DNA from: a virus
Direction: 5' to 3' (one strand)
IMG/VR virus record: IMGVR_UViG_3300023276_001086
Coordinates: 103,833-167,832 of that record
Length of the DNA stretch: 64,000 bases
Below the pieces are notes generated by a model. That model saw only the letters and a program-made list of their open reading frames with translations. It was not told the DNA's origin and ran no database searches. Within the stretch, counting starts at the first letter, position 1; each line of letters starts with the position of its first letter. Shown piece by piece: positions 1 through 64,000 of the stretch. The position numbers were made by a program, and so were the translations under genes.

Positions 1-145
1 GCGTTGAGATGATCTCACCCTCGAGAGTGTTGAGTCGGTCACTGGTCATGATGTCAAATCGCGCCGGCCCGTCTCCATCGGGGAGCTTGATGTAATCCCC
101 TACGAACCCGCACAAACGCACACTGTTTTCCGTCCGTTTTGTCAC
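1..145 (-). CDS. OB-fold / single-stranded DNA-binding-like protein, N-terminal part (cut by window edge)
   Basis: Only the first 48 codons are in the window. The GTG start at 145..143 sits in a GTGA overlap with the exonuclease stop, preceded by AAGGAGG. The visible protein has the pattern N-S-V-R-L-C-G-F-V-G-D followed by A-R-F-D-I-M-T-S-D. That resembles the first beta-strands of SSB-type OB folds, where a conserved N-x-V-x-L-x-G is followed by a short strand ending in a sugar/base-contacting F. Coupling to a 3'-5' exonuclease fits a replication or repair role. The assignment rests on pattern only and the remainder lies outside the window. Confidence 0.5.
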   Translation of the reverse strand, partial: MTKRTENSVRLCGFVGDYIKLPDGDGPARFDIMTSDRLNTLEGEIIST

Positions 146-1341
146 CCATCCTCCTTGGCGGGAGCCCCGCCATGCCCGTTCTCACAGGTCACCCCGCCAG
201 GGCTCTCATACTGTGGTTTTCCGCACACTGAGCAGTTTGTGCCAGTCAACCGCATTCCATCGATCTTGTTGTCGAATGTGCGCTTGACACGCTCCCGAAG
301 CTCATGGCCCCAAGCCATCCAGTCGCTAATCTCCTCGAGCAGAGCATCCCTAACCTCCGTCCGACCCCCCGCAGCGCCCCTCTCTAGCATTTCGCACTCG
401 TTACAGACGTACTTCTCGTCGATTGGCACGTCCCGAGCTCGTGTAGCCAGACCCTCGGTCCCGCAAACCGTGCAATCCTCGTAATGCCAGAGCGGCTTCA
501 TCTTCTTCGTCTTCTTCGCCCCCTTTGGTGCCTCCTTCTTCGGGCGGACGGGGAAAACGCCCCTCAAACCCGCCCGAACCAGACCCTTTGCCTCTTCTGA
601 GAACTTCCCGTTCAGTATCCACTGAGCATAGCCAATGTTCTTGGTACAGAGAGTCTGGAGTGTCATCCCGGCGTGCTTGCCAAAATCGATCACAGCGTCC
701 CCACTCTCGTTCCAACAGAACCTTCCGCCCAAGTCGACCTTGTTCAGCACAACCAGGTCGTGCATATCGCCCAAGCAGCTGATCGGGTTACCCTCAGTGC
801 AGCGGTACCGCTCAACCTGCGCCTCGAGGATGGCCGTAGTAGCCATGGTGTCGGCGAAGGCATCGTGCGCGTCGTCTCCGAGCTCTTCCTCGCAGTAATG
901 GCGGAAGGCGTCGGTCAATTTCTTGCCCTTTACGCCCTTTTCGAGCTTCCGAAACACCGCAAAGGCGTCAAAGACCCGCACAGAGCTCACATTCAGCGCC
1001 CGCCCGCACCGCTGAAGCTCAGCCTCCAGCAGTGGGATGTCGAAAGTGATGATGTTGTAGCCCGCCAGGTCGCAGCCGTCGAAGAAGAGGACAACGGCGT
1101 CCGCCACACCCTTGAAGGTCTTGCAATTCCGCACATCCTTGTCGTAGATGCCGTGAACTCGGGATGCGCCTTGCGGGATAGGGACCGTGGGGTTGATGTC
1201 CAACACCAACCGGCCCAATTCCACGAAATTCTCGTCGATTTTCACCGCAGCGAGCTGAACGATGCGGTCTTTCTTGACGTTGACCCCGGTTGTCTCGAGG
1301 TCGAACACTACGGTTTCAGGCATGATTACCTTCTTCATCAT
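142..1341 (-). CDS. DEDDh 3'-5' exonuclease (DnaQ/RNase T-like) with C-terminal accessory and zinc-finger domains
   Basis: 399 aa. Exo I motif FDLETTG supplies D14 and E16. Exo II (NIITFD) supplies D101. Exo III is H159-x4-D164, so all four acidic residues and the general-base histidine of the DEDDh family are present. Residues about 210-245 (DFGKHAGMTLQTL... then Y-x2-W) resemble the small FGKHxG module that follows some phage and bacterial exonucleases. The C-terminus carries Cys pairs at about 290/293 and 313/316 and another CxxC near the end, probably zinc-binding. It likely degrades or proofreads single-stranded DNA 3' ends with two metal ions. It overlaps the upstream gene by 26 bp and the downstream SSB-like gene by GTGA. 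The zinc extension is unusual for a proofreading subunit and may target it to a partner. Confidence 0.88.
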   Translation of the reverse strand: MMKKVIMPETVVFDLETTGVNVKKDRIVQLAAVKIDENFVELGRLVLDINPTVPIPQGASRVHGIYDKDVRNCKTFKGVADAVVLFFDGCDLAGYNIITFDIPLLEAELQRCGRALNVSSVRVFDAFAVFRKLEKGVKGKKLTDAFRHYCEEELGDDAHDAFADTMATTAILEAQVERYRCTEGNPISCLGDMHDLVVLNKVDLGGRFCWNESGDAVIDFGKHAGMTLQTLCTKNIGYAQWILNGKFSEEAKGLVRAGLRGVFPVRPKKEAPKGAKKTKKMKPLWHYEDCTVCGTEGLATRARDVPIDEKYVCNECEMLERGAAGGRTEVRDALLEEISDWMAWGHELRERVKRTFDNKIDGMRLTGTNCSVCGKPQYESPGGVTCENGHGGAPAKEDG

Positions 1342-1696
1342 CCTCCCGGTAGAGCTCGAGCTTTTTCACCGCCTCAGTGTTGACCATTGCCAGCCCCGGA
1401 ACAATGCGGATGGGCACGAAGTCGGGCTCCTCACGGAGATGCTCCAGGTCGATGACCTTGACCTCATTGTCGCCAACGATGGTCGCCGTGCCCTTGGGCT
1501 CGAAACGCACAGTCGGGCAACCGTCGTCCACACCCTCAACCACGCCCAGATCTCCCTCTTCAGCGTGGATGTAGTCTGAGTTGGGGAACTTGGCATCGAG
1601 TCGGCCGCCAAGCCCGCCCTCAGTGATACGCGTAACCGCCATGACCTTCTGCCCCACTTCCCACTCAACTCTCGGTATCGCAGTCTTCTCTGTCAT
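1316..1696 (-). CDS. hypothetical protein, beta-rich
   Basis: 126 aa from ATG 1696, chosen because GGAGGG lies 3 nt upstream; an in-frame upstream ATG at 1738 lacks such a site. The sequence is full of alternating beta-type hydrophobics (KVMAVTRI, DLGVVEGV, PTVRFEPK, NEVKVIDL) with many glycines. This looks like a small SH3-like barrel, faintly reminiscent of NifZ-type domains, but no function can be assigned. The C-terminus is acidic (REDDEEGNHA). Confidence 0.6.
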   Translation of the reverse strand: MTEKTAIPRVEWEVGQKVMAVTRITEGGLGGRLDAKFPNSDYIHAEEGDLGVVEGVDDGCPTVRFEPKGTATIVGDNEVKVIDLEHLREEPDFVPIRIVPGLAMVNTEAVKKLELYREDDEEGNHA

Positions 1697-1724
1697 GTTC
1701 CCTCCGCGAACTACCAAAGGACCT

Positions 1725-1997
1725 TCACTCTTCGTCATCTACCTCCCCTTCCCAGCGATCCTCTGTAGTCATACTGCTGATCGACTCTCTGCGAAATGTG
1801 ACCTCCACCTCGTGCCGCATTGCCCTACCGCCAAGTTGAAACGCAGACACGACGGCTCTCTTCATCTCTGGTGTGAACTGCTTTCTGGGGATATCCCAGA
1901 TATTGTAGTGTTTCCCATCAGGCATCTTCACCCACAACGCCACCTTGCCTTCGCGTATTGTTGTGTAGAATTTGGGCTTGTAATCTACCCTTTCCAC
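1725..1997 (-). CDS. hypothetical protein
   Basis: 90 aa. The GTG start at 1997 is placed by an AGGAGGGG site just upstream; longer readings of this frame run antisense into the neighbouring gene. It is mixed alpha/beta with basic segments (YKPKFYTTIREGKVALWVK) and a very acidic C-terminus. No motif is recognised. It sits inside the co-directional operon with a 28-bp gap to the next start. Confidence 0.6.
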   Translation of the reverse strand: MERVDYKPKFYTTIREGKVALWVKMPDGKHYNIWDIPRKQFTPEMKRAVVSAFQLGGRAMRHEVEVTFRRESISSMTTEDRWEGEVDDEE

Positions 1998-2010
1998 TAG
2001 ATCACCCCTC

Positions 2011-2403
2011 CTACAGGATGGTCCCGTGCCCCTCGCACTCGAGGCAACTCGGATCAATGGGACCGCCGCACTCACCCGGCGCAGTCTCGTTGCCCCACTC
2101 GTCGATGCCTCCCTCGGGGTTGCACTTCTCACACCCGTGAGTCTGATCCCAGGTGTGGCAGCCCTCCTTGTCGGCGTGCTCAACGGCCTCGTTCGCAGCC
2201 TCCTCGGTGAAGGGAAAGGGCAGGCGGTGTACAGCATGCTCCCAGTCAGATCCCTCACAATACCCGGCAACCCAGAATCCCTTCTCGTCGACCCCCGCCG
2301 AGACACCACAGCTGGTGTCCTTGTAGAGCCGCTTGGCGATTGACGCCTCCGTGTCGTGGTAGGCGCTGAAATGGGCTGCCAGATCCTCGATGTTCTTGAT
2401 CAT
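2011..2403 (-). CDS. zinc-ribbon-containing hypothetical protein
   Basis: 130 aa. The N-terminal two thirds is soluble alpha/beta. The C-terminal third has CEKC (about residue 91), a Cys near 111 and CLEC-EGHG close to the end. The last part resembles the CxxCxGxG knuckles of DnaJ zinc domains. It may be a zinc-stabilised binding module. It overlaps the next upstream gene by ATGA. Confidence 0.6.
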   Translation of the reverse strand: MIKNIEDLAAHFSAYHDTEASIAKRLYKDTSCGVSAGVDEKGFWVAGYCEGSDWEHAVHRLPFPFTEEAANEAVEHADKEGCHTWDQTHGCEKCNPEGGIDEWGNETAPGECGGPIDPSCLECEGHGTIL

Positions 2404-2588
2404 GTCCCCTTACCGTCTGCGAGACCATCCTCGTAGCCAGCCTCACGGCCCTTTTCCTCAGCTGCCTCAACGCAGCCTTCGCAGCTGTCAACCTGGAGCT
2501 CCCACATTCTACCGCTACCCGTCAGGTAGTATGTGAGCTCCTTCCCGCAGTCATCACAGATGACCCTGATCTCAATAGGACTAGGCAA
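2400..2588 (-). CDS. small zinc-ribbon protein
   Basis: 62 aa. The TTG start at 2588 is inferred from an AAGGAGAGG site and an eight-base TTGCCTAG overlap with the upstream stop. CDDC (about residue 11) and CEGC (about residue 38) flank a W-containing strand. This is the layout I, V, CDxCG, W, CxxC seen in small phage zinc ribbons. Function unknown. Confidence 0.6.
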   Translation of the reverse strand: MPSPIEIRVICDDCGKELTYYLTGSGRMWELQVDSCEGCVEAAEEKGREAGYEDGLADGKGT

Positions 2589-3897
2589 TTTCCTCTCCTT
2601 CCTGTTTATTGAGCGCACCACGCGAATCAGGGTCCTGGGGAGGTTCAACTGCTGTCACCTTCCCGAACTCCTGATAATCCACATCCAGCTTCCGCAAAGC
2701 CGCCGCCTCAACTTGATGCGGAACACGGGACGGGCACTCACTGTTGAAAACCTCTTCTCTCCAATCCAGCCCCTCGCTATGAAGATCGAGGAGGTACCGG
2801 AGCCAGTGCAGTATGGGGCTCTCCGTGCGCCTACTCAGTGAGCTGGCCCCGAATGTCATCGAGAGCCACTCAGTCCCGTAAACACCGAGATTCTTCGCTC
2901 GAGATTTCAGCTCTGCGGCCGCCGTCCCCCGTTCCGACACAGGGGGCGGCTTTAGCAACCGGCTAGGCTCCGCCCTCGGCCTCGACCTTACCACTGGTAC
3001 GGCCTCGTAATAACTGTCCACCAAACCATGGATCAGTTCGCCCTTGTCGCAGTCAGGTCGACCGCGGAACCACCGGCACTCCTCCTCGTGAGGATCCTCC
3101 AGCATGTTCTTCTCTCGAAACTGGTGCCCGCAGTAGTAGGCAGGGACTATGTAGGTGTTGGTGATATCGCGAGTACAGTAGCTTGTGTACCTCCCCCGTT
3201 CCTGCTTCTCCACAAGGGAAAACTGAGCAGCCAGGCTACTACACAGACTGCATGCTCGCACCTTAGCCGGCCGAGTCCGACTGCTGTAGTGGGGGGCGTG
3301 CTCGACGAAATCCTCCTTCTTGCGCGTGCGCTCATATATCTTGACCATCGCCCTACGCTCGAGCTGCCTCACGCGTTCTTTACTCTTGTGGATGAGCTCA
3401 CCGACCTCCTTCAGACCCAGAGGCCTCCTGCCTAACCCGAATCTGTGCTCGATTATCAGCCTCTCCTGGTCAGTCAGCGACGGCAGTACGGCCATGACGG
3501 AGTCCGTCAGCTCCTTGATCTCGTATTCCTCCTCTGGTGTTGCTGGCGGAAGGGCAGTGACCTCATCACTCCGAAGGAAGCTCTTGAGCTTGTCCGCGCT
3601 TAGCTCTTTGACGGCTGATTTCTCCTTGCCCACCGCATCCACGACGCTGGGCGGGAACAACTCCCAGATGTCCACCTTGAAGAACTCTGCCAGCTTCAGG
3701 GCACTGCTCTTCCAGGCGAGCTTGGCTGTCAGCGGGCTCGCTTTCATCGTCTCGTAGTGCCCCACCGTCTGGACGGGCACACCCGCTGCCCTATCCAGCT
3801 CCTTCTGGTGCAGCCCCAGCGCTTTCCTCCTCTTCTTCAGCTTGTTGTTCCGGATAGATACAGTGACCTCAAACTCGGGGATGTACTCAGACGTCAT
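2581..3897 (-). CDS. XRE-type HTH fused to sigma-70 region 4-like domain, with Cys-rich C-terminal part
   Basis: 438 aa. Residues about 16-75 form a Cro/CI-type helix-turn-helix (NKLKKRRKALGLHQKELDRA then VPVQTVGHYE). Residues about 131-188 closely follow RpoD region 4: LTDQERLIIEHRFGLG, then LKEVGELI, then SKERVRQLERRAM, the -35-reading HTH. Regions 1, 2 and 3 are absent, so it cannot melt a promoter by itself. Cysteines at about 216, 219, 241, 256, 274 and 283 could bind zinc. The remainder is basic and unassigned. It may occupy the sigma-4 position on RNA polymerase, bridging or blocking it while the XRE domain chooses DNA. It is in a block of genes downstream of a candidate promoter at 5553-5580. 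Confidence 0.82.
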   Translation of the reverse strand: MTSEYIPEFEVTVSIRNNKLKKRRKALGLHQKELDRAAGVPVQTVGHYETMKASPLTAKLAWKSSALKLAEFFKVDIWELFPPSVVDAVGKEKSAVKELSADKLKSFLRSDEVTALPPATPEEEYEIKELTDSVMAVLPSLTDQERLIIEHRFGLGRRPLGLKEVGELIHKSKERVRQLERRAMVKIYERTRKKEDFVEHAPHYSSRTRPAKVRACSLCSSLAAQFSLVEKQERGRYTSYCTRDITNTYIVPAYYCGHQFREKNMLEDPHEEECRWFRGRPDCDKGELIHGLVDSYYEAVPVVRSRPRAEPSRLLKPPPVSERGTAAAELKSRAKNLGVYGTEWLSMTFGASSLSRRTESPILHWLRYLLDLHSEGLDWREEVFNSECPSRVPHQVEAAALRKLDVDYQEFGKVTAVEPPQDPDSRGALNKQEGEEIA

Positions 3898-4540
3898 CTT
3901 TGATTCCCATCAAGCAACCCCGCACATCGAACTCACCCAGTATGTTCTTCCGCACCAACAGCAGTACTGACGGCACGAAGAACGTCTGAGTGATCTCCCC
4001 GGTTTCCGGGTTCGTGAAGGTCTCTGTCTCGCCCGGCCCGAGCAGGAAGAAGAAGCCGAGCTTACGGAAGACGAAGTAGTACTGGGGGTTGATGAGAGCC
4101 ACGTAAGGCTCGTCCATGTTCTCGCGGGTCAGCTCGTAGGTGTTGTCGGTGACCCACGTCACGGGGGTGTGGGCAACAAGAAGAGCTTGATCACCCTCAC
4201 CCGCCACGATGGCCACGTCATCTGCCAAAGCATAGGGCTTGCCGTAGTACATATCCCGGATGTGGGCTTTCACGTCGGTGTCACTGGCGTAGCTCTGCTC
4301 GAGGTCGGCGAGGATGTTGTTCCTGGACTCCTTCCAGTCGATCTTCCCGTTCTTCGCCTTCTTCTCAGCGGCCTTACGGATGATGGACAGATCTGGCGAG
4401 CCCGAGAAGATGGCCCAGTGTCCATTGCTGGCAGATCCGCACGTGCCATTGAGGCACCGAGCATCTTTTTCTGTCCCGAACAGCGCCGTGGGCAAGCTCA
4501 CACTTACACCCTGGATCTTCAGATCATTTCTCTCGCTCAT
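3887..4540 (-). CDS. hypothetical protein
   Basis: 217 aa. Soluble alpha/beta protein with a C-terminal part rich in aromatic beta-strands (YFVFRKLGFFFLLGPGE, TFFVPSVLLLVRK). The phrase LGFFF also appears in the 4845-5519 protein, both times in a beta-rich context. No catalytic motif is seen. It overlaps the XRE-sigma gene by 11 bp. Confidence 0.6.
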   Translation of the reverse strand: MSERNDLKIQGVSVSLPTALFGTEKDARCLNGTCGSASNGHWAIFSGSPDLSIIRKAAEKKAKNGKIDWKESRNNILADLEQSYASDTDVKAHIRDMYYGKPYALADDVAIVAGEGDQALLVAHTPVTWVTDNTYELTRENMDEPYVALINPQYYFVFRKLGFFFLLGPGETETFTNPETGEITQTFFVPSVLLLVRKNILGEFDVRGCLMGIKDDV

Positions 4541-4541
4541 C

Positions 4542-4688
4542 TCACTCTCCCTCTCCCGTCACCATGTCCAATCGCACAGCTTCTCGTAACTTATCTATCG
4601 ACTCATCGGAGTAGACTGCGAAACCGCGGCCCTCCAAGTACGCCTCGAGCTCCGCACGAGTCCACGAGCGCACAGGCTTCTCCTCCAT
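4542..4688 (-). CDS. 48-residue SAP/HeH-like protein
   Basis: Short gene between the pilin-like protein and the 217-aa protein. ATG 4688 overlaps the upstream TGA by one base (TGATG), and its own stop lies one base before the next ATG. The sequence WTRAELEAYLEGRGF followed by S-x-D-K-L-R-E-A-V matches the helix-extended-loop-helix pattern of SAP/HeH DNA-binding motifs, which often occur in very small phage proteins. Confidence 0.55.
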   Translation of the reverse strand: MEEKPVRSWTRAELEAYLEGRGFAVYSDESIDKLREAVRLDMVTGEGE

Positions 4689-4852
4689 CACTCAACCTCC
4701 CCGCTCTGATTGTGGTTGTGCTCCTCGCAGTCGTGCCCGGCCCCGCAGTTGTAGATGAGTATCCCGCTCATCACCAATACGAGCAGGAAGACAGACGTGA
4801 GCAGTATCATGACCAGCAGTTCAATGAGGGTGAATCCCTTCTCACTACGCAT
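4688..4852 (-). CDS. 54-residue type IV prepilin-like protein
   Basis: ATG 4852 is chosen because it precedes a short charged leader, MRSEKG, and then FTLIELLVMILL. This is the classic class III prepilin signature: cleavage after G, N-methyl-Phe, and Glu at mature position +5. About 22 hydrophobic residues follow, then a 20-residue polar tail with C-G-A-G-H-D-C. There is no room for the globular pilin head, so this is a minimal pilin stalk. It would be cleaved only if the host has a prepilin peptidase. It could insert into, jam or mask host pili, or be a simple membrane protein. Stop overlaps the next start. Confidence 0.72.
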   Translation of the reverse strand: MRSEKGFTLIELLVMILLTSVFLLVLVMSGILIYNCGAGHDCEEHNHNQSGEVE

Positions 4853-5519
4853 CGTCTTCCCCCGTACCCATGAAGGACAAGAGCAGATGGACGTACTCAC
4901 GCTCCTTCTCGGCGGTCCACGCATGAATCCGCACACTCGAGGAGCCGAACTCCTGGGTGGTGTTCTCGTTTCTGAACGCCTCCTCGGCGTCGCCATGCCA
5001 GCTGATGGCGCCCCCCTCTACGGGGCAGACCTCGATGGATGTGACCCTCCTCCGCATGCCTATCACGAAGAAGAAACCCAGGTCGGGGAGGTCAATCCGG
5101 TACCACGGGCGATTCACGTTTCCCGTGTACTCGTTGGGCACCGAGCGTATCGTGAATCGGACACGAGCAGCCGCGAAGCAGTTGAAGATCGTGTCCCGAT
5201 CACCCAGGGACATGTAGCGGTCGAAGCAGCTGTTGTGGACATGCTCTCCGTAACGACGCCAGAGATAGTGGTCACGCCACGACTCGACCGCCATTTCCCA
5301 CTTCTTCCCGCAGATCGAGCACTTCTCCTCACGAAGGTCGACCGTGAAGGTCTTGACCATGCAATCGTCGTCATCTTTCCATTGTATGACCAGCTGATCA
5401 AAGCCGTCGTAGCCAATGTTTCCATCCTCTGACAAAGGAGCACAGATGTTGTTCTTCGACGCGTTTTCGCCAAAGCCAAACGTCTGAACTGGTCCTGCCA
5501 CAAACCACATCACACTCAC
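4845..5519 (-). CDS. hypothetical protein with zinc-knuckle motif
   Basis: Up to 224 aa; starts at GTG 5519, GTG 5513 or ATG 5510 are all possible behind a GGAGAG site. It contains CSICGKKW and, about 28 residues later, HVHNSC, a plausible treble-clef-like metal site. The second half is beta-rich (LGFFFVIGMRRRV). It is the first gene after the candidate promoter 5553-5580 and overlaps the pilin-like gene by 8 bp. Confidence 0.6.
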   Translation of the reverse strand: MSVMWFVAGPVQTFGFGENASKNNICAPLSEDGNIGYDGFDQLVIQWKDDDDCMVKTFTVDLREEKCSICGKKWEMAVESWRDHYLWRRYGEHVHNSCFDRYMSLGDRDTIFNCFAAARVRFTIRSVPNEYTGNVNRPWYRIDLPDLGFFFVIGMRRRVTSIEVCPVEGGAISWHGDAEEAFRNENTTQEFGSSSVRIHAWTAEKEREYVHLLLSFMGTGEDDA

Positions 5520-5552
5520 CTCTCCATCTAAGTCATTCGCACATGCGTGAAC

Positions 5553-5580
5553 CTTATACCCACAGGCTCACCAACCTTGC
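5553..5580 (-). promoter_or_regulatory. candidate phage promoter
   Basis: On the minus strand, GCAAGG (5580-5575), 16 nt, TATAAG (5558-5553). It matches the recurring G(C/A)AAAR-N16-NATAAG layout seen elsewhere in this window. It lies in the 63-bp gap in front of the gene starting near 5519 and overlaps no coding sequence. Confidence 0.55.
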
Positions 5581-5582
5581 TG

Positions 5583-5879
5583 TCAGCGACCGTACCCCCC
5601 GTTGGGGTCCTCCTCTTGGATGGCTCGGACGAGCTCGGCCTTCAACTTCCGAATGGTCTTCGCTGCGCAGCTTGTGCAGTACTTCAAGTCACCGCCGACA
5701 TGGACCACATGCCCGGTCCCACTGTAGCCACAACCTGAGCACCATCCCGTCAGGTTGGGGTCCTTCCCCGCATTCGTGGCAATCGTATCGCTGAGAGTTT
5801 GCTCGAGGATGACGACCTTCACAGTCAACTTCGTGACCGCTTCCTCGAGTCGTTGAATACGGTCCAGATTCTCCGTCAT
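5583..5879 (-). CDS. coiled-coil zinc-ribbon protein
   Basis: 98 aa. Residues 1-35 are a leucine/isoleucine heptad-type helix (RIQRLEEAVTKLTVKVVILE). This is followed by GWCSGCGYSGTG and CTSCAAKTIRKLK. The zinc-ribbon part is clearly related to the one in the 7581-8051 protein (GWCTQCGYNGSG, CVRCAASTIRALK), so the two genes share a duplicated module. Function unknown, possibly protein or nucleic-acid binding. Confidence 0.65.
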   Translation of the reverse strand: MTENLDRIQRLEEAVTKLTVKVVILEQTLSDTIATNAGKDPNLTGWCSGCGYSGTGHVVHVGGDLKYCTSCAAKTIRKLKAELVRAIQEEDPNGGYGR

Positions 5880-5880
5880 C

Positions 5881-6108
5881 TCACCTCCCTTTCAAATTCG
5901 ATGCCGAGCTCATACTCACCAAGCGCGGAACCCACTCATCCAGGTTCCTCTTGGCGTCCCGCATGTGCCTGATGCACACCGGGCAGTTGATGACCTCTGG
6001 AATGGCGGCAATGCTGTCCTTCCCCAATCTCCCATCGCTGAAACCGAGCCCGCACCAAGTACGAAGCCCCTCACTGAGAGGCCAGGGCACTACGGTTCCG
6101 TGAATCAT
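5881..6108 (-). CDS. small zinc-ribbon protein
   Basis: 75 aa. H-G-T-V at the start, then RTWCGLG and INCPVCIRHM about 20 residues later. This H...C-G...C-P-x-C layout is common in small phage proteins and probably binds one zinc. The stop is one base before the next gene start. No function is known. Confidence 0.6.
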   Translation of the reverse strand: MIHGTVVPWPLSEGLRTWCGLGFSDGRLGKDSIAAIPEVINCPVCIRHMRDAKRNLDEWVPRLVSMSSASNLKGR

Positions 6109-6111
6109 CTC

Positions 6112-6309
6112 CTACTCCTCCTCCTCCTCCTCCTCCTCATCGTCGTGTTCCACCACAAGATGCTGCCCGCAACAGTGACTAGGGTGGAGATCGCAAACAA
6201 GATAGCCACAGCCGAAGCAGCGGTTCTCTTCTGTGAGCCCCTTCGTGCTACAGAGGGCGCAGTTGCCATCATCCTTGCCTGGGTTCTTCACCTCCTCCAG
6301 GTACTCCAT
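6112..6309 (-). CDS. small Cys/His-rich protein with poly-glutamate tail
   Basis: 65 aa from ATG 6309, which has a GGGGAG site and overlaps the stop of the membrane-protein gene (TGATG). CALC, then RCFGCGYLVC, then HxxHCCGQH give eight to nine potential metal ligands, probably two zincs. The protein ends in a run of eight glutamates after HDD. The run is encoded by a GAG/GAA triplet tract and could slip in length. Confidence 0.6.
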   Translation of the reverse strand: MEYLEEVKNPGKDDGNCALCSTKGLTEENRCFGCGYLVCDLHPSHCCGQHLVVEHDDEEEEEEEE

Positions 6310-6437
6310 CACTCCCCTCTCAATCGAAATCCACGGCCCATGATGGGGGTGAACACCCACGTCTCATAGACCCTGAGCACTGCAATGATCACTGTTGCGG
6401 CAACCATGATGCTGGCAGCTACGATGTCGATCACCAT
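6309..6437 (-). CDS. 42-residue membrane protein, paralogue A
   Basis: ATG 6437 sits behind GGAGGAGGAG. Residues 2-21 form one hydrophobic helix (IDIVAASIMVAATVIIAV), followed by a polar tail ending PIMGRGFRLRGE. The same tail, apart from one residue before it, and the same length occur in the 10880-11008 gene. Its stop overlaps the next start as TGATG. Probably a single-pass inner-membrane protein. Whether it acts in lysis or membrane remodelling cannot be told. Confidence 0.7.
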   Translation of the reverse strand: MVIDIVAASIMVAATVIIAVLRVYETWVFTPIMGRGFRLRGE

Positions 6438-6615
6438 CAGATCTCCTCCTCCGAGTGCAGGCGGGGCAATAGTCCTTCATCACCCCGCCCGCACTTACTC
6501 TTGACCAGCCTATGGCCTTCAGCTCTCTTCGGATCGCTGGAGCCCGGACACCTGATCGTTGCACCCACTCGGCGCACCCGTCACACCAGACGGTGATCTC
6601 TCGAGTGAGACTCAG
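6364..6615 (-). CDS. zinc-ribbon protein (start uncertain)
   Basis: About 83 aa if it starts at CTG 6615 behind GTGAGGAAG; no ATG or GTG is better placed. WCDGCAEWVQRSGVR, a central I-R-R-E-L-K-A-I-G-W segment, then DYCPACT is a zinc-ribbon pattern I have seen repeatedly in small phage proteins. The reading frame continues for 74 nt into the membrane-protein gene, a long overlap. A different frame ends exactly at that gene's start (TGATG), so the C-terminus may be wrong if there is a frameshift. Confidence 0.5.
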   Translation of the reverse strand: MSLTREITVWCDGCAEWVQRSGVRAPAIRRELKAIGWSRVSAGGVMKDYCPACTRRRRSDGDRHRSCQHHGCRNSDHCSAQGL

Positions 6616-6821
6616 GACTTCCTCACCTTGACCAAGGCACGACTCAGATCCATTAAAGCCCTTCTGATCGCCCCCGTCTCCCTTGGGTAGTAGGCCAGGT
6701 ACGGGTTTGACCCTCTGTCCTTCTTGTCTGCTTGGAGGCGAGCGTAGAGATCATTCACGGCCCTCTGGTATCGATCGATCTCTACCTGTATAGCGTCCAG
6801 ATTCTTCGTTGTCACGCTCAC
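6612..6821 (-). CDS. hypothetical small helical protein
   Basis: 69 aa. GTG 6821 overlaps the upstream TGA as GTGA. Predominantly alpha-helical with heptad spacing (IDRYQRAVNDLYARLQADKK, IRRALMDLSRALVKVR). A short related phrase, TIDRYLAAVQEL, occurs in the 8052-8639 protein. Function unknown. Confidence 0.6.
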   Translation of the reverse strand: MSVTTKNLDAIQVEIDRYQRAVNDLYARLQADKKDRGSNPYLAYYPRETGAIRRALMDLSRALVKVRKS

Positions 6822-7249
6822 GTCTTCTCGCCCTCGAACAGAGCCTCGTCTGAGTCCCACTCAGCTCTCATGTGATCTGTTTGCATCTTCCCGTTGCTGA
6901 ACCACCAACGCCAGCGACAACTGTCCTCGCCCTCCATCTCGATGTAGGATCGATCGGTGACAAAGGGGGCGATCACATCAAAGAAGTTCTCGTCGCTCCC
7001 CAGCTTCTCCCCAGCGAACTCGATGTCGGTGAGTCCTTCGTGCTTGGAGAAGTCGACATCCCAGCGCCAAGCCCTGAACACCCCAACGATGTCCTTGCGG
7101 TTGCAAGCGTCGAGCACTTCGTCGGTGCTCACCCACGAGTACGCATTTGGGTAGCTCTCCATCATGTCGCTGACGGCCCTACGACAAGCATCGAAGTGCT
7201 CTCGCTTGATCCCGAACCTCGCCCCCCGCATGTCCATGCAGTATCCCAT
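6818..7249 (-). CDS. conserved-type hypothetical protein
   Basis: 143 aa, ATG start. It begins MGYCMDMRGARFGIK and continues with alternating helices and W-rich strands (WRWDVDFSKHEGLTDIEF, SCRWRWWFSNGKM). This MGYCM-x-M opening and overall build recall a family of uncharacterised proteins found in bacteria and phages. I do not know its function. It shares a GTGA overlap with the following gene. Confidence 0.65.
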   Translation of the reverse strand: MGYCMDMRGARFGIKREHFDACRRAVSDMMESYPNAYSWVSTDEVLDACNRKDIVGVFRAWRWDVDFSKHEGLTDIEFAGEKLGSDENFFDVIAPFVTDRSYIEMEGEDSCRWRWWFSNGKMQTDHMRAEWDSDEALFEGEKT

Positions 7250-7251
7250 AC

Positions 7252-7584
7252 CTACTCCTCCTCATCTTCCAGGAGACTGATCTTCAGCTGCTTCACTGGG
7301 TAGAGCATCTCCACCTCCCCAAGCCGCTCACCAGGAACGAAGTCCGGTTCCTTCCCTGCGCAGATTGAACAGGGCGTCGGCGTTCTCGGCCACGTCCCAT
7401 GCACGCTGGTCAGGCCGACCTCTCTCACCTCGAGGTCCCAGTGATCCACCACGGCCTCGGATGATCCGTCGGTGAGTAGTCCTTGCTCAACAGCTCGATG
7501 GATGATCTCGTAAAGCCGCCCCCGCATGTCGTCGGGAACAGTGTCCGTGTCGTAGGTGACTCGGATGGTGATGTTGAAGCTCAT
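7252..7584 (-). CDS. hypothetical protein
   Basis: 110 aa. N-terminal beta-strand (FNITIRVTYDT) and helix, a single CSIC in the second half, and an acidic tail (LLEDEEE). Could be a half-site metal binder or a dimer. ATG start overlaps the upstream TGA by 4 bp. Confidence 0.55.
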   Translation of the reverse strand: MSFNITIRVTYDTDTVPDDMRGRLYEIIHRAVEQGLLTDGSSEAVVDHWDLEVREVGLTSVHGTWPRTPTPCSICAGKEPDFVPGERLGEVEMLYPVKQLKISLLEDEEE

Positions 7585-8051
7585 TCTTCCTCCTTCATGA
7601 ATCGTCGGAACTCGTTGAGCGTGCTCCGCATCTCAATCAGCTTCTTGACCTCCTTCACAAGGGGCTTGAAGGCTGGCGGCTCAGTGTACTGGTTGTGGCC
7701 AAGAGCGTCGGCCAGCTGAAACCTTGGCTTCTTCAGCGCCCTGATCGTACTCGCGGCACACCGCACGCAGAGCTTCTCGTCATCTTCAACGAGGATGGGC
7801 TCTCCCGATCCGTTGTAGCCACACTGGGTACACCAGCCTTCTTTGCTCATCACCACAACCACAGCCCTCTTCAAAGATTTGACAGATACTTCGCCCAGCC
7901 TGCCCGTCATACCGCCCAAACAGTAGAGCTGAAGATCGTCCATCCCAACTAGATCCTCAACGTGCTTGATTCCACTGATGGTGATGGCGTTCAGTACTCG
8001 AACCCTCACTGTCTTCTTGAGGTGGGGTCGGAGGTCAGCAATCGGTGTCAT
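7581..8051 (-). CDS. alpha-CTD-like helix-hairpin-helix plus zinc-ribbon protein
   Basis: 156 aa. Residues about 12-65 (RVRVLNAITISGIKHVEDLV, then LYCLGG, then VSVKSLKRAV) follow the order of the RNA polymerase alpha C-terminal domain and related HhH folds. There a helix, GI-x-x-V-x-D-L and a final K-S-L helix contact DNA. Next comes GWCTQCGYNGSG...CVRCAASTIRALK, a zinc ribbon shared with the 5583-5879 protein. A long helical tail follows. If the resemblance is real this could mimic alpha-CTD in transcription, but HhH modules are also used in repair proteins. Confidence 0.55.
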   Translation of the reverse strand: MTPIADLRPHLKKTVRVRVLNAITISGIKHVEDLVGMDDLQLYCLGGMTGRLGEVSVKSLKRAVVVVMSKEGWCTQCGYNGSGEPILVEDDEKLCVRCAASTIRALKKPRFQLADALGHNQYTEPPAFKPLVKEVKKLIEMRSTLNEFRRFMKEEE

Positions 8052-8639
8052 CTACTTCTCCTTATCGAACTCACCCATCCACGCGATGATGGGGCGTTCG
8101 AGAACCAACGTTCCAGCGTTGTCCCACCAGACGCCGCTCCTCGAGACGAGCTTGTAGCTCTGACGCGCCATAGCGGCTTCAAAGTCTGCGAGAGCCTCTT
8201 CCCCAGTCCCCATCCCCCGCATCGACACGACCAGGCGATCTGGGATGAACTCTGCATCGGTTATGCTGGCGAAGTCCCCAATGTCTATGTACAGACGCTC
8301 GTCCCTCATAGCCTCGACGAACCGATCAGGCTCCTGTGTTGGGAACCACGGTTCGGACTTGTCTTTCTCCTCCTCGAGCTCCTGGACAGCGGCCAGGTAT
8401 CGATCAATAGTGATTTGTGCCGACCCCGCATTCTTGACCCGGTCGAGGAGCAGCTCCCGCTCGGCTTGGAGCTTGTTGACCACGCCCAAGGTGCTCTGAT
8501 ACAGCTCGTCGAGGCGCTTCACTCGATACTGAAGGCGCTCGTTCAGCTCCTGGAGCTCCTTGATCAGAGTAGCGGCCTCGTTGATGTCCCACTGTGGGAT
8601 GTCCTCTAACTCGGACCTCTCAATGATGTCCTTTGTCAT
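8052..8639 (-). CDS. coiled-coil hypothetical protein
   Basis: 195 aa from ATG 8639, just after the upstream stop; an in-frame upstream extension is antisense noise. Residues about 20-95 are a long heptad helix (EAATLIKELQELNERLQYRV, LDELYQSTLGVVNKLQAERE). The rest is a compact alpha/beta region with YIDIGDFASITDAEFIPDRL and SGVWWDNAGTLVL. No catalytic motif is recognised. Confidence 0.6.
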   Translation of the reverse strand: MTKDIIERSELEDIPQWDINEAATLIKELQELNERLQYRVKRLDELYQSTLGVVNKLQAERELLLDRVKNAGSAQITIDRYLAAVQELEEEKDKSEPWFPTQEPDRFVEAMRDERLYIDIGDFASITDAEFIPDRLVVSMRGMGTGEEALADFEAAMARQSYKLVSRSGVWWDNAGTLVLERPIIAWMGEFDKEK

Positions 8640-8640
8640 T

Positions 8641-8979
8641 TCACTCCTTCGTACTCCCTTCACGTCTGCGCCGCCGGTCTCCGCACTCACAGGTGCAAGA
8701 AGGAAACTGATCCGGACAGTACACACCGAACACCGGTACCGCCCCGCTATTACCGCAGTGTCGGCAGAAGGGGTGCATAGGTGCGATGACCTGGATGCTC
8801 ATGGTGGTGTACCCCTTGTAGCGAAAACCTAGGCCGGAGTTATCGACAGGCTTCGACTGCTTTATGTCGCAGCTTGCATCGGGGTTGATCATGAGTTTCC
8901 TCAACACCCCCAACAGGGTGTCGACTTGAAGCTCACGCTCCTCTTCTGAGAGCTCGTTCCGCCAAGTTGGTTTACTCAT
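8641..8979 (-). CDS. zinc-binding hypothetical protein
   Basis: 112 aa from ATG 8979 (ATG 8982 also possible) behind AAGAGGAG. The middle contains CRHCGNSGAVPVFGVYC, then CTCECGDRRRRREG. This cysteine-dense C-terminus probably folds around zinc and ends in a strongly basic patch that could touch nucleic acid. Confidence 0.6.
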   Translation of the reverse strand: MSKPTWRNELSEEERELQVDTLLGVLRKLMINPDASCDIKQSKPVDNSGLGFRYKGYTTMSIQVIAPMHPFCRHCGNSGAVPVFGVYCPDQFPSCTCECGDRRRRREGSTKE

Positions 8980-9277
8980 CATTCTCCTCTTCTTCGGGCT
9001 TGAGCAAATCAACAGCAGGTTTCCCGGCCTGGTGATACGACATGTGCTTGAACGCCGATGCACACACCTGCACCCTAATCCGACTCACCTCCCGCTCTTG
9101 GCAGTCTGGGCATGTCCCACCATCTAGGTCGGCGACAAGGTGGGGCTCCCCGCATTCCTCACACTCCCCCACCCGCCCCGGGTTGTCGATCAACGCACAG
9201 GACGGATGGGGATCGTTGTCGTACTCAGAGCAGACAACGCACTCTCGCTTCAGTCGCAACGGACACTGTGGGTGCAT
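8972..9277 (-). CDS. zinc-ribbon protein with acidic tail
   Basis: 101 aa. CPLRLKRECVVC, then CEECGEP and CPDCQERE form two or more Cys-pair sites, and a PEEEENDE tail follows. It resembles small rubredoxin-like or ribbon adaptor proteins. ATG overlaps the upstream stop as TGATG. Confidence 0.6.
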   Translation of the reverse strand: MHPQCPLRLKRECVVCSEYDNDPHPSCALIDNPGRVGECEECGEPHLVADLDGGTCPDCQEREVSRIRVQVCASAFKHMSYHQAGKPAVDLLKPEEEENDE

Positions 9278-9525
9278 CAGCTCTCCCTGGTCAGCTCAAC
9301 GTGCGTCTTGGCGATATGGGCAGCTGCTCTTCGTAGCGACTCGTGCACGGAGACTATCGCCTTGGGCCCCGGCCTTCCGTCTTTCGCAGGCCAAGCTCTC
9401 CACTGCTTGGGCCGAAGCTTCGTGATGGATCCAACGTTGGAGCAACCTTGATGGGCTGTGTACGCTGGCGATTTGCCATCACCGATAGGGGTGAACTCGT
9501 AGCCATCAATTCCCTTGAATCTCAC
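9277..9525 (-). CDS. hypothetical protein
   Basis: 82 aa. GTG 9525 overlaps the upstream stop as GTGA. Short strands at the N-terminus (FKGIDGYEFTPIGDG) and a C-terminal helix (IVSVHESLRRAAAHIAKTHV). No motif is recognised. Confidence 0.55.
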   Translation of the reverse strand: MRFKGIDGYEFTPIGDGKSPAYTAHQGCSNVGSITKLRPKQWRAWPAKDGRPGPKAIVSVHESLRRAAAHIAKTHVELTRES

Positions 9526-10253
9526 TTCTCCCCCACTGACTCAGCCATGAGGATGAAGTCGGCAAAGGTCTCCGCGTTATCCTTGATCGCTTCGATGAGG
9601 TACAGGTGCTGGTCGCCACCTTCTACCTGGCCGCTTGTGAGCAAACCAACGGCAATCATCGGTTCCTCGTTATCGTCTGGATTCAGGAAGAGGATCGAAT
9701 GACCCTCTTCTTGTTCCCGCAGTTCCAAGCTGATCCTCTGTCGCCTCACATCCTCTCCTTCCACGCGCAGACAGTCCCACGCATCACTGAGCAGCGGCTT
9801 CCGCAGGCTGCTCATCTTTCGGGAGTCCAAGGTCCAACCACCCGCATGCTTCAAATCCTCGAGGTAGTCCCATACGCGCTCAGTACCGTTATCGATTACG
9901 ACAACCTCACCTTCCCAGACGTATAAGCCGGGCGTGTCGAAACAACCGTAATCGAAGAAGTCCGTTCCGAAGTCGCAGAAGTCCCCCAAGTCCCACGCGA
10001 ACCTGGCCAGCTCACCGCGGACCTCGATGGTAACCGGATCTAGTTCCAACCCCACGGCAACCAAGAGAGCCGTAGCCGCATCGAGATCCCCCACAAATCG
10101 ATCAGTGAGGGGGTTACGGGAGAGCAACTCACCATTGGGCTTCCACACCATTGAGTGCCCGCACCGTGGACACCACAACGTGTCGAAATCGCGGTCCGAC
10201 TGATAGAGGTGGAACTTCACCGCACAGTGGGGGCACTCGAAAAGCATACTCAC
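9522..10253 (-). CDS. hypothetical protein with N-terminal zinc ribbon
   Basis: 243 aa. FECPHCAVKFHL then LWCPRCGHSMVW is a canonical N-terminal zinc ribbon of about 30 residues. The remaining 200 residues are acidic alpha/beta with a Phe/Asp-rich stretch (DLGDFCDFGTDFFDYGCF) and no known active site. GTGA overlap at both ends. Confidence 0.65.
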   Translation of the reverse strand: MSMLFECPHCAVKFHLYQSDRDFDTLWCPRCGHSMVWKPNGELLSRNPLTDRFVGDLDAATALLVAVGLELDPVTIEVRGELARFAWDLGDFCDFGTDFFDYGCFDTPGLYVWEGEVVVIDNGTERVWDYLEDLKHAGGWTLDSRKMSSLRKPLLSDAWDCLRVEGEDVRRQRISLELREQEEGHSILFLNPDDNEEPMIAVGLLTSGQVEGGDQHLYLIEAIKDNAETFADFILMAESVGEK

Positions 10254-10489
10254 GGTGTGGCCCTCTTGTACCCCGTGTCCCGCAAATGACCAGCACCTCG
10301 ACCCTCGAGCGCCTTCTCCGCCTCCTTACGGTTCTTGAAGTAGCCGGTCTCCCTCGACCACGGCCCGCACTGGTTGCAGAAGTAGCCGAGGTAGTGCCCA
10401 GCTGCGCTCATCTGCACAGCCAGCTCGAGCTTCACACCGCAACCGCATGTGACTCCCTCGGTCCCACTCAACTCTCCCTCAATCGCCAT
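10250..10489 (-). CDS. zinc-ribbon protein
   Basis: 79 aa. VTCGCGVKLEL and GYFCNQCGPW give a four-cysteine ribbon. The C-terminal helix (NRKEAEKALEGRG) is basic. ATG start behind AGGTGGG. Function unknown. Confidence 0.6.
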   Translation of the reverse strand: MAIEGELSGTEGVTCGCGVKLELAVQMSAAGHYLGYFCNQCGPWSRETGYFKNRKEAEKALEGRGAGHLRDTGYKRATP

Positions 10490-10498
10490 CCCACCTCC

Positions 10499-10681
10499 TC
10501 AGCAACAGCAGGGCTTGCTGTCGCACTTCGCGCACCAGACGTAGACTTGATCTCTTCGCACACACTTCGGATGCTTGACCTTGTATTTCTTCTTGGCGAC
10601 GGCCCGAGCCTCAGCGATGTTCTTCGCCTTGACCAGCACGTCACCCTTCAGCGTCTCGATCACGTAGGTGTACTCCTTCAC
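10499..10681 (-). CDS. small protein with cysteine-rich tail
   Basis: 60 aa. GTG 10681 is in a GTGA overlap. The first 45 residues look like a beta-alpha-beta unit (YTYVIETLKGDVLVKAKNI, then helix). The tail WCAKCDSKPCCC ends in three consecutive cysteines, which suggests metal binding or disulphides. Confidence 0.6.
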   Translation of the reverse strand: MKEYTYVIETLKGDVLVKAKNIAEARAVAKKKYKVKHPKCVRRDQVYVWCAKCDSKPCCC

Positions 10682-10878
10682 ACGTCACCTCCCTCCTCAA
10701 TCACCCGAAACATCGGCGGGTCATCGAACGCGTCGTCCGAAAACTCGGTGGTGACATAGCACTCCGCCGCTGTCTTCGTGTCGAAGACCAGGGGGGTATC
10801 CGTCCCCATCTCTTCGTCGTAATCCTCCCAATCGGGCGGGGTACGGCACATCACGTTTATCTGAAGTACCCAGCCCAC
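10678..10878 (-). CDS. hypothetical acidic protein
   Basis: 66 aa, GTG start at 10878 two bases from the preceding stop. Acidic (DWEDYDEEMGTD, FSDDAFDDPP) with a central helix and strand. Function unknown. Confidence 0.55.
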   Translation of the reverse strand: MGWVLQINVMCRTPPDWEDYDEEMGTDTPLVFDTKTAAECYVTTEFSDDAFDDPPMFRVIEEGGDV

Positions 10879-10879
10879 C

Positions 10880-11008
10880 TCATTCTCCTCTCAGCCGGAA
10901 GCCCCGGCCCATGATGGGACGGAACACGTACTTCTCGAACGTCCGGAGCACCCCGATCGCCACCGCAGCGACGATCAGGATGCCCGTTACTCGAACGTCT
11001 CTAGTCAC
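10880..11008 (-). CDS. 42-residue membrane protein, paralogue B
   Basis: GTG 11008 overlaps the upstream TGA as GTGA. One hydrophobic helix (VTGILIVAAVAIGVL) is followed by a tail ending PIMGRGFRLRGE. Length and tail are identical to those of the 6309-6437 gene, with a diverged membrane segment. This shows that the pair arose by duplication and that the tail, not the helix, is under selection. Confidence 0.7.
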   Translation of the reverse strand: MTRDVRVTGILIVAAVAIGVLRTFEKYVFRPIMGRGFRLRGE

Positions 11009-11196
11009 TCGGTCGACTCTCCCTCCACGTAAGCCACCCACAGTTCCTCGATAGCGTCATCGGCCTCTCGGCCCCGATGACAGACACTGATACGGACCCC
11101 TGTGTCGCACTCGTAGATGCGCAGGGACAGGGACCTGATACCGAGCCAGATCGCACGCTCTCTTAGCTCGTAATCATCGTCGTCTAGGAGCTTCAT
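11005..11196 (-). CDS. hypothetical protein
   Basis: 63 aa, ATG start. Acidic N-terminus (KLLDDDDYELRERA), mixed strands and helices. Two lone cysteines. It shares GTGA with the following membrane-protein gene. Confidence 0.55.
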   Translation of the reverse strand: MKLLDDDDYELRERAIWLGIRSLSLRIYECDTGVRISVCHRGREADDAIEELWVAYVEGESTE

Positions 11197-11506
11197 CCCA
11201 CTTCTCCTTCTTGAACAGCCGGTCCTTCATCTCCTCAAGTCTCTCCCCCACCTTCTTCCGCTGAAAGTCCAGGGCCTCCAGTCGGCTCTCTGCGAGCTCT
11301 ATCGCCTTCTTCAGCGCAGCCTCCTCCGTACAGAAGTGGTACGCGGACTGAACATGACCGCCCCACCTGATAGCGGGAGGGGCGGGGTCGAAGTAGCAAT
11401 CCCCCACCAGGTCGTGAGGTCTGTAGGGGTTCGAGTGCCCCTCCAGTTCGACGACCCCAAGCGTCTGCCAGTAGAGCGACACCCAACGTCGGATGGCCGC
11501 CTTCAC
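11174..11506 (-). CDS. hypothetical protein with helical C-terminus
   Basis: 110 aa. GTG 11506 in a GTGA overlap; the last 23 bp overlap the next gene. The N-terminal half is W/Y/P-rich, and the C-terminal half is a charged helix (ALKKAIELAESRLEALDFQR) that may form a coiled coil. Confidence 0.55.
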   Translation of the reverse strand: MKAAIRRWVSLYWQTLGVVELEGHSNPYRPHDLVGDCYFDPAPPAIRWGGHVQSAYHFCTEEAALKKAIELAESRLEALDFQRKKVGERLEEMKDRLFKKEKWDEAPRRR

Positions 11507-11697
11507 TGCCTCTCCATATTCGCCTCGAACGTTCCGTTGATGTAGTCGAGCTCCAGATCACCGACGGTCGTCCGAAAGACCACTCGATGAGCTCGGCTAC
11601 CCAAGGCCACCTCAACAACAATGGCCCGACACTCCTCGAGAGTGTCCAAGAACACCAGCAACTCCCTCTCCCCCTTCAGCTTCTTTATCGCGTGCAT
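11503..11697 (-). CDS. hypothetical protein
   Basis: 64 aa. ATG start behind AGGAGACAGG. Helix then three beta-strands (CRAIVVEVALG, HRVVFRTTVGDLELDYI). No family is recognised. Confidence 0.55.
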   Translation of the reverse strand: MHAIKKLKGERELLVFLDTLEECRAIVVEVALGSRAHRVVFRTTVGDLELDYINGTFEANMERQ

Positions 11698-11706
11698 CCT
11701 GTCTCC

Positions 11707-12174
11707 TCAATCTGGCCACGGCTCTCCTGCCTGAATAAGCTTCACGATTTTGAGCTTGCCACCCTTCCAGACGACACTGCTCTCCTCACGGTCCTCCTCA
11801 TACATGTAGGTGCCGAGCCTTACCTCATCCGGTGAACACGAGACGAACTGGGAGAGCCAGTCCAGGAAGTACTGAATCGACCTCTCGTAGTTCTTCACGC
11901 TGAAGGAGAGCTTGAGCTGGTAGACACCAGCCTCGTCCCTCACGAAGTAGGGAGCCGCCCAGACCCCGCACCCGCCGTTGCACCTGAGCATCCAAGCACC
12001 CCGCCACGTATTGAAGAGCGGGTGAGCCAACCCAGGGTGGATCGCCAAGATTGGGTTGATGTCCTCCTGCTTGTGCCCCTGGACCTGACACATAATGTGG
12101 AGGATCTCGATGGCCGCTACCGGTGTGTCCTTGCGCAGCCTCACATCCAGCTGAAGGTGCGTGTACATTCCCAT
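11707..12174 (-). CDS. hypothetical protein
   Basis: 155 aa. Begins MGMYTHLQLDVRLRKDTPV and contains C-N-G-G-C-G-V-W, then aromatic strands (YQLKLSFSVKNYERSIQYFL). The opening strand plus later 'LGTYMYEEDREES' strand recall a widespread phage family of uncharacterised proteins starting MGMYT. Function unknown. Confidence 0.6.
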   Translation of the reverse strand: MGMYTHLQLDVRLRKDTPVAAIEILHIMCQVQGHKQEDINPILAIHPGLAHPLFNTWRGAWMLRCNGGCGVWAAPYFVRDEAGVYQLKLSFSVKNYERSIQYFLDWLSQFVSCSPDEVRLGTYMYEEDREESSVVWKGGKLKIVKLIQAGEPWPD

Positions 12175-12178
12175 CTCA

Positions 12179-13261
12179 CTACCTCTTCTTGCTGGGAAGG
12201 GCGTAGACGAGTCGGGCTACTTGCTTCATCCTCCCCTCCTTGCAGAACCGGTTCCGGAGCTTCTTCCATGAACCGGGCCGGAAGTCCCGAGCCTCTGGGA
12301 ACTTCGCAGCCATAGCCAGCTCCAACTTGTGGAACGGGAGTAGGGAGTTCTCGGAGAGCAACCGGAAGAACTCCGTCTCGATAGCTTCCTCGGGGTACCA
12401 CGCCTTCGGCCACCAGCCGTTGTCGAGTTCCTCGATCTCAGCCGTGTTGCTCGCCAAGCAGACAATGGTGTGCAGGAGAATTGCCCGATCACTCTCATCA
12501 GACTCGATCATGTCCTTGAGTCGGACCCGCACCGAAGACGCATCCTGAAGGAACACGGCCAACGACAAGAGGTCCTTGATGGGAACGTTCTCGAGTAGGT
12601 GCAGCGACTCCCTCACCAGTAGTTTCTTGGCGACAGGATTCAGTCCCTGCATCTGACCCAGAGCGGCTAGCTTCTTGTAGAGGATGAAGCGACCCCCGCT
12701 GAGCACGTTCTCTGAAGACGACTCCGCGTCTTGATCAGTCTCTGGTGTGGAACGGTCCGGAACCTCGACGGGCTCGTCCTCACCCGTGGGCGGTGGGACA
12801 CGTGGGTCTTGAGGCTGCTCACCTCCATAGAGCTTGCTCAAGTGCTCATCACAGAGGGCCAAGCTCGACCCCGCCGCCACATCACACCGTGGCCAAGCAC
12901 ACTCCCCATCGCTAACGCTGGACTTCCACCAGCCATTGGAGAGCTCGACCAGCTCCTCTTCCTGCGACACCTCCTGCCCCCCAACCTTCGCAGTACGCTC
13001 CTCCCGGACTTGGGCCCTCAGCAGTTCAGTGCTCACCCTCACCTGCTCTTGGTGCCGAAGCGCCGCCGCTACCACAGTATCCCTCGGCCGACTCCCATCT
13101 CGAAACAGACCACCTTCAGCACAAGCATCCCCGAATGGGTCAGTCGCCGCACCACCCTCGTCCCAACCTCTCCGAACAGCCGCCGAAACGACTTCGATGA
13201 TGTTTACGTTCTCACCACACCATTTCTTCATCGCATCCAAAACGTCGTAAGTTACCGACAT
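12179..13261 (-). CDS. hypothetical protein, first gene of the left operon
   Basis: 360 aa. Helical N-terminus (SVTYDVLDAMKKWCGENVNI), a C-A-W-P-R-C-D...C-D-E-H cluster near residue 124-140 that could hold zinc, and a Pro/Asp-rich linker (about 148-185). The C-terminal domain is helical and ends basic. The phrase NGWW occurs twice (LSNGWWKSS, LDNGWWPKAW), perhaps an internal duplication. It is the first gene downstream of the 240-bp regulatory gap, so it is probably expressed early in the operon. Confidence 0.6.
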   Translation of the reverse strand: MSVTYDVLDAMKKWCGENVNIIEVVSAAVRRGWDEGGAATDPFGDACAEGGLFRDGSRPRDTVVAAALRHQEQVRVSTELLRAQVREERTAKVGGQEVSQEEELVELSNGWWKSSVSDGECAWPRCDVAAGSSLALCDEHLSKLYGGEQPQDPRVPPPTGEDEPVEVPDRSTPETDQDAESSSENVLSGGRFILYKKLAALGQMQGLNPVAKKLLVRESLHLLENVPIKDLLSLAVFLQDASSVRVRLKDMIESDESDRAILLHTIVCLASNTAEIEELDNGWWPKAWYPEEAIETEFFRLLSENSLLPFHKLELAMAAKFPEARDFRPGSWKKLRNRFCKEGRMKQVARLVYALPSKKR

Positions 13262-13503
13262 TACTACACTACCCTTCTTTGATCATGCCCACTTTGATCA
13301 AGTCGACTAATTGCACATAAAAGCCAGCTTGATCCTTTTCCGCACAAAGATCGTTTTACACGGGGGTCTTATGCCCTCCCTAGCCTACTCCCCCACCTTA
13401 CACACTTTGCCAATCCTTGGGACACTAGCCTGTGTAATGTGTGAAACACCTTTGCCAATCTCTGCGACACGAGACGTGTGCAAAAGATGATTGACAACTA
13501 CAC
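13262..13503 (-). promoter_or_regulatory. regulatory gap with two repeat pairs upstream of the left operon
   Basis: No gene is found here. CTTTGATCA occurs at about 13277 and again at about 13292, six bases apart. A longer imperfect direct repeat, CTTTGCCAATC-x-GACAC, occurs near 13404 and 13450. On the minus strand GGAAAAG, 16 nt, TATGTG (near 13335) is a weak promoter candidate, and GGGCATAAG near 13370 has the -10-like block but no matching -35. The repeats may be operators for one of the encoded HTH proteins. Confidence 0.45.
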
Positions 13504-14505
13504 TCACCCCTCCTCTGGTAAGTCCTTGGGCATCACCAAGTCGATGACCTTGTCGTCGAACACCTCGTTGAGCACGTTCCTGGTTCGCTGGTACCTCCCG
13601 TACTTCCTATCGTCGTCCCACTTGGTACCGCCGGCTTGCTCGAGGTTCTTCACGAGCTCGCAGGCAAAGAGTCGCGACCGTGTGTGTCCGTCAAGCGGTA
13701 CCATCCCGTTGTGACCATGAAATTTGAGCGTCTTGTCGAGCGCCGTGTACGCCCACTTAGGTGCGTTGACCGCGAAGGACAGGAGCACGAGCATAGCGAG
13801 CTCGATGTGGGGGTCCTCGAAAGGTGTTTGGCAGGTCACGCCCCGCGGGAACGCCACGTCACTCACACGCTTACCATCGAGCACCCCGTGGAATGAGTTC
13901 CAGAAGAGGCTCGCACTTGAGGCAGAGTTGCGGCGGAAGTGGTTACGCTCAATCATCTTCTGGAAGTGCCGACACTCGTACATGAGCTGGGCCCGGTAGG
14001 TGTGGGGGTGGGCGAAGATCTGGCGCACGGCCTTGCACCAGCGCACCGAGTCCTCCCACTCGGGGCCCCCATCGGGTACAGCACCATCAACCGGGGTTAC
14101 CGTATTACGAAACACGTGGACGGGAACAGGGATGTCGTCGTAACCCCTGAGTACACCATCCGGTTGGAAGAACCACCCCTGTTCCTCGAGAAGTCTCGAG
14201 AGGTCGTAGTGGTAAACAGGAAAGACGCAGTCGATGAAAGCCATGAGCTTCCAAAAACCACCCCACTGCATACGCCTGGGCAAGATGGCCACGTGCTGAC
14301 ACAGCCCGGCAGTGATACCGGTGCCGTCAGCCATGAACACGGATCCGTAGAAACCACCACTCTCGACCGTGGCGGTGATATAGACGAGCTTCTCGAGAAA
14401 AGGAGCATCGTCCCACGTTGTGTCCATCTCGATGTCTATCTTGTCGCGCCCGTAGAGCACAGGCCCTGAATACTTCTTGTACTTCTTGTGTTTCGGTTCC
14501 CTCAC
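13504..14505 (-). CDS. possible endolysin-like protein
   Basis: About 333 aa from GTG 14505 (GAGGGAGAA site); GTG 14547-region and ATG 14601 are alternatives. The segment YITATVESGGFYGSVFMADG followed by T-G-I-T-A-G-L-C-Q resembles muramidase/peptidoglycan-hydrolase cores. In those, a catalytic Glu is followed by a G-x-(T/S)-x-G-x-x-Q strand. The rest is helical with many aromatics. It lacks a recognisable cell-wall-binding domain. No holin is adjacent. It contains one arm of the 45-bp inverted repeat in codons for N-S-A-S-S-A-S-L-F-W-N-S-F. The enzymatic assignment is tentative. Confidence 0.5.
   Translation of the reverse strand: MREPKHKKYKKYSGPVLYGRDKIDIEMDTTWDDAPFLEKLVYITATVESGGFYGSVFMADGTGITAGLCQHVAILPRRMQWGGFWKLMAFIDCVFPVYHYDLSRLLEEQGWFFQPDGVLRGYDDIPVPVHVFRNTVTPVDGAVPDGGPEWEDSVRWCKAVRQIFAHPHTYRAQLMYECRHFQKMIERNHFRRNSASSASLFWNSFHGVLDGKRVSDVAFPRGVTCQTPFEDPHIELAMLVLLSFAVNAPKWAYTALDKTLKFHGHNGMVPLDGHTRSRLFACELVKNLEQAGGTKWDDDRKYGRYQRTRNVLNEVFDDKVIDLVMPKDLPEEG
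13888..13932 (+). repeat. 45-bp inverted repeat, arm 1
   Basis: Matches the reverse complement of 15410-15454 at 44 of 45 positions. The sole difference (A at 13915) is silent in both host reading frames. The arm lies entirely inside the possible endolysin gene. Confidence 0.9.
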
Positions 14506-14548
14506 TTCTCCCTCTCTTTCTTGACGACCGCACTCGATGTCTCCCACA

Positions 14549-14923
14549 TCACCTCCATCGCCGAGAGAACCCCTCTCTGACCGAATTGATCTCATCGGCA
14601 AGGGCGTGTCGGTTCACCACTACGTTGACCTCAGCGTGCTCGGAGGTCAGCAGCACAATGAACTCCTGCCTGTTCTCGTCCCAGATGGGCAGGTCCCACC
14701 GGTCTAGCGCCCCCTTCAACCTGCTGTGCTCCACCCCAATGCCCCGTAGTGCGATCACCAAAACAATCCGACTAATGTCTTCGTAGGAGTACGAACGCTG
14801 CGACCCACTGCCGTAGGCATCTCGAACAGAAGGCGTCACGATTCCCTTCTCGGCAAGGTAGGTGAGCTGTCTTGGGGTGATGCCTAAGTAGTCCGAAATT
14901 TGCTGATTGGTAAACGACCGCAT
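14549..14923 (-). CDS. MerR-like HTH regulator
   Basis: 124 aa from ATG 14923 just after the upstream stop. Residues 3-70 show the MerR winged-helix order: FTNQQISDYLGITPRQLTYL, A-E-K-G-I-V-T-P, then R-S-Y-S-Y-E-D-I-S-R-I. A helical C-terminal part follows with no cysteine ligands, so metal sensing is unlikely. It may control the neighbouring operon or the 13262-13503 gap. Confidence 0.7.
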   Translation of the reverse strand: MRSFTNQQISDYLGITPRQLTYLAEKGIVTPSVRDAYGSGSQRSYSYEDISRIVLVIALRGIGVEHSRLKGALDRWDLPIWDENRQEFIVLLTSEHAEVNVVVNRHALADEINSVREGFSRRWR

Positions 14924-14924
14924 C

Positions 14925-15206
14925 TCACAGGCTCCAGTAGTAGTCGCCGCCCCGACCATCAGTCAGGCAACGTTCAGCAATCGAACGAGGCTCGGTGTCT
15001 CGAGCTCCGAACTCGGGGTACTTCGAGAGACGCTCACTCATGATCTCGATGGCCTTCTCCCGAGTTCGAGCCATGAGCGCCTTCTTGAGTCCGCTTGTCA
15101 GGGACCTGGCCACTTTGCCCACACCCTTCATATCTGAGAAGAGCTCCCACTCATCAGCGGTCTCCGGGATCGAGACCTCTGCTTCCACTCCTGGTACCCT
15201 GATCAC
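14925..15206 (-). CDS. hypothetical helical protein
   Basis: 93 aa, GTG 15206. Basic helices in the middle (GKVARSLTSGLKKALMARTR, EKAIEIMSERLSKY). The stop lies one base before the MerR-like start, so the two are probably coupled. Confidence 0.55.
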   Translation of the reverse strand: MIRVPGVEAEVSIPETADEWELFSDMKGVGKVARSLTSGLKKALMARTREKAIEIMSERLSKYPEFGARDTEPRSIAERCLTDGRGGDYYWSL

Positions 15207-15209
15207 CTC

Positions 15210-15389
15210 TCACCACCTCTCCCGCATGACCGCCCACATCTCGGGCAGTGCGCCGCCTCTGCTCATCCACCCGTCGAGCCCATCGATGAGGTCGACGAGC
15301 CTGCTGTGGTCTTCGATGGCGTCAGTGTCATCCGCATCAGCTCTCGCCACGATGCGCCGAATCTCCTCCAATGCAGCATCAGGATCCAT
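15210..15389 (-). CDS. 59-residue GGxLPxxW protein
   Basis: ATG 15389 behind GGAGGGG. MDPDAALEEIRRIV, an acidic middle, then LDGWMSRGGALPEMW. This pattern (acidic helix, L-D-x-W-x-x-x-G-G-x-L-P-x-x-W) belongs to a family of tiny phage proteins that I recall as common in phages of GC-rich hosts. Function unknown. It overlaps the sigma-4-like gene by 11 bp. Confidence 0.65.
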   Translation of the reverse strand: MDPDAALEEIRRIVARADADDTDAIEDHSRLVDLIDGLDGWMSRGGALPEMWAVMRERW

Positions 15390-16092
15390 CCTGCCCCTCC
15401 TTCATCCTTCGCAACTCTGCCTCAAGCGCGAGCCTCTTCTGGAACTCATTCCACCACTTATCGGTGAACTCCGAATCAACCAGAGCGTGCTGGTTGGCCC
15501 TGGCGTTTTCCTCCAAGCGCACGCGGCTGATGATCTCCTCACGCTCCTGCTCCATCACCTTGGCCAACGACTTGGCGCGTACTAGACCGTACCTGCCGAT
15601 GGATCTCTGAGCGGAAGGCTGCCGAAGAACGATCAACGCCGCCTGGTGCAGATCTTCCATGTCCTGTTCGCTTATGCCCAGCTTCGTAGCGACCTCCCCC
15701 TTAGTCATCCTCGGCCCACCGTCAATCCCGTAAAGCCTCGAGATGGCGACCAGTTGTTGGAGGGTCAATCTACGAGACGCATCCTTTACACGACGGGCCA
15801 CTTGAGCTGCGTTGTCCCATTTTGGGATGCTGGGCTTGACGCAAAACACCTCGCACAACAAAAGAGCAGCCCCACGAAGAGTTCTGTGCTCACGCCAGCG
15901 TTCGGGGAGTTCCTTCTCTACAATCTCACGTAGCCGGATGGTGCCCACAGAATACCCCTCAGCATGTTCTCGGAGCTCTCTGCGGTTACGGTGACCCACA
16001 AAATTCACTACCGCGTCTGGTACACCTTCGAGGGAAACACCAAACGTGGCAGCAAGCGCACGTAAACGCACTGGACCTTTGGTCCTTGTCAT
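15379..16092 (-). CDS. sigma-70 region 4-like regulator
   Basis: 237 aa. Residues about 108-158 (LTLQQLVAISRLYGIDGG, then MTKGEVATKLGISEQDMEDL, then A-A-L-I-V-L-R) have the spacing of sigma region 4. It has helix 1 with an aromatic/Gly turn, then the HTH. No region 2 is visible. The C-terminus (WWNEFQKRLALEAEL) contains arm 2 of the 45-bp inverted repeat. It could be a sigma-like or anti-sigma-like transcription factor, distinct from the XRE fusion. Confidence 0.6.
   Translation of the reverse strand: MTRTKGPVRLRALAATFGVSLEGVPDAVVNFVGHRNRRELREHAEGYSVGTIRLREIVEKELPERWREHRTLRGAALLLCEVFCVKPSIPKWDNAAQVARRVKDASRRLTLQQLVAISRLYGIDGGPRMTKGEVATKLGISEQDMEDLHQAALIVLRQPSAQRSIGRYGLVRAKSLAKVMEQEREEIISRVRLEENARANQHALVDSEFTDKWWNEFQKRLALEAELRRMKEGQDGS
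15410..15454 (-). repeat. 45-bp inverted repeat, arm 2
   Basis: Inverted copy of 13888-13932 with one mismatch, located in the last 30 codons of the sigma-4-like gene. Here the minus strand encodes WNEFQKRLALEAELR. The arms are 1.48 kb apart and enclose the MerR-like gene and two small genes. Confidence 0.9.
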
Positions 16093-16268
16093 GTCCGTAC
16101 CCTCTTATGATCCTTCTCCTCCTCGACGATGAAGATGGCCTCATCAATGCTCTTCTGAATCTGATCCTTCTCGACGTAGTTGAACATGTCGTAACTCACC
16201 ATCTTGGCGAAGAGCCGCCGAACGAGCTTGGCGGTCATCAAGAGCAGCCTGAGCTGTGCGGTAGTCAC
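16089..16268 (-). CDS. hypothetical small helical protein
   Basis: 59 aa. GTG 16268 overlaps the upstream stop as GTGA. Helical and amphipathic (QLRLLLMTAKLVRRLFAKMV, then IQKSIDEAIFIVEEEK). Overlaps the next gene by 4 bp (ATGA). Function unknown. Confidence 0.6.
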   Translation of the reverse strand: MTTAQLRLLLMTAKLVRRLFAKMVSYDMFNYVEKDQIQKSIDEAIFIVEEEKDHKRVRT

Positions 16269-16576
16269 GGTCCCACCTTGTTGTCGCAAACCCCGCCCGT
16301 GAGAACGGCGAGGCTGTTCTGTAGTCGACTGATCTGCGCCAGAGCCTTCTCGCAGAGCTCTGATGTAGACCGGACCTTTTCCTTCAGAGAACTGCACTCG
16401 GCATCGAGCTTGGCGGTGCAGTTCTCGCACGTGTACCTGCGGCCTTCGATGACGCAGCAGATGCAAACGGGCGGCTTCGCTGCCTCGATGGCGTACTCGA
16501 CGGCAGACCAGATGAACTCCCAGTCCTTCCGCTCAACAGCCTCGTCGAACTCCTTCCTGTCGATGTTGTAGCTCAT
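16265..16576 (-). CDS. coiled-coil protein with Cys cluster
   Basis: 103 aa. CICCVIEGRRYTCENC lies at about residues 38-53, followed by a heptad helix (SSLKEKVRSTSELCEKALAQ). It is likely a zinc-bound dimer. ATG overlaps the upstream TGA. Confidence 0.6.
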   Translation of the reverse strand: MSYNIDRKEFDEAVERKDWEFIWSAVEYAIEAAKPPVCICCVIEGRRYTCENCTAKLDAECSSLKEKVRSTSELCEKALAQISRLQNSLAVLTGGVCDNKVGP

Positions 16577-16896
16577 GGCATCTCCGACCCATCAAGACGC
16601 TTCGGAGGCATGATTTGCCGAGCCACCGTCGGCTGATGAATGATGTCCCGCAACTCCGCAGCAGTGAGCAACGCGTTCTGCTGTCCACGCTCGTAGGCGA
16701 TACGGACAGCGTGCTGAATCTCAATCTTGAGCTGGTTCATGTACGGACTGTTCGACCGAATGAGCTTGTCGAGCCCGTTGGCCTCGAGCCAAGTCCGGAC
16801 GAGATCCTTGGCCAACTTCTCGGGGTCGATGAGGTAGTCCCCCGCTCGGAGGGTCTTCGTGGTCAACTCAGCTGAGTCCACACTCCCAGTGATCAT
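16573..16896 (-). CDS. hypothetical protein
   Basis: 107 aa, ATG 16896 behind GGAGAG. Mostly helical (PEKLAKDLVRTWLEANGLDK, HAVRIAYERGQQNALLTAAE). No cysteines and no known motif. Confidence 0.55.
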   Translation of the reverse strand: MITGSVDSAELTTKTLRAGDYLIDPEKLAKDLVRTWLEANGLDKLIRSNSPYMNQLKIEIQHAVRIAYERGQQNALLTAAELRDIIHQPTVARQIMPPKRLDGSEMP

Positions 16897-16911
16897 ACTT
16901 CTCTCCTTTTC

Positions 16912-17112
16912 TCAATCCCATGACAGCACCATATCGTGATCAATGCTGTGCTTGCCGCACCTCGAGCACGTTGTGGTCGTGACCTGCTCATCCTGATAGA
17001 TGGGGCCATCCCACACATGCTCACAGGACTCCGGACACTTGCACCGACAAGTAGCAGACCCGGGTCCGTAGTTGACATGGACGAATACGGGAAGCTTCTT
17101 CTCGTCACCCAC
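16912..17112 (-). CDS. zinc-ribbon protein
   Basis: 66 aa from GTG 17112 behind AGGGAGG. C-R-C-K-C-P-E-S-C-E-H then TTTTCSRCGKHSIDH. The first Cys/His cluster is unusually dense (four Cys in nine residues). Likely binds one or two zincs. Confidence 0.55.
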   Translation of the reverse strand: MGDEKKLPVFVHVNYGPGSATCRCKCPESCEHVWDGPIYQDEQVTTTTCSRCGKHSIDHDMVLSWD

Positions 17113-17114
17113 CG

Positions 17115-17462
17115 TCAATCCTCCCTGTGCCAATTCTTGCTATTTTCTTCCTGCGTGAGGACATGCGTACCCTTGGGCCACGTCGGCACACTGATGGGTA
17201 CCGAGAGGTCCGGCGCATGCTTCCCACCGAGGTACTCAAAGACGACCCAGGCGCCCCACATGCCACGAGGCTGACGCCAAGCAACACCAATCTGTCCGTG
17301 CTCCTTCCCGCAGATGGTGCAGGGCACCTTCGGGTCGAGGTAGCACTCGCTGATCTTCTTGCTGGTGTCTGAGATGTACCTCTCGAACTCGAGGCCTACC
17401 TCACCTCGGCCGGTCTTGGGGTTCTTCCTCGTCTCGCCACCGAACTGCATGAGGCTACTCAT
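17115..17462 (-). CDS. hypothetical protein with single CxxC
   Basis: 115 aa. Basic N-terminus, V-P-C-T-I-C-G-K-E-H-G in the middle, then a W-rich beta part (VAWRQPRGMWGAWVVFEYLG). ATG overlaps the upstream gene by 8 bp. Confidence 0.55.
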   Translation of the reverse strand: MSSLMQFGGETRKNPKTGRGEVGLEFERYISDTSKKISECYLDPKVPCTICGKEHGQIGVAWRQPRGMWGAWVVFEYLGGKHAPDLSVPISVPTWPKGTHVLTQEENSKNWHRED

Positions 17463-17835
17463 CAGCAGCCTCCTCGAGCACCTGGATGCGCTGCTGCAAC
17501 TCCCGAAGCTCCGCCGTCACGACACCCAGCATGACCGCCATACCCAACAGAAAGGGAAGAACGACTGCGGCCAGCATCCGAAGCCGGGAGAGGTGTAGAG
17601 CTGACTTGTGCTCCACAACGTCCAAGACGGCATCACCGGAGCACACCTCCCGGCCCGCAGCAAAGCACTCGAACTCTGTGATGCGGACATCATGCTCCTG
17701 GATGTCCTCGATGGTGGTCCTGAGACCGTCACCGATTATGGCGAGATCGGACACTTCCCGGTACGGAACAGAACCCTCCCCCTCTTCCTCCTCCCCAGGC
17801 AGAAACGTGCCCACATCATCCTCCCAGTTACTCAT
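17455..17835 (-). CDS. single-pass membrane protein
   Basis: 126 aa. Acidic soluble N-terminus (about 85 residues), then one transmembrane helix (MLAAVVLPFLLGMAVMLGVV) and a short coiled-coil tail (AELRELQQRIQVLEEAADE). The positive-inside pattern around LHLSRLR suggests that the N-terminus faces the cytoplasm. Role unknown. Confidence 0.65.
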   Translation of the reverse strand: MSNWEDDVGTFLPGEEEEGEGSVPYREVSDLAIIGDGLRTTIEDIQEHDVRITEFECFAAGREVCSGDAVLDVVEHKSALHLSRLRMLAAVVLPFLLGMAVMLGVVTAELRELQQRIQVLEEAADE

Positions 17836-18290
17836 TTGTTCTCCCTCTCGTCGTGCCCTGCGCGCTTCTCATCGAGCCACCGACCTGTGCCGTGCCACTC
17901 GACCCCATCCGCGGTAATGAAGCAGGCCGAGCCCCCGAAGGCGTCAAGCCGCGGCTTTGAGCAGCTGTGGGACACCTCAATGCCAAAGCAACCGTCCGGC
18001 TTGAACTTGCGCAGGTACGCCTGAGCGATGTACGCCGCGAACTCGTGACCACACGACTCATCGTTGCGCAGCCACAATCCCCTTTCATCGAGGTCACACT
18101 CGGGCGGGTAGACCTCCTCAACTGTCACGCCTTGCTCAGTGAGGACGGCAATGATTTCCTCCGACAAGCCATCGGGGTTCGCCTCTTCGTAGGCATTTGT
18201 GAGTGCCTTCGTTTGTGCGATGAGCCACTCCCGCTCTTCCTTGACCTTCGTCTCAATCATGACGGAGAACATGCTGTAGTAGTCGGCCAT
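17832..18290 (-). CDS. hypothetical protein
   Basis: 152 aa, ATG 18290 behind GGAGGG. N-terminal helix (IETKVKEEREWLIAQTKALT) followed by alpha/beta sequence with four scattered cysteines. No family is recognised. Confidence 0.55.
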   Translation of the reverse strand: MADYYSMFSVMIETKVKEEREWLIAQTKALTNAYEEANPDGLSEEIIAVLTEQGVTVEEVYPPECDLDERGLWLRNDESCGHEFAAYIAQAYLRKFKPDGCFGIEVSHSCSKPRLDAFGGSACFITADGVEWHGTGRWLDEKRAGHDERENK

Positions 18291-18299
18291 CTCACCCTC

Positions 18300-18590
18300 C
18301 TATCCTGTGAACAGTATCCGAGCATCGGCCATGACCAGCTCGAATGTGTACGGCTTTCGCTCATCACCGGCGTACATGGTGCGCGTTGTCCACGCACCCT
18401 TCTTGGGGTCGTACTCGTAGATGGTAGAGAAGAACCGTTCGTAGTTGTCACAGACAACCCAAAGGCCCTCATCATTGATGCTGGCGTACATCACGTCTTT
18501 GGCGATGGGGCTATCGATACCCCAAGCCTCGAACGCATTGGCCGTAGCAGCCTCCACGAACTTCTTCACTTGCTCAGGTATGTCAGCCAC
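18300..18590 (-). CDS. hypothetical protein
   Basis: 96 aa. Helix followed by aromatic beta-strands (ASINDEGLWVVCDNYERFFS, TIYEYDPKKGAW). The strand content suggests a small beta-sheet domain. Overlaps the upstream gene by 8 bp. Confidence 0.55.
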   Translation of the reverse strand: MADIPEQVKKFVEAATANAFEAWGIDSPIAKDVMYASINDEGLWVVCDNYERFFSTIYEYDPKKGAWTTRTMYAGDERKPYTFELVMADARILFTG

Positions 18591-18951
18591 TGTCCTCTAC
18601 CTCCCCTTCGTGCAACAAAAGCAGGTGCTCCAACCGAAGAGCACTCATGTGCTCGCACTCGGTCTCATGGCAACACGCCGCACACAAGGGGTCATGCTTC
18701 GACTTCGGCCTCCGCCAATTACCCAAACCACCATGATCGCACTGCACCTCCCCACGAGGCACCGAGCTCCCGACCCACATCTTCTTCTCTACCGCCACCT
18801 CAATCAGCTCCCGAGCCACTGCTTCGGACCTGCAATCGAACGTATCCGTTGCGACCCACTGCCCATTGGCGAAAAGAGCAGCAAATGTGTAAGCCCTGAT
18901 AGGGCGCTTTAGTCGAAAGACGCCAGCACCCTCTTCACTCTCCTTCTTCAT
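18583..18951 (-). CDS. zinc-binding HNH-like or ribbon protein
   Basis: About 122 aa; ATG 18951 is preferred, GTG 18960 possible. The segment CDHGGLGNWRRPKSKHDPLC followed by A-A-C-C-H-E-T-E-C-E-H-M offers many Cys/His ligands. It is superficially like an HNH finger, but no H-N-H triad is clear. Function unknown. Confidence 0.5.
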   Translation of the reverse strand: MKKESEEGAGVFRLKRPIRAYTFAALFANGQWVATDTFDCRSEAVARELIEVAVEKKMWVGSSVPRGEVQCDHGGLGNWRRPKSKHDPLCAACCHETECEHMSALRLEHLLLLHEGEVEDSG

Positions 18952-19666
18952 CTGTCGCACCTTTCGTCATGATGACGATGACTGGTGGCGGCCCGCAGGC
19001 ATACCCATCAGCGAGGAACCGTCGACCATCAAGTCCGAACTTCACTGCCTCGTCATCCTCCACCTCATCGAGTGGGGTCAGCTCACCCGGTTCCTCATCG
19101 TCATCGAGGTCCTTGCAGCCGAAACTTGGGCAGGTACCGTCTTCGTCGAGCGTGACCGTGCAATAGCACCGCTCGCACCACCGCAACGCCCTGAAACAGT
19201 CAAGGCAGGTGGGCATCGACAGGTAGATGCCGACACCGCCGTTGCCCTGGGAACCGAGGAATTTGGCAATCCCCTGATAGGGCTCACCGCAGCTATGACA
19301 GTGCCAGATTGGTCCCTTGAGATCATGGAGGTCCAAGATGGTTGTCATGGTATTCAGTGTGTTGGGGTTCGGATCGATCTCCTCGATCTCCTCGAGCTCC
19401 CAAGTATCGTAGTTGCCGCCCTCCATCACCTCGACGAACGCAGCAGCAATAGTGCCGTGCAGGACGACGTCGATTGCATTGTCCAGCTTCTTGAAGCCAA
19501 GCCACCCGTAGGCCTTGCCTGACACGTAGATAGGGAACACCTCCCCCTCCTTGAACAGGAAGTAGTTGGGCTCCCACCAGCACCCGTCGTAGGGCACGTG
19601 AGACCTACAGTACAGAATGCAGGGCTCCTCACGTCCCTCCAACAGCTCCTTCAACGTCCTCTCCAT
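18935..19666 (-). CDS. zinc-ribbon-rich hypothetical protein
   Basis: 243 aa. The N-terminal half is W/Y/F-rich alpha/beta. Then come WHCHSCGEP, CLDC, WCERCYCTV and CPSFGC, enough cysteines for two or three zinc sites, followed by an acidic linker and a hydrophobic final strand (PPPVIVIMTKG). ATG overlaps the upstream gene by 38 bp. Confidence 0.6.
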   Translation of the reverse strand: MERTLKELLEGREEPCILYCRSHVPYDGCWWEPNYFLFKEGEVFPIYVSGKAYGWLGFKKLDNAIDVVLHGTIAAAFVEVMEGGNYDTWELEEIEEIDPNPNTLNTMTTILDLHDLKGPIWHCHSCGEPYQGIAKFLGSQGNGGVGIYLSMPTCLDCFRALRWCERCYCTVTLDEDGTCPSFGCKDLDDDEEPGELTPLDEVEDDEAVKFGLDGRRFLADGYACGPPPVIVIMTKGATDEEGE

Positions 19667-20159
19667 CCTCGATCTCCTCTTTCCTCTTGAACTCCAACGA
19701 CCGTTTGTACTCGGTCAGTTCCCTCATCTCGTCGTAGAGCTGCTCCCGAAAGAACTGCACATCGTTAGCCAACTCGTCATCTGTTGGGCGACCGGGCAGT
19801 AGCTTGTGTGCCAACCACCGCCTGGCTATGTCGTGCTGTCGATTGATGATGGTCGGCATGGGCCACACGACCTGATCGAGCAACTCGACAATCTTGGTAG
19901 TGCCCTTGACGGTCCGAACCTCCCAAGTGACGCGGTTGTAGTAGCCCTTCTTCTTCAAGATAAGGCGACCACCGAGGAGGTCGATGAGATCCTGCACCAG
20001 CTCTTTCCTACTGACGTGTATCCTGACAGCGGCACAGAGTAGGTATCTGGTACGCCCCGCAACCGTCTCGCCAGACCTCGTGATGTAGAACGAACCGTTC
20101 GCTGCGAACAGACCACCAACCCAACCGGGGAACTGGTCATAGTCCTCCTGCTCAAGCAA
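19629..20159 (-). CDS. LAGLIDADG-type homing endonuclease homologue, degenerate
   Basis: 176 aa from TTG 20159 behind AAAGGAGAG. WVGGLFAANGSFYITRSG aligns with the first LAGLIDADG helix and following strand. R-I-H-V-S-R-K-E-L-V-Q-D-L-I-D-L-L-G-G, K-K-K-G-Y-Y-N-R-V-T-W-E-V and a final R-x-W-L-A-H-K segment follow the single-motif family layout. The acidic catalytic residue of the motif is Asn here and the other acidic position is Ala, so cleavage is doubtful. It is a free-standing gene with no intron or intein seen nearby. It may be a decayed mobile gene or one reused for DNA binding. Confidence 0.7.
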   Translation of the reverse strand: MLEQEDYDQFPGWVGGLFAANGSFYITRSGETVAGRTRYLLCAAVRIHVSRKELVQDLIDLLGGRLILKKKGYYNRVTWEVRTVKGTTKIVELLDQVVWPMPTIINRQHDIARRWLAHKLLPGRPTDDELANDVQFFREQLYDEMRELTEYKRSLEFKRKEEIEDGEDVEGAVGGT

Positions 20160-20198
20160 TCTCGCTCTCCTTTCAGCTTTTACTTCAACTAGGTAAGT

Positions 20199-20239
20199 CT
20201 AGTAAGACCCTCCTATAATATATTAGGGGGTCTTACTAG
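20199..20239. promoter_or_regulatory. long palindrome containing TATAAT
   Basis: CTAGTAAGACCCTCCTA and TTAGGGGGTCTTACTAG form a near-perfect 17-bp inverted repeat around an AT-rich centre holding TATAATAT. A partial extra copy, TAAGTCTAG, lies just to the left. There is no T-tract on either side, so an operator over a promoter for the TTG 20159 gene is more likely than a terminator. An RNA hairpin is also possible. Confidence 0.6.
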
Positions 20240-20287
20240 ATACCCCTATCTGTAGTAAAACCACCATAGAGAAGGAGCCCTCTCAGA

Positions 20288-20404
20288 TCAAGCACCTTGC
20301 TTGTGCCGCTTCAGCCGCATCTTCAGTCTCCAGAACAAGTAGCCCACGGCAGGAAGTCCGGACAGAAATCCGAGAAGGGCTACGGCAAGGCAGTGAGGGC
20401 ACAT
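20288..20404 (-). CDS. 38-residue membrane protein
   Basis: ATG 20404 overlaps the upstream TGA as TGATG. MCPHC is followed by a hydrophobic helix (LAVALLGFLSGLPAVGYLFW) and a strongly basic tail (RLKMRLKRHKQGA). The charge rule places the tail in the cytoplasm. The N-terminal CxxC could bind metal or form a disulphide. Unrelated to the two 42-residue membrane proteins. Confidence 0.6.
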   Translation of the reverse strand: MCPHCLAVALLGFLSGLPAVGYLFWRLKMRLKRHKQGA

Positions 20405-21000
20405 CAGTTCGATTCCTTGTTGTCTACGAGCTGGAGGTAGCCAACTCTCGCTTCGTCATCAACATCACGCCCCTCCATAGCATCCAAGAAGGTACGGATG
20501 ACGACACGGGCGTCGATACCCCAGGTACTGAGCAAGATGATGGTCTCGAGGATTATGACGGACGTCCCTCGGCACGCTTGCTCGAAGAACCCACTCTCGA
20601 GAGGGTCATGGTGCTCGTTCATGTCCGCCTCCGACACCGTAACCGCTAGATCACCCAAACCAGCCATCAGAGCTGCCAACGTACTGAGCGGGCCCACATC
20701 AGCTCTCCGGCGCCCAGCAGCCTTCCCCTTCGCGTAGCGCACCGCTCTCAGAAAGACTTGGTCCCGCATACTGTCAGCGTGACCTGCCTCGATGAGCTTG
20801 TGCAGATCACCCGCCTCCGTGCGGTCGTTGAGCTCGGCAGCGATTGCCTGAGCTTGCTCCATTTTCATCTTGGGGCTCTCGAGGTCGAAAGCCATACCTC
20901 TGAGCACTACCTTCGCGTACTCTTCTCCAGATTCCGGTGGTGGGGTCACATCAGCGAAGATCTGCGGCTTGTCCATACCATCCCTTTCTTCTATCCTCAT
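20404..21000 (-). CDS. hypothetical protein
   Basis: Up to 198 aa; ATG 20976 behind AAAGGGAT is an alternative start that shortens the overlap with the upstream gene. Helical throughout (MEQAQAIAAELNDRTEAG, GFFEQACRGTSVIILETIIL). No motif is recognised. Confidence 0.55.
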   Translation of the reverse strand: MRIEERDGMDKPQIFADVTPPPESGEEYAKVVLRGMAFDLESPKMKMEQAQAIAAELNDRTEAGDLHKLIEAGHADSMRDQVFLRAVRYAKGKAAGRRRADVGPLSTLAALMAGLGDLAVTVSEADMNEHHDPLESGFFEQACRGTSVIILETIILLSTWGIDARVVIRTFLDAMEGRDVDDEARVGYLQLVDNKESN

Positions 21001-21133
21001 CTCTCACACGCTCCTCAGTGTCTGGGGTTTTGCCTACCCCAACATACATCGGGGTAAATCGGCGTTCTGTAACCGCATCCCAGTGCTGTAGTGCCTCCTT
21101 GATTTCCCTAGTCATTCTCACGAAACCGCCCAC
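20951..21133 (-). CDS. hypothetical small protein
   Basis: 60 aa. GTG 21133 behind AGGAGG, about 45 nt downstream of a candidate promoter. Helix (TREIKEALQHWDAVTERRF) then a basic polar region. Overlaps the next gene by 27-50 bp depending on its start. Confidence 0.5.
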   Translation of the reverse strand: MGGFVRMTREIKEALQHWDAVTERRFTPMYVGVGKTPDTEERVRDEDRRKGWYGQAADLR

Positions 21134-21180
21134 ACTATCCTCCTACCTATCGCCAGCGAAGTATGTCACTGGCCGTTCAC

Positions 21181-21208
21181 CTTATACCCACATCGTAGCC
21201 CGTATTGA
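21181..21208 (-). promoter_or_regulatory. candidate phage promoter (weak -35)
   Basis: Minus strand: TCAATA, 16 nt, TATAAG (21186-21181). The sequence around the -10, GTGGGTATAAGGT, is shared with the 5553-5580 promoter. Positioned ahead of the gene starting at 21133. Confidence 0.45.
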
Positions 21209-21286
21209 GGGTAATACCCTGCTAAAAAGAATCTCTCAGTGTCCTGGGTGTGCGGCAGTTTTTTACAAGGATGCCGCCTTGTTTCT

Positions 21287-21541
21287 TCAGATGAGTCGCC
21301 CGCCGTAATGGGAGACCACCAACCACTCGTCGATTGCCACCTCCCCGATACCCCAGGGCGTCATGCCCTGGCTGGTGAGATGCTTGTTGAACTGGGCCTG
21401 CGCCGCATCCTGGTCGCGCGCCTGACAGGCCGCCACCATCTCTGCCGACAGCTCTGTCGGCAGAATTGCGACGAGACCGTCAGACCCGTAGACACCAAAC
21501 GAACCATCATGAATCTCTTTGACCTGCATGAATTTCTCCAT
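21287..21541 (-). CDS. hypothetical protein in a stand-alone cassette
   Basis: 84 aa from ATG 21541, or 80 aa from ATG 21529, which has the better GGAGA site. Begins with strands (VKEIHDGSFGVYGSDGLVAI), then a helix. It has its own promoter (21577-21604) carrying the TGGACTCGGG leader box. Below it a GCGGCA/TGCCGC hairpin lies near 21255. Looks like an independently expressed accessory gene. Confidence 0.6.
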   Translation of the reverse strand: MEKFMQVKEIHDGSFGVYGSDGLVAILPTELSAEMVAACQARDQDAAQAQFNKHLTSQGMTPWGIGEVAIDEWLVVSHYGGRLI

Positions 21542-21576
21542 TCTTCGGGGGTTAGATATCCCGAGTCCACAATACT

Positions 21577-21604
21577 CTTATCCCCCTTTCCCCCTCTCTT
21601 TTGC
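21577..21604 (-). promoter_or_regulatory. cassette promoter with TGGACTCGGG leader
   Basis: Minus strand: GCAAAA (21604-21599), exactly 16 nt, GATAAG (21582-21577), then GTATTG and TGGACTCGGG. All blocks recur at 22628, 55760 and 56322. The -35 overlaps the tail of the upstream cassette's terminator. Confidence 0.7.
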
Positions 21605-21605
21605 A

Positions 21606-21639
21606 GCTAAAAACAGCGCCCCCGTGAGGGATTGCTGTT
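21606..21639 (-). terminator. intrinsic terminator of the 21675-22577 cassette
   Basis: Minus strand: AACAGC, inner CCC/GGG pairs, GCTGTT, then TTTAGCTGC. Stem plus five T residues, 36 nt past the stop codon. The TTAGCT end is shared with other terminators here. Confidence 0.65.
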
Positions 21640-21674
21640 CCATTTTTCATCGCCGCCCCGGACGGGGCAGCGGA

Positions 21675-22577
21675 TTAGAAGTAGGGGCGGAGGAGGTCGG
21701 CGACCTCATATACCGCATCCATGGTCGCACCCGCGTTGCGCGGGCCGCCAGCACAACCGGCACCACCCCCCGCCTCGGGCCCGAAGGCCTTGCGGACAAA
21801 GTAGAGGGCGGGCTCGCCCCCGAACTCCTCCGCCGAGAACTTCTCGGGCTCCCGGAAGCTTACCGTCACATCCCCCGAGGTGGGGGTGAGAGCCACCACG
21901 CAGTCGGCGTCGTGGCCCTCGTGACGGTAGAGGTGGTTGACAAACTCTTCCGACTTTCGGAGAAGTACCGACCCCCCAAACATCACCTCCTCGATTGAGG
22001 AGGCGGCGAGGACCACCTCGGCCGCCCGCCACTGACGACCAAGGAACAGGAGCTCCTGGTCGCCGGCGAGGATGCGGTCGATGACGCCCACGTAGCTCTC
22101 GACCTCCTCGGTGACATCAGCGACTCCCTCTCGAGGGGGCCACACCTTGTGGCTCTCCTCGTAGGCCCAGACGGAGTCGAGGGCCTCTCCCCAGGTGAAG
22201 GCGCCGTTCGCGGCGCGCTCACCCCACTCGGGGAGATCGCGAGCGGCCCCGGGTCCTCGAACATCGGCCACTGCGGCCAACTTCACGAACGCCGGCGGGA
22301 AGGCATCTCGACCCATGGCGACACCGCACCCCATCATGGCGTCATGGTCCACGTGGCTCAGGCCGACGACGTCGACCACGGGCAGGCTGCCCGCTTCGGC
22401 CTCACACGGGGCGGGGTTGTCTCGATGCTTCTCGTGGTGAACGAGGGTAAATCCAGAGCCCTCAGCTGTGAGGGCTCCCCACTGGGTTTCAATGCCGCCA
22501 GTCTTCTCGCCCCGACCCTCGCAGCTCGCGAAGTAGTCAGTCAGGGCGGATGCGGATGCGGCAAGAATAAACAACAT
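21675..22577 (-). CDS. hypothetical protein in a stand-alone cassette (possible hydrolase)
   Basis: 300 aa, ATG 22577 behind AAGGAG. Acidic and GC-rich, with histidine/aspartate phrases FTLVHHEKHRDNP and VVGLSHVDHDAMMGCGVAMG. H-V-D-H-D is a plausible metal site of a DHH-like or other metal hydrolase. The C-terminus is Gly/Ala-rich. It has its own promoter with the TGGACTCGGG box and its own terminator, so it behaves like a moron. Nothing firmer can be said of its function. Confidence 0.6.
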   Translation of the reverse strand: MLFILAASASALTDYFASCEGRGEKTGGIETQWGALTAEGSGFTLVHHEKHRDNPAPCEAEAGSLPVVDVVGLSHVDHDAMMGCGVAMGRDAFPPAFVKLAAVADVRGPGAARDLPEWGERAANGAFTWGEALDSVWAYEESHKVWPPREGVADVTEEVESYVGVIDRILAGDQELLFLGRQWRAAEVVLAASSIEEVMFGGSVLLRKSEEFVNHLYRHEGHDADCVVALTPTSGDVTVSFREPEKFSAEEFGGEPALYFVRKAFGPEAGGGAGCAGGPRNAGATMDAVYEVADLLRPYF

Positions 22578-22627
22578 GGTGGTCTCCTTGTTTTTGTTGG
22601 GCGTGATTGCCCGAGTCCACTATTAGT

Positions 22628-22655
22628 CTTATCCCTCCTTTCTGGGACGTTTTGC
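22628..22655 (-). promoter_or_regulatory. cassette promoter with TGGACTCGGG leader
   Basis: Minus strand: GCAAAA (22655-22650), exactly 16 nt, GATAAG (22633-22628), then ACTAATAG and TGGACTCGGG. About 35 nt of leader remain before the AAGGAG site of the 22577 gene. Confidence 0.7.
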
Positions 22656-22674
22656 GGGGTTTGGGTCTGACATC

Positions 22675-23019
22675 TCAGCTGCTCTTTGCGGTCTCCTCTG
22701 CGTTCGCAGCAGCCGTCTCGAGGACATCGTCACTGCCGTCGGTCAGGGCATCACGCCAAGTGCGCTCAGGCGGGTCACCATCATCGTAGAAGTGGCCCTG
22801 CCCCTTCGCATCGGTACTCGCCGTCTCGAAGTGGATGGGGCTGCCATTCTTCTCCCAGCACCGCTTGTGCTGGAAATCGACCGGGGTGTGGTAGTCAATC
22901 TCATAGTCGTTGACCCGACCGTAGCCGTCGTAGTCGCCGTAGATGACCGTGCCGTCCTGGAACAGCGCCACGCACTCGTTGAGCCACGCCGTCTCCTTCG
23001 TGATGGCATAGGGGTTCAT
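22675..23019 (-). CDS. hypothetical protein
   Basis: 114 aa. W/Y/D-rich beta-type sequence (DGTVIYGDYDGYGRVNDYE, HKRCWEKNG) with an Ala/Glu-rich tail. Translation is probably coupled to a 14-codon leader ORF whose TAA overlaps this ATG. Family not recognised. Confidence 0.6.
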   Translation of the reverse strand: MNPYAITKETAWLNECVALFQDGTVIYGDYDGYGRVNDYEIDYHTPVDFQHKRCWEKNGSPIHFETASTDAKGQGHFYDDGDPPERTWRDALTDGSDDVLETAAANAEETAKSS

Positions 23020-23063
23020 TATGGAACGCCCGCACCGGGTGCAGTTCCAGCTGAAAAGCCCAT
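23019..23063 (-). CDS. 14-codon leader peptide
   Basis: ATG 23063 with a strong AAAAGGAGG site encodes M-G-F-S-A-G-T-A-P-G-A-G-V-P and stops in TAATG, where ATG starts the 22675-23019 gene. That gene has no good ribosome site of its own, so its translation probably depends on this leader. Confidence 0.55.
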   Translation of the reverse strand: MGFSAGTAPGAGVP

Positions 23064-23079
23064 GGGGGCCTCCTTTTGT

Positions 23080-23928
23080 CTAGTTCTGTTGGGTTGGTGG
23101 TTCAGGCCGCTCGACGCCCTCGTCGAACTCCTTATCGGCTTGGTCTGCTTCGATCTCTTCGCGGGTCTTGAACAGAGACCGGAGCTTCCACAGCAGGCCG
23201 GTGTACACCACCATAGCGACCTGCCGCTCTTTCGATGTCCAGCTCCTAATCAACGACTCAGGAATGACATCTTTGAGCTCGTGGTCCCCCCTATCGAAGA
23301 AGGCGAGTAGCAGATTGAGCTCGAGGTGAGCGAAGTCTGAGTGAACCAGGTAGGCTGGTGTGAGGCTCTTGGCAATGAGGATGTCCCCCACCTCCTCCTC
23401 ATCTAGTTCACCCAGCAGCCCATCTACACCGTAGTTCTCGACCATCTCTGTCGCTTCTTCTCGGAGCGGGGCCATGAGCATAGATTGCTGGAGCTCTTTG
23501 TCCCCCTCTCGATCCCACCAGTTGAAGATGCTCACCTGACCGGTGCGGTACGCCTTATCGAGAAGACGCAAACCTTCATTGAGCTCGACAATACCGAGCT
23601 TGTACTGGATGGCTATCCGACACAGATAGGTGGGACAGACGTCCGGGCGCGTCTTACCGTAAATTCGGCACGACACGTAGTCCATGGGCCGGCCCAACAA
23701 GAACCGACAAGGCATGGTGAGGACTTCCTCACCGGGATTGGGACCTGTTCCGGTCGGCTCAGTGTGGCAGAACTTCTTCTGAGGGATGTTGTTCTCTTCT
23801 GCGATGATCTCCCTGTTCTCAGAGCTCACCTGGACACTGAGCATGACGCAACAGAGACCGCAGCGTGTGCACAGGGGGTTGGCGGGTCGATCGAGCAGCG
23901 GCTTACCATCCCCAGGTTCCGTCGACAT
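23080..23928 (-). CDS. YkgJ-family cysteine-cluster protein
   Basis: 282 aa. Residues about 19-105 hold the family signature: C-T-R-C-G-L-C-C, then MPCRFL, SCRIYGKTRPDVCPTYLC, i.e. CxxCGxCC followed by C...C-x-x-Y-x-x-R-P-x-x-C. The family is proposed to chelate zinc or iron. The C-terminal 150 residues are helical and include a weakly hydrophobic stretch. A role in host metal or redox stress, or protein modification, is possible but unproven. Confidence 0.75.
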   Translation of the reverse strand: MSTEPGDGKPLLDRPANPLCTRCGLCCVMLSVQVSSENREIIAEENNIPQKKFCHTEPTGTGPNPGEEVLTMPCRFLLGRPMDYVSCRIYGKTRPDVCPTYLCRIAIQYKLGIVELNEGLRLLDKAYRTGQVSIFNWWDREGDKELQQSMLMAPLREEATEMVENYGVDGLLGELDEEEVGDILIAKSLTPAYLVHSDFAHLELNLLLAFFDRGDHELKDVIPESLIRSWTSKERQVAMVVYTGLLWKLRSLFKTREEIEADQADKEFDEGVERPEPPTQQN

Positions 23929-24153
23929 TCACACCTCCTTCGCTCGGTAGGCCTCGAGGACCCCCGGGATCTTCCCTTGGCCAAACTCTACCTTCCCCAT
24001 TGCCCGAAGCTTCTTCAGATGACCAATGATGGCTGACTCACCCCAACGCTTGGTCTTGTCGAGGTGTAGGGCACTGATACCTATCTCCCTGAGTGTGTGC
24101 CACCCAGGGTTGGCCTGTAGCCAGTTGGACATCAACATCATGCGCTTCTGCAC
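23929..24153 (-). CDS. small winged-helix-like protein
   Basis: 74 aa from GTG 24153 behind GAAGGG. WLQANPGWHTLREIGISA, then SAIIGHLKKLRAMGKVEFGQ fits a winged HTH (recognition helix, then K-V-E wing). Probably a DNA-binding regulator. Closely follows the preceding gene. Confidence 0.6.
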   Translation of the reverse strand: MQKRMMLMSNWLQANPGWHTLREIGISALHLDKTKRWGESAIIGHLKKLRAMGKVEFGQGKIPGVLEAYRAKEV

Positions 24154-24155
24154 GG

Positions 24156-24380
24156 TCAGCCCTTCTTCGGTGGGATGAGCTTGTGCTTGCTGATGTTGCT
24201 GAATCGCATGGGCGGGAGGTTTTGCGACGAGAAGCGCTCGCGTGTCTTGGCGTCGAGGTACTCGGACCCCGACTCGCACAACCCTGTGAGGCCTATGAGT
24301 AGACCGTGTATTGCGTAGAACACGTCCACGATGGCGTCTGTCACTTTCCGATCCATTTCCTCATCACTCTTCTCGGTCAT
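24156..24380 (-). CDS. hypothetical protein
   Basis: 74 aa from ATG 24380, overlapping the upstream gene by 17 bp. Acidic N-terminus, a hydrophobic helix (DVFYAIHGLLIGLTGL) and a basic C-terminus (NISKHKLIPPKKG). May associate with membrane. Confidence 0.55.
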   Translation of the reverse strand: MTEKSDEEMDRKVTDAIVDVFYAIHGLLIGLTGLCESGSEYLDAKTRERFSSQNLPPMRFSNISKHKLIPPKKG

Positions 24381-24999
24381 CACACTCCTCTTCCTTCGTT
24401 TCTTCTGGTTGTGCCTCTGGCCGCCTTCTGACGAGGTAAGGTAGGGCATAGGCCCCACCAGCGATGGTGTTCAGTGCCAACGCATCCTCCACACTCAAGC
24501 ACGTCACGTGAATGATCTCCTCATCGTTGTGCCGGAACTTCGACGCCATCTTCCCATCGATCTTGATGGGCTCACCGCACTCAACGCAGCGTGGTCGGGC
24601 CTTGTCGTAACCGGCAGGCTCGTACAACCCCACGAATTCAACCTCGAGCACATCGTTGAACTCCTCCTTGCACAACCAAGGCGGTCCCTCCTCGAGGTAG
24701 GGGTAATTCTCGAGCATGCACAGCACGCACATGCAGGCGTGAATCGTCGGGGCCTTCTCCATGAGCTCCCGAACCTCGGTGCCCTCTGGGTAGTGCTTCT
24801 TGCGCGCGTTGCACCGCCAGAGGGGCGGGGCGTCTTGTCCTAGTGCCATCATGGGTAGAGGTAGGCGCGATTGCATATACCTGACTTCCTCGCTTTCATT
24901 CTGAGAGGAAGTTGATCTTACCACCTTGGCTGCGGGCTGAACGGCCCTCTTGGTGAGATATCCTTCCCCGAAAAGCTCACTCTCCTCCCAGTGCTCCAT
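24364..24999 (-). CDS. zinc-binding hypothetical protein
   Basis: About 211 aa from ATG 24999; an extension to 25017 is possible. C-M-C-V-L-C-M-L in the middle, and C-V-E-C-G-E-P...H-V-T-C further on. The latter resembles the treble-clef 'CxxCG...HxxC' module that holds tag-like or HNH-like fingers. The last 30 residues are charged. Confidence 0.55.
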   Translation of the reverse strand: MEHWEESELFGEGYLTKRAVQPAAKVVRSTSSQNESEEVRYMQSRLPLPMMALGQDAPPLWRCNARKKHYPEGTEVRELMEKAPTIHACMCVLCMLENYPYLEEGPPWLCKEEFNDVLEVEFVGLYEPAGYDKARPRCVECGEPIKIDGKMASKFRHNDEEIIHVTCLSVEDALALNTIAGGAYALPYLVRRRPEAQPEETKEEECDDREE

Positions 25000-25546
25000 C
25001 TGCTTTGACTGCACCACTCAGCACCTCCTCGAGCATCTCCCTGATACGAGGCGGCTTCCACCCTTTGGGCTTCAGCTTCTTACCGTCCTCCCTTGTGGGC
25101 CCATCGGCCTTGGCCATGTTGCTCCTGTGGACCTCCTGGAAGAAGGGCTCGATATCGATGCCCATGGCGTTGCTGGTGTTGTGGATGACCACGTCGATGT
25201 CGCAGATGGCGTCGATGACCTCGGCCCATGCCTTGAGCAGCATCCCTTCGTCTTCGAGCTCGAGCGCGTCCTCTATGTCAAGCATGGCTGCATCGAACTC
25301 TCTCGCCTCCTCCTCTACCAGCGCTCTCAGTAGATCGAAGTTGAGGTTGTCCACCCGAGGCATGTCCTCGTTGAGCAGGGGGATAGCAAGGGCCACCATC
25401 ATCTCGTGGACGCGCCCTTGATGAGTAGTCTTGAGCTTATTGATCTCCCGATTCTGCCACCACACGAGATTTTGGAGCTCTTTGGCCTCATCTGTCCAGT
25501 CCTGCAAGGACCACTTACGGACCGGTTTATCCTTTCGACTACTCAT
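24977..25546 (-). CDS. MazG-like all-alpha NTP pyrophosphohydrolase
   Basis: 189 aa. After a coiled N-terminus, FDLLRALVEEEAREFDAAM gives the E-E-x-x-E metal helix. AEVIDAICDIDVVIHNTSNA gives the partner E-x-x-D acidic helix. GIDIEPFFQEVHRSNMAK then D-G-K-K-L-K-P-K-G-W-K-P-P matches the C-terminal substrate loop of phosphoribosyl-ATP-PPase-like MazG proteins. It likely hydrolyses (d)NTPs or alarmone-type nucleotides to monophosphates, helping to shape pools during infection. It is followed by a second nucleotide-related protein. Confidence 0.8.
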   Translation of the reverse strand: MSSRKDKPVRKWSLQDWTDEAKELQNLVWWQNREINKLKTTHQGRVHEMMVALAIPLLNEDMPRVDNLNFDLLRALVEEEAREFDAAMLDIEDALELEDEGMLLKAWAEVIDAICDIDVVIHNTSNAMGIDIEPFFQEVHRSNMAKADGPTREDGKKLKPKGWKPPRIREMLEEVLSGAVKADGALGGE

Positions 25547-25902
25547 CGCTCTCTCCCCTCGTGCTCCGCCAGGTCATGACGGTAGGCGAGCAGGGCGTAT
25601 CCAGCCACGTCTCTCCAAGGGCTCTCGCCGAAGGCATCCTTGTCGGTGGCAATCCTCGAGAGCTTGTCGAGGACGCTGATCATGCACCGAGCGTCGTGCA
25701 TCTGTTCCGGCTGGATGCCCTCCGGGTACAGGATGCTCATCATCTTGGCAGACTTCTCAGTCGAGTTGCCGTAGGCCTGGTTGGACGTGTCGACAACCTT
25801 GATGAGCTCGGCCCCAAGGTTCGCCCACACAGGGTCATGCACCTTCAGTGCATGACCGACCGCTTCCATCTCTTCACCAGTTGGTTTCATGTTCTTTCCC
25901 AC
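25543..25902 (-). CDS. MazG-neighbour protein, small helical NTPase-associated family
   Basis: 119 aa, GTG 25902 behind AAAAGGAG. YGNSTEKSAKMMSILYPEGI, then MHDARCMISVLDKLSRIA and SPWRDVAGYALLAYRH. This Y-G-x-x...K-x-x-R...D-x-x-G-Y-x-x-L-A pattern recurs in phage proteins grouped with nucleotide pyrophosphohydrolase-like families. It overlaps the MazG-like gene by 4 bp (ATGA), which supports a shared pathway. Confidence 0.6.
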   Translation of the reverse strand: MGKNMKPTGEEMEAVGHALKVHDPVWANLGAELIKVVDTSNQAYGNSTEKSAKMMSILYPEGIQPEQMHDARCMISVLDKLSRIATDKDAFGESPWRDVAGYALLAYRHDLAEHEGRER

Positions 25903-25916
25903 GATGTCTCCTTTTC

Positions 25917-25979
25917 AAAAAAATGAGCCGGCGCAGCACCCCCACGATGATGAGTCAGTAAAGGGAACCACGCCGGCTC
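25917..25979 (-). terminator. intrinsic-type terminator with long loop
   Basis: Minus strand: GAGCCGGCG, 37-nt loop, CGCCGGCTC, then A and seven T. Located between the stop of the 26002-26544 gene and the ribosome site of the next. The long loop could host an antiterminator structure. Confidence 0.65.
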
Positions 25980-26001
25980 GTGCCCAACAGGAGGGTGTCG
26001 G

Positions 26002-26544
26002 CTATTTGCCTCTACGACCGGCCACCCGCCACTCAACGAACACATAGTTCCCGCGCGTACTGGAGTGGGCGATGATACCTGCCGCCTTGGGCGAACGGAG
26101 TGCGTTACGGACGATGCGCGTCAAGTCCTTACCGTTCTGCTTGGCCTGTGCGAGCTCCTCCTTCTCCCAAAGCAGGTAACAGAGCTCGAGAACCCCAATC
26201 TCCTCTCTATCCCGGATCCGCTCCACCAGAGCGATCTGGAATGCAGATAGGCCTGTGTTGGGGTCCACCTTGTTGTCACCGAGGGTATCCCGGAAACACT
26301 GATCCACTGAGCTATCTGGCTCCCTAGTGAGTTTGGGGTTCTTCTGCTCCTTGGTGAGCTTCGACGTCTGGGTAGCTTTCCTTCTGGCGGGTTTTGCTGC
26401 TGCCGTAGCTCCGTTCGACTTCTCCTTCTTCGGAGACTCCTCCTCAATCACTCCTTGGTGACGTGCGGTCGCTCGAGCCTTACTCGCAGCAAGCCGCGCC
26501 CCCAAGTTGGCGTACTTCGCCTTCTTCTCCTTGTGAACTGGCAC
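26002..26544 (-). CDS. basic hypothetical protein, possible DNA-binding
   Basis: 180 aa; GTG 26544 (GGAGG, 7 nt) is preferred over ATG 26559. The first 80 residues are Lys/Ala/Arg-rich and disordered (AAAKPARRKATQTSKLTKEQ). The rest is helical and ends with a strand (GNYVFVEWRVAGRRGK). The segment ERIRDREEIGVLELCYLLWE...RSPKAAGIIAH looks like a winged-helix. Could coat or bind nucleic acid. Confidence 0.55.
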   Translation of the reverse strand: MPVHKEKKAKYANLGARLAASKARATARHQGVIEEESPKKEKSNGATAAAKPARRKATQTSKLTKEQKNPKLTREPDSSVDQCFRDTLGDNKVDPNTGLSAFQIALVERIRDREEIGVLELCYLLWEKEELAQAKQNGKDLTRIVRNALRSPKAAGIIAHSSTRGNYVFVEWRVAGRRGK

Positions 26545-26613
26545 TACTCGTCCTCCCATTTCCTAGTGTTTAGTGCAGTTAGGGCTCAACAGTGCAGTAG
26601 AATGATCAGGGTG

Positions 26614-26871
26614 TCAACTGGCGTTGAGGGGCGGATGCGGCCACCACTGACCCCCTTCAAGCTTGAGCACAACCTGACCATCGTGGATGGGATAGGGGAA
26701 GAGTTCCCCGCACTTTGGGCAGTTCATTTGCTCTCCATCGACGGGCGCCTTGAAGTCGCCCAGGGGGGTAAAATCGTCAGCTCTAATGGACGCGGATGAG
26801 TAGTCTCTGCCGACGGCTGCGCAGGTGAAAATTCGATCACCACACCTTGCGCACACCACCACGTTTGACAC
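26614..26871 (-). CDS. zinc-ribbon protein
   Basis: 85 aa from GTG 26871 behind AGGAGGTG. The longer reading from ATG 26910 begins only four bases after a -10-like TATAAG and is unlikely. VVVCARCGDRIFTC and MNCPKCGELFPY form a rubredoxin-like four-Cys ribbon. Confidence 0.6.
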   Translation of the reverse strand: MSNVVVCARCGDRIFTCAAVGRDYSSASIRADDFTPLGDFKAPVDGEQMNCPKCGELFPYPIHDGQVVLKLEGGQWWPHPPLNAS

Positions 26872-26914
26872 GTTCACCTCCTGTGGTGCTAGGGACAACC
26901 GGTTGTCCATGGCC

Positions 26915-26942
26915 CTTATAGCGTGTAGTACCCGAAACTTAC
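26915..26942 (-). promoter_or_regulatory. possible promoter (-10 only convincing)
   Basis: Minus strand: GTAAGT, 16 nt, TATAAG (26920-26915). It sits in the 138-bp divergent gap between the minus-strand GTG 26871 gene and the plus-strand genes from 27010. On the plus strand CTATAAAATTC near 26969 is a candidate for the opposite direction. Confidence 0.4.
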
Positions 26943-27009
26943 AGCGTGCCTACTGGATCGTTCCCGTGCTATAAAATTCAAAAAGACACGAAGCCGGGGC
27001 ATTTGACGA

Positions 27010-27240
27010 ATGAAAAATCGGATTCGGGTGTTTGGAACCAACGCGTTGCTAACCTTGATCACAGGACGCCAGGGGGATGCCGACGCGGGTCTAGTTCTCC
27101 ATGGCTCTATGCAGTGTTTTGACCTCGCCGAGGCTCTCCTGGATGCCGGTGACCGAATAGCGGACATCGAGCTCGCTACGAAAGTCCCAGCGGACCCCGG
27201 CTTCTACAGCTCACGCAAACACCACAAGGAAAACCGATGA
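27010..27240 (+). CDS. hypothetical protein
   Basis: 76 aa, first of four plus-strand genes. Basic start (MKNRIRVFGTNALLTLITGR), a helix (FDLAEALLDAGDRIADIELA), basic end. No clear ribosome site precedes the ATG. Overlaps the next gene by ATGA. Confidence 0.5.
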   Translation: MKNRIRVFGTNALLTLITGRQGDADAGLVLHGSMQCFDLAEALLDAGDRIADIELATKVPADPGFYSSRKHHKENR

Positions 27241-27770
27241 CCTTCCTCAAGTACTTCGACAAGCACGTCATCCACATCAAGCTCGTCGACAAGGATGACA
27301 GCTGGTTCATGAAGCTGATCTCCTTCTTCCTCGCCATCGGCAACTTCCTACACATCACCAACATCCAGAACTTCATGGGCGGCTACGGCACCACGATAGG
27401 CCACACCCTCTACGACAACCCAGGGTGGGACTGGGATGCCGAACCCGACACGCACAAGTGCCACGAGCTCTGTCACGCAGTGCAGGCCAGCATCAAGATG
27501 TCCCTTCGCTACCTCTTCCGTCCCGAGTGGCGAATGTTCTACGAGAGTGAGTGCGCGCAATGTGAGATTCTCTGCTTTCCTGACCTGGTGAGAGGCGACA
27601 TCTGGTTCGAACGCCGAGTACGGCAATTTGTGGCTTACGGCATCAAAGAGAAAATCGTTCGGAGAGAGCTCACCAAACGTCTCGATGAGATTGAGAGGGG
27701 AGAACCTAGATCAAGTGCTGCGAGGGTTGCCCACTGCCTCATCGCGTGGCGAAGTGAGCATGGCGCGTAA
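27237..27770 (+). CDS. possible HExxH zinc metalloprotein
   Basis: 177 aa. A hydrophobic N-terminal part (FMKLISFFLAIGNFLHITNI), then H-K-C-H-E-L-C-H-A-V-Q at about residue 78-88. Here H-E-L-C-H fits the HExxH zincin helix. The following residues (YLFRPEWRMFYESECAQCE) contain Glu residues that could be the third ligand. Similar small 'H-E-x-x-H-x-x-Q' proteins occur in phages. It may be a peptidase or a structural metal site; activity is inferred only. Confidence 0.5.
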   Translation: MTFLKYFDKHVIHIKLVDKDDSWFMKLISFFLAIGNFLHITNIQNFMGGYGTTIGHTLYDNPGWDWDAEPDTHKCHELCHAVQASIKMSLRYLFRPEWRMFYESECAQCEILCFPDLVRGDIWFERRVRQFVAYGIKEKIVRRELTKRLDEIERGEPRSSAARVAHCLIAWRSEHGA

Positions 27771-27987
27771 CCACCTCCAATTCGACATCAGTGACGAGCA
27801 GCAGAGAACGCTCGAGCTGGAAATCCAAAGACTGAAAAGCAGAGGACTCCGGGCCAACCGAGCGCAGGTCATTCGTATCTTGATTGAGCAGCATCGATTG
27901 AAGTTACGCCTAGCCTCTGAACAGGACGACGCTGCCGGTATGCTAGCCTGGCTCTGGAGAAAGCGCCATGACGACGAAAAAGACTGA
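27760..27987 (+). CDS. ribbon-helix-helix-like DNA-binding protein
   Basis: 75 aa from ATG 27760 overlapping the previous stop by 11 bp. LQFDISDEQQRTLELEIQRL, then R-G-L-R-A-N-R-A-Q-V-I-R-I-L-I-E-Q-H fits a strand-helix-turn-helix layout of Arc/CopG-type proteins. Basic C-terminus. Likely a local regulator. Confidence 0.5.
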   Translation: MARNHLQFDISDEQQRTLELEIQRLKSRGLRANRAQVIRILIEQHRLKLRLASEQDDAAGMLAWLWRKRHDDEKD

Positions 27988-28489
27988 CCCGACGTTCTGG
28001 ACAGCAAAACCCTCAGAGGCTCCAGAAAGCTGGGAAGGGATGCTTGCGTACTTCAAGCCGCGCACCACAGAGGAGCTCCACAGCTACTTCGACGCGAAAC
28101 CACCGGCCCCACCAGACCCAAACGAGCGGCCGCCGGAGGTTGAGCACCGCCGACCTACACTGTTCGACCAGCTGCACCTCACCGAGGAGGAGTTTGTCGA
28201 GCTCGCCCTATCCCAGCCCCAGATGTGGGAAGACGAGGAGCTTGACTACCTCCACTTGGCCGCGGAAGAGGGGGAGACCGACGAGCGCCTCGAGGGGCTC
28301 GCCAACATCTATTTCTCAGGGGTACGCCACAGCCAAAAGGCCAAAAGAACTACACCCCCACCTACCCCAAGTCTCAACACGAGTCTTTCCGACATGCCGG
28401 GTATGCCCGGAATAACCACCATTCCTGATCTCGATGTTCTTGAGGGCACGAAAAGCGTCGACCGTTGGTGGGAGAAGCAGAAGGGCTGA
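27968..28489 (+). CDS. hypothetical acidic, Pro-rich protein
   Basis: 173 aa. Proline-rich (PPAPPDPNERPPEV, RTTPPPTPSL) with an acidic helical middle (LTEEEFVELALSQPQMWEDE). ATG overlaps the previous gene by 20 bp. Converges on the minus-strand structural cluster, with a hairpin between them. Confidence 0.55.
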   Translation: MTTKKTDPTFWTAKPSEAPESWEGMLAYFKPRTTEELHSYFDAKPPAPPDPNERPPEVEHRRPTLFDQLHLTEEEFVELALSQPQMWEDEELDYLHLAAEEGETDERLEGLANIYFSGVRHSQKAKRTTPPPTPSLNTSLSDMPGMPGITTIPDLDVLEGTKSVDRWWEKQKG

Positions 28490-28515
28490 AAATCACACGA
28501 TCTTGGTGTGATAAG
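28488..28515 (+). promoter_or_regulatory. promoter-like element pointing into a terminator
   Basis: GAAAAT (28488-28493), exactly 16 nt, GATAAG (28510-28515). A full match to the recurring promoter layout, but no gene follows before the hairpin at 28522-28549. Transcription from here would give an RNA of about 35-40 nt. Confidence 0.5.
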
Positions 28516-28521
28516 ACATCT

Positions 28522-28560
28522 GAGCTCCTGTCATGAGGACGCCGAGCTCGTTTTAGCTAG
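28522..28560 (+). terminator. intrinsic terminator between convergent genes
   Basis: GAGCTC, inner GTC/GAC pairing across ATGA, GAGCTC, then GTTTT and TTAGCTAG. The T-run favours termination of plus-strand transcripts from the 27010-28489 genes. Confidence 0.6.
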
Positions 28561-30537
28561 TTAGTACGATCCAGGCATCGGAGCCCCACCACCGTAGCGG
28601 TAGGGAGCTCCCGACTGCTGGAGGGCCATGCCTCCGCCAACAGCGAGACCGGCCGCGCCGAGTCCGAGACCACCGGCTATGGCGTGCGGGGCGTACTTTA
28701 TTGGACCAGGAATGCGGCCGGCCAGACCCCTGACCCTACCCAGCATCCCTGGAGCCGCTTCTGTAGCCGCTGCGGGCGCTGCCGCTGCGGGCGCTGCCGC
28801 TGCGGGCGCTGCCGCTGACAGGCCCATACCGGCCCGATCTCCCTCGCGCATGCTTTCCAGCAGCTTATTTCGCTGCTGCATGGCCGAAAGCCGATCATCT
28901 ATTGACGCTGCTGGTGATGCAGCAGCTTGTGGGGTCTGTGCGGCTGGTGCTGTTGCAGGTGCGGGCTGCATCACTGGGTTCGCCCGAGCTTCCGCGGACA
29001 CCATCGCCGGTCGTTGCTGTTGAACAGCCCGAGATGGCGCCATCGGAGGCTGCGTGAGTTGACCTGGACCACGACCGCCAGATGCTAATGGCGGCGGACC
29101 GGCTGCTGCTTGTTGTGCGACAGATGGTGCGGCCCTTGGCGGTCCAGCAGCGAGTTGACCTGGACCCTGACCACCAGACGGTAATGCAGGTGGACCCTTG
29201 ACCGGTAGTGTCGGTGTCATCGAAGCTGCCGGCGCGGGAGACGCCTGCATCAACGTCGGTGGCGGTGGGCCGGCTTGAGCAGGAGCGACGCGAGGTGGGC
29301 CGGCTTGAGCAGGAGCGACGCGAGGTGGACCGGCTTGAGCAGGAACAACGCGCGGCGGGCTAGTTAGGGCATTTGGGGATGCAGGAGCTGCTGGTGCACC
29401 ACCAGCGTTCTTCAGACTACTCTGGGCCATTCGAACGCGCTGTTCTGCTATTTGAACAACTTTGGGCTTTGACCCGTGCTCCTTCAATAGGTTGACCAAG
29501 TCTTTTCGCTTGCCGACCTCGTTAGATAGGGTGCGGGACCCCATCCCCTCGAGCTCCTTGGCGTACCCTTCCAGGCGTTTACCGGCTGGGGTCACTCCCC
29601 TTGGCGTTTCCGCCTTGGGCGGAGTTGGCTTTGGCGCTTTCACACCGCCCAATGGTGAGTTTGCGGCACTGACACTTCTAGGAGTCCCTGCACCGGTAGG
29701 CATACCTGTGCTAGCGGGATTTGGGGTATTCACCCTACCGAGTGTTGGGGTGCGCCCCTTGTGCCCAGTACCGAAGGACGCACTACTGTCCATACCGTAC
29801 AGACTCTTAGCTTGTGCTGCGGCGTCATCAGCCGGCATTCCGCCCGAACGGAGCGCGTCGATGAGTTTCTGCTGCTCGGCGCCTACTGGGGGAGCAGCCG
29901 TCGGTGGGGGAGCAGACACGGGTGTAGGCGCCGCGCTGCCCGCAGAGACTACGGGACGTTGAGCAACACCGGCGGTAGGACTGGGCATCCCCCGAGGAGC
30001 GCCTTCAGCAACTGTAAGAGCCCTTGGCGGCTGAGTCATGCCCTGCGGGGCACCGGATACTTGGGTATTTGCCCTCATTCTTGGTGCAGGGGCGGCGGGA
30101 GGTGTGTAGGGCATGCCTTGCGGGGCACCGGATACCTGAGTCTTCGCCCTTACTCTCGGCGCGGGAGTAGGCATCCGCGGTGGGCCAGATACTTGAGTCT
30201 TCGCCGTCAGCCTGGGCTGAACAGGTGGGGCGGCCTTCGCCACACCCTTGACCCCCTTGGCCAACGTAGTCGCGCCCTTGGCCACATCAGCCGCGGTATC
30301 GACCGCCTTGACCCCGCCTTTCGCCACATTTATCGCCGTGGCAAGGACGGCCGTCTTTGTCAGAGACCGCACGGCACCCAGCTTGGAGATACCGCCTCTC
30401 GGCAGCATTATCCGCCGAGCAGCGATCTTCCCCATTTGCTGGGCGCCTTCAGCTCTCAACGCTAACGAGGCGAGCTTCTGGAAGTGCTGCTGGCTCTCTT
30501 CGAGCAGCCAGTCAGCCCTCGTCACGGGCCGTGCCAT
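28561..30537 (-). CDS. Ala/Pro-rich repetitive virion-associated protein
   Basis: 658 aa. The N-terminal tag-like phrase HFQKLASLALRAEG is followed by a basic stretch. Most of the protein is low-complexity (Ala, Pro, Gly, Gln) with short repeats: GPPRVAPAQA three times, TQVSGAPQGM-type units three times, an AAAPA tract. The C-terminus (AIAGGLGLGAAGLAVGGGMA) is a glycine zipper of membrane-spanning type. It is the last gene of the structural operon. Composition and tag suggest an internal or ejected virion protein; no enzymatic motif. Confidence 0.6.
   Translation of the reverse strand: MARPVTRADWLLEESQQHFQKLASLALRAEGAQQMGKIAARRIMLPRGGISKLGAVRSLTKTAVLATAINVAKGGVKAVDTAADVAKGATTLAKGVKGVAKAAPPVQPRLTAKTQVSGPPRMPTPAPRVRAKTQVSGAPQGMPYTPPAAPAPRMRANTQVSGAPQGMTQPPRALTVAEGAPRGMPSPTAGVAQRPVVSAGSAAPTPVSAPPPTAAPPVGAEQQKLIDALRSGGMPADDAAAQAKSLYGMDSSASFGTGHKGRTPTLGRVNTPNPASTGMPTGAGTPRSVSAANSPLGGVKAPKPTPPKAETPRGVTPAGKRLEGYAKELEGMGSRTLSNEVGKRKDLVNLLKEHGSKPKVVQIAEQRVRMAQSSLKNAGGAPAAPASPNALTSPPRVVPAQAGPPRVAPAQAGPPRVAPAQAGPPPPTLMQASPAPAASMTPTLPVKGPPALPSGGQGPGQLAAGPPRAAPSVAQQAAAGPPPLASGGRGPGQLTQPPMAPSRAVQQQRPAMVSAEARANPVMQPAPATAPAAQTPQAAASPAASIDDRLSAMQQRNKLLESMREGDRAGMGLSAAAPAAAAPAAAAPAAATEAAPGMLGRVRGLAGRIPGPIKYAPHAIAGGLGLGAAGLAVGGGMALQQSGAPYRYGGGAPMPGSY
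28766..28816. repeat. 15-bp tandem repeat, 3.4 copies
   Basis: GCCGCTGCGGGCGCT repeated perfectly three times plus six bases, encoding A-A-A-P-A units in the 28561-30537 protein. Confidence 0.9.
29264..29353. repeat. 30-bp tandem repeat, 3 copies
   Basis: Three consecutive 30-bp units (first two identical, third with several changes) encoding G-P-P-R-V-A-P-A-Q-A or close variants. Confidence 0.9.
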
Positions 30538-30545
30538 CAGGCCTC

Positions 30546-31274
30546 CTACGCAGCTTCGGCGATGCCACTCACGGCGCTGACGAGACCGCTGACTAGAGCG
30601 ATGCCGCCAACGTTGACTGGGACAACTCGCTCGAACTGGAGACCACAGGACTCCTGAACGATGGTGCCCTGCGCATCCGTGTTGAATGAATGATTCGGGA
30701 TGACACAGGCCTCGAGGTACACAGCACCCATGGTGTCGAGGTTCGAGTTGCGCATGTACACCATCATCCCGATCGGCTGGTTGAACAAATCCGACGCGAG
30801 GTTGATGTACAGGTTCTCGTACCCTGGCGGGATGATCACGTCATGCGGGTTGGCCATGTTGGCCGCACCTTGGTTCGGGAACACCCAAGGTACCTGAACA
30901 TCGCCGACCACATCCTGGTAGTAGGCGTAGAGCACGCGCAGGAGACTCGCCCCGTCGTAGTAGACTCTCGACAGAGAGATCGTGCCTGTGGACCGACCGC
31001 CAATCCAGTAGCTCCGCTCAGAGCCGAGCTCCCAAACACGCATGAACTGCTTGTTTTGTTGGAGATTGACATTCTGGGTGATACCCAAGGGGTACACGAT
31101 GTCCGACTCGCCGGATGAGCTCGCTGCCGACGCACCAACACTAGCAGCAAGTTGGCTGAGCCGTGGAGGCCCCGCCGCCAGCATCGTCAACCCACCCGCC
31201 ATGAACCGTCCGTCCACGAGACCTTTTTGGACGTAATGCTGCATGGGGTTCCAGCCTTCGAAAGGTCCTGCCAT
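30546..31274 (-). CDS. putative tail tube protein
   Basis: 242 aa. After a flexible first 60 residues, YPLGITQNVNLQQNKQFMRV, then G-S-E-R-S-Y-W-I-G-G-R-S-T-G-T-I-S-L-S-R-V and L-L-R-V-L-Y give a beta-barrel with a conserved G-x-x-S-x-S-R-V hairpin. That is typical of contractile-tail tube subunits. Downstream of the sheath, as in many myophages; one gene separates them. The identity rests on context and fold-like pattern, not on a strong motif. Confidence 0.55.
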   Translation of the reverse strand: MAGPFEGWNPMQHYVQKGLVDGRFMAGGLTMLAAGPPRLSQLAASVGASAASSSGESDIVYPLGITQNVNLQQNKQFMRVWELGSERSYWIGGRSTGTISLSRVYYDGASLLRVLYAYYQDVVGDVQVPWVFPNQGAANMANPHDVIIPPGYENLYINLASDLFNQPIGMMVYMRNSNLDTMGAVYLEACVIPNHSFNTDAQGTIVQESCGLQFERVVPVNVGGIALVSGLVSAVSGIAEAA

Positions 31275-31303
31275 CTTACGGCCTCCTACCTTGTTGTATC
31301 ATA

Positions 31304-31912
31304 TCACGTGACTCTTCTGAATTTGGACTTGAGCCTGACTTGCCCAAGACCGGTTCGAGCCTTTCGATCCAGTGGCGCCAACAACACCCCACCCCTGCTC
31401 TGTAACGTATTCAAGTCTCTTTTGCTCATTGCTTCGCCGTAAGACGTGGTGATGAGCTTGCGCAGAGACTTGTCCCTACCAACCGGCGGCACATAAAGTG
31501 AACCGCCAGGGATAGGTTGTTTGATGGCAAAGATCGGGGTACCGGGTGCGTTAGTCTGCACAATCTTCTTGGCCATCCGGGTGTTCACCCTTGTGCCCAT
31601 CATCGAACTGAAGGAGTCCCACAACTTACCCGCCGCCGGTTTGGTGGCCAGTTGTAGACCAAGTTGAACGAGCGGGTGGATACCCGCCTTGGAGGCCCCG
31701 AGAGTAGCAACACCGGCCAAACGGGAGCCTACAAGGCGTTTGCGGTTATCCGTAGCAAGCCGAACAGCTGTCTGCTTCCAGTCGTTCTTTGACATTTGCT
31801 TGTTCGCGTTAGCGTTGAGCGGGATGCCGACCCCCGAATAGAGCATCCCACCTGCTTGCCGTCTGGCAGCAATTTTCTGAAGCTCATCGGAGAATGCGGC
31901 AAGGTCGATCAA
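31304..31912 (-). CDS. virion-associated protein with DELxKIA N-terminal tag
   Basis: 202 aa. Begins M-I-D-L-A-A-F-S-D-E-L-Q-K-I-A-A, the tag found almost verbatim on the 35955 and 36851 proteins. The remainder is basic, with weak hydrophobic patches (LAGVATLGASKAGI). It lies between sheath and tube, yet the tag links it to the putative ejection proteins. Function unknown. Confidence 0.6.
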   Translation of the reverse strand: MIDLAAFSDELQKIAARRQAGGMLYSGVGIPLNANANKQMSKNDWKQTAVRLATDNRKRLVGSRLAGVATLGASKAGIHPLVQLGLQLATKPAAGKLWDSFSSMMGTRVNTRMAKKIVQTNAPGTPIFAIKQPIPGGSLYVPPVGRDKSLRKLITTSYGEAMSKRDLNTLQSRGGVLLAPLDRKARTGLGQVRLKSKFRRVT

Positions 31913-31921
31913 GGAGCCCCC

Positions 31922-34900
31922 CTACACCAGGAGGGTGATTTGGATGTAGTTGGCCGGATAAAGCACCGTGATCGAAACATCCGCCAGTACCGTATCCGGC
32001 TGATCCTCGTCCTGGAGCAGGTTGCTCATCTGAGCTCCAGCAACTACCTGACCCTCTTCGACCAGCCAACGACTGAGCCCCTCAACAACCGTGGACAAGG
32101 TGTCCAAGAAACTCTGGGAGATGTTGTAAGAGCCGATGTACTGACGCAGGCTCGTTCGATAGAACTTCGCGCAATAGTCAACGGCTTTGACGATCGACTG
32201 CTCTCGTTCCGCAATAGTACTCATCTTGGTGGTGACCTGCATGCGCGACGTCAGGGCTGCCCCGTCCGTCTCCTGCACGATGAGATCAGCGCCGCCGGCC
32301 GCCATCTGGTTGAGCTGCGAAGAACCGTACCGATCATTGGTACCGGTGACGGCCGTGAAGACCGCAATGGGCCTGTTGGTCATCGGCAGCGCTGGGTTGA
32401 GCCCGGCTACCTGGCCAGCTTTGGCGGCTCCCATGAAGAAACCAGGGATGGCCTGGGTGATACCACCGATTGTGGCGTACAGCTGGTCGAGCTGCATCAT
32501 CCACATCCTCCGGTCAGCGAAACTCTGACCGCGACCGTAGACGGTCTCAACCTCTTCGGTTGTGGTGGTAATCGCCGCACCACGTACGCTCACCGAGAAG
32601 CTGTCGGAGACTACCGTCGGGAAAGTAGCAAGTTCTTCATAGAAAGCATCATCGTTCTGCCCAGGCGAGAATACCTTGTTGATGGTGACCTTCGTACCAT
32701 CGACCAGGGGCCCGACGATGTTCCAGACGTAGGAGTCATCGCTGATGTCGAGGAACACCCCGTCATCGGCATCGAAGGTGGCGGGATCAAGCCCAGCCGC
32801 CAGAAGCTGCGCGGACAGCGTGGGGATCTTGGTGTCGAACTCTGAGCCCGCAACAGACGTGTCCCCATCATTGCCCGACACCATGATGGTGTCCATCTTC
32901 CTTGTCGGCGTGCCGAGGTGGAAGATACCGATACGCTCGGCCTTCTGGTTGGGCGAGCTCATCGTGTTGACGTGCGTTTGGAGGATGGTGGCTACATCAA
33001 GGTCCGATGTCATCGTGGCGCAGGCGTAGACCTCTTTGGCCTTCAGGTAATCGAGGGCCGACTGGAAGGCCACCAACGTCCCATAGGGCTTGTCGGCGGT
33101 GATTGCGTGAACACCAAGACCAAAGACTCGAATACCAGGAGCGTTCGACATAGCGACGAACAATCCGTAAGACAAGGGGTTGTCCTGCGTGATTGGGCCG
33201 AGAGCGCTCTCGAGGTCATCAACGTTGTCGAAGGACAAGAGCGCTTGGTCTGTCGCCTGCGAAGTCACGTCGAGACGAAGCGCGTTGTACATCAGGTAGA
33301 TTGAGACTGCGGCCGTACCAACCGGTGCCCCGACAGTGTCGCGCAAGAAGTCTTGCTTGATGTGAACGTCACCGTTGGTGTCGATGATGAGATCGGGTGT
33401 CGGCACCGTATTGCCGTACTGGGCCGACGGTACCGTCTCGAGGTTCTTGGCGACGATGTACCACGCCGTCTTGCGCAGAGTCAGAAGCTGCTCGGTATCG
33501 ACCTTGACCCGTCCGGTGGTTCCGCCAGAATGCACCTCGGTGATCATGCCGAGATAGGTGCCGTCTCCGTAGATGTAATCACCCACTCGAGCGAGGAAGG
33601 GGGCACCGAAGTAGGTGCCAGCCGTGAGGTCGAGCAGGGCGGTACCCAGCGCCGTCGACAGTGCGTCGATTTCGATCTTCGACTCCGCACCAGACGTGCC
33701 CGCTTCGAGATAGAGGTCAGTACTCACCAGAGTGGCAAAGGGACTCGGGTCGGTGATGAGCGCATTGATCTGGTCCCATACGGCATCCCGGGGACCGAGA
33801 GCGGCAGGCTGGTGTACCTGATTGTAGGGCATGCTGGCGTCGGTGAAGACTTCGTTGTTGTCCGTCCCACCGGTAGCCGTAACCACAATCTTGTTGTCGG
33901 CAGTCGCTGCCGCGGCTGCGGCCGGGTCACCACCGTACACCAAACCGATGTAGTGGAGGGCCGAAGTCCACGGATTCCCGTTGACGTCCGAATCGAACGC
34001 GATATCAATCCCGAACGCTGCCTGCGATGCCACGTTCACCGAAGCGAGGACAGCCGCGAAGTCAGTACCGGCTAGGACGAGTACTGCGCTGACACCGTTG
34101 ACCTCCACTGTGAGCTCGGAGGCGTGCGCGGCGGCATAGTTGAAGGTTGCCCCATCGTTGCTGACGACTGGATCACCAACGAAGGTGACGGTCTGCTTGC
34201 CACCGCCGTTGAGCTGAAGGATGAGCGTCTTGCCGTGGATATCGAGAGTATCCGTAGTCGAGAAATCAACGTTACCGTTGCTGGTGACGTTTGCGGGTCC
34301 AGGGGACGCGAGCAAATCGGCCGCCCCACCGGCCGCGTTCAGCAGATCGATGTATGGCGTGGTTTGATCCCCATCCCCATCGTCGAGCGGAGTGACGCCG
34401 TAAGTCGACGGACCGGAGTAGTAGCTGTCCCGGCGCAGGAACGACTCGGAGTCGAGAATCTCTCGAGTCTCAGTGCCGAGGTCGAGGAACGCCCGGATGG
34501 TCGTCTCTTGGATGTCGAGCTCCGTGAGGTTGCCTCTCGGATCCGGGAAAGCCGACTGCTGGAGGTAGACCCCGTCTTGGATGTAGGAACCCAGACCGTA
34601 GTAGGTCCAGCCGGGGGTCCAGCCGGGGCCAACAACCGGGTTGGCGAGCAGGGTGCCGCCAGTGATCTGGATGCTCTGAAGTGCTCCGGACCCCGTTGTG
34701 CGTAGCTCGAGGTAGTTGACCGACCCATCGTTGTACACGTAGGCCGCGAAGCCCGACGGTGCAGGAGTGGCTCCGTTGATGGCGATAGCAAGCTGCGCCG
34801 CTGTCAACGTCACTATTGTAGTCGGCATCGTGAACGTCTGTTCGACGCCCCCACCGACCCGCAACGTGAGAGTCGTAGCCGACACGCCAGACGTGTAGCT

Positions 34901-35110
34901 AGACTCGTCATTCGGTGCGGTGACCACAACAGGCCCACTCACAAGGATGTCACTGTTGAGAGTGCCATCGTCGTCCTCGAGCTCATGGATCTCGTAGCAA
35001 GCACCGATGACGCAAGGGACCAGCGAAGGGACAACCACGACCGGAGCCGCAGCGGAATATTCCTGGATGACCTTGACCCCGGGCTGCGGAAGTTCAGGGA
35101 TTGCGCTCAT
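31922..35110 (-). CDS. tail sheath protein
   Basis: 1062 aa. Begins PQPGVKVIQEYSAAAPVVV, the P-G-V-x-V sheath opening. The last 220 residues carry the conserved sheath core and C-terminus: YDTTEE-like region (TTTTEEVETVYGRGQSFADR), VQETDGAALTSRMQVTTKMS, FYRTSLRQYIGSYNISQSFL, D-V-S-I-T-V-L-Y-P-A. The roughly 600 residues between are Thr/Gly/Asp-rich beta domains, which make it larger than the usual 400-700 aa. The extra domains probably decorate the tail surface. It polymerises around the tube and contracts to drive injection. Confidence 0.88.
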   Translation of the reverse strand: MSAIPELPQPGVKVIQEYSAAAPVVVVPSLVPCVIGACYEIHELEDDDGTLNSDILVSGPVVVTAPNDESSYTSGVSATTLTLRVGGGVEQTFTMPTTIVTLTAAQLAIAINGATPAPSGFAAYVYNDGSVNYLELRTTGSGALQSIQITGGTLLANPVVGPGWTPGWTYYGLGSYIQDGVYLQQSAFPDPRGNLTELDIQETTIRAFLDLGTETREILDSESFLRRDSYYSGPSTYGVTPLDDGDGDQTTPYIDLLNAAGGAADLLASPGPANVTSNGNVDFSTTDTLDIHGKTLILQLNGGGKQTVTFVGDPVVSNDGATFNYAAAHASELTVEVNGVSAVLVLAGTDFAAVLASVNVASQAAFGIDIAFDSDVNGNPWTSALHYIGLVYGGDPAAAAAATADNKIVVTATGGTDNNEVFTDASMPYNQVHQPAALGPRDAVWDQINALITDPSPFATLVSTDLYLEAGTSGAESKIEIDALSTALGTALLDLTAGTYFGAPFLARVGDYIYGDGTYLGMITEVHSGGTTGRVKVDTEQLLTLRKTAWYIVAKNLETVPSAQYGNTVPTPDLIIDTNGDVHIKQDFLRDTVGAPVGTAAVSIYLMYNALRLDVTSQATDQALLSFDNVDDLESALGPITQDNPLSYGLFVAMSNAPGIRVFGLGVHAITADKPYGTLVAFQSALDYLKAKEVYACATMTSDLDVATILQTHVNTMSSPNQKAERIGIFHLGTPTRKMDTIMVSGNDGDTSVAGSEFDTKIPTLSAQLLAAGLDPATFDADDGVFLDISDDSYVWNIVGPLVDGTKVTINKVFSPGQNDDAFYEELATFPTVVSDSFSVSVRGAAITTTTEEVETVYGRGQSFADRRMWMMQLDQLYATIGGITQAIPGFFMGAAKAGQVAGLNPALPMTNRPIAVFTAVTGTNDRYGSSQLNQMAAGGADLIVQETDGAALTSRMQVTTKMSTIAEREQSIVKAVDYCAKFYRTSLRQYIGSYNISQSFLDTLSTVVEGLSRWLVEEGQVVAGAQMSNLLQDEDQPDTVLADVSITVLYPANYIQITLLV

Positions 35111-35125
35111 TGTTCATACCCCTCG

Positions 35126-35962
35126 TCAGGTTTTCACGATGACTTCGGCCGGATCGCCCTTTTGGCTACTGAGGACCTCGGTCACTTGGGCCGGACGTCC
35201 TCTAATAGAAGGCGGCCGGACATTGCCCTTTATGTTTTGAAATTCTACAGGATTGCCATCTACTTGCGAAACCCCAGTTCCCCAACCTTCTGACATTCTT
35301 ATGTTCGTCGGTTTGTACGCGTCGCCAACAGCTGCTGTAAGACGAGTCTCAACGGCTTGAAGTACCGGGACGTCTTCTTCGAGCACCTTTGCGCCCCAAC
35401 TGAACTGGAACGGGGTGACTGCGGGAACATTGATCGTTTCCTCTTTCGCAGCACCCTGTACAAGCGATCCCGGTGGAGAAGGGGCGAACACCTGACACCG
35501 TTGACCGATGTCGTGGAACCCGAGCTTGAGTAGTACCCGCCGGAGCAGCCACACATGAGAAGCCACCAACCAGGCGATATCTTCAGCCTCAGACGGTACG
35601 CGTGCGAGGCAGTTGAATGTGAGGTTGCCCGACATCATATCGACGTGTGTACGCTCGCCAGTCCTGACATCCTCGTGGAGAAGCTGATCCATACCCAACC
35701 CACTCCAACCAACGGCTGAGCGGACAAGGGCGATCACAGGTCGCTTCATCACCACGGCCTCTTCGACAGGCACATCCCGGGTAATGATGATCTCGGTCTT
35801 CTCCTCGTCGTCTTCCCAGTGCCAGTATCCTTCGGGTGCGGCCTTGAAGAGCTCACGCAAAAACAGCAGAGTCAACCGCTGAAGATGGCGGAGCGGGCTG
35901 GTAGACCAGCTACTCAAGGCGCCAGGGCTCAGTGGCGCTGAGGGAATGACTTCGTCAGACAT
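35126..35962 (-). CDS. putative tail terminator/neck protein
   Basis: 278 aa. N-terminal helix (PLRHLQRLTLLFLRELFKAA), then strand-rich core (ERTHVDMMSGNLTFNCLARV, WLVASHVWLLRRVLLKLGFH). Position directly upstream of the sheath in transcription order fits a tail-completion or terminator role. A helix followed by RPVIALVRSAVGWSGLGMD and a middle beta-sheet supports a small alpha/beta connector fold. Tentative. Confidence 0.45.
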   Translation of the reverse strand: MSDEVIPSAPLSPGALSSWSTSPLRHLQRLTLLFLRELFKAAPEGYWHWEDDEEKTEIIITRDVPVEEAVVMKRPVIALVRSAVGWSGLGMDQLLHEDVRTGERTHVDMMSGNLTFNCLARVPSEAEDIAWLVASHVWLLRRVLLKLGFHDIGQRCQVFAPSPPGSLVQGAAKEETINVPAVTPFQFSWGAKVLEEDVPVLQAVETRLTAAVGDAYKPTNIRMSEGWGTGVSQVDGNPVEFQNIKGNVRPPSIRGRPAQVTEVLSSQKGDPAEVIVKT

Positions 35963-36854
35963 CCCGTTGACCCTTCGTTACCCCACGCTGGTACGCATCC
36001 TCAAGGCTGCGCTTCTTCTCTTTGTCGAGCTGCCTCTTGTAACCGATCACCGACGCCCCACCGACCATGGGCAACGCGATCGATGCTATTTGGCGGACTT
36101 TGCTACCGGGAGAACCGCGGAACTTCTTCAGACCGTGGCGTACCACTTCGGAGGCGCCGTAGCCGATACCTGTCCCACCAGCGACCAGGGCAGTGTTGCC
36201 GAGGAACTGCTTGATCTTCTCCTTGTTCATCCGCCGGTTCTTATCCTCGGAGGTCTTTGGGAACCCCCGCACCATAGGATCATTCTCGTTAGCTTCCACA
36301 TACTCCTTGGCTGCGGCACGAGCTAATTCATGATGCTTACCCTTAGCAACGGCCCCACCAACCGCCCGGCCACCTGTGTACCCCAGAGCCGCACCAACCG
36401 CACTTGAGAGTAACTTACCAGTTTGCCCCATACCGCCACGGCGCGCTAAAGTATAGCCCAATCCTGCGCCACTCGAGACCCCAGTGATCCCACCAGCAAA
36501 CCGTGCGTGATCCACCCCAGCATCCTGGGCTGCGTTCTTTTGGAGCCTCTTCTTGCGGTATTGCACTGCCGCCGCCATCACTCCCCCGCTTACAAGCGCA
36601 GCTCCTACCGCGGGAGCGACATACCCAGGTGCCCGCAAGTACCGAAGCGTGACACTCTTCTCGCCGGCCTTCACGGCTCGATTTATCTTTCGGCTGTGCC
36701 TGATCGCCTCACCAATACGCATTCCAGTAGGCGCTGCGGCGCCAGAACCGACAGCGGCACCACCAATGACGGCGGCTTTCTCTCCCGTTGAGAGATCCCG
36801 CCCTTTCTCAGCGATCTTGACGAGCTCGTCACTGAATGCGCTGAAGTCGATCAT
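35955..36854 (-). CDS. tagged glycine-zipper virion protein
   Basis: 299 aa. Starts M-I-D-F-S-A-F-S-D-E-L-V-K-I-A-E. Several glycine-zipper segments follow: AAVIGGAAVGSGAAAPTG, APAVGAALVSGGVMAAAV, FAGGITGVSSGAGLGYTLA, SSAVGAALGYTGGRAVGG. Basic soluble linkers separate them. It looks like a protein that inserts into or crosses the host membrane at infection, but this is inferred from composition. The gene overlaps its neighbour by 4 bp. Confidence 0.6.
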   Translation of the reverse strand: MIDFSAFSDELVKIAEKGRDLSTGEKAAVIGGAAVGSGAAAPTGMRIGEAIRHSRKINRAVKAGEKSVTLRYLRAPGYVAPAVGAALVSGGVMAAAVQYRKKRLQKNAAQDAGVDHARFAGGITGVSSGAGLGYTLARRGGMGQTGKLLSSAVGAALGYTGGRAVGGAVAKGKHHELARAAAKEYVEANENDPMVRGFPKTSEDKNRRMNKEKIKQFLGNTALVAGGTGIGYGASEVVRHGLKKFRGSPGSKVRQIASIALPMVGGASVIGYKRQLDKEKKRSLEDAYQRGVTKGQRDV

Positions 36855-37423
36855 AGATCCCTCAAAAATGCCGGAGTCTCTTCAGGTTTCATGTCCCTAC
36901 CGTAGTTGGCCCTGTAGTAGCGGTTTTCTCGTTCCCACAATGCGTCTCGTACAGGTTTCAGTTCCGCATCTAGCTTCTTGGCGCTCTCAGTCTTCTTTAC
37001 AGCCTTCTCCTTTGCGGCGTCGGCTGTCTCCTTAGCGATGTTGGCCTTTCTCCGCTTGGCGGATTCTTCCATCCGTATCGCTACGTCTTCTTGGTCCGCT
37101 GCTCGCCGCGCTTGGTGCGCCTGATTTGCCTTTGTGCGAGACGCTGCGTCACGAGCCGCCCAGTGACTTCTATCTTTTGCGATACGCGCAGCCCGCGCAC
37201 CACGCTCTTTGAGAACTTGCCCGCCTAAAGCACCACCACCAGCACCAAGAGCCGCACCCCCCAGGCCCCCTATGAGGGCACGTTTCTTCCTACCCTCTTC
37301 GGGACCTGTGAGCCCTCCGATCGCAGCACCCAAACCAGCACCTCCGACACCACCAATGAGCGCCCCTCGGCCGGCGTAAGCAATCTTCTGCATCTCGTCG
37401 GTAAATGCGGAGAAGTCGATCAT
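36851..37423 (-). CDS. tagged glycine-zipper virion protein
   Basis: 190 aa. Starts M-I-D-F-S-A-F-T-D-E-M-Q-K-I-A-Y. Two zipper hairpins (ALIGGVGGAGLGAAIGGL, ALIGGLGGAALGAGGGALGG) of the type in outer-membrane lipoproteins. They are joined to a long basic/Ala-rich helix with heptads (RRAADQEDVAIRMEESAKRR). Probably an ejected or internal head protein. Confidence 0.6.
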   Translation of the reverse strand: MIDFSAFTDEMQKIAYAGRGALIGGVGGAGLGAAIGGLTGPEEGRKKRALIGGLGGAALGAGGGALGGQVLKERGARAARIAKDRSHWAARDAASRTKANQAHQARRAADQEDVAIRMEESAKRRKANIAKETADAAKEKAVKKTESAKKLDAELKPVRDALWERENRYYRANYGRDMKPEETPAFLRDL

Positions 37424-38304
37424 TGGTCGTACCCGTGTCCTTTGTTACTGAGATCCCACCACTCAGCACCATCTGTCGCCTCGAGGTGGTGAGGGTTCGT
37501 GAACTCCCTATTCGGACTCGTCTCGAGCTCCTCGAGGTCCGCAATGTTGATCGGGAGTCTGAACTCTATATCCGACTCGGGGATTCGATGAATCTGAACC
37601 TCTTGGTGCAAGATCGATCGAAGTCTCCTCGTCGCACTGACCGTGGTCACCGACCATCTGATATTTTCCGCCTCAACCAGTATGTCTCTCGGCTTCAGCG
37701 GCGGAAAATAGGGCAACCTCGCCGTAGCGTTCTGCTGTTGGCTCTCGTTGGTTGCGTGTTGCTGCGTAACGGCCGGGGCCGGGTCAATCTGGATAGGTGC
37801 GGCAATGGGGTCGAGGTAACCCCGAACATAAGTGGTGTCGTAACAGGTCAAACAGTTCGAGCGTATCCTCGCACGGCTGACCGGGTCGTAACAATCGGGG
37901 CAGCGCTGTCCGAAGGTCCGGACTGGGAAGACCCAGCAGACCCGACCAATGTGCTCACGGAAGACCAGCGTCTCGAGACGCCGAACTTCTTCAGCTACCA
38001 AGTCGGGCCGAGCTTCACGCCTGGCCGGCTCGGAGTAGACGATGTTGCTGTCTGACTTCCGAGTGACACGGATGCGGTACCAGTACTGCCTTGTGCGGTG
38101 AAAGAGGTTGGTGAGGACGTCACGGAAGAGGTACTTGTCCGAGAATGGATCACTCACCTGGTCGAATGGCCCCATGGCGGACTCGCTCCGCTCCACGATG
38201 AACGTGTAGTCGTGCGGGCTGTCGTAGGTATCCCCGATCTCCCAGAAGATATCCAGGTGATCCACATCGAGGGACTTCACAGAAACGTTCTTGACTTGAA
38301 GCAC
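37420..38304 (-). CDS. putative neck protein with fibronectin-like and zinc-ribbon domains
   Basis: 294 aa. Residues about 1-105 resemble an FnIII sandwich (LDIFWEIGDTYDSPHDYTFI, then YWYRIRVTRKSD). Next, RCPDCYDPVSRARIRSNCLTCYDTTYVRGY is a four-Cys ribbon with the C-Y-x-T-x-Y signature of a family found near tail genes in large phages. The C-terminus is beta-rich (SATRRLRSILHQEVQIHRIP). Position between sheath and connectors supports a neck role. Confidence 0.6.
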   Translation of the reverse strand: MLQVKNVSVKSLDVDHLDIFWEIGDTYDSPHDYTFIVERSESAMGPFDQVSDPFSDKYLFRDVLTNLFHRTRQYWYRIRVTRKSDSNIVYSEPARREARPDLVAEEVRRLETLVFREHIGRVCWVFPVRTFGQRCPDCYDPVSRARIRSNCLTCYDTTYVRGYLDPIAAPIQIDPAPAVTQQHATNESQQQNATARLPYFPPLKPRDILVEAENIRWSVTTVSATRRLRSILHQEVQIHRIPESDIEFRLPINIADLEELETSPNREFTNPHHLEATDGAEWWDLSNKGHGYDQ

Positions 38305-38308
38305 TGAG

Positions 38309-39112
38309 CTACTTCCTATGCTTCTCCACGAAGTTGTTCATCGCGGCCTCGTATCGGTTCTTGGAAATGCTCCCCGCCATGTACTTGTCGTGCATTGCGT
38401 TGACACGATCTGCCGCCCTACGTGTTCCCGCAGGCACCTTACGCGCCTTGTTCTCGGCGAAAGCCCCTAGACCCGCACGACCCGCGAGCAACCCACCGGC
38501 ACCGCCAACCGCACCACCGATGAGGGCACCTTTCCTTCCTCGAATAGCTCCCCCAGCAGCCGCACCAAGTAACCCACCTGCTCCGGCACCTAGCGTGCCC
38601 CCGAGACGCCTAGCCTCCCGTCCAACATTTGCAACGTACTGATCCTGACTCTCAGCAATCTTGATGGGACGCCACCCATCGAGTGTACGAAGCTGCCCCT
38701 CGGAGCCCAACTTGGCGATGGTATCCGCAAAACCGCCACTGAAATCCTGAACAGGCGGATCAACTTCTTCGAGAGCCGCGGTCTTCATCCGCATCGCAGA
38801 GTTGGGGTCGCCCATCTTGGGGGACCGCATGGAGCTGATGATAGGTGAGGAGTCTCGGTCGACTGAATATCGGAGACTCGGGTGCTTCTCCTCCACCAAT
38901 CTGGTGATCTTCCCTCGGCCGGCACGTCGACTTTCAACAATCCGAAGCCCCGCCTCGAGAGACTTGGCATCCGTGCCACCCGGCTGGTTGTCGCAACCCA
39001 GCGGATTCACCTTGTTGATTACGTTAGCGCCGTCGAGTTCGGCAGCGAGCTTCTCGAATTGATCAGAAGCGGTCGCACCACGCTGGGCATACTCTTGCTC
39101 AAAGATATCCAT
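38309..39112 (-). CDS. glycine-zipper virion-associated protein
   Basis: 267 aa. N-terminal tag-like SDQFEKLAAELDG. In the second half there are glycine zippers (LGGTLGAGAGGLLGAAAGGAI, ALIGGAVGGAGGLLAGRAGL) with basic separators. The end, RVNAMHDKYMAGSISKNRYE, is helical. It belongs with the other tagged proteins in the cluster. Confidence 0.6.
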   Translation of the reverse strand: MDIFEQEYAQRGATASDQFEKLAAELDGANVINKVNPLGCDNQPGGTDAKSLEAGLRIVESRRAGRGKITRLVEEKHPSLRYSVDRDSSPIISSMRSPKMGDPNSAMRMKTAALEEVDPPVQDFSGGFADTIAKLGSEGQLRTLDGWRPIKIAESQDQYVANVGREARRLGGTLGAGAGGLLGAAAGGAIRGRKGALIGGAVGGAGGLLAGRAGLGAFAENKARKVPAGTRRAADRVNAMHDKYMAGSISKNRYEAAMNNFVEKHRK

Positions 39113-39121
39113 GACCGCCTC

Positions 39122-40723
39122 CTACTGCGCTTTGGCAGCTTTTGCTGCCGCCTTTGCCGCCGCTTTCCCCGCCGATTGATTCTTGGCCAACGCCTTGACC
39201 CAACCACCGAGACTGTGGGCAGCACCTCCTCCGAGACCACCAATGATGGCACCCTTGGCAGCGCCTCGAGCGATAGCCCCACCGGGATGTTGCCGGTCAG
39301 CTTGCTCGAGGTCAGCTTTGTACCTGGCCGTAGAGTAACGAAGCTTGTTGAGATAAGTCGGGTTCCGCCGACCTTTCGCTAGTGCGGCCGCTTGGTCCGC
39401 TCGACGATCAATCTCGTCGTTGGACGCTTGGTTCTTGTTGAACTTCCTTCGGTGTGTGGCCTGCTCAGCGGCAGCGTGTCCCGCACCAAGAGCGGCCCCA
39501 CCGGCGGTGTAAGCTAACCGACCGCCAATACCCAGCGGAGCTGCGGTCTTCTCGTGAGCGTGCTTCTCTTTTCGTTCTTTCAACTTCTTCGCCGCAAGCG
39601 CTACACCACCAACCCCGACGCCGCCTCCCGCACCCGCCAGATACTTGTTCCGGTGCTTGCCTACGTGGTAGGCGGCCCGAGTTGGAAGAGACAGGCCTTT
39701 CGTGGAGATTTTCTCGGCCTTCACGCCCAACTCTTTTGCCAGCGTCTTGATGCCCGCTTCGACTCTCCCGAGCTTGTACGCGGAACTGACGCTGCCTGCG
39801 CGCTTTTCTAGTATTCGAATAGCAGCTTCGGCTACCGTGTCGGCGCCCTGCTTGGGCATAGGGGCACCAGCGGCACCTTGCTGTTGCTGTTCAGCCTGAG
39901 CAGCCGCAGGATCCTGCGCAGCGGTTGGATCCGCTCCCTGCCCCGGCTGAGCACCCCCTTGCTGCTGCATAGCCGCAGCCTGCTCTTGCTTGGCTGCGTC
40001 CTGCTGTTGAGCAGCTTGGGCCTGCTCACCCTGCACCTGGGCATTGACACCAGCTTGCTGGGCCTCCTGGGCCTCCTGCTGCGCTTTGGCCGAGCCACCT
40101 TGCGGAACTCCACCACCCTGTGCTTCGGCGGCCATGGCCTGTTGCTGCTGTTGCTGAGCCATTGCCTCGTTGGGGCTCGTAGCAGCAACCTGCTTGAGCT
40201 GCATCGCCAGCTGGTCAGCTGTCTGCATAATCTGCTGACGGTGCTGCTGCTGATTGACCACCTCGGTGAGCGCCTGATCCTTAGCCATCACGGCCTGCTC
40301 CATCGCCTGTTGGCGACCGGCGTTGGCCTGCTCGAGCTGTCCTTGGAGGGCCTCGGTGTTGGCGGTCATCTGCTGAACTTGCTGCTCAGCCTGCTGTTGA
40401 GCTTGCGCAGACTGCATGAGCTGCTGTTGCATGCCTTGGACAGTCTGCTGAAGAGCTCCACGCTCAGCAGCCATCTCCTGGTAGTCCATAGCCTGCACAA
40501 CGTTCGGGTCGGTCATAGCCGCCTCTTGCGTCATGCCCTGCATCTCTTCAGGAGTTTGGGCGACCTTACGGATGCGGGCTAGCTTCAGCAGGCCGGCCTT
40601 AGCTTCCTTGGTCAATACAGGCTCAGGGACAGCAACATCCTTGAGCTCTACGAAAAACGCAGCGGCTTGCGCCCAGGGGATGCCGCCCTGTTCTCCGGTG
40701 ATGTAGTCGTCGAAGTTGGACAT
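39122..40723 (-). CDS. Gln-rich coiled-coil / glycine-zipper virion protein
   Basis: 533 aa. The N-terminal part has tag-like repeats (AGLLKLARIRKVAQ). Residues about 75-290 are Gln/Ala-rich with heptads (QAQQQAEQQVQQMTANTEAL), like a rod or scaffolding region. The C-terminal half has zipper segments (AGAGGGVGVGGVALAA, IIGGLGGGAAHSLGG) and an AKAAAKAAAKAAKAQ tail. May be a scaffold or internal core protein. Adjacent to head genes. Confidence 0.55.
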   Translation of the reverse strand: MSNFDDYITGEQGGIPWAQAAAFFVELKDVAVPEPVLTKEAKAGLLKLARIRKVAQTPEEMQGMTQEAAMTDPNVVQAMDYQEMAAERGALQQTVQGMQQQLMQSAQAQQQAEQQVQQMTANTEALQGQLEQANAGRQQAMEQAVMAKDQALTEVVNQQQHRQQIMQTADQLAMQLKQVAATSPNEAMAQQQQQQAMAAEAQGGGVPQGGSAKAQQEAQEAQQAGVNAQVQGEQAQAAQQQDAAKQEQAAAMQQQGGAQPGQGADPTAAQDPAAAQAEQQQQGAAGAPMPKQGADTVAEAAIRILEKRAGSVSSAYKLGRVEAGIKTLAKELGVKAEKISTKGLSLPTRAAYHVGKHRNKYLAGAGGGVGVGGVALAAKKLKERKEKHAHEKTAAPLGIGGRLAYTAGGAALGAGHAAAEQATHRRKFNKNQASNDEIDRRADQAAALAKGRRNPTYLNKLRYSTARYKADLEQADRQHPGGAIARGAAKGAIIGGLGGGAAHSLGGWVKALAKNQSAGKAAAKAAAKAAKAQ

Positions 40724-40735
40724 GCTATCTCCTGC

Positions 40736-41218
40736 CTACGAGTAATGAACGACGGTCCATCGTCGGTTGGGATCAAGTCCCGTGCCCTTGAAGTACGCCA
40801 CAGTGGTGTCGACGATCTTCACCTGCACGGTATCGTTGGCCGGAGTGGCCGGGCCGGCAAAGCCCAAAACGGCGTTGGCCGTTCCGTCACCTCGAACCGT
40901 GTGGTCTGGGTCGCCAAAGATGCGTAGATAGCGAATCGGGGGCCCACCAGCTCTCGAGGTCTTGACGACGGCTGACGCAACATCGCCGAGCACCGCAGTA
41001 GCGTTGATATGGGTGACAATCTCATCCACCGTCCAGTTGCGACTCTTGGGTGGGTTGAAGGTCGTCGTCCGATTGGCCGTACCGTCATGAATGATGAGGG
41101 TGAGACCATCGACGTCCGCCCCGATGGAGTGCAGATTCACGTTGCCGAGCAACGCCCCATTCAGGTAGTCCATCGCCTGGTCGAGCGTTGCGAATTCTCG
41201 TCGTGTCCAAAGCGCCAT
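40736..41218 (-). CDS. hypothetical structural protein
   Basis: 160 aa. Beta-rich (VDGLTLIIHDGTANRTTTFN, IRYLRIFGDPDHT) with an N-terminal helix (TLDQAMDYLNGALL). It lacks the N-terminal tag. The T-V-H-Y-S end and strands suggest a small connector or fibre-type domain. Function unknown. Confidence 0.55.
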   Translation of the reverse strand: MALWTRREFATLDQAMDYLNGALLGNVNLHSIGADVDGLTLIIHDGTANRTTTFNPPKSRNWTVDEIVTHINATAVLGDVASAVVKTSRAGGPPIRYLRIFGDPDHTVRGDGTANAVLGFAGPATPANDTVQVKIVDTTVAYFKGTGLDPNRRWTVVHYS

Positions 41219-41229
41219 CGCTCATTCTC

Positions 41230-41757
41230 CTAGTAGTACTCGTCGTACCAGTAGCCGTTCACGACGAACAGCTCGCTGTTCACGCCGGACGGGTCGTTGT
41301 TGAGAAGAGACCCGATATTGTCGGCCATCTTCGCCTTTGCCTTGAACTGCTCCCACTTGAAGTCGAAGAGCTGTATCCACGACTGAAGCAGTGGCGTCTT
41401 ATCACTGACGGCCACATTGAGCCCACCATCGGAGAAGGGTAGGTGGTTGCGGGTCTGGAGGATGCCGACCGACTGAAGTAGGCAGACAACGGTCTTCATC
41501 ATCAACGGGTGCATCCAACCCCGCTCAGCGAACTCGGAGAACCCATAGGCGCCCAAGAATGGTGGAGTGGCGTTGAAGTCGGACAGAGCGTCATGGACCG
41601 CAAAAGCGATCAGTCTATCGTTCGACTCCTCCCCCGCCACCAAACGGTTGAGCTCCGGATAGTCCCGCATGAACAGCCGAATTCGCGCCACAAAGTGGTT
41701 GAACGCAGGTGCCGCTCCCGGCAGGTTTGGCTGATCAAGTCCCTGAAGAGCCGTCAT
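41230..41757 (-). CDS. putative head-tail connector protein
   Basis: 175 aa. Helix-rich (NHFVARIRLFMRDYPELNRL, RLIAFAVHDALSDFNATPPF) with the Asp/Asn pattern seen in some head-completion (adaptor) proteins. Placed after capsid genes and before the neck. Assigned by context and pattern only. Confidence 0.45.
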   Translation of the reverse strand: MTALQGLDQPNLPGAAPAFNHFVARIRLFMRDYPELNRLVAGEESNDRLIAFAVHDALSDFNATPPFLGAYGFSEFAERGWMHPLMMKTVVCLLQSVGILQTRNHLPFSDGGLNVAVSDKTPLLQSWIQLFDFKWEQFKAKAKMADNIGSLLNNDPSGVNSELFVVNGYWYDEYY

Positions 41758-42060
41758 CTACTTGCCCTTCTTCTTCTTCTTCTTCTTCTTCTTGGGCTTA
41801 TCCCCAACAAGTTTGGGCTTGGCGTCGGGCACAACCAAGACTGCCCTGGAGTTCGCCTTCTTGATTGCCTTGTACCAAGACGGGATGAGATCCACACTCA
41901 CACGACCGCTGTAAACCCAACCAGAGATCTTGGCCAGAGGACTGTCGTCAGGGAACTCAAGGTGCTCACCCGGTCGCAATACCTTACCGAAGACCCGCAA
42001 GTTGAGGGGATTCAGTGGCTTACGTGGCGGAGCACTATCCGTCAGGTTGAAGACGATCAT
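41758..42060 (-). CDS. hypothetical protein with poly-lysine tail
   Basis: 100 aa from ATG 42060 in an ATGA overlap. Beta-type core (VFNLTDSAPPRKPLNPLNLR, ISGWVYSGRVSVDLIPSW) and a C-terminus of K9-G-K encoded by an AAG triplet run at 41763-41787. The tail could bind DNA in the head. Confidence 0.6.
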   Translation of the reverse strand: MIVFNLTDSAPPRKPLNPLNLRVFGKVLRPGEHLEFPDDSPLAKISGWVYSGRVSVDLIPSWYKAIKKANSRAVLVVPDAKPKLVGDKPKKKKKKKKKGK

Positions 42061-42569
42061 GTGAGCAGCTCCAGAAGATCTGCTTTCTTCAGCTTCTTGA
42101 GATCCTTCTCGGGCCAATCATCCGAGTGGTCGAGAATGACCTTGATGAGAGCTGCGTTGGTCATCGAGGCGAAGTCTGGTTCGGCTTCCTCTTCGAGGTC
42201 TTCTTGTCCTCCTTCGGAGCTTTCCACTTCGTCACTTGCCGCACCTTTCGACGCATCATCCGACTTCTGGCTGACTGGCTGCGCATTCTCGGCCTCCACC
42301 ATGATCTTCGATTCATCCAGTGTAGCAAACTGAACTACCGGGCCCATAGGGGATCCCTTGCGAACTTCGATAGCCCCGGCAGCTTGCTTCGTAGCCAGCT
42401 CCTCGAGATGTTGCTCGAGTTGCTCGGATGTGATGGGGAAGTGCCGGCCGCGCCGAATCGCAATGGACCCACCGCAGAGCCGTTGGACATACTTCTGGGG
42501 AGTGGGGGCGGCCTTCCGCACCATCTTTGTCCGTCGTTTGCTGACGGTATTGAGCAGGTAGAATTTCAT
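42057..42569 (-). CDS. hypothetical protein with SAP-like C-terminus
   Basis: 170 aa from ATG 42569 behind GGAGGG and directly after a terminator. Basic first 60 residues (SKRRTKMVRKAAPTPQKYVQ), an acidic middle and a C-terminal ALIKVILDHSDDWPEKDLKK helix-loop-helix similar to SAP/HeH. May be a head-associated DNA-binding protein. Confidence 0.5.
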   Translation of the reverse strand: MKFYLLNTVSKRRTKMVRKAAPTPQKYVQRLCGGSIAIRRGRHFPITSEQLEQHLEELATKQAAGAIEVRKGSPMGPVVQFATLDESKIMVEAENAQPVSQKSDDASKGAASDEVESSEGGQEDLEEEAEPDFASMTNAALIKVILDHSDDWPEKDLKKLKKADLLELLT

Positions 42570-42582
42570 CGTTCCCTCCAAC

Positions 42583-42620
42583 AAAAACGGGGCACGACGC
42601 CGCATGGACGCCGCGCCCCG
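42583..42620 (-). terminator. strong intrinsic terminator after the capsid gene
   Basis: Minus strand: CGGGGC, an inner GGCGTCC/GGCGTC-type pairing, GCCCCG, then five T. Lies 36 nt past the capsid stop and directly ahead of the next ribosome site. It should reduce readthrough from head genes into the connector and tail genes. Confidence 0.75.
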
Positions 42621-42655
42621 GGACAGGACAGCGCGTAAGGCTGCCGTGAGACGGC

Positions 42656-43774
42656 CTAGTAGAAGTTGACAGACGGGAAGAAGACTTCGTCCTCTACCCG
42701 GTTGTTCATCGACCCCAGGTCCTCTTCGTCAGCCGGCGAGACGGCAGCGAGGATACCGTCCGTGTTGGTCGTCGCCGAACCAGAGTAGAGCTCCAGCTTG
42801 CGAACGGCCGCCACGTTGATGATTGACATGGCGATGTCTTCCCACGCTTGCCACGTGATGAGGTTGACCACCTTGTCGATGTAGAACTTGACGTTGTTCA
42901 GGATGTAGAACCGACCCAGGAAGTCGGGGGAGGTGAAGGCGTAGAGGTTTCCGGGGATCAAGATGTCAGTCTTGATCGTCCGAACGAACCCGCGGCCAAC
43001 GAGGGTCTTGTACTTGTAGCCTTCGACCGCAGTCTCAGACTGAAGCTTGGACCCGAAGTCCTCAACCGTCCACTGGTTGACGTCGTCGAAGTCCACCTCG
43101 GTGAGGAGGATTTTCTCGCAGCGAAGTCGGTTGCCATCGAGCAGCTTGTGCAGCTTGATGATGTCCGGACGCTGGAGAGGCCACACGAAGGCGTCGTTGT
43201 TGGTATCCACTCGAGCGAACTCGCCCTTGGCGATGGACGCCTCGACCACGGTGCCGGCAGCGATCGTGGTGTAGTGGAGGTCAGTCGCGCCACCGTTGGC
43301 CTCGACCTGAAGAGCCTGCACCGCAGCTTCGCAGTGGATGAGGAACTCGCGGTCCTCGATCTCCTGGATGTCTTTGATGCTGTTGTCTTCGATGACCTTC
43401 GTGATCTTCATCCTGTACGCCAGGAGCTCCTGCTCGTACTTCTCGAACCTTTCGGACGAGATGGTGAAGAAGGGGACCTCGCAACGAGGCGCGCTGATGA
43501 GTCTGGCGTCGGGCTGACCCCGGAAGTTCATCGCCATCGCACGCGACTCGGGCTCGATCTCCTCAACCATCACGAGGGTGTCGTGGTGGATCGAAGGCTT
43601 CGCATCGTTCTTCGTGACGTTGCGAGGGGGGATGATGTTCCGACAGAAGGCCACTTCACGGAGGTGGTCACGGATGTACTCACCACCGAAAGCGGCAACT
43701 TTCTCTTTGCCCTCAGTCGAGTCGAGCTTGTCGAGGAACATACCGTTGAATACGTCTGCGGGTACTGCTGACAT
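42656..43774 (-). CDS. putative major capsid protein
   Basis: 372 aa. HK97-like build: N-terminal helix, then RCEVPFFTISSERFEKYEQE (E-loop/spine region), long spine helix (IQEIEDREFLIHCEAAVQAL), P-domain strands (NRLRCEKILLTEVDFDDVNQ) and a final hydrophobic strand. It follows a decoration-like gene and precedes a strong terminator, as expected for the most abundant head protein. N-terminal T-E-G-K-E-K-V-A resembles the recurring K-[IL]-A tag and may be processed. Identity inferred from context and length. Confidence 0.7.
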   Translation of the reverse strand: MSAVPADVFNGMFLDKLDSTEGKEKVAAFGGEYIRDHLREVAFCRNIIPPRNVTKNDAKPSIHHDTLVMVEEIEPESRAMAMNFRGQPDARLISAPRCEVPFFTISSERFEKYEQELLAYRMKITKVIEDNSIKDIQEIEDREFLIHCEAAVQALQVEANGGATDLHYTTIAAGTVVEASIAKGEFARVDTNNDAFVWPLQRPDIIKLHKLLDGNRLRCEKILLTEVDFDDVNQWTVEDFGSKLQSETAVEGYKYKTLVGRGFVRTIKTDILIPGNLYAFTSPDFLGRFYILNNVKFYIDKVVNLITWQAWEDIAMSIINVAAVRKLELYSGSATTNTDGILAAVSPADEEDLGSMNNRVEDEVFFPSVNFY

Positions 43775-43789
43775 GGTCTGATTCCTTTC

Positions 43790-44248
43790 CTAGCTCGCCG
43801 TGTACAAGAAGCGCAGCCAACCATTGTTGGCGGCGGCAGTCTTGAGCACGTGCCCAATGCCTGTGCCCGACGTGTAGGCCTGAAGGCCTGACTTCGTGAG
43901 CGTGAGATAGGTGACGTCTGCGGCTTCGAGTGCGGCGCCGAGAGCGGGAGTGCCCTCGAAAATCTTTGTCTCGCCGACGAACGTGCCGCCCATGATGACC
44001 GTGGTCATACCACGACCGCCAATGCCCTGCGTATCGCTTCGACCCTTTTCGTTGTAAACAACGAAGGGACCGGGAGTTACACCTGGATCTGCGCATCGAG
44101 CCAGCTCTTCGCTGGCGTTGAGAGTGACCCACTCCCCCATTTCGAGGGGGTTGGCTGCTGTGAAGTCAAGGAGGTCGGCATCCGACACCTTGTAGGACTT
44201 CATGAGCAGGCCAACGTGAGTGGACTTCAGTCTGAAAGTCTTGACCAT
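43790..44248 (-). CDS. putative capsid decoration/stabilisation protein
   Basis: 152 aa. Beta-sheet and glycine-rich (GRGMTTVIMGGTFVGETKIF, DVTYLTLTKSGLQAYTSG), immediately upstream of the capsid gene in transcription order, where many phages place decoration or stabilising proteins. It has no N-terminal tag. Inferred from position. Confidence 0.5.
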   Translation of the reverse strand: MVKTFRLKSTHVGLLMKSYKVSDADLLDFTAANPLEMGEWVTLNASEELARCADPGVTPGPFVVYNEKGRSDTQGIGGRGMTTVIMGGTFVGETKIFEGTPALGAALEAADVTYLTLTKSGLQAYTSGTGIGHVLKTAAANNGWLRFLYTAS

Positions 44249-44284
44249 TTTCCTTACTCCGTTTGTGCCAAGTTGGCGTCCCGA

Positions 44285-44647
44285 CTAGCTGAGAACGAAC
44301 TCCTCCAAGGAGGTATCGCCCGCTGGCTTGTCACCCAAGTAACCGAGAGGAGACTGCGCCGCAGTCATCCCAACCGCTTGCTCAACAACGTCGAGCTCAT
44401 TCGATGCCGCCTTCTGAAGCAGGAACTCCCGAGTTTCGTCGGGTGTACGCCCCTGTTCGATTCCCTTGGCATGCACTTCGTGTGCGATCTTCTCGACCCG
44501 CTCGTTCAGTTGGTACTGACCGAGGGCGTTCTCGAGGGCGATTGCTCGCTCTCTCCACGCATCTCGTTCCGACGCCAACTTCCTAAGCGTCCCTGGGACC
44601 TCGCCGAGGACAGCATGAACTTGAGCTGCACTGAGCTTTTCCATCAT
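44285..44647 (-). CDS. coiled-coil protein with KLA/KIA motifs
   Basis: 120 aa. Helical throughout: GTLRKLASERDAWRERAIAL, then ERVEKIAHEVHAKGIEQG. It contains two K-[LI]-A phrases, like the virion tag but internal. Adjacent to the decoration gene; possibly a scaffold or core component. Confidence 0.5.
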   Translation of the reverse strand: MMEKLSAAQVHAVLGEVPGTLRKLASERDAWRERAIALENALGQYQLNERVEKIAHEVHAKGIEQGRTPDETREFLLQKAASNELDVVEQAVGMTAAQSPLGYLGDKPAGDTSLEEFVLS

Positions 44648-44655
44648 GTCCTCCG

Positions 44656-45762
44656 CTACCGGGCCGCGCCCGATGTGCCCTGAGCAAATCCAGCACCGGC
44701 GCCAGCCCGCCTCTGCGTCATTTGCCCCATCTTGGAAGCGATTTTGCAGTAGTCACACGCACTTTTCTCCAGGCCGTCCCTGTTACAGGTACAACCCTCA
44801 GACGCGATCTTCTGCACGAGGTGCCGAGCAGAGGCAATCTTTGCCCCGCCCCGCGCCACGAGTTCCGCACCCAGAGCGTCTTGGAGGGCGCTATCGCCCG
44901 CCTTACTCTGAGCCGGCTCGTTGAGAACCTCACCCATCCGCTTCTTCGGCACTGCCTTGGCGTCACGTTTCGTGAAATTGATGGCCGCATCGTTAGAGGC
45001 GATCATCCGCTCTTGGCCAGTGACCTCCGCAGGACGCGCTACCTGAGAAGGCTGATCCTCGGGTAGTGCTGAGGTCTTGGGAGTTGTGATTGTTGCTGCG
45101 GTACCATCGGCCGGGGACTCCCCAGCAGCGGCGGCTTTCCGCAACATAGCTTCTTTCATCTTGGCGACAGGGCCGCCAGATTGAACCATGACGCCGGGCT
45201 TCGAACCGAGGAGTCCGTTTCCGGGAACCTCGTTACCGCCGGGGCGCCTGGTCGCGTCCGTCCCCATTGAGCTCGGTGCTGCCTTGGGGTTGGCACCTGC
45301 CTCTTGGGGAGGGGAAGTCGGAATAGATACCGATGTCGCCCCAGACCCGCCAATGCTGTCGGGCATCCGCTCGGTGTGGGGGGCATTGATGTCGTTGGGC
45401 AGCGTGTTCGGGCCGATCCCGATACCTGCTGTCTGTCCCGGTTCGGCAGTCTTGATACGACCGGTCGGTACACGACCCATGCTCAACGCATGATCAATGT
45501 ACTCCACGGCCGACGCAAGTTTCTCGATACGAGCAGAGGATGTCTTCTCTGGACCGGATTCGGCACCGGTATCCGCCGCTACTTCTTCCTTGGCAGCTGC
45601 CTTGTCCGCGCAGGCCTTGCAGAGCTCAGAACCTTGAATCGCAGGACGACCGCATGTCTGACATGCCGACTCACCCTCCGTCTCCGCAGCGAGCTTTTGC
45701 ATCGCTCCAGCCTGCCCGTCCAGGAGCGCAGCTTCGATAAGCTGATTCAGCTTGAGCTCCAT
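44656..45762 (-). CDS. virion-associated protein with two zinc clusters
   Basis: 368 aa. N-terminal tag phrase AMQKLAAETEG, then CQTCGRPAIQGSELCKAC, a rubredoxin-like ribbon. The middle is low-complexity (Pro/Gly/Ala/Ser). It ends with a second cluster (CTCNRDGLEKSACDYCK). Both ends are metal-binding and the middle flexible, as in a tether. Function unknown. Confidence 0.55.
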   Translation of the reverse strand: MELKLNQLIEAALLDGQAGAMQKLAAETEGESACQTCGRPAIQGSELCKACADKAAAKEEVAADTGAESGPEKTSSARIEKLASAVEYIDHALSMGRVPTGRIKTAEPGQTAGIGIGPNTLPNDINAPHTERMPDSIGGSGATSVSIPTSPPQEAGANPKAAPSSMGTDATRRPGGNEVPGNGLLGSKPGVMVQSGGPVAKMKEAMLRKAAAAGESPADGTAATITTPKTSALPEDQPSQVARPAEVTGQERMIASNDAAINFTKRDAKAVPKKRMGEVLNEPAQSKAGDSALQDALGAELVARGGAKIASARHLVQKIASEGCTCNRDGLEKSACDYCKIASKMGQMTQRRAGAGAGFAQGTSGAAR

Positions 45763-45777
45763 TGGGTTACCTCCCTT

Positions 45778-46092
45778 TCATCTGACCACAGGTGGCGGCA
45801 GAGCTTTCTGCGCAGAGGTCAGACTCACATTTGGCGTTGGTGGTGTGGTGCCGACCGACGAGTAGTCGGTCTTCTGTAGATTGGTACTCCGAAGACCCTT
45901 TGAGATGATCTTCGAAGGGGGCACGGGGGATTGGGGAGTGGCCTTCATCTGCCCCGTCATCCCGCCCGGCGCCGGTGGCGCGTTGATGGCAGGTACAGTC
46001 GGAGCATTGACAGCAGCCATGTTCGCGCTGATTTTGATCAGCTCGTCTACCATGGCTCTCATCGCCGTCGACCCGCATCCCCAGTCTCCCAT
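45778..46092 (-). CDS. small tagged Pro-rich protein
   Basis: 104 aa from ATG 46092, or 94 aa from ATG 46062. RAMVDELIKISANMAAV is the D-E-L-x-K-I tag. The rest is Pro/Thr/Ser-rich and probably unfolded, ending LPPPVVR. May be a tag carrier or protease substrate. Confidence 0.5.
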   Translation of the reverse strand: MGDWGCGSTAMRAMVDELIKISANMAAVNAPTVPAINAPPAPGGMTGQMKATPQSPVPPSKIISKGLRSTNLQKTDYSSVGTTPPTPNVSLTSAQKALPPPVVR

Positions 46093-46113
46093 GACCCAAC
46101 ACTAGGCCTCAGC

Positions 46114-47079
46114 CTAGTACCACTCCACGTCAAAGCCGTTGGCTGAGAGAACCTCGAGGGCGGCCCGGTCTACCATGGTCTCGAAATCGTCTTCTTCGGC
46201 AGCTTCTTTCTGAATGAGTCCGGCAGCCTCGAGATGCTCGTTGGCTCGCTCAGCGACGAGTTGCTCAAAGGCCGTATCCGCAGACCGCTTGTCACGCAAT
46301 GCGTAACCGCCCGCCGCACCAGCACCGGCTAGAGCAAGACCACCCGCAGCGTAAGGAGCCGCACGCCTACCAGCCTTCAGCGCTCTCGACCCGTAGTGCC
46401 GCGCCAAGTTCGGGGCGGATTTGCGGGTGTGCGCTGCGATATTTTTGGCTCTGTCGACCGCAGCAGCGACACGGGTCGAACCCTTCCCGGCGGCAATATC
46501 AGAACCGGCTGCAACTCTTTGCTGCTTGGTGAACTCATCGAGCTCCGCTGCTGTCGGAACGGAAGCGCCACTGGCGCCCGAGCCGGCCATACTGCGACCG
46601 CCACCGGAGCTCGCTCGGGTCTGCTTTTGCTTTTTGCCGAATGCCTCAACCTCTGCCGCCGTCGGAACGGAAGCTCCACTGGCGCCCGAACCGGGGTTGG
46701 GGGCATTCCTCGCCTCTCTGGCGAGTGCCTTATCACGGAAAGCCGTGACGCTCTCCCTGGTGGCCCGCTCAGCTTGCTTGACGATCTCGTCCGACTCCTG
46801 ATGGAAGGAGTGCGCCATAACGCGTCCGAGGAAATCGGCTTCCTCGAACTTCGCGGCGGCCTCTTTCTCCATCAAGTCGTCGCCGTACCCAGTGCCGCCA
46901 TAAAGATCGTCGGCCATCTCGAGCAGCTCGTAGTCATTGAACTCGGACAGATCGACACCTTCGGCGGCTGCCTCTTTGGTGAGGAGGGTCAGCTGCGCCA
47001 TCTTCTCGATGTCGTCATCCATCACGCCATTGTCGGCGAGCTCATCGGTTCCGTAGTACTCTGCGAGGAATTGATCCAT
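46114..47079 (-). CDS. virion-associated protein with repeats and glycine zipper
   Basis: 321 aa. Acidic N-terminus (DDDIEKMAQLTLLTKEAAAE), a middle with SGASGASVPTAAEVEAFGKK and GSGASGASVPTAAELDEFTK (an imperfect repeat), and a zipper (YAAGGLALAGAGAAGGYALR). The C-terminal helices are acidic. Located ahead of the protease's downstream genes; probably head-internal. Confidence 0.55.
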   Translation of the reverse strand: MDQFLAEYYGTDELADNGVMDDDIEKMAQLTLLTKEAAAEGVDLSEFNDYELLEMADDLYGGTGYGDDLMEKEAAAKFEEADFLGRVMAHSFHQESDEIVKQAERATRESVTAFRDKALAREARNAPNPGSGASGASVPTAAEVEAFGKKQKQTRASSGGGRSMAGSGASGASVPTAAELDEFTKQQRVAAGSDIAAGKGSTRVAAAVDRAKNIAAHTRKSAPNLARHYGSRALKAGRRAAPYAAGGLALAGAGAAGGYALRDKRSADTAFEQLVAERANEHLEAAGLIQKEAAEEDDFETMVDRAALEVLSANGFDVEWY

Positions 47080-47152
47080 TGTGTTTCCTAATCCTTTGCC
47101 TGCGTTGTGGTCAACATTGGCAGAGTCAAGCGATCATTGAGACCGCAGGGCC

Positions 47153-49330
47153 CTACGCTACCCCGCCAAGCACAGCAAGACCGGAGGCCCTCTCCAGTCC
47201 CGCCAAATTACAGTTTGACTCCACGAACTCCGAAACCGGTTCGCCTAGGTAGGCTTCATTGAGATAGGTGGAGGTCAACATTCCGATGACTGATTCCAAC
47301 ACATCCGCCCCTTCTTTGACAAGACCCTCTTCGAGGACACTGTCGCCGCGGAGCGCATGGTGGATCTCTGGGTGAGTAAATACTGCCTGCTTGATCAAGC
47401 CAGCAGATTTGTAGAGTAGATCCCGCCGGTACGCCGAATAGGCCGACGAAACCTTGCTCATCAGTGGGTGATCGAGCTTAGCACAACCGTGCTCTTCTTC
47501 GATATCCGACTTGGGGCCACACTTGATCATGATAATTGTGCGCTTCCCAATAGACGGAGTCATCGCACTCCTCGATCCCATCATGGGGAGTAGTGCAGAG
47601 AGAATCTTCGGGACAATACTGCTGGACAACCGAAAGTCATCCGACGGGGCCGCCCCTGTGCGGAACATGAGCTTCTTGTCGTCGAGCTCGTCCGCCAGGC
47701 CGGGCCGCCCGATGGCCCTGATGTACATGCGCTGGAACTCGCGCGGCTTCGCGACGATCCCCAGGCCCCCTGCTGTGCTCAGGCCGTCGGACATCCGCTC
47801 GGACAACCTGTCCTGAAGGTCTCGAGGCATGTCTGGCTCTTCCCGTTGGAGAGTGGGAAGGCTGCGCCGGAAGCTGGACTGTATCTGCTTGATGATCTCC
47901 GAGCGCTTGTCGAGCGAGCTGGTCTTGATGCGACCGACCGACATCCGCTTGCGCTTCAGGTACTCACCGATGCGCTGCTCGGTTTTGGGGTCCTCCCACT
48001 CGAGGTCACCCAAATCCGAAGCGTTCTTGGTCTTCTCCCAAGCCTGCTCTGCCTTCTTGAGGTCGGCCTGCTGCTGTCGAGTCTTTTCGACGACACCCTC
48101 GGGATCGAGCTTGGCCAGGATGCTCTTCTTGGCCTGATCGATCTGCGCTTTGCTCTTCGGCTTCGCTTGCACACTCGGGCGTGGAAGGCTCCTCGCGATC
48201 TCCTTGATGTTCCTGCTCTCAGCCTTGGCCGCAGCCCGACCGAGACTCAGGCCAAGAGCCCCGCCACCAAGAGCCCCCGTAGCTGCTCCGATGCCCATGT
48301 TGCGGAGGCGGTCCTTCTTCTCACCGACCAACTCACCAAGAGCCGCCCCGGCGGCGCCTCCCCCAAGAACACCAGTGACTACCCCACCCGCTGATGCCAT
48401 CTTCTCCACCCCTCGACCCCACACCTCAGCAACGTGAGCCGAGGGCACACAGTCCGTGTGGTGACAGTTGCCGCAGGCCCTGGTGCCCGGCTGGATAGGG
48501 CACTCGCCAGCGAGCTTGGCCAGGACGAACGAGGTCTTATCTGCCCCGATGAACACCACCGACAGGTCGAAAAACCTGGGGTGCATGTTCTTCATCATGA
48601 CCTTTTTGCCGTCAGGGTAGATCTTGTTGAGCTCGTTCTTCAGGTGGTGACAGTAGTCACCCGTCTCAGTACTCAGACCCGTAATAGGTCGACGCCTGTG
48701 CTCGGCGATGTCCGCTGATGGGTTGAGTGTGATCCTCGACCAATCTGCGCAGTATGAGCAAACGTCGTAGGGAACACGGCAACCCATGCTGACCGAAGGG
48801 AACTCACCGTTCTCCACCCGGTCGATCACACCCGTTGAACCGAACTTGGCCGCTCGAGCGTGGTCGAAGGACACAATGAGGAGAACCCGCTTCATGTGCG
48901 AGTCCCACATCACGTACTCGATGTTGCCGAAAGCCCTGTTCGGATCCTTGTTCTGGTGGTGAGCGAAGGCGTGAGCGTTGTAGAAGGTGGGGTAGCCCCA
49001 CTGCCACTTCCTACCTACGATGATCTGCTGCTCGTGAGGTAGGTCGTTCCAACCTGGTGGTACGTGGAGCAGTGGCTCCTCTGGAAACTCGTCGGCGTTG
49101 GAGTTAGAGCCCCAGTACTCACCAGCCCCGAGGGCGCTGATCAGTGTGTAGAGCTTACCGTTGGTTCGGGGCAACCTCTTCATGAACCGTTGAACAACAC
49201 CAAGCTGCGGTGGGGCGGCGACAGCAGCGGCTTCCTTGATCAAGCCACCATTATCGTACCCAGCCCGCAAGAGCTGGATGTACTCACCGTTCGTGTCTCG
49301 CCCGGCGAACTGACACTGTTTGATAATCAT
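47153..49330 (-). CDS. putative prohead protease with long C-terminal extension
   Basis: 725 aa. Residues about 110-185 (FYNAHAFAHHQNKDPNRAFG, then KRVLLIVSFDHARA, then V-E-N-G-E-F-P-S-V-S-M-G-C-R-V) follow the order of the HK97-type prohead protease fold. It has a His in the first strand region and the nucleophile Ser in S-x-S-x-G near residue 181. Additional Cys pairs (CSYC about 191; CGNC about 286) suggest zinc. The C-terminal 400 residues contain a glycine zipper (SAGGVVTGVLGGGAAGAALG) and long helices. They may act as scaffold, core or internal cargo, perhaps released by self-cleavage. Confidence 0.65.
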   Translation of the reverse strand: MIIKQCQFAGRDTNGEYIQLLRAGYDNGGLIKEAAAVAAPPQLGVVQRFMKRLPRTNGKLYTLISALGAGEYWGSNSNADEFPEEPLLHVPPGWNDLPHEQQIIVGRKWQWGYPTFYNAHAFAHHQNKDPNRAFGNIEYVMWDSHMKRVLLIVSFDHARAAKFGSTGVIDRVENGEFPSVSMGCRVPYDVCSYCADWSRITLNPSADIAEHRRRPITGLSTETGDYCHHLKNELNKIYPDGKKVMMKNMHPRFFDLSVVFIGADKTSFVLAKLAGECPIQPGTRACGNCHHTDCVPSAHVAEVWGRGVEKMASAGGVVTGVLGGGAAGAALGELVGEKKDRLRNMGIGAATGALGGGALGLSLGRAAAKAESRNIKEIARSLPRPSVQAKPKSKAQIDQAKKSILAKLDPEGVVEKTRQQQADLKKAEQAWEKTKNASDLGDLEWEDPKTEQRIGEYLKRKRMSVGRIKTSSLDKRSEIIKQIQSSFRRSLPTLQREEPDMPRDLQDRLSERMSDGLSTAGGLGIVAKPREFQRMYIRAIGRPGLADELDDKKLMFRTGAAPSDDFRLSSSIVPKILSALLPMMGSRSAMTPSIGKRTIIMIKCGPKSDIEEEHGCAKLDHPLMSKVSSAYSAYRRDLLYKSAGLIKQAVFTHPEIHHALRGDSVLEEGLVKEGADVLESVIGMLTSTYLNEAYLGEPVSEFVESNCNLAGLERASGLAVLGGVA

Positions 49331-49343
49331 GTGAGCTGCCTGT

Positions 49344-49985
49344 TCAGGTCCTGTTCAGATGCTCAGCGAACCCCATGGCACCCTTCGCGTTTTCACGGGT
49401 CTCCTTACGGTCAGCGATGAGATTCTTGATCTTATCTTGCTCCTGATCGTACTTGAACTTCTCGCGATTCAGTCCGAGTGTCGCCGCACTATCAGCAGAG
49501 CGGGCCTGGCGGTCCAGTTGCTTATGGGCAGGGTCACCAGCATTCGTCATCATGCCCGCCGTGAACTGCGCGATCGGGAAGTCCAAACCTGGTCGTTGGA
49601 CCTTCTGCTGGGCGCTGCCGAGATCGGCCAATGTGCGCGGATCGACATAGTCATCCTGAAGGGCCATACGGTTGACGAAGGAACTTGCGACTACCGGGTC
49701 TCTTGCGAGATCTGGTGCGGCGTTGTGCAGCGTGTTGAACATCGCCCTCGTCTTGGTAGCTGGCAGTTTCTTCAACTGCGGATTGTGGTCCATCATCCGC
49801 TTGAACCCACGAGAGCGACCCACCAGGCTCTTGATCTCCTGGTAACCTTCGTGGGCCGCCATAATGGCGAGAGGCGCAGCAACGCCGAAACCCGCCTGCA
49901 CCGCGTGACTTTTCCAGTTGACCTCGGCCGTCTTTTCCGTGGTCGGGGGTGTTTCTTCTGCGAGGAATGTCTCTACAGGGTTCAT
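49344..49985 (-). CDS. hypothetical virion-associated protein
   Basis: 213 aa. N-terminus M-N-P-V-E-T-F-L-A-E-E...E-K-T-A-E is tag-like. HAVQAGFGVAAPLAIMAAHE is a moderately hydrophobic helix. The rest is helical and basic (LNREKFKYDQEQDKIKNLIA). Function unknown; it sits among the tagged proteins. Confidence 0.5.
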   Translation of the reverse strand: MNPVETFLAEETPPTTEKTAEVNWKSHAVQAGFGVAAPLAIMAAHEGYQEIKSLVGRSRGFKRMMDHNPQLKKLPATKTRAMFNTLHNAAPDLARDPVVASSFVNRMALQDDYVDPRTLADLGSAQQKVQRPGLDFPIAQFTAGMMTNAGDPAHKQLDRQARSADSAATLGLNREKFKYDQEQDKIKNLIADRKETRENAKGAMGFAEHLNRT

Positions 49986-50353
49986 CAGTACATGACTCCT
50001 GTTCTTGGGTTATAGGTGGCTCGATGTTGCGCGGCCCGAGCTCGGAGACGCGACTTCTGCAACTGTACCTGCTTGCCTATGGGGTTGCCAAGCGCATCAT
50101 TCGCGACGTAACCAGCGGCAGCATAGGGCGCCACCTTAGCCGCCCCGTGGGCCGCGTAACCAAGCGGAGTTCGAATAAGGCCTTTGCCTATGACACCGCG
50201 AGCGGCCTGGCCAACGGCTGAAGTGGTCTCACCCATCACCTTGGTCGCGGCCTTGCCCGCCCCCACAATACCACCACTGATGGCACCAAGGGCCGCCACC
50301 TTCTCGAGACGAACCAGGAACGCGGCGACCTGGAGCTCTCTTCGTGTCGTCAC
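49985..50353 (-). CDS. small tagged glycine-zipper protein
   Basis: 122 aa. LQVAAFLVRLEKVAALGAIS starts with the F-x-x-R-L-x-K-V-A tag, then GAISGGIVGAGKAATKVMG (zipper) and PYAAAGYVANDALG. Short, membrane-active looking; similar in build to the 62860 protein. Confidence 0.55.
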   Translation of the reverse strand: MTTRRELQVAAFLVRLEKVAALGAISGGIVGAGKAATKVMGETTSAVGQAARGVIGKGLIRTPLGYAAHGAAKVAPYAAAGYVANDALGNPIGKQVQLQKSRLRARAAQHRATYNPRTGVMY

Positions 50354-51258
50354 TGGATTACCGACTTGACCTGATTGTTGACGTGCTCGAACCGCTCATC
50401 GAGACTCTCGGATGCAGCGAGGGTAGCGAACAGTCCGGTAGCGACCTTGGCGAAGTGATCGAAGGTCGTACAGACGGGATGCGCCGGGTTGATAACCTGG
50501 TTGGCCGAGGCCTGCTTGGTCATCACCACAGCTGGTACGTCCCCCACTTGCCGGCTGACAGTTTTGAGAGCCAACTTGGTGAGGTTGTGGTGCGGCGACC
50601 GATCGGTGTAGATGCGCGCCACCTCGGCTGGGGAGTGTCCCTCGAGGATAAGCTCACGAGCTACCTTGCACATCGCGTCCGCAGCTTCGTCGTACACAAC
50701 CTGATTCGTCATCAGCCTGGCGTGCATCTGGTCTCGAGCAGTCTTCACCATATCGCGCAACTCAAAGAGCTCACGATAAGGGTTGAGGTGGGGGTAGTCC
50801 GGCTGCGTCGCAGCGGCAGTCTTCGTCATACCCCTGTTGCGTGCGCGGGCACCATCCGCCCCAGGAAGAAAGCGCTCCGAGGCATGGAGCCGTGCCCCGG
50901 CCGTCTTGGTGATAGCCATACCACTATCCGATCCCGAACGGAGTTCCTGAAGTACCCTAGCGCCATCGGCCGGACCACCAGAAAAATCAATCACTCGATG
51001 GTCCGCTGCGCTTTTCGTGAACTCCTGCTCGAACGCGTAGTTGTTTGCAAACTCAGCCACCCTCCGAACATGATCCGGGTTGAGTCCGCTTTCATCACGA
51101 AGAACTGACACGACTGCGTCGGTGAGGTCAACTCCACCCTCAACATATTTGGCACTCGCAGTTTTGCCAAGCAACCGAAGACGTTCCGGATCAACTCCCC
51201 TTGAGGAACGATCCGACACCGTGTAAGACTCCGTTCCCAGCATTTGCTTGTTCCCCAT
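50350..51258 (-). CDS. virion-associated protein
   Basis: 302 aa from ATG 51258 behind AAGGAGGTC; the upstream ATG 51276 lacks a site. Helical with several K-x-A phrases (LGKTASAKYV, FAKVATGLFA). First gene read leftward from the divergent gap with 51326. Could be a head-internal protein. No portal-like features. Confidence 0.5.
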   Translation of the reverse strand: MGNKQMLGTESYTVSDRSSRGVDPERLRLLGKTASAKYVEGGVDLTDAVVSVLRDESGLNPDHVRRVAEFANNYAFEQEFTKSAADHRVIDFSGGPADGARVLQELRSGSDSGMAITKTAGARLHASERFLPGADGARARNRGMTKTAAATQPDYPHLNPYRELFELRDMVKTARDQMHARLMTNQVVYDEAADAMCKVARELILEGHSPAEVARIYTDRSPHHNLTKLALKTVSRQVGDVPAVVMTKQASANQVINPAHPVCTTFDHFAKVATGLFATLAASESLDERFEHVNNQVKSVIQ

Positions 51259-51325
51259 GGCCGACCTCCTTACCAAGAGTTCGGCTACACTTCTGCTAGT
51301 ATCAAGTTAGCATACGGGTGATCTG

Positions 51326-52069
51326 ATGGGAAGCGACCCTATTTACGTACCAATATCCAAAGCATCCAAGATCCTTGACTGTGAGGAGAGCAAGGTCCAC
51401 GAGCTCTGCGATCAGGGTCTTGTGCGCCGAAAACTCGAGGGGGATGTTGCCTCTGTCCGAAGAGAGGATATCGAGGAAGTCTACCGCTTGCAGCTCGTCG
51501 GTGAGCTTCGACCGGGAGAGCTCATTCGAAGACTGCTGTTCGCAGAACGCAAAATCGCCAAGCTCGAGGGCGCGGTCAACATGCTGTACGAGATCAACGG
51601 CCTCGCTGGCTCACGATTCTCCCCAATGGACGACCCAGAGATCCACAACCTCTACGGTGTGGTGGTGGACGCGCTAGGAGAAGACTACTGGACGGTAGAC
51701 CAACTCGTCGTCTTCGGTGAGTATTTTCTCCGCATCACTGAGGTGGAGGTCGAGCGCCTCAATGACCTGCTACAACTCGACAGCTCATGGATGCCCTTCT
51801 ACCGACTCTGCTTGAAGCTCACTAAGTTCGTCGGTCTGTCGGAGGACCTCGACACCAACCTGGAAATGCAGCGAGTACGGGATCTGCTGTACCAAGGTAG
51901 GAAGAATCTCCAAACGATAGGTGTGTTATTTATCGAGCACAAAGCCCAGCTCGGGCCTAGTCGAGAGCTCCTCGCTAAAATGGCGTCCGCCGATATTGAT
52001 GACTTTGACACACTCGCCAAACAGCTCATCACAACCACCCTACCCCGAGCGACCGTAAAGCTACTGTAA
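51326..52069 (+). CDS. HTH regulator (excisionase/MerR-like N-terminus)
   Basis: 247 aa. Residues about 7-52 (VPISKASKILDCEESKVHEL, C-D-Q-G-L-V-R-R-K-L, S-V-R-R-E-D-I) match winged-helix excisionase/MerR-type DNA-binding domains. The remaining 195 residues are helical (ERKIAKLEGAVNMLYEINGL, FGEYFLRITEVEVERLNDLL), perhaps a sensor or multimer domain. Divergent from the head cluster. A candidate controller of the nearby cassettes or late genes. Confidence 0.6.
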   Translation: MGSDPIYVPISKASKILDCEESKVHELCDQGLVRRKLEGDVASVRREDIEEVYRLQLVGELRPGELIRRLLFAERKIAKLEGAVNMLYEINGLAGSRFSPMDDPEIHNLYGVVVDALGEDYWTVDQLVVFGEYFLRITEVEVERLNDLLQLDSSWMPFYRLCLKLTKFVGLSEDLDTNLEMQRVRDLLYQGRKNLQTIGVLFIEHKAQLGPSRELLAKMASADIDDFDTLAKQLITTTLPRATVKLL

Positions 52070-52074
52070 CCCTG

Positions 52075-52101
52075 CAAAAACACACATCTTCTCGATATAA
52101 G
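52075..52101 (+). promoter_or_regulatory. candidate phage promoter
   Basis: GCAAAA (52075-52080), 15 nt, TATAAG (52096-52101), just after the stop of the regulator gene. Ahead of the strong AAAGGAGAGAG site of the 52167 gene. Lacks the TGGACTCGGG box. Confidence 0.6.
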
Positions 52102-52166
52102 GGGTTTAGTTTCTAGCTGGTTAGCTTTTTGCTGACCACGGGTTGCAACCCCAAAGGAGAGAGAAG

Positions 52167-52733
52167 ATGTCGGAAGAAAACCAGAACAAGCGTCACTCAA
52201 CTACCGCATGGGAAAGCTCGAAAAGTGAAGCCGGACTCGTCGCAGCCGGCGCCGTTCTCGGTGGCGTAGCGGGCGTCGGCGGAGGGTACATCGTAGCTCA
52301 GGCGTTCGGGACACCGCCTGTTCCAACGTACATCATCGGCGGCACCGTAGGTGTGGCGCTTGGCGGGGGGACCGCCGCATACGCCGCATCCCGAATGCAC
52401 GAAGCACGCGCAGAGGCGGCTCGATACGCAGACGTGGCCATCGACGAAGCCATCGTCAAGGCCATCGCTGCCGGTGAGGCAGAAGTCGAGAAGGAAAAGA
52501 AGGCCCGTCTGGCCGCCGCTCCGCGGAGCAACGGAGCCGAGGCCAAGGCCCTCCTGGCCAAAGCCGCGATGCAGCTCGACAACATGCCCGCCGAGATGTC
52601 GTCAGCCATCCAGGACGTGATGGCTACCTCGTTGGACGAGGTCACTGGGCACTTCAACGCCGCAGCTGAACAGCAGCAGCAGTTCAATCAGGCGATACTG
52701 GCGCAGATCACCGCCCTCCAGCCAAAGGCGTAA
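52167..52733 (+). CDS. glycine-zipper protein
   Basis: 188 aa from ATG 52167 (AAAGGAGAGAG). Two long glycine-zipper segments: LVAAGAVLGGVAGVGGGYIV and YIIGGTVGVALGGGTAAYAA. Then a charged helix (ARAEAARYADVAIDEAIVKA) and a Gln-rich end. The zipper-plus-helix part resembles the 56039-56263 protein. Probably a membrane protein expressed from its own promoter. Confidence 0.6.
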   Translation: MSEENQNKRHSTTAWESSKSEAGLVAAGAVLGGVAGVGGGYIVAQAFGTPPVPTYIIGGTVGVALGGGTAAYAASRMHEARAEAARYADVAIDEAIVKAIAAGEAEVEKEKKARLAAAPRSNGAEAKALLAKAAMQLDNMPAEMSSAIQDVMATSLDEVTGHFNAAAEQQQQFNQAILAQITALQPKA

Positions 52734-52787
52734 TCGCGCCACCTCCAGGCGCTCGACGGTCGTATCTTCGACCGTAAGGAGTCAAAT

Positions 52788-53063
52788 GTGGAGGATCTCA
52801 ACTGTACCAGCCATGACGGTGATCACATTTCAGTACGCACCGTCGACGGGGAGATGGTCGTCGGAACGATGAATGGGGATGAGTTTCACGAGAAGCTCGT
52901 ACTCAATCAACCGTTCCGGCGCGCCATCGCCTCCGTGTACCGCCTGCACCAGCACCTCGAGGGGAAGAACATCGACCACCGCATTCAGGAGCTTTGCTCC
53001 TACGCGATGGATGATCTTCTCATGACGGCACTGGAGCTCGCGCTGTCCCCACCTAGAAGATAG
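52788..53063 (+). CDS. hypothetical protein
   Basis: 91 aa. GTG 52788 behind AAGGAG. Beta N-terminus (DGDHISVRTVDGEMVVGTMN) and helical C-terminus (YRLHQHLEGKNIDHRIQELC). Function unknown. Followed by a hairpin facing the terminase stop. Confidence 0.55.
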   Translation: MEDLNCTSHDGDHISVRTVDGEMVVGTMNGDEFHEKLVLNQPFRRAIASVYRLHQHLEGKNIDHRIQELCSYAMDDLLMTALELALSPPRR

Positions 53064-53065
53064 GA

Positions 53066-53100
53066 GCCCCGACATCCGTCGGGCGCTTCTTCCTTAGCTA
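53066..53100 (+). terminator. terminator-like hairpin
   Basis: CCCGAC, ATCC loop, GTCGGG, then CGCTTCTTCCTTAGCTAG. The pyrimidine-rich tail and TTAGCTAG match the other plus-strand terminators here, though the T-run is interrupted. Lies between two convergent genes. Confidence 0.55.
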
Positions 53101-54960
53101 GTCATTGGTGAAGTCGACATGGTCGGCACTGGTCGGTACCAGGATGTCTGGTCGGGCCTTGATGAACATCGAAGCGAGGAAGCAGTAGAGGATGGAGTGG
53201 AACGAGTCGTCACTCTTGCCGGGGCTGAGCTTGTACTGGGTCATGTGAATCTGGTGATTGAACTCCGAGAATATATTGAGCATGTCGCTACCGTAGGGCG
53301 TTCGGAACTCCTCGTTCTTAGGGAACCAGATCTTCTGAGCTCGGATAGCGTTGAAGACATCAGCCATGACCTCTGTGCGGTGGAGCATGAAGCGCCCCAG
53401 GTTCGGCTCCCAACTCACCTTCTTCTTGGGCGCCGAGGCGTACTGATACTTCATGACCTTGTTGGCCCCGAAGTTACGCATCAGCCAATCGTTGCGGTCA
53501 AAGCCGCCACCGTAGTCAGAGCCCAGGACAACGAAGTTCACCTGGTTGAGCAACGCCGCGATCTTCTGAAGCTGAAGCTGTGGGTTGAGATCCTCACCCG
53601 TGAACCGGTGGATGTAGAAGATCTGGAACTGCCCGCCCATGTAACCACCCAGAGAGAGGACGGAGTAAGACTCGTTCTCCCCAGTCCCGTGGTCGAGCCC
53701 GGCCGCCACACCGCCGTAACATTTCTTGGCGTTCTCCAGGACGGCGTCCATCTCGTACATACGGATGGTGTCCTGGCAACACACCTCCACCTGCTTCTTC
53801 GTCAGAGGGCGCTGGCCGCTATCGAAGGACAGGCCGAGAACCTCGTTGTTGAACTTGGCGGTCTCGTAGTTCTCGAGTGGGAACAGCACACTGTCGTGCC
53901 AGCCGTCAGGGTCATTGATGATCCAGGGAACCATCAGCTGGTTGACCCGATAACCCTCAAACGCTACGCGGTGGGAATTGTCTTCGGTGACAGGTTGACC
54001 GGCGGCCCACTGAGCCAGGGGGTGCGCTGGGTTGATGGCCCGCTTACACTTCGAACAAACGGGGCCCCTCTTCCCGATGTTGCGCGCACCAAGCACGTTC
54101 CAATACCACGTCTCGGGTTTCGACCCCCCGCAGGCCTCGCACGGAACCAGCCACTCGTTCTGCGTAGAGAACTCCGACCAGTAGGTCTCGATGGTGTTGT
54201 CCATCGACTTCGGCGTGCCCGAGTAACAGAAAATCTTCCAGGGTGAGTGAGACGCGCACTGCTCGATGACCGGCACGTTGGCGAAGATGATGTCCTGAAT
54301 CTCATCAATCAGGATCATGTCCGCTGGGATACCGCGCGTTCGGTCAGCGTTGAGGAACGCGTACCTGATACGGACCTGAGACCGGTTCTTGAACTGCTTG
54401 AACAGCACGTTCTGACTGAGCCCGGAGTCAATGAGGTACGAGAGCTCGGGGCTGATATCGATGGGTTCCTTCAACCGGTCAACTGAGAAGACCGTCGCCT
54501 GGGTAGCAGTGGCGCTGACATACAGCACCTTGAAGCCGTAGTTGATGCCGCAGTAGGCGATGGCCTTGTTGCCCAGCATCGTAGACTTCTCAGTCTGCCG
54601 GGCACACTTCAGGAGCAACCGCCGAGCTGGCGTGTTGTAGGGCGCACGCAGGTAGCGGCGACCATCGAAGCTGAAACGTTGGACATCCCCGCCAACTGGG
54701 ATTCGAATAGAGAACTCAGTGAACTCAGAGGGCGTGGAGAATGTCTTGAGCTTATGGCTGACGACGGCGTCCTCGCCGAACATCACGTTCTCAACTTCAG
54801 CAGCCTCTAGCGCATCGTCCTCGTCACCCATTACGAGGTCGAGCTCATCCTCGAGACCCTGGTTGAGCTCTCCCGCCTCGAGAGCCTCCTTTGCCCGAAC
54901 ATAGAACCCGAGGTCGGTGGCCGGTGAGGAAACGTTGACTGCTGCGCCCATTGTGATCAC
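53098..54960 (-). CDS. terL: terminase large subunit
   Basis: 620 aa. ATPase: C-A-R-Q-T-E-K-S-T at 119-127 (Walker A of the R-Q-x-E-K-S-T type), MILIDE at 215-220 (Walker B plus catalytic Glu), S-G-T-P at 247-250 (coupling motif). Zinc ribbon CEAC at 274-277 and CSKC at 302-305, a feature of some terminase subgroups. Nuclease: G-L-D-H-G at about 421-425, V-L-G-S-D-Y at about 478-483, and D-D-S near 592, an RNase-H-like metal site. It packages DNA with the portal and cuts it. No strong ribosome site precedes ATG 54960; ATG 54951 is also possible. Confidence 0.9.
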   Translation of the reverse strand: MITMGAAVNVSSPATDLGFYVRAKEALEAGELNQGLEDELDLVMGDEDDALEAAEVENVMFGEDAVVSHKLKTFSTPSEFTEFSIRIPVGGDVQRFSFDGRRYLRAPYNTPARRLLLKCARQTEKSTMLGNKAIAYCGINYGFKVLYVSATATQATVFSVDRLKEPIDISPELSYLIDSGLSQNVLFKQFKNRSQVRIRYAFLNADRTRGIPADMILIDEIQDIIFANVPVIEQCASHSPWKIFCYSGTPKSMDNTIETYWSEFSTQNEWLVPCEACGGSKPETWYWNVLGARNIGKRGPVCSKCKRAINPAHPLAQWAAGQPVTEDNSHRVAFEGYRVNQLMVPWIINDPDGWHDSVLFPLENYETAKFNNEVLGLSFDSGQRPLTKKQVEVCCQDTIRMYEMDAVLENAKKCYGGVAAGLDHGTGENESYSVLSLGGYMGGQFQIFYIHRFTGEDLNPQLQLQKIAALLNQVNFVVLGSDYGGGFDRNDWLMRNFGANKVMKYQYASAPKKKVSWEPNLGRFMLHRTEVMADVFNAIRAQKIWFPKNEEFRTPYGSDMLNIFSEFNHQIHMTQYKLSPGKSDDSFHSILYCFLASMFIKARPDILVPTSADHVDFTND

Positions 54961-54970
54961 CGTAACAGAC

Positions 54971-54998
54971 GAAAAGGTTCGGGTCCAAGCGGTATAAG
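54971..54998 (+). promoter_or_regulatory. candidate phage promoter
   Basis: GAAAAG (54971-54976), exactly 16 nt, TATAAG (54993-54998). In the divergent gap between the terminase and the plus-strand genes starting at 55047, with GGAGAGAGT before that GTG. Confidence 0.65.
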
Positions 54999-55046
54999 GG
55001 GAGCACGAAGGTGGGTACGTTATCCGCCTATTAAAAAGGAGAGAGT

Positions 55047-55406
55047 GTGCCGAACGAAATGAAAACCCAACTGGTGAAGAATCTTCAAGCCGAGCGGGGC
55101 TGCTTTTGGATGAACAAGAACCTAGTCATCTGGGACGGTCCCAACAACAAGGGGACAGTCATGTTGAGCAAGACATCGGTTGCCCCGTTCGAGCTCGATC
55201 CGGAGCTCGAGGGCGCTCTGCTCATGCGGTTCACCACCCGACGCATGAAGAAGGCGTTCGTCCGACAGTGCAGCCGTCACATCGGCAAGGCCTTCTGCCT
55301 GGGAGGCGGCTTTGTTGACCTCCCCGCTGCCGCATTCGATGAAGAGACGCCCGACCTGTCATCAGTCCAGGACAAGGAGTTGCTGTCGTGGCTGATGTTG
55401 CTGTGA
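55047..55406 (+). CDS. hypothetical protein
   Basis: 119 aa, GTG 55047. Beta and helix mix (GCFWMNKNLVIWDGPNNKGT, RFTTRRMKKAFVRQCSRHIG). A Gly-rich strand GKAFCLGGGFVDLP. Function unknown. Overlaps the next gene. Confidence 0.5.
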   Translation: MPNEMKTQLVKNLQAERGCFWMNKNLVIWDGPNNKGTVMLSKTSVAPFELDPELEGALLMRFTTRRMKKAFVRQCSRHIGKAFCLGGGFVDLPAAAFDEETPDLSSVQDKELLSWLMLL

Positions 55407-55738
55407 GCTACGCGTGGCTGGATGAGGTGATGGTGAAGATCAGCCGGGTCTACCAAGACGAATTCCTACTCGTCCCGGCCGGCAAAGAGGAGAGCTACGA
55501 GGAGAAGCATGGCAGCTGTATCAAATGCACCTACCGCTTCGTCTTCGCAGAGAACGCCCAACAAGTCCTTCCCAACGAGGAGGGTATGCAGCTCATGAGG
55601 CTCATCAAGAGCGCGGCCCGAGCAGCTCAAGCTAATCCGCCGCTCGTCAGTACCCGGATCAAGAGCAAGCATGATTTTGGGGACTGGTTCTGGGATGAGC
55701 GCGGTGCCCTCATGGTGGTATTTCTTTGTGCACGGTAA
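55388..55738 (+). CDS. hypothetical protein with CxxC
   Basis: 116 aa from GTG 55388 (AAGGAG at 8-9 nt), or from GTG 55403, which sits in a GTGA overlap. S-C-I-K-C-T-Y-R-F-V-F then helix and GDWFWDERGALMVVFLC. A single CxxC. Function unknown. Confidence 0.5.
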   Translation: MADVAVSYAWLDEVMVKISRVYQDEFLLVPAGKEESYEEKHGSCIKCTYRFVFAENAQQVLPNEEGMQLMRLIKSAARAAQANPPLVSTRIKSKHDFGDWFWDERGALMVVFLCAR

Positions 55739-55759
55739 AACATGGGGCTACCTCGGCCC

Positions 55760-55787
55760 GGAAAAACGGGCCTGAACAGGGCATAAG
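55760..55787 (+). promoter_or_regulatory. cassette promoter with TGGACTCGGG leader
   Basis: GGAAAA (55760-55765), 16 nt, CATAAG (55782-55787), then ACTATTG and TGGACTCGGG. The -35 lies in the loop of a GGCCCG/CGGGCC hairpin that may close the previous cassette. Confidence 0.7.
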
Positions 55788-55833
55788 ACTATTGTGGACT
55801 CGGGATTCATAGCTCCCGAAAAGGAGGACCACA

Positions 55834-56046
55834 ATGGCAAAGAAGGAATGCCCATACGGAATGGGTAGCTGTTCCGCCCACCAACCCGTCTTCAACCAGT
55901 GCGTCGCGGACGCGCTGGATGGGGGGGACGCATTCGACTGTAGCTACTCAAGCTACTTCGATTGCGACACCGACGTGATGGCGTCGGTGTTGGCTGGGAC
56001 CAAGACGCCTGAAGAGGCGGAGAATTGGCTGAACTCGGATGACTAA
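55834..56046 (+). CDS. Cys-rich small protein in a stand-alone cassette
   Basis: 70 aa, ATG 55834 behind AAGGAG. KKECPYGMGSCSAH, then F-D-C-S-Y-S-S-Y-F-D-C-D-T, four cysteines and many aromatics, acidic C-terminus. Might bind metal. Overlaps the next gene by 8 bp. Confidence 0.55.
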   Translation: MAKKECPYGMGSCSAHQPVFNQCVADALDGGDAFDCSYSSYFDCDTDVMASVLAGTKTPEEAENWLNSDD

Positions 56047-56263
56047 GAGGGAAGAAACCCAAAAACTCCTCGAGGAGCTCGATTGCACAATTCGTCAACT
56101 AACGGGGGCGCAGCCTGTTGCGTCCCTACTGATCGGAGGAGCCCCCGGCTGCTGTGGGGCGTATTACGTTGCTCACCAGATAAGCCAAGCAAGAGAGGAG
56201 GCCAGCAAACAAACTGACGAAGCAATTCGTCAGGCACTCGCTAAGTACTCCAACTCCAAGTAG
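56039..56263 (+). CDS. small membrane-associated protein
   Basis: 74 aa. ASLLIGGAPGCCGAYYVAHQ is a weak glycine/aromatic membrane segment, followed by QAREEASKQTDEAIRQALAK. That part resembles the charged helix of the 52167 zipper protein. Ends at the first of two duplicated terminators. Confidence 0.5.
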   Translation: MTKREETQKLLEELDCTIRQLTGAQPVASLLIGGAPGCCGAYYVAHQISQAREEASKQTDEAIRQALAKYSNSK

Positions 56264-56316
56264 CCAAGAGCCCCGTTCGGGGAATCCTACCTTGGCTCTT
56301 TTCTTAGCTAGCTATG
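56261..56316 (+). terminator. duplicated terminator element, copy 1
   Basis: Begins at the gene's TAG. AGCCAAG pairs with CTTGGCT, and inside CCCCG pairs with CGGGG; then CTTTTCTTAGCTAG. The element recurs at 56701-56755 with very few differences. Confidence 0.75.
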
Positions 56317-56321
56317 TACCC

Positions 56322-56349
56322 GAAAAGCATGGGCTAAATGGGGCATAAG
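56322..56349 (+). promoter_or_regulatory. cassette promoter with TGGACTCGGG leader
   Basis: GAAAAG (56322-56327), exactly 16 nt, CATAAG (56344-56349), then AATCATG and TGGACTCGGG. Immediately follows the terminator of the previous cassette. Confidence 0.7.
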
Positions 56350-56394
56350 AATCATGTGGACTCGGGGAAACTAGCCTCGAGAGAAAGGACCCCC

Positions 56395-56703
56395 ATGACT
56401 CTTTCAGACATAGTCGCCCGTTGCGAAAAGTTCTCCGGCTACGAGCTCGAGGCCGAAACGCAGGAGCGGTCCTACGGCCGCTGCCTCGTCATCAGAGCCG
56501 TCGGCGAGGCCGGGCGGAAGCATCCCTACTCCCTCGCGCTGATGCTGCTCCACCCGGACATGTCCGTCCTCAAGGAGCTGAACGGCCGCCTGCGCCACTG
56601 GGGCATTTCCCTCGAGGAGCAGCGAGTGATCGCGGCGCACCTGGGTGCGCCCGAGCCGACGCCCGAGCCCATCTTGGACCCGTTCGCGGTCGTCAACTTC
56701 TAG
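56395..56703 (+). CDS. hypothetical protein in a stand-alone cassette
   Basis: 102 aa from ATG 56395 behind AAAGGAC. GC-rich codons compared with neighbours. Helices (LSDIVARCEKFSGYELEAET, LKELNGRLRHWGISLEEQRV) and a Pro-rich tail (GAPEPTPEPILDPF). Own promoter and terminator. Likely a late-acquired accessory gene; function unknown. Confidence 0.6.
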   Translation: MTLSDIVARCEKFSGYELEAETQERSYGRCLVIRAVGEAGRKHPYSLALMLLHPDMSVLKELNGRLRHWGISLEEQRVIAAHLGAPEPTPEPILDPFAVVNF

Positions 56704-56755
56704 CCAAGGCCCCGTTCGGGGAATCCTACCTTGGCTCTTTTCTTAGCTGGTTATG
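56701..56755 (+). terminator. duplicated terminator element, copy 2
   Basis: Nearly identical to 56261-56316 (one base shorter, TTAGCTGG instead of TTAGCTAG). Overlaps the stop codon of the convergent 56751-58154 gene by a few bases. Confidence 0.75.
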
Positions 56756-58154
56756 CCCGAATGGGATCGGGGTGACCGGAGAGTGTCTGAAAGATGTCTT
56801 CCCTTGATCGTTTCTTGGCGGGTCCGCGCACACGCCCCACAGGGGACGTACCAGAGAACCGTTTGGCATAAGGTGCCTCTTTGAACCCGACCTTCTTTGC
56901 GGCACCCCGCACAACCTCCAACAACCCAGTCGCTTTCTGTCCAGCAAAACGTGGATGAAGGAGCTTAGAATCCCAGGCTTCTTTCTTGATGAGTGCTTTC
57001 TTCGCACGCCGTTTTTCAAGAAGGGCCATCTGCTCTTTGAGCTTAGATGGGTACTTGACCGCAGTGCCGATACCCATACCGGCACCCATGCCCAGCATTC
57101 CGCCAAGAACCCCACCGCCTAGAGCACCAACGGTACCGAGGTATCTCTCGCCCAAAGAGGCGCCACCAAGACCGCCAGCTATGGCCCCGCCCGTCGAAGC
57201 TATAAGGCCGCCACTACCCAAAGCCCTACCAAATGCCTGGTTCTTAGCGAAGTCCTCACTCTCTGTATCGAGGCGCTCACCTCGGGCCGGTTTGGCGAGA
57301 AATTCCGGAACCCGCTTACGGAGGGGCGCGGCCATAAACTCTGGAAGACCGCCACCCTGCTTCGGTATCCCAGGCGCCTTCCGTGCACGCCGTTTTTCGA
57401 GAAGAGCCATTTGCTCTCTGAGCTTGGCTGGGTACGCGGCCCCTGTTCCGACAGCGCCCCCGGCCAGAGCACCTAAAGCCGCACCACCAACAGCCCCCGG
57501 CACCATGGCCAGGGGATCATGTGCGGTACGACCCGCGATTTGGAAACCGGCTACTCCACCAGCAAGGGCACCTGCTGCGGCACCCGGAAGACCGCCACGC
57601 TCAATGCTTTGGGCACGGGCGTGGCTCTTAGCGAAGTCGTCGCTCTTGCTATCGAGACCCCTACCAGGCTGAAGAAGGTGTTTTGGCCAAGTCAGGTGCG
57701 ACAACGCGGTTGATGTACCCTGCTTCGGCATCCCACCAGCTGACACTGTAGGAGCAGGCGGGGCAGCTGGTGAGGAGACTGGGGTAATCCCCATAGCGGG
57801 GGTCCCCTTCGGCGCTGCCTGTGCGACGCTAGCGGGGTTCGTGATTGCCGGTGGAGGAGGAACCTGCATAGGCGTCGCTGCGCCGGGTCCGGCACCCAGC
57901 ATGGCGTTGGCGCGCTTGTCCAGCCGCACCAAAGCCGCCGCCTTTTTCACCCGATCTGCTGTCTTGCGGTACGACTTGCGTGGCATGGTGTACTTCTCCT
58001 TGGCAGCAGCTTTACCCTCAGGCGTGCCGTAGTTCTTTGGGGTCTTGCCCAGCTTGTGGGCCATTTGCGTAGCGATGGCGAAGGATTGGCTCACGGACAT
58101 GTTCGGGTTCTTGCCCCGAATATGCTGCGCCCTATCATGTATCCAGGCTGGCAT
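56751..58154 (-). CDS. virion-associated protein with duplicated glycine-zipper domain
   Basis: 467 aa from ATG 58154. N-terminal MPAWIHDRAQHIRGKNPNMS, then F-A-I-A-T-Q-M-A-H-K-L-G-K, K-N-Y-G-T-P-E-G: a module common in large-phage virion proteins. The rest holds two copies of a domain: [DS]-E-D-F-A-K, a long zipper (GALAGGVAGFQIAG; GAIAGGLGGASLG) and Y-P-[AS]-K-L-[RK]-E-Q-M-A-L-L-E-K-R-R-A-[RK]-K-A. Each copy could span a membrane twice. Likely ejected or internal; function inferred. Confidence 0.6.
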   Translation of the reverse strand: MPAWIHDRAQHIRGKNPNMSVSQSFAIATQMAHKLGKTPKNYGTPEGKAAAKEKYTMPRKSYRKTADRVKKAAALVRLDKRANAMLGAGPGAATPMQVPPPPAITNPASVAQAAPKGTPAMGITPVSSPAAPPAPTVSAGGMPKQGTSTALSHLTWPKHLLQPGRGLDSKSDDFAKSHARAQSIERGGLPGAAAGALAGGVAGFQIAGRTAHDPLAMVPGAVGGAALGALAGGAVGTGAAYPAKLREQMALLEKRRARKAPGIPKQGGGLPEFMAAPLRKRVPEFLAKPARGERLDTESEDFAKNQAFGRALGSGGLIASTGGAIAGGLGGASLGERYLGTVGALGGGVLGGMLGMGAGMGIGTAVKYPSKLKEQMALLEKRRAKKALIKKEAWDSKLLHPRFAGQKATGLLEVVRGAAKKVGFKEAPYAKRFSGTSPVGRVRGPAKKRSREDIFQTLSGHPDPIRA

Positions 58155-58527
58155 TCGTCCCAACCTTCTTGGCGTCGATGGCCATTAGGGCCTTGTGGAT
58201 TTTCTCGTGAGAGGGCGGCATGATCACAGCAATCTTCTCGATGGTTATGCACCAGCTGTAGAGCTCAGGGATGAACTCAACAGTGAGCTGGTTCTCCCGT
58301 CCCTTGAGACCGAAGGACTCAACCATTGCTTCCCAGATGAGCTGCGCGTCCTCATAGGTCCAGTAGGTGCCGTCATCCTTGCGGTAGAGGTGGATGATCA
58401 GGTTGGGTGGGCGGACGACGTATTCAGCCCCGAAAGTACTGAGCTCGATTGGTGTCAACTCCACCGCCTCTGGCGCGGGTATTGTGGCGTCGGTATTGAA
58501 GATTTTCGGGGGTCGCGCTGCCACCAT
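58135..58527 (-). CDS. hypothetical virion-region protein
   Basis: 130 aa; ATG 58527 overlaps the upstream TGA as TGATG, and the longer in-frame reading is antisense. Beta-rich (FGAEYVVRPPNLIIHLYRKD, ENQLTVEFIPELYSWCITIE) with a helix. No tag. Function unknown. Confidence 0.55.
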   Translation of the reverse strand: MVAARPPKIFNTDATIPAPEAVELTPIELSTFGAEYVVRPPNLIIHLYRKDDGTYWTYEDAQLIWEAMVESFGLKGRENQLTVEFIPELYSWCITIEKIAVIMPPSHEKIHKALMAIDAKKVGTNASLDT

Positions 58528-59393
58528 CAGTAGTCCATCCCGTCTTCCCCATCCTCGGCGTTCTCCGCTGGGGAGTAGTTGCCCCCCGTCAACTCTTTGA
58601 TTGACGGTGTATTGCTTTCTTCGTGCCGTAACCTGAACGAGTTGAACGACTCTACCACGTCCTGCACAGCGCTCCCGCTGGCATCCACGGCTTCCTGACA
58701 CATCTTGGCGGCCCGGATGTAGTTGAGCCACATCTCCGAGTGGTGCCTGCTAGGCTCGAGCATGGCAATCTGCTGGATCATCATGAACGAAATATTACGA
58801 GCGTCGGTGAACCCGCGGTTCGCCTCCATCTGACGGAGCCCGCCCATCCCCATTTTCCAGAGGAGGAGCTGAGCACCATTCGCACCACGGGAGTCGACAG
58901 CGAGTTGGAGGAGCTGCCGGTTGGCCGCATCCCGAGTCTGGATGAAGTCGCCCCACTCGAGTCCCGTTAGGAGATCGCTGTTCCAGAAGTAGTGCCTGTA
59001 CAGGTCGTAGGCCCTGACCGAGATGTAGGATTCTAGCTTTTGCTGAATCTTCCGCACAGCCTGTTCGGGCTTGACGGGCGATAGGATGAAGGTCTCGACA
59101 GCCTGCCGCAGCGCGTTCGATTCCAGCACCTGCTTGGCCTGTCGCATATCCGGACCGTCACGCCAGGCATCGTAAACTCCCTCTTTGCGCAGAAAACGCT
59201 GACTGGCACCATGTGTCGGAACATGTGGGCGGTACGGTATCGGGTAAACCATCTCATCGTTGATGGCCTCAATCTCTTCGACGGATAGTCCGCCAAGATC
59301 GTTGACCTGTAGCAAGCCCTGAATCTGCTCTGGAGAGTGCGTCCGTCGCGATAGGTAGAACTTGGCCCAGTATGTAGCTGGGTGTGGTCTCAC
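58527..59393 (-). CDS. hypothetical protein, possible small-terminase-like
   Basis: 288 aa, helical. LSVEEIEAINDEMVYPIPYR, then VKPEQAVRKIQQKLESYISV and Y-R-H-Y-F-W-N. The F-W-N after a helix-turn-helix-like stretch recalls proteins placed near terminases, but there is no clear HTH, and the terminase is several genes away. It may equally be a structural protein. Confidence 0.45.
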   Translation of the reverse strand: MRPHPATYWAKFYLSRRTHSPEQIQGLLQVNDLGGLSVEEIEAINDEMVYPIPYRPHVPTHGASQRFLRKEGVYDAWRDGPDMRQAKQVLESNALRQAVETFILSPVKPEQAVRKIQQKLESYISVRAYDLYRHYFWNSDLLTGLEWGDFIQTRDAANRQLLQLAVDSRGANGAQLLLWKMGMGGLRQMEANRGFTDARNISFMMIQQIAMLEPSRHHSEMWLNYIRAAKMCQEAVDASGSAVQDVVESFNSFRLRHEESNTPSIKELTGGNYSPAENAEDGEDGMDY

Positions 59394-59399
59394 GTTTGC

Positions 59400-61412
59400 C
59401 TACGCCTCGGGTCCCTGTTGCCGGAAGACGAGCTTCTTCAGCCCAATGATGACCTCATCGAGCCGCTCCATGGCACTCTTCACAGAGTCTTCGGGCACAT
59501 CCTCCAACCCGAGACGGGTGGCCATAAGTAGGCCGGCCAAACGACTAAGCGCGTCCTCGAGGTCGGGGAGCCAGCCCACAAAGGTCCCCACGTTCTCTGG
59601 GTTGATGAAACCGAGAGCGAGAACCTTGTCCACGGTGGTCACGTCATCAAGAGCCGCAGCCTCTTTGAGCAGAGGACTGATGCGGGGCAGCTCTGCCCAC
59701 ATACCCCTTGCCTCTTCTCGGGCCTCTGCCACCTTCTCCGCATAGGTTCCGATGGGGCGGCAACCTTCGACTACCACCGAACCGACTTGTGCAGCCTTGA
59801 CGAGTGTGTTGACAGCGAACTCGGGTTCCAAACCCAGCACGGCAGCCATGAAAGTCGCGTCACCACCATGAAGGCTCTCTCGCCACTCATGAGCTACCTT
59901 CTCCAACGGACGGCCACGGAACGACCAAGTGTTTCCGTCAGAGACGATCTGAACAATGGAACCTGCTTGACGGGCTGACGCCTTCTTGACGAACTCCTTG
60001 GCGTCCTCAATGAGAGGGGTGACGGTCTTACCCAACGGGGCCCAACGAACATCTTCCGGCAGCATGGCTTCGCTGTCACCGAGCTTCACTGGGGCTTTGA
60101 GCTTGCTGTCGAACCTAATCGTGACAGGCTCGCCCATCATCGTTTCGCAGAGATAGCCCACTCCCTTTTCATCGCGAATGGTGGAGTTGATCTCCGTGGG
60201 TTGGAAGGCCATCACTCCCCCAGTCGTGGTGACCCGGTAGAAGAAGCCGTAACCCTCAGGCTTGGCCTTGATGATATTGGTGTCGCGGCCCGCAAAGCTA
60301 CCAACAATTTGTGCCTGAACAGCCGAGGCCGAACCGTTGGTGAACAATGCGAAAGGAAGGGTCACCCCATCGTAGTCCAGTACGTTAGGGAACACCCAGC
60401 CCATGACCTCTTTGCCATCCTTGGTCTTGACCCGGTACTGGCCGAAACGTTCAATCGGCCCAATCTCCTCATCTTCAAGAGCTGCGTGGACCACAGGATT
60501 GGAACTGATAGTGGCCGCGCCGGTCTTGTCGGCAATGGTGACGGTATCCTCACCTGCCATATCAACAGCCGTGTTCCTATCGATATCGTCGACAGTGGGT
60601 TCGAACATCTCACCGTTGGCCATCTTCAGCCGATAAAACTCCCCATGCCGCTCAACCTGGAGAACCGTTGGTGGGATGCTAGCCGAAGCCACCTTCTCCA
60701 CATCGGCAGATGTCATTGGCTCGACTTCCCCCAAGAACTGCAAGAAGGGCAACGCCGCCTCGTTATGTACCAACGCTCGAGTGAGGTGCGCGTCCTTCTC
60801 CAACATCTGCTGCATGCGCAGGAGGTCACCTGCATTGATGGTGTGGGCGATGTGCTCGAGCAAGAACTCGGGCTTGAGCGAGCTCAACTTGGTCTGGGCA
60901 GCATCGACTACCTGGCCGCCCGACATGGCGTGTTGCCGACTGGTCGGTGGGTAGAGCTGACCACCCATCCCGGTATCACCAGACGACGTCCGAGCCGCAT
61001 CGAATACTTGCGGACGGAAGAGTGCCGCACGAAGCCGCTCGTCACTCAGGCGGGAAGGGTTGCCCTTGGCGTCGATGAAAACGTCAAAGGGTTGAAGCTT
61101 GCTGCTCTTGATGATGATCGGTATGCGGAGAAAGCGGACACCCTGAGCGGCCATCTGGGCCTTGGTTCCAGGACCCTGAAGTGTCGTGGCCGACTTGTTG
61201 TGTACCTGGAAGTACCCCGTACCGTAGCCGGCCTCCCCGTCTACCTTCTGCATGACGGGGTTCGTCTCGTAGGTCCCGACGTAGGGGTGCTGCTCCATTA
61301 GAGCCTTGAGCGCTTCCCGCGGCCAAGTGTCCGCCGTTTCAGACAAACGAGTCTCAGATGCCAGCTTCTCAACTACAGGCGGGGTTGTATCCAGGTAGAG
61401 ATCGGGGGTCAT
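59400..61412 (-). CDS. large virion-associated protein
   Basis: 670 aa from ATG 61412 (GGAGG, ATGA overlap). Opens with T-T-P-P-V-V-E-K-L-A-S, the tag type. K-[VLA]-A-x phrases recur (VEKVASASI, LEKVAHEW, LVKAAQVG, AEKVAEA). A middle beta-rich section (KAKPEGYGFFYRVTTTGGVM, VTIRFDSKLKAPVKLGDSEA) suggests repeated barrel-like domains. No portal or enzyme motif is recognised. Confidence 0.5.
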   Translation of the reverse strand: MTPDLYLDTTPPVVEKLASETRLSETADTWPREALKALMEQHPYVGTYETNPVMQKVDGEAGYGTGYFQVHNKSATTLQGPGTKAQMAAQGVRFLRIPIIIKSSKLQPFDVFIDAKGNPSRLSDERLRAALFRPQVFDAARTSSGDTGMGGQLYPPTSRQHAMSGGQVVDAAQTKLSSLKPEFLLEHIAHTINAGDLLRMQQMLEKDAHLTRALVHNEAALPFLQFLGEVEPMTSADVEKVASASIPPTVLQVERHGEFYRLKMANGEMFEPTVDDIDRNTAVDMAGEDTVTIADKTGAATISSNPVVHAALEDEEIGPIERFGQYRVKTKDGKEVMGWVFPNVLDYDGVTLPFALFTNGSASAVQAQIVGSFAGRDTNIIKAKPEGYGFFYRVTTTGGVMAFQPTEINSTIRDEKGVGYLCETMMGEPVTIRFDSKLKAPVKLGDSEAMLPEDVRWAPLGKTVTPLIEDAKEFVKKASARQAGSIVQIVSDGNTWSFRGRPLEKVAHEWRESLHGGDATFMAAVLGLEPEFAVNTLVKAAQVGSVVVEGCRPIGTYAEKVAEAREEARGMWAELPRISPLLKEAAALDDVTTVDKVLALGFINPENVGTFVGWLPDLEDALSRLAGLLMATRLGLEDVPEDSVKSAMERLDEVIIGLKKLVFRQQGPEA

Positions 61413-61705
61413 GAAATCCTCCAAGTACCGGCCGGCGTTCCAGCCGAGCCACTGTCGCCGACTTCGGCATTCGCCGTAATGTGTTGTACCACTGCCTGAG
61501 CAATGGCACGAGCCAACGGAACCACTATGGTCCGGTCGAACGGCGGCGTGCCGCGCTCAAACTCTATCGTCGATTCAAGCGTACCATCCTCTTTCGGTGT
61601 CTGGACAATCTCTGCCCCAATCACCTCATCGGTATTGATCGCGTTGTGTTCTCGTTCCAGGATATCGATAATGCTGATCTCGAGCTCGCCCGCATTCATC
61701 GCCAT
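61409..61705 (-). CDS. hypothetical protein
   Basis: 98 aa. Acidic helix (LEISIIDILEREHNAINTDE), a beta pair (TLESTIEFERGTPPFDRTIV) and a helical end (LARAIAQAVVQHITANAEVG). Overlaps the following gene by ATGA. May be a small baseplate component, judged by its place next to the spike gene. Confidence 0.5.
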   Translation of the reverse strand: MAMNAGELEISIIDILEREHNAINTDEVIGAEIVQTPKEDGTLESTIEFERGTPPFDRTIVVPLARAIAQAVVQHITANAEVGDSGSAGTPAGTWRIS

Positions 61706-61707
61706 AG

Positions 61708-62859
61708 CTACTCCCCCAAAGACTTGGTGGTCTGCCCAGACGGTGCGACCACGTTCGGTTTAGGGATGCCGGTAACGCCAGCAGAAGTGGTGTGGGTGTG
61801 CGCCGCCATGAACAGCATGACGTCCGGCGTAGCTAGCACGAAGGGGGTGCTCGCACTGCCACCAATCTTAGTCATGGGACTGTCGATCACCTTCTGCCCG
61901 CTGATGGTGTCTTTGCTGTTGTTGGCTGTGAGCTCGTGATTGCCCTCAACGGACACGGTCTGGTTACCGCTGATGGTCGTCTCAGTCGCCCCATACTGCT
62001 GAGTGACCGTCCCGTCTACCGTGTCCTCGAGGGTGCCCTCGATGTGCCGAGTGTAGTCACCCTTCACCGTAACATCGACATCGCCATCAGCATTGACCGC
62101 GAAATCGTAGACCGCTGACCCGTCATCCAGAGTACGGGCCGTCGAATCGATAGAGTTGGGTGCCACCACGCAACGTAGCCTAGTCTCGTCGTCCACGTGA
62201 CCGGCCGTGATCATTACAGTGTTCTTCTCCTCTTGGGCGTGGTCTCGCGCAGCCAGTGTGAAGACGGTCTTGGCCTCGCTGTCGGGATCCGTGTCGCTCT
62301 TTGTGGTAGTCCAGAGCATCTCCCCACCGAAGTTGAGCATCTGGTAGTTCTCGCAGACGTCACGGATCATGTTGGTGATGGGGATGTAGACTCGCTTAGC
62401 GACAGCAGTGGCTTCGATTTCAATGACCCCGCCTCGGTGCAACCAGATCTGGTTACCGTCCCGACACCGCATCATCAGATCACCCTGCTGGAGCTTGGGG
62501 CGTCCGGAGGCGAAAGTTACGTCAGCTTCCTCCCCGTCCCCGGTGTCGGGTTGTGTCGTCCCGTCTCCGGTAGCACCGCGCTCAAAGGTAGTGGTGAAGC
62601 AGAGAACAAAAGGCCTGTCGTCGGTGGGTGTGCAGACCTGTACCTTGGCGGCCACCTCCGGCATGACAAAGATGCCCTCACCGGAATGGAAGTGAAGGTA
62701 CGGAGCACCAACCTGAACATCAAGCAAGAGACGGTGAGAGCTGACTGTACGAACGTCGATGGTCCAGTGTGCCATATCGACATTGATGATCTGCCCACAC
62801 TCAATGCGGACGGGGTTACCACCCCGCTGAGCCATCCCAGTATCTTGCGAGTAGGACAT
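61708..62859 (-). CDS. baseplate spike / gpV-like protein
   Basis: 383 aa. Residues about 15-90 (VRIECGQIINVDMAHWTIDV, then VQVGAPYLHFHSGEGIFVMP) form the OB-fold of gp5/gpV/VgrG baseplate hub proteins. D-L-M-M-R-C-R-D-G-N-Q-I-W-L-H-R-G-G-V-I-E-I is the typical strand pair. Residues about 270-335 (VDVTVKGDYTRHIEGTLEDT and the following V-x-G repeats) are a triple-stranded beta-helix stalk. The C-terminal H-T-H is the usual metal-binding region near the tip. It pierces the cell envelope at the tail end. Confidence 0.8.
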   Translation of the reverse strand: MSYSQDTGMAQRGGNPVRIECGQIINVDMAHWTIDVRTVSSHRLLLDVQVGAPYLHFHSGEGIFVMPEVAAKVQVCTPTDDRPFVLCFTTTFERGATGDGTTQPDTGDGEEADVTFASGRPKLQQGDLMMRCRDGNQIWLHRGGVIEIEATAVAKRVYIPITNMIRDVCENYQMLNFGGEMLWTTTKSDTDPDSEAKTVFTLAARDHAQEEKNTVMITAGHVDDETRLRCVVAPNSIDSTARTLDDGSAVYDFAVNADGDVDVTVKGDYTRHIEGTLEDTVDGTVTQQYGATETTISGNQTVSVEGNHELTANNSKDTISGQKVIDSPMTKIGGSASTPFVLATPDVMLFMAAHTHTTSAGVTGIPKPNVVAPSGQTTKSLGE

Positions 62860-63279
62860 CTAGTTCGGGGCGGCCGAAGAGCGACCGGCCAGGTAACCCG
62901 CACCGCCGAGAGCACCCACTCCGAGAGCTGCCGCGCCCACAGCCTTACCGGTGTTGCTCCTCGCCACTCCGCGCAGACCACCGGAAACGTGATCCCAAGT
63001 ACCCATGTCCCCAACGCCCTTGCCCAGGCTCTTCGCACCGGACTGAACCGGGCCCTGGATCGGGGTCAGCGCACCCACGCGTTTGGCCTGTGCGCGGACA
63101 CCGCCCTGCCACGCCTTGCCTAGCCGGCCGAGAACTCCTCCCCCAGCTTTGGAGCCAGTGAGCATCATCTTGGTTCCCTTGGCTGCGCCACCGAGGAACG
63201 CTACCTTTGTCAATATCCTTCGTTTTTCGATTTCCCCAAGTTCGTCGAAGAACGCAGAGTAGGTCGTTTCCTCGATCAT
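62860..63279 (-). CDS. tagged glycine-zipper virion protein
   Basis: 139 aa. S-A-F-F-D-E-L-G-E-I-E is the N-terminal tag variant, then V-A-F-L-G-G-A-A-K-G. The C-terminal zipper AVGAAALGVGALGGAGYLAG spans a membrane. Next to the beta-prime-like gene and the spike; another candidate ejection protein. Confidence 0.6.
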   Translation of the reverse strand: MIEETTYSAFFDELGEIEKRRILTKVAFLGGAAKGTKMMLTGSKAGGGVLGRLGKAWQGGVRAQAKRVGALTPIQGPVQSGAKSLGKGVGDMGTWDHVSGGLRGVARSNTGKAVGAAALGVGALGGAGYLAGRSSAAPN

Positions 63280-63280
63280 C

Positions 63281-64000
63281 TCAGTACCTCCACGGTTTTT
63301 CTTTAGTACCCTTACCGAATTCTACACCATGCACCAGAGGCGGTATCGGGTTCAACCCATGAAGATCCGAGGACCAGCCACGCTGCGATGCCTCTATGAC
63401 CGTACTCCGGAGGTGCTCGTGATTCAACCGGGCCATCCAGTCCTCCTGCACATCAAGGGGTATCTGCTTGACGCCCCTAAGCACGGGAGAATGTTTCACA
63501 GGAGCGCCCTTTTTGTTCTTCTTGTTCCAATCGTAGACTTGCGTAGTGCTGGTAAAATCTCCCGGTAGGAGATCTGAGTTACCGCCGGGGTCCTCAACCT
63601 TGGTCACGCCAGAAAGCGCACGCACCATGACCTCGGAGTTACGTCGACGAACACCGTACTGCCCGTAGATGCCGTGGAGCTCACCGGCGAGGTGGCCTTG
63701 GGTCTTGCTTATGCCAACCAGCGGCAGCAGATCATGGGGATTGACTGGTCCTTTGGTGAGTGGGGCGCCCTTACGCACAGACTGACCAACGCGAACCCCA
63801 GACAGGCGAACTCGATCAGCGGGGATATAATCCTCAGTGTCGCCAATCTTCACCCTAAAGCCGCCAGCTGGATCCTTTTTGACACGCTTGATCTTCCCGC
63901 TCGAGGTGGCGAGGGTCGCTGATCCCTTGACCTTCTTCTTGAGATAGAGGAGTTCGGTGGCTTGATTGAGACCACCAGATGTCAACGACTTTTCGCCCTT
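63281..64000 (-). CDS. RNA polymerase beta-prime C-terminal-like protein (cut by window edge)
   Basis: 240 residues visible; the frame is open to the edge, so the TTG at 63985 is not the start. The order matches the C-terminal part of bacterial RpoC. S-G-G-L-N-Q-A-T-E-L corresponds to GLPRVxELFEA. V-R-V-G-Q-S-V-R-K-G-A-P-L-T-K-G-P-V-N-P-H corresponds to G-x-x-V-x-x-G-x-x-x-x-x-G-P-x-x-P-H-D. The phrase G-I-S-K-T-Q-G-H-L-A-G-E-L corresponds to G-V-x-x-x-x-x-Y-x-x-x-E-x. Y-G-V-R-R-R-N-S-E-V-M-V-R-A-L corresponds to QGVxIxxKHIEVIVRQM. EDPGGNSDLLPGD corresponds to G-x-x-D-F-L-x-G-E. STVIEASQRGWSSDLHGLNP corresponds to the T-E-A-A-I-x-G-x-x-D-x-L-x-G-L-K-E-N segment. It sits in a virion operon, so a virion-packaged or phage-specific RNA polymerase is possible. 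The catalytic part would lie outside the window. Confidence 0.8.
   Translation of the reverse strand, partial: KGEKSLTSGGLNQATELLYLKKKVKGSATLATSSGKIKRVKKDPAGGFRVKIGDTEDYIPADRVRLSGVRVGQSVRKGAPLTKGPVNPHDLLPLVGISKTQGHLAGELHGIYGQYGVRRRNSEVMVRALSGVTKVEDPGGNSDLLPGDFTSTTQVYDWNKKNKKGAPVKHSPVLRGVKQIPLDVQEDWMARLNHEHLRSTVIEASQRGWSSDLHGLNPIPPLVHGVEFGKGTKEKPWRY

Follow-up and report, generated by a model that had tools for sequence, protein, structure and literature searches.

Introduction

The cargo that a phage packs and injects is normally identified by mass spectrometry. In phage T4, the internal proteins IPI-III are unrelated proteins with a short N-terminal propeptide that ends in a site of the protease gp21; for IPIII, ten N-terminal residues are enough to enter the head, and its targeting residues (4 and 7) precede its processing residues (8 and 10) (PMC9026906). 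Phages phiKZ and SPN3US have multi-site propeptides that a single protease cuts at a short motif (PMC10052503); in SPN3US, the cut follows A-x-E and the propeptides are mostly 111-254 residues long. N-terminal packaging signals also exist outside T4: in phage P1, the first 30 residues of DarB direct a foreign protein to the head interior (PMC9024508). Finally, the capsid protein gp27 of Bacillus phage G has 282 residues (31.2 kDa) as encoded and 255 residues (28.2 kDa) when mature, the latter figure being marked by an asterisk that stands for N-terminal sequencing (Hua et al., 2017, Table 1, PMC5646251).

The window analyzed here is a stretch of 64,000 nucleotides and spans positions 103833-167832 within a virus record of 167.8 kb. 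As in T4, unrelated proteins bear a short N-terminal extension with a putative protease site at its end, core proteins hold many sites, and the predicted fold of the protease matches gp21. The tag has the layout of T4 IPIII in different letters, F-x-D-E-L-x-K-I-A, with K-x-A as the probable cut code in place of L/I-x-E. Also unlike T4, the head genes have no detectable sequence relation to those of that phage, and the tagged families are many more (32 groups). Multi-site propeptides, one protease and a short motif recall phiKZ and SPN3US, but the propeptides here would measure only about 15-27 residues. The DarB signal, unlike the present tag, is described for one protein; to our knowledge, no shared short motif is known for it. 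With phage G, the window shares a homologous protease (gp19) and a homologous capsid protein (gp27), which is cut after Ala27 at the aligned position; phage G differs by an Ala at P3 of this site, and tagged cargo was not found described for it. In the open-access literature, neither a K-x-A prohead cleavage motif nor a shared N-terminal tag was found for such phages.

Late Genes and Motif Sites of the Window

The part of the window between 28.5 and 64 kb contains mostly minus-strand genes, among them head and tail genes. The features below were obtained by translation, motif counts and comparison with homologues; the strict tag is F-x-[DE]-E-[LM]-x-K-[IL]-A.

28561-30537, minus: ORF with N-terminal K-L-A site (HFQKLA, 30469-30537) and further sites at K37, K61 and K101.
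31868-31912, minus: tag LIDLAAFSDELQKIA of ORF 31304-31912 (translation, strict pattern); putative propeptide, predicted cut after A15.
36810-36854, minus: tag MIDFSAFSDELVKIA of ORF 35955-36854 (translation, strict pattern), kept in homologues from other phages.
37379-37423, minus: tag MIDFSAFTDEMQKIA of the glycine-zipper-like ORF 36851-37423 (translation, strict pattern; weak Gly-zipper match).
39044-39112, minus: N-terminal K-L-A site (QFEKLA) of ORF 38309-39112; QFRKLA in the homologue of locus L003.
39122-40723, minus: core-like protein in which three sites (TKEA, LKLA, RKVA) cluster in the N-terminal part; homologues keep K in 86-100% and A in 86-100%.
42656-43774, minus: major capsid protein, HK97-like (phrog_2522).
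43694-43774, minus: capsid residues 1-27, predicted propeptide ending in K25-V26-A27; in phage G, the cut follows the A27 that aligns here.
44285-44647, minus: capsid-adjacent scaffold-like protein, conserved K53-I-A site (K kept in 94%, A in 100%).
44656-45762, minus: putative core/scaffold protein; 7 K-x-A sites, the N-terminal one being AMQKLA (45688-45762); sites at K23, K81 and K318 conserved.
46024-46092, minus: N-terminal tag MVDELIKISA of ORF 45778-46092, with Ser at P1; DEMTKIA, DELGKIA or DEMTKIC in homologues.
46114-47079, minus: putative core/scaffold protein with 5 K-x-A sites; those at K26 and K35 near-invariant, with a variable middle residue.
47153-49330, minus: prohead (head maturation) protease (phrog_18299); catalytic domain spanning roughly residues 58-275; K-x-A sites in the protease itself at K32, K272 and K310.
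49344-49985, minus: small protein, E-K-T-A at its N-terminal end; in homologues, K-x-A is kept behind a linker of variable length.
50294-50353, minus: N-terminal K-V-A site (RLEKVA) of ORF 49985-50353; K and A conserved in all 5 sequences.
50350-51276, minus: putative core protein with 9 K-x-A sites (motif count, conservation in homologues).
53098-54960: large terminase.
59400-61412, minus: late protein; VVEKLA at the N-terminus (61359-61412), 5 further K-x-A sites inside (translation, motif count).
63199-63279, minus: N-terminal region FFDEL...ILTKVA of ORF 62860-63279; the relative in genome G007 keeps FFDELGQIEKRA.

The initial annotation had noticed near-identical openings in the proteins starting at 31912, 36854 and 37423, and the strict tag was indeed found in all three translations. 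Its looser K-x-A forms were recovered at 30537 (HFQKLA), 39112 (QFEKLA), 45762 (AMQKLA), 50353 (RLEKVA), 61412 (VVEKLA) and 63279 (ILTKVA), and its guess that the capsid protein belongs to the set was borne out by KEKVA at capsid residues 23-27. At 46092, DELIKIS-A is present, but Ser replaces the last Ala. The core-like protein at 39122-40723 was absent from its list. The mature parts of the tagged proteins gave no mutual match in an all-against-all BLAST (E ≤ 0.01). The N-terminal tag is thus real, but a description as a tag only is too narrow because most K-x-A sites are internal to late proteins, which the initial annotation had overlooked: single ORFs hold 9 (50350-51276), 7 (44656-45762), 6 (59400-61424) or 5 copies (46114-47079, and the protease at 47153-49330).

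Several other features of the record were observed. The ends of the contig (window positions 63281-63985 and record positions 1-5658) overlap. The last ORF of the window resembles the terminal part of an RNA polymerase in which beta and beta' are fused and which is a relative of the Salmonella phage Arash virion polymerase (gp206 and gp216); cleavage of this fusion at the subunit border was considered and dropped, as most genomes have no K-x-A site at the junction. Just left of the window start, at G000:C1:102986-103402, lies an ORF whose open frame of 373 aa joins a version of the capsid protein's N-terminus (about 140 residues, 63% identity) to a C-terminal part of unrelated sequence.

Enrichment and Conservation of the K-x-A Motif

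In the late proteins of the window, the pattern [LIVMFAY]-x-K-[ILVMTSQEA]-A occurs at 57 sites, against 14.1 expected from within-protein shuffles (maximum 29 among 300 shuffles), and 20 copies of the same pattern lie in the first 60 residues of these proteins, against 2.4 expected. The left 28 kb of the window, which contain early genes, showed no motif excess (5 observed, 5.4 expected). We also scanned all residue pairs at spacings up to eight in seven related genomes, using shuffles in 60-residue blocks. K-x-A was the top-ranked pair of the virion module in five of the seven (z 4.4-8.9) and ranked fourth in that of the window genome (z 4.7); in genome G001 it stood outside the ten most enriched pairs of the module. 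It was absent from the top pairs in the non-virion remainder of any of the seven genomes. Over these genomes, virion-module proteins have 52 sites in their first 50 residues (7.3 expected), 172 in their middles (44 expected) and 17 in their C-terminal 50 residues (6.4 expected). Outside the virion module, the N-terminal motif is mildly enriched (55 observed, 31 expected), which fits scattered cargo genes, but noise as well.

A capsid-protein search of one viral collection gave 226 loci that encode relatives. At many K-x-A sites in these relatives, Lys and Ala are nearly invariant, while the middle residue and the lengths of the linkers around the site vary. When 18 conserved sites were pooled, Lys was found at P3 in 91% and Ala at P1 in 92%, both residues having been used to choose the sites; P5 was Leu, Met or Ile, P4 often Glu, and P1' Ala, Ser or Glu. 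Sequence information was confined to P5-P2', with background level outside. Judged from these alignments, K-x-A is a linear motif under selection. As a separate observation, inserts of about 300-400 residues, which are probable inteins, were seen in the protease of seven loci (L004, L024, L033, L044, L049, L068, L079) and in the conserved terminase or RNA polymerase of genomes G001, G004, G006 and G009.

The motif is also present in phages with distant capsids. Salmonella phage Arash, a cultured relative, and Vibrio phage D69, whose capsid proteins are 27-28% identical to that of the window, carry it in the capsid protein, the protease and core proteins. The capsid protein of Arash (28% identical) has the form GLVKEA, at a position where the alignment is ambiguous by two residues, and its protease and adjacent core proteins also carry the motif. 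The published virion proteome of Arash comprises 116 of 252 proteins (PMC10585845). All seven Arash proteins with at least five sites, the first of them before residue 60 (gp97, 206, 220, 222, 223, 225 and 242), are included in this proteome, for which the chance is 0.46 to the power 7, or 0.004. This overlap is taken as supporting evidence only, because the proteome is broad and may include contaminants.

The Prohead Protease and Predicted Processing of the Capsid Protein

Half of the protease family members (14 of 28) matched phrog_18299, a head maturation protease. H124, H125 and S181 are invariant across the 28 sequences and are presumably the active-site His and Ser. A search with the protease profile among the sequences of solved structures gave no protease, only chance matches, so a comparison of folds was needed. 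The model of residues 1-320 has a mean pLDDT of 73.5, with about 90 for most of the catalytic core. Its top match was T4 gp21 (Foldseek probability 0.97, E 0.014; Z 8.7, rmsd 3.0 over 139 residues), followed by the varicella-zoster (VZV), cytomegalovirus (HCMV) and herpes simplex (HSV-2) virus proteases (Z 4.8-5.6). The catalytic domain is therefore predicted by the model to have the T4 gp21/herpesvirus assemblin fold. The family takes in phage G gp19, a homologue by sequence (E 8e-10) and by structure (1.4e-10), as well as Arash gp222 and proteins of cluster C mycobacteriophages and of Rhodococcus and Gordonia phages. In the protease itself, K-x-A sites were found at residue 32 and again close to the end of the catalytic domain, on its C-terminal side (residues 272 and 310).

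For the capsid protein, published data on the distant phage G homologue show cleavage after the aligned alanine. Without its first 27 residues, gp27 has 255 residues and a computed mass of 28,170 Da, compared with the published 28.2 kDa, and this match of mass and length indicates a cut after Ala27 (GRVALA/QAMAN). When the two capsid proteins were aligned without guidance, this residue shared a column with Ala27 of the window capsid protein (GKEKVA/AFGGE), which is accordingly predicted from its sequence to lose residues 1-27. As the phage G site reads V-A-L-A, with Ala instead of Lys at P3, its cleavage code is not identical to that of the window. The Myrna capsid was considered as a second processed example and dropped, since the structure paper holds no cleavage data.

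The N-terminal Tag and Its Candidate Cargo

The strict tag was searched within the first 75 residues of ORFs from 11 related genomes and 80 loci. It was found on 88 ORFs, and the parts behind it fall into 32 groups without detectable similarity; no strict tag was detected in reversed or shuffled N-termini. The tag ends in a K-x-A identical to that of the core proteins and the capsid protein. We compared N-terminal with internal sites, picked by a pattern blind to the upstream part and counted by group. Among the groups of N-terminal sites, 37% have Phe at P9, 42% have Asp at P7 and 44% have Glu at P6, versus 7%, 9% and 13% for internal sites. Phe at P9 together with Asp-Glu at P7-P6 occurs in 15 of 45 N-terminal groups and in 3 of 82 internal groups (p = 1e-5).

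Candidate cargo genes are also located outside the window. At G000:C1:30122-32729 of the window genome, six small ORFs lie close together, interspersed with untagged ORFs, and open with, or bear near their start, M-I-[DN]-[FY]-x-A-F-x-D-E-[LMF]-x-K-I-[AS]; they are partly absent from the nearest relative. In the related genome G002, an SNF2-type helicase bears the tag; in Arash, the homologue gp217 lacks the tag and is an abundant virion protein. Two other SNF2-type helicases (G000:C1:67151-68728 and G009:C1:28223-32608) have a longer N-terminal extension, with K-K-[AE]-[GA]-like residues directly ahead of the helicase domain. Short, basic or glycine-zipper-like sequences are common among the payloads and would be compatible with a role as membrane-crossing ejection proteins.

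Proposed Maturation Pathway and Alternative Explanations

The motif, its enrichment and conservation, the protease family and the predicted fold are established by the present analysis, and we consider it very probable that K-x-A is the cleavage motif of the prohead protease. The initial annotation had offered a prohead-protease site as one reading of the tag, which gains strong support from the N-terminus of the phage G capsid protein, from the multi-site core proteins beside the capsid and protease genes, and from the protease fold. We infer that the protease cuts sites other than that of the capsid protein. In the proposed pathway, the protease (47153-49330) would recognize [LMI]-x-K-x-A and cut after Ala. 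Core and scaffold proteins, with many copies each, would be degraded into pieces within the prohead, the capsid protein would be trimmed of residues 1-27, and the protease would process itself. Proteins with F-x-[DE]-E-[LM]-x-K-[IL]-A at their start would be prohead cargo, docked onto the core by their N-terminal part; the protease would then strip the tag and free the mature cargo inside the head for ejection with the DNA. This account as a whole, a K-x-A protease code with F-x-D-E-tagged prohead cargo, appears likely to us.

That the N-terminal F-x-D-E extension is a T4-like capsid-targeting sequence is somewhat less secure, but still probable by analogy. Its role in targeting we infer from T4 and from the extra residues conserved mainly in N-terminal copies, and the same two observations favor the packaging into the head suggested by the initial annotation. 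Packaging and cleavage are probably one thing, target then cut, as in the T4 capsid-targeting sequence. As Lys at P3 (91%) and Ala at P1 (92%) depart from L/I-x-E, the tag would work like a capsid-targeting sequence without being that of T4.

Alternatively, the motif could be a cleavage site only, with entry into the head through other contacts and without any targeting role for F-x-D-E. In its favor, the majority of the K-x-A sites lie inside proteins and have no F-x-D-E, and Arash packs its helicase without a tag; we nevertheless regard this explanation as unlikely, since F, D and E at P9, P7 and P6 are conserved over unrelated tagged proteins, unlike at internal sites, and since the first 10 residues of T4 IPIII both target and hold the cut (PMC9026906). 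Still, the Arash helicase gp217 and the RNA polymerase, both abundant in virions of this lineage, bear no N-terminal tag, so the tag is not the sole way into the head. A short portable N-terminal tag on unrelated proteins might also be a docking peptide of the cargo-loading type, whose K-x-A binds the inner capsid or the scaffold and stays on the protein. This seems very improbable, as the capsid protein and the protease carry the motif too, the corresponding residue is where the phage G capsid protein is cleaved, and many copies in putative scaffold proteins suit degradation sites better.

The resemblance of the N-termini could instead reflect recent gene duplication followed by divergence of the remainder, and the tag DNA is indeed alike within the window genome (ATGATCGACTTC..GCA). 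However, both TCN and AGY serine codons occur at one tag position, the sequences upstream of the starts are unrelated, and tags recur in phages with distant capsids; duplication may spread the tag, but leaves its upkeep unexplained, and we find shared descent scarcely credible as the explanation. As for an artefact of Ala/Lys-rich helices and glycine zippers, its chance is close to nil: Ala and Lys are abundant in late proteins, but composition bias was excluded as the source of the motif by local-composition shuffles, which fall short of the observed counts, the K-x-A spacing stands out, and the controls contain no strict tag.

Implications for Phage Cargo

With this tag, the capsid-targeting principle of T4 would reach a lineage whose protease code differs. 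As a very probable protease cut site and a probable packing label in one, it would make hidden phage cargo predictable from sequence: applied to this widespread group of phages, a rule of 9 residues would point to cargo and maturation sites, among them the tagged run outside the structural region. The tag is also a possible means of loading proteins into heads. Furthermore, we lean slightly toward the idea that, in this large uncultured phage lineage, the portable F-x-D-E-L-x-K-I-A is a general label for import and release that moves freely onto new payloads such as small membrane-active proteins, an SNF2-type helicase and runs of tagged ORFs. If this is true, the virion cargo of these phages evolves as a plug-in set.

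Follow-up and report, generated by a model that had tools for sequence, protein, structure and literature searches.

A complete bacterial-type RNA polymerase in one chain of 2,050 residues, encoded between the portal and tail spike genes of a phage and probably carried in its particle

We consider it probable, at about 0.8, that the phage studied here encodes a whole RNA polymerase of bacterial type, its catalytic residues intact, in which beta and beta-prime constitute one chain of 2,050 residues, and that this enzyme is carried in the phage particle. The window, i.e. the whole stretch of 64,000 nucleotides analysed, covers the final 64 kb of a virus contig 167,832 bp long (G000:C1:103833-167832), and the polymerase gene enters it only with its C-terminal codons, in a reading frame that stays open right up to the window edge (Table 1). 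A sequence-only reading of this end had recognised landmarks of the RpoC C-terminus, and these are real: residues 10-222 of the 239-aa fragment significantly match bacterial beta-prime in the PDB (best 7l7b_D, E=3.8e-17, with dozens of further matches), and PHROG 25354 is matched over profile positions 954-1164 of 1216 (E=1.3e-16), while Pfam gave no match to the fragment alone. The last 180 bases of the contig (167653-167832) repeat the first 180 (1-180) with two mismatches, so that, despite the linear classification of the record, the phage molecule is taken to be either circular or redundant at its termini, and the genome to be probably near complete. Joined over the contig ends, the frame yields the 2,050-aa chain, whose GTG start codon is uncertain; what had been taken for a polymerase fragment or a lone beta-prime is instead the end of a complete fused enzyme, cut by the contig end. 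In two relatives (L013 and L016), the polymerase gene is a single unbroken ORF of 2,065 aa flanked on both sides by the same genes, and therefore the break in the study phage is merely the point where the contig was opened.

Upstream of the fragment lies the catalytic core and not a plain structural protein. Beta occupies approximately residues 1-1000 of the joined chain, with the motifs LDPLHTPEG (387), NFEDGV (635), GRHGNKG (777) and NPIGTPGRMN (808), and beta-prime comes next, almost or entirely without a linker, with VLPPSMRP (1168), NADFDGD (1377), AAQALGERGTQL (1787) and GPVNPHD (1895). RpoB and RpoC domains are recognised by Pfam (Rpb2_6, 5e-61; Rpb1_2, 4e-26; Rpb1_5, 1.6e-19; Rpb2_3, 1e-6), with Rpb1_1 and Rpb1_3 matching under the curated cut-off, and phmmer aligns the chain with a bacterial beta-prime at E=1.5e-89. 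Among PDB structures, RpoB and RpoC are matched by AlphaFold models of the chain halves (pLDDT 83 and 79). The D-x-D-G-D aspartates are conserved in the motif variants listed for 44 aligned proteins. The N-terminal zinc-binding domain of beta-prime is missing from every fused and Arash-type row shown and retained in bacteria and Cobetia phage Carin-5; the beta/beta-prime junction is contracted relative to bacteria, and the second zinc site is retained in most rows shown. Host contamination was considered and rejected, as portal, terminase and capsid genes surround the polymerase gene and the closest cellular sequences kept are at most 33% identical. The best 80 matches listed in a scan of genome contigs were all bacterial rpoC and gave no clue to the host. 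A tRNA search within the 64-kb window found none.

The family was sampled as 72 loci from one IMG/VR scan, and about 40 related contigs hold the whole enzyme in one ORF. These comprise 38 ORFs of 2,011-2,189 aa with the whole or nearly whole chain, one of them truncated by a contig end, together with six of greater length (2,464-3,008 aa; L019, L034/L070, L054, L057, L067) that contain intein-like inserts. The inserts sit at conserved positions (behind DFDGD, within the fork region, close to the beta barrel, and in the trigger region), and two of the six long polymerases carry two inserts each. The enzyme is split inside beta in L031/L045 and L061, and Arash-type members are split after the catalytic part (1,525 plus about 610 aa) or are in three pieces. 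In Vibrio phage D181 (L010 2959-8473), a homing endonuclease gene interrupts the polymerase gene, which is annotated as pieces of 1,545 and 3,021 bp and is whole in D69. L074 (8917-14652) encodes a 1,911-aa beta-beta-prime-N protein with about 445 additional residues near the junction, where the zinc domain was lost. In the fused, divergent pair L052 and L078, GGDFDGD apparently replaces NADFDGD, and the second zinc site of beta-prime has seemingly lost its cysteines, as seen in the L052 row. A tree of the phage polymerases with 20 bacterial-type rpoBC pairs and no archaea, built by a quick method and with long branches flagged, places the clade of the study polymerase apart from bacterial-type rpoBC on a branch with 100% SH-aLRT support. 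Full support attaches to the branch that sets off the bacteria and to that of the Arash type. The fused type forms one clade save for one split member inside it, L031; the tree gives no direction for fusion versus splitting.

The gene lies within the structural operon, as the sequence-only reading had proposed, between portal and tail spike. A portal homologue is found upstream of the polymerase in 56 loci and a gp5-like spike downstream in 40, and the order portal, polymerase, spike is constant wherever both flanking genes are present. By phmmer, only about 19 genes are common to the study phage and Salmonella phage Arash, namely those for head, tail, packaging, polymerase, sigma, an SNF2-type ATPase, DNA polymerase and ligase. 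The small ORF directly after the polymerase has a tag-like N-terminal stretch, SAFFDELGEIEK...TKVA. A recurrent N-terminal tag, M-I-D-F-S-A-F-x-D-E-L-x-K-I-A, was observed on at least eight study-phage proteins, with loci that include L003 10122-12648 (-), window 35955-36854 (-), 36851-37423 (-) and 62860-63279 (-), and L005 6384-7151 (-). Looser E-K-[ILMV]-A versions occur on the capsid protein, sigma and other structural-region proteins; tags are found within the first 30 residues of 16/226 proteins as against 3/206 in residues 31-60, and similar N-terminal tags occur in relatives. By analogy with the internal proteins of phage T4, the tag may be a capsid-targeting or prohead-protease signal.

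Table 1. Coordinates of the features discussed, as positions in the 64-kb window.
Feature	Position	Strand	Remark
Second sigma-like protein: helix-turn-helix and sigma-70 region 4	2581..3897	-	PF04545 E=3e-11, PF01381 3e-9
Promoter-like GGNATAAG site	5553..5560	-	
Promoter-like GGNATAAG site	13368..13375	-	
Promoter-like GGNATAAG site	21181..21188	-	
Promoter-like GGNATAAG site	21577..21584	-	GCAAAA box upstream
Promoter-like GGNATAAG site	22628..22635	-	GCAAAA box upstream
Major capsid protein homologue (Arash gp226)	42656..43774	-	phmmer E=2.6e-31
Terminase large subunit	53098..54951	-	PF05876 E=3.6e-10; homologue of Arash gp1
Promoter-like GGNATAAG site	54991..54998	+	CGAAAA box upstream
Promoter-like GGNATAAG site	55780..55787	+	GGAAAAA box upstream
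Promoter-like GGNATAAG site	56342..56349	+	CGAAAA box upstream
gp5-like baseplate hub/tail spike protein	61708..62859	-	Gp5_C, Gp5_trimer_C; phrog_430
139-aa ORF directly after polymerase, glycine/alanine-rich	62860..63279	-	homologue at the corresponding position in L013 and L016
C-terminal 239 codons of fused beta-beta-prime RNA polymerase	63281..64000	-	remainder: contig 5613 down to 1, locus L002

Carriage of the polymerase in the particle, hinted at in the sequence-only reading, is well supported through its homologue in Arash, for which mass spectrometry of particles has been published. Arash gp206, comprising beta and the first part of beta-prime, was detected more than any other protein of the particle, with 3,516 spectra and 128 unique peptides. 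The rest of beta-prime, gp216, had 1,210 spectra, and sigma gp10 and helicase gp217 were abundant too (PMC10585845). Calculated per residue, spectra amount to 2.31 for gp206, 2.00 for gp216, 2.00 for gp10 and 2.43 for the SNF2-type gp217, values close to one another and somewhat higher than that of the portal (1.51), the capsid protein being at 4.34; the ratio of beta-beta-prime-N, beta-prime-C and sigma is near 1:1:1. The same particle preparation also contained DNA ligase, primase and the like (PMC10585845), and therefore the abundance of the polymerase could partly be carry-over. In addition, several rows of the proteome table are odd in listing hundreds of spectra and almost full coverage for only 2 unique peptides. 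The Arash evidence is strong and not conclusive, because spectral counts are rough and likely non-structural proteins are present in the preparation. By analogy with the Arash enzyme, which is only about 33% identical to that of the study phage, we infer that the latter is carried in the virion as well.

A gp10-type sigma of the study phage (contig 66384-67151; locus L005 6384-7151, minus strand) was found with the Arash sigma as query (E=2.6e-22), and the Pfam model of sigma region 2 matched nowhere in the genome. Sigma is present in all 17 polymerase-bearing contigs of at least 150 kb among the 30 searched and was missed in only eight, all shorter than 150 kb; in the phage collection, it is restricted to Arash and three Vibrio D phages. 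In the study phage and some relatives, sigma has an N-terminal extension resembling the structural-region tag, which Arash-type sigmas lack. Adjoining the sigma gene is that of an SNF2-type ATPase (contig 67151-68728; PF00176 5e-14, PF00271 2.5e-17), homologous to the Arash protein (phmmer, E=1.4e-79). It occurs in 15/30 contigs, some of these copies being partial, and was not detected in some large contigs. Its best PDB matches are chromatin remodellers and an SNF2/Rad54-family helicase, and NPH-I (6rfl_Y, E=1.8e-12) is a further PDB match. The second sigma-like protein of Table 1 is perhaps a sigma for later genes.

A word comparison between intergenic and coding sequence of eight genomes revealed a promoter-like motif, GGNATAAG, as the top or near-top intergenic word in the study phage and six relatives, with the form GGTATAAG in Arash. 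In the study phage, 16/22 GGNATAAG sites are intergenic, although such sequence makes up 7.5% of the total (binomial P 5e-14), and the seven relatives show a like excess (P 1e-8 or less). Orientation is equally consistent, since 142/153 intergenic sites in the eight genomes face the gene that follows, whose start is mostly 25-80 nt away. A GCAA/AAAA box lies about 20 nt upstream from the GG of the motif, AAA beginning 15-31 times at the best offsets and elsewhere mostly 0-5 times. The -10 element of the motif departs from the sigma-70 extended -10 at -7, where it has G, and at -12, where any base occurs; Arash sites often read TGGTATAAG, resembling an extended -10. The sites precede non-structural genes family-wide; judged from sites and annotation, none in the study phage faces a recognised structural gene, and the sole site beside the polymerase gene (L002 5698, +) faces away from it. 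Directly after one site lies a gene (L006 5407-7284, +) for an HD-domain protein of 625 aa that resembles CCA-adding enzymes/poly(A) polymerases. Host-type TTGACA/TATAAT pairs number 4 in the study phage versus 8 in a reversed control, with TATAAT rare, and in most genomes sigma-70-type pairs do not clearly outnumber those of reversed sequence, TATAAG exceeding TATAAT. The motif is weak in the tested segment of Vibrio phage D69 (4/7 intergenic), and in control segments GGNATAAG is not clearly enriched, on small counts (T4, 0/3 intergenic; Felix O1, 2/3 intergenic with 22% of the segment called intergenic). A literature search for the motif string returned nothing relevant among the papers listed. 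A TATATA-like word is also strongly enriched between genes in Arash (L011, L085, L086, L012) and G022 (L248-L257) and is possibly another promoter class. From the correlation of the two in these genomes, sigma may recognise the GGNATAAG promoters, and host RNA polymerase might read some of the sites.

Under the explanation we propose, the polymerase would be made late, together with structural proteins, packaged with sigma and probably also with the ATPase, and ejected along with the phage DNA, whereupon sigma would direct it to early promoters of the form GCAAA-N(about 16)-GGNATAAG, 'early' being meant by gene type only. If the phage polymerase serves such promoters, early genes could be transcribed without the host polymerase. 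As the polymerase gene lies in the structural operon and the one motif site beside it faces away, phage-specific early promoters would require a polymerase arriving with the DNA. More tentatively, and at slightly less than an even chance, the lineage may possess a self-sufficient virion kit of one-chain polymerase, packaged sigma-70-type factor bearing a capsid-targeting tag and SNF2-type ATPase, reminiscent of poxvirus virions, with its own GCAAA/GGNATAAG promoters replacing those of the host and a core that functions without alpha.

An unlikely rival is a non-virion polymerase for middle or late genes, found in Arash particles by carry-over while host polymerase performs early transcription. 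The Arash authors raised this option themselves and list non-structural enzymes (PMC10585845), and phiKZ-like phages do have a non-virion polymerase besides the virion one (PMC7598289). Against it stand the spectral count of the Arash polymerase, the highest of all, with its near 1:1:1 proportions, the family-wide position of the gene in the structural operon, the lack of enrichment of host-type promoters, and GGNATAAG sites that stand before non-structural and not before recognised structural genes. Moreover, no second RNA polymerase was found in the study phage, as PF04998 matches at one place and a search for a T7-type enzyme, run without a positive control, yielded none. It is far less probable that the main role of the polymerase in the head is structural or DNA-organising and that its catalysis goes unused in early infection: its abundance in Arash, near or above portal level, and a gene adjoining that of the portal would fit, but catalytic landmarks, the D-x-D-G-D aspartates among them, are conserved family-wide, sigma always accompanies the polymerase in large contigs, and the promoter-like motif is found throughout the family. 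Finally, that the fusion arose by joining contig ends or by assembly error, for which the mismatches in the overlap and the linear classification could be cited, is rejected, given uninterrupted ORFs in L013, L016 and others among the 38 described above and the fusion of beta with the catalytic part of beta-prime already inside one contig end (1,871 aa).

The virion polymerase gp66 of crAss-like phages is one polypeptide that contains both barrels and is carried in the particle, rpoB-rpoC fusions joining the beta C-terminus to the beta-prime N-terminus occur in Helicobacter and Wolbachia, and the poxvirus virion transcription set contains a polymerase with the SNF2-like NPH-I. The Helicobacter and Wolbachia fusions are cellular, whereas the phage chain has a contracted junction and lacks the N-terminal zinc domain of beta-prime; the poxvirus set, with its virion polymerase and SNF2-type ATPase, is an analogy only and not related as a system. 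gp66 is a fusion whose homology to cellular subunits is hardly detectable (PMC7481178), in contrast to the bacterial-like study polymerase (E below 1e-80), the two being set apart by description. The phiKZ group also carries a multisubunit-type enzyme in the particle for early genes, with beta and beta-prime divided among several diverged polypeptides (PMC7598289), unlike the one bacterial-like chain with a sigma-70-type partner described here. Arash (gp206/gp216) and Vibrio phages D69, D148 and D181 have a homologous polymerase, about 33% identical and with the portal directly upstream; Arash and D69 share the virion-type sigma, and Arash also the SNF2-type ATPase; the GGTATAAG motif is a further common feature. 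They differ in a polymerase in two pieces, cut after the catalytic beta-prime part and further interrupted in D181, in a more diverged trigger-loop region and, for Arash, in a sigma without the extension.

Closest in description are the multi-subunit RNAP-encoding Caudovirales, mReC, of Weinheimer and Aylward, IMG/VR tailed phages with bacterial-like beta and beta-prime that keep NADxDGD, form a deep branch apart from cellular enzymes and have the gene among hallmark structural genes (PMC7481178). The sequence-only reading was right that the sequence is bacterial-like; phage polymerases of this kind have a precedent, the lineage having been published in 2020. The study phage shows beta and beta-prime recognisable with cellular models (of Pfam, where that paper used COG models) and NADxDGD as NADFDGD; its TerL matches PF05876 instead of the marker PF03237, and its capsid protein homologue has no Pfam match at E 0.05, PF07068 being the marker there, and both markers are found in only part of the mReC contigs (PMC7481178). 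The main text of that paper treats beta and beta-prime as subunits without mention of fusion in mReC and is silent on virion carriage, sigma and promoters (PMC7481178). Already known, then, are the mReC lineage (PMC7481178) and the Arash virion proteome (PMC10585845); new in this analysis are the sigma in all 17 large contigs and the GGNATAAG motif marking non-structural genes family-wide. Neither the complete one-chain form, nor the family-wide set of sigma and ATPase, nor the promoter class was described in the literature searched, which excluded most subscription papers and all supplements.

A single-chain bacterial-type core, possibly independent of alpha, would offer a minimal model for the polymerase of cells and be simple to express, and the one-, two- and three-piece forms in one tree constitute a natural experiment on the fusing and splitting of polymerase subunits. 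A virion holoenzyme with a true sigma would explain how infection starts without reliance on the host polymerase; through the promoter motif, this idea becomes directly testable in the cultured relative Arash.
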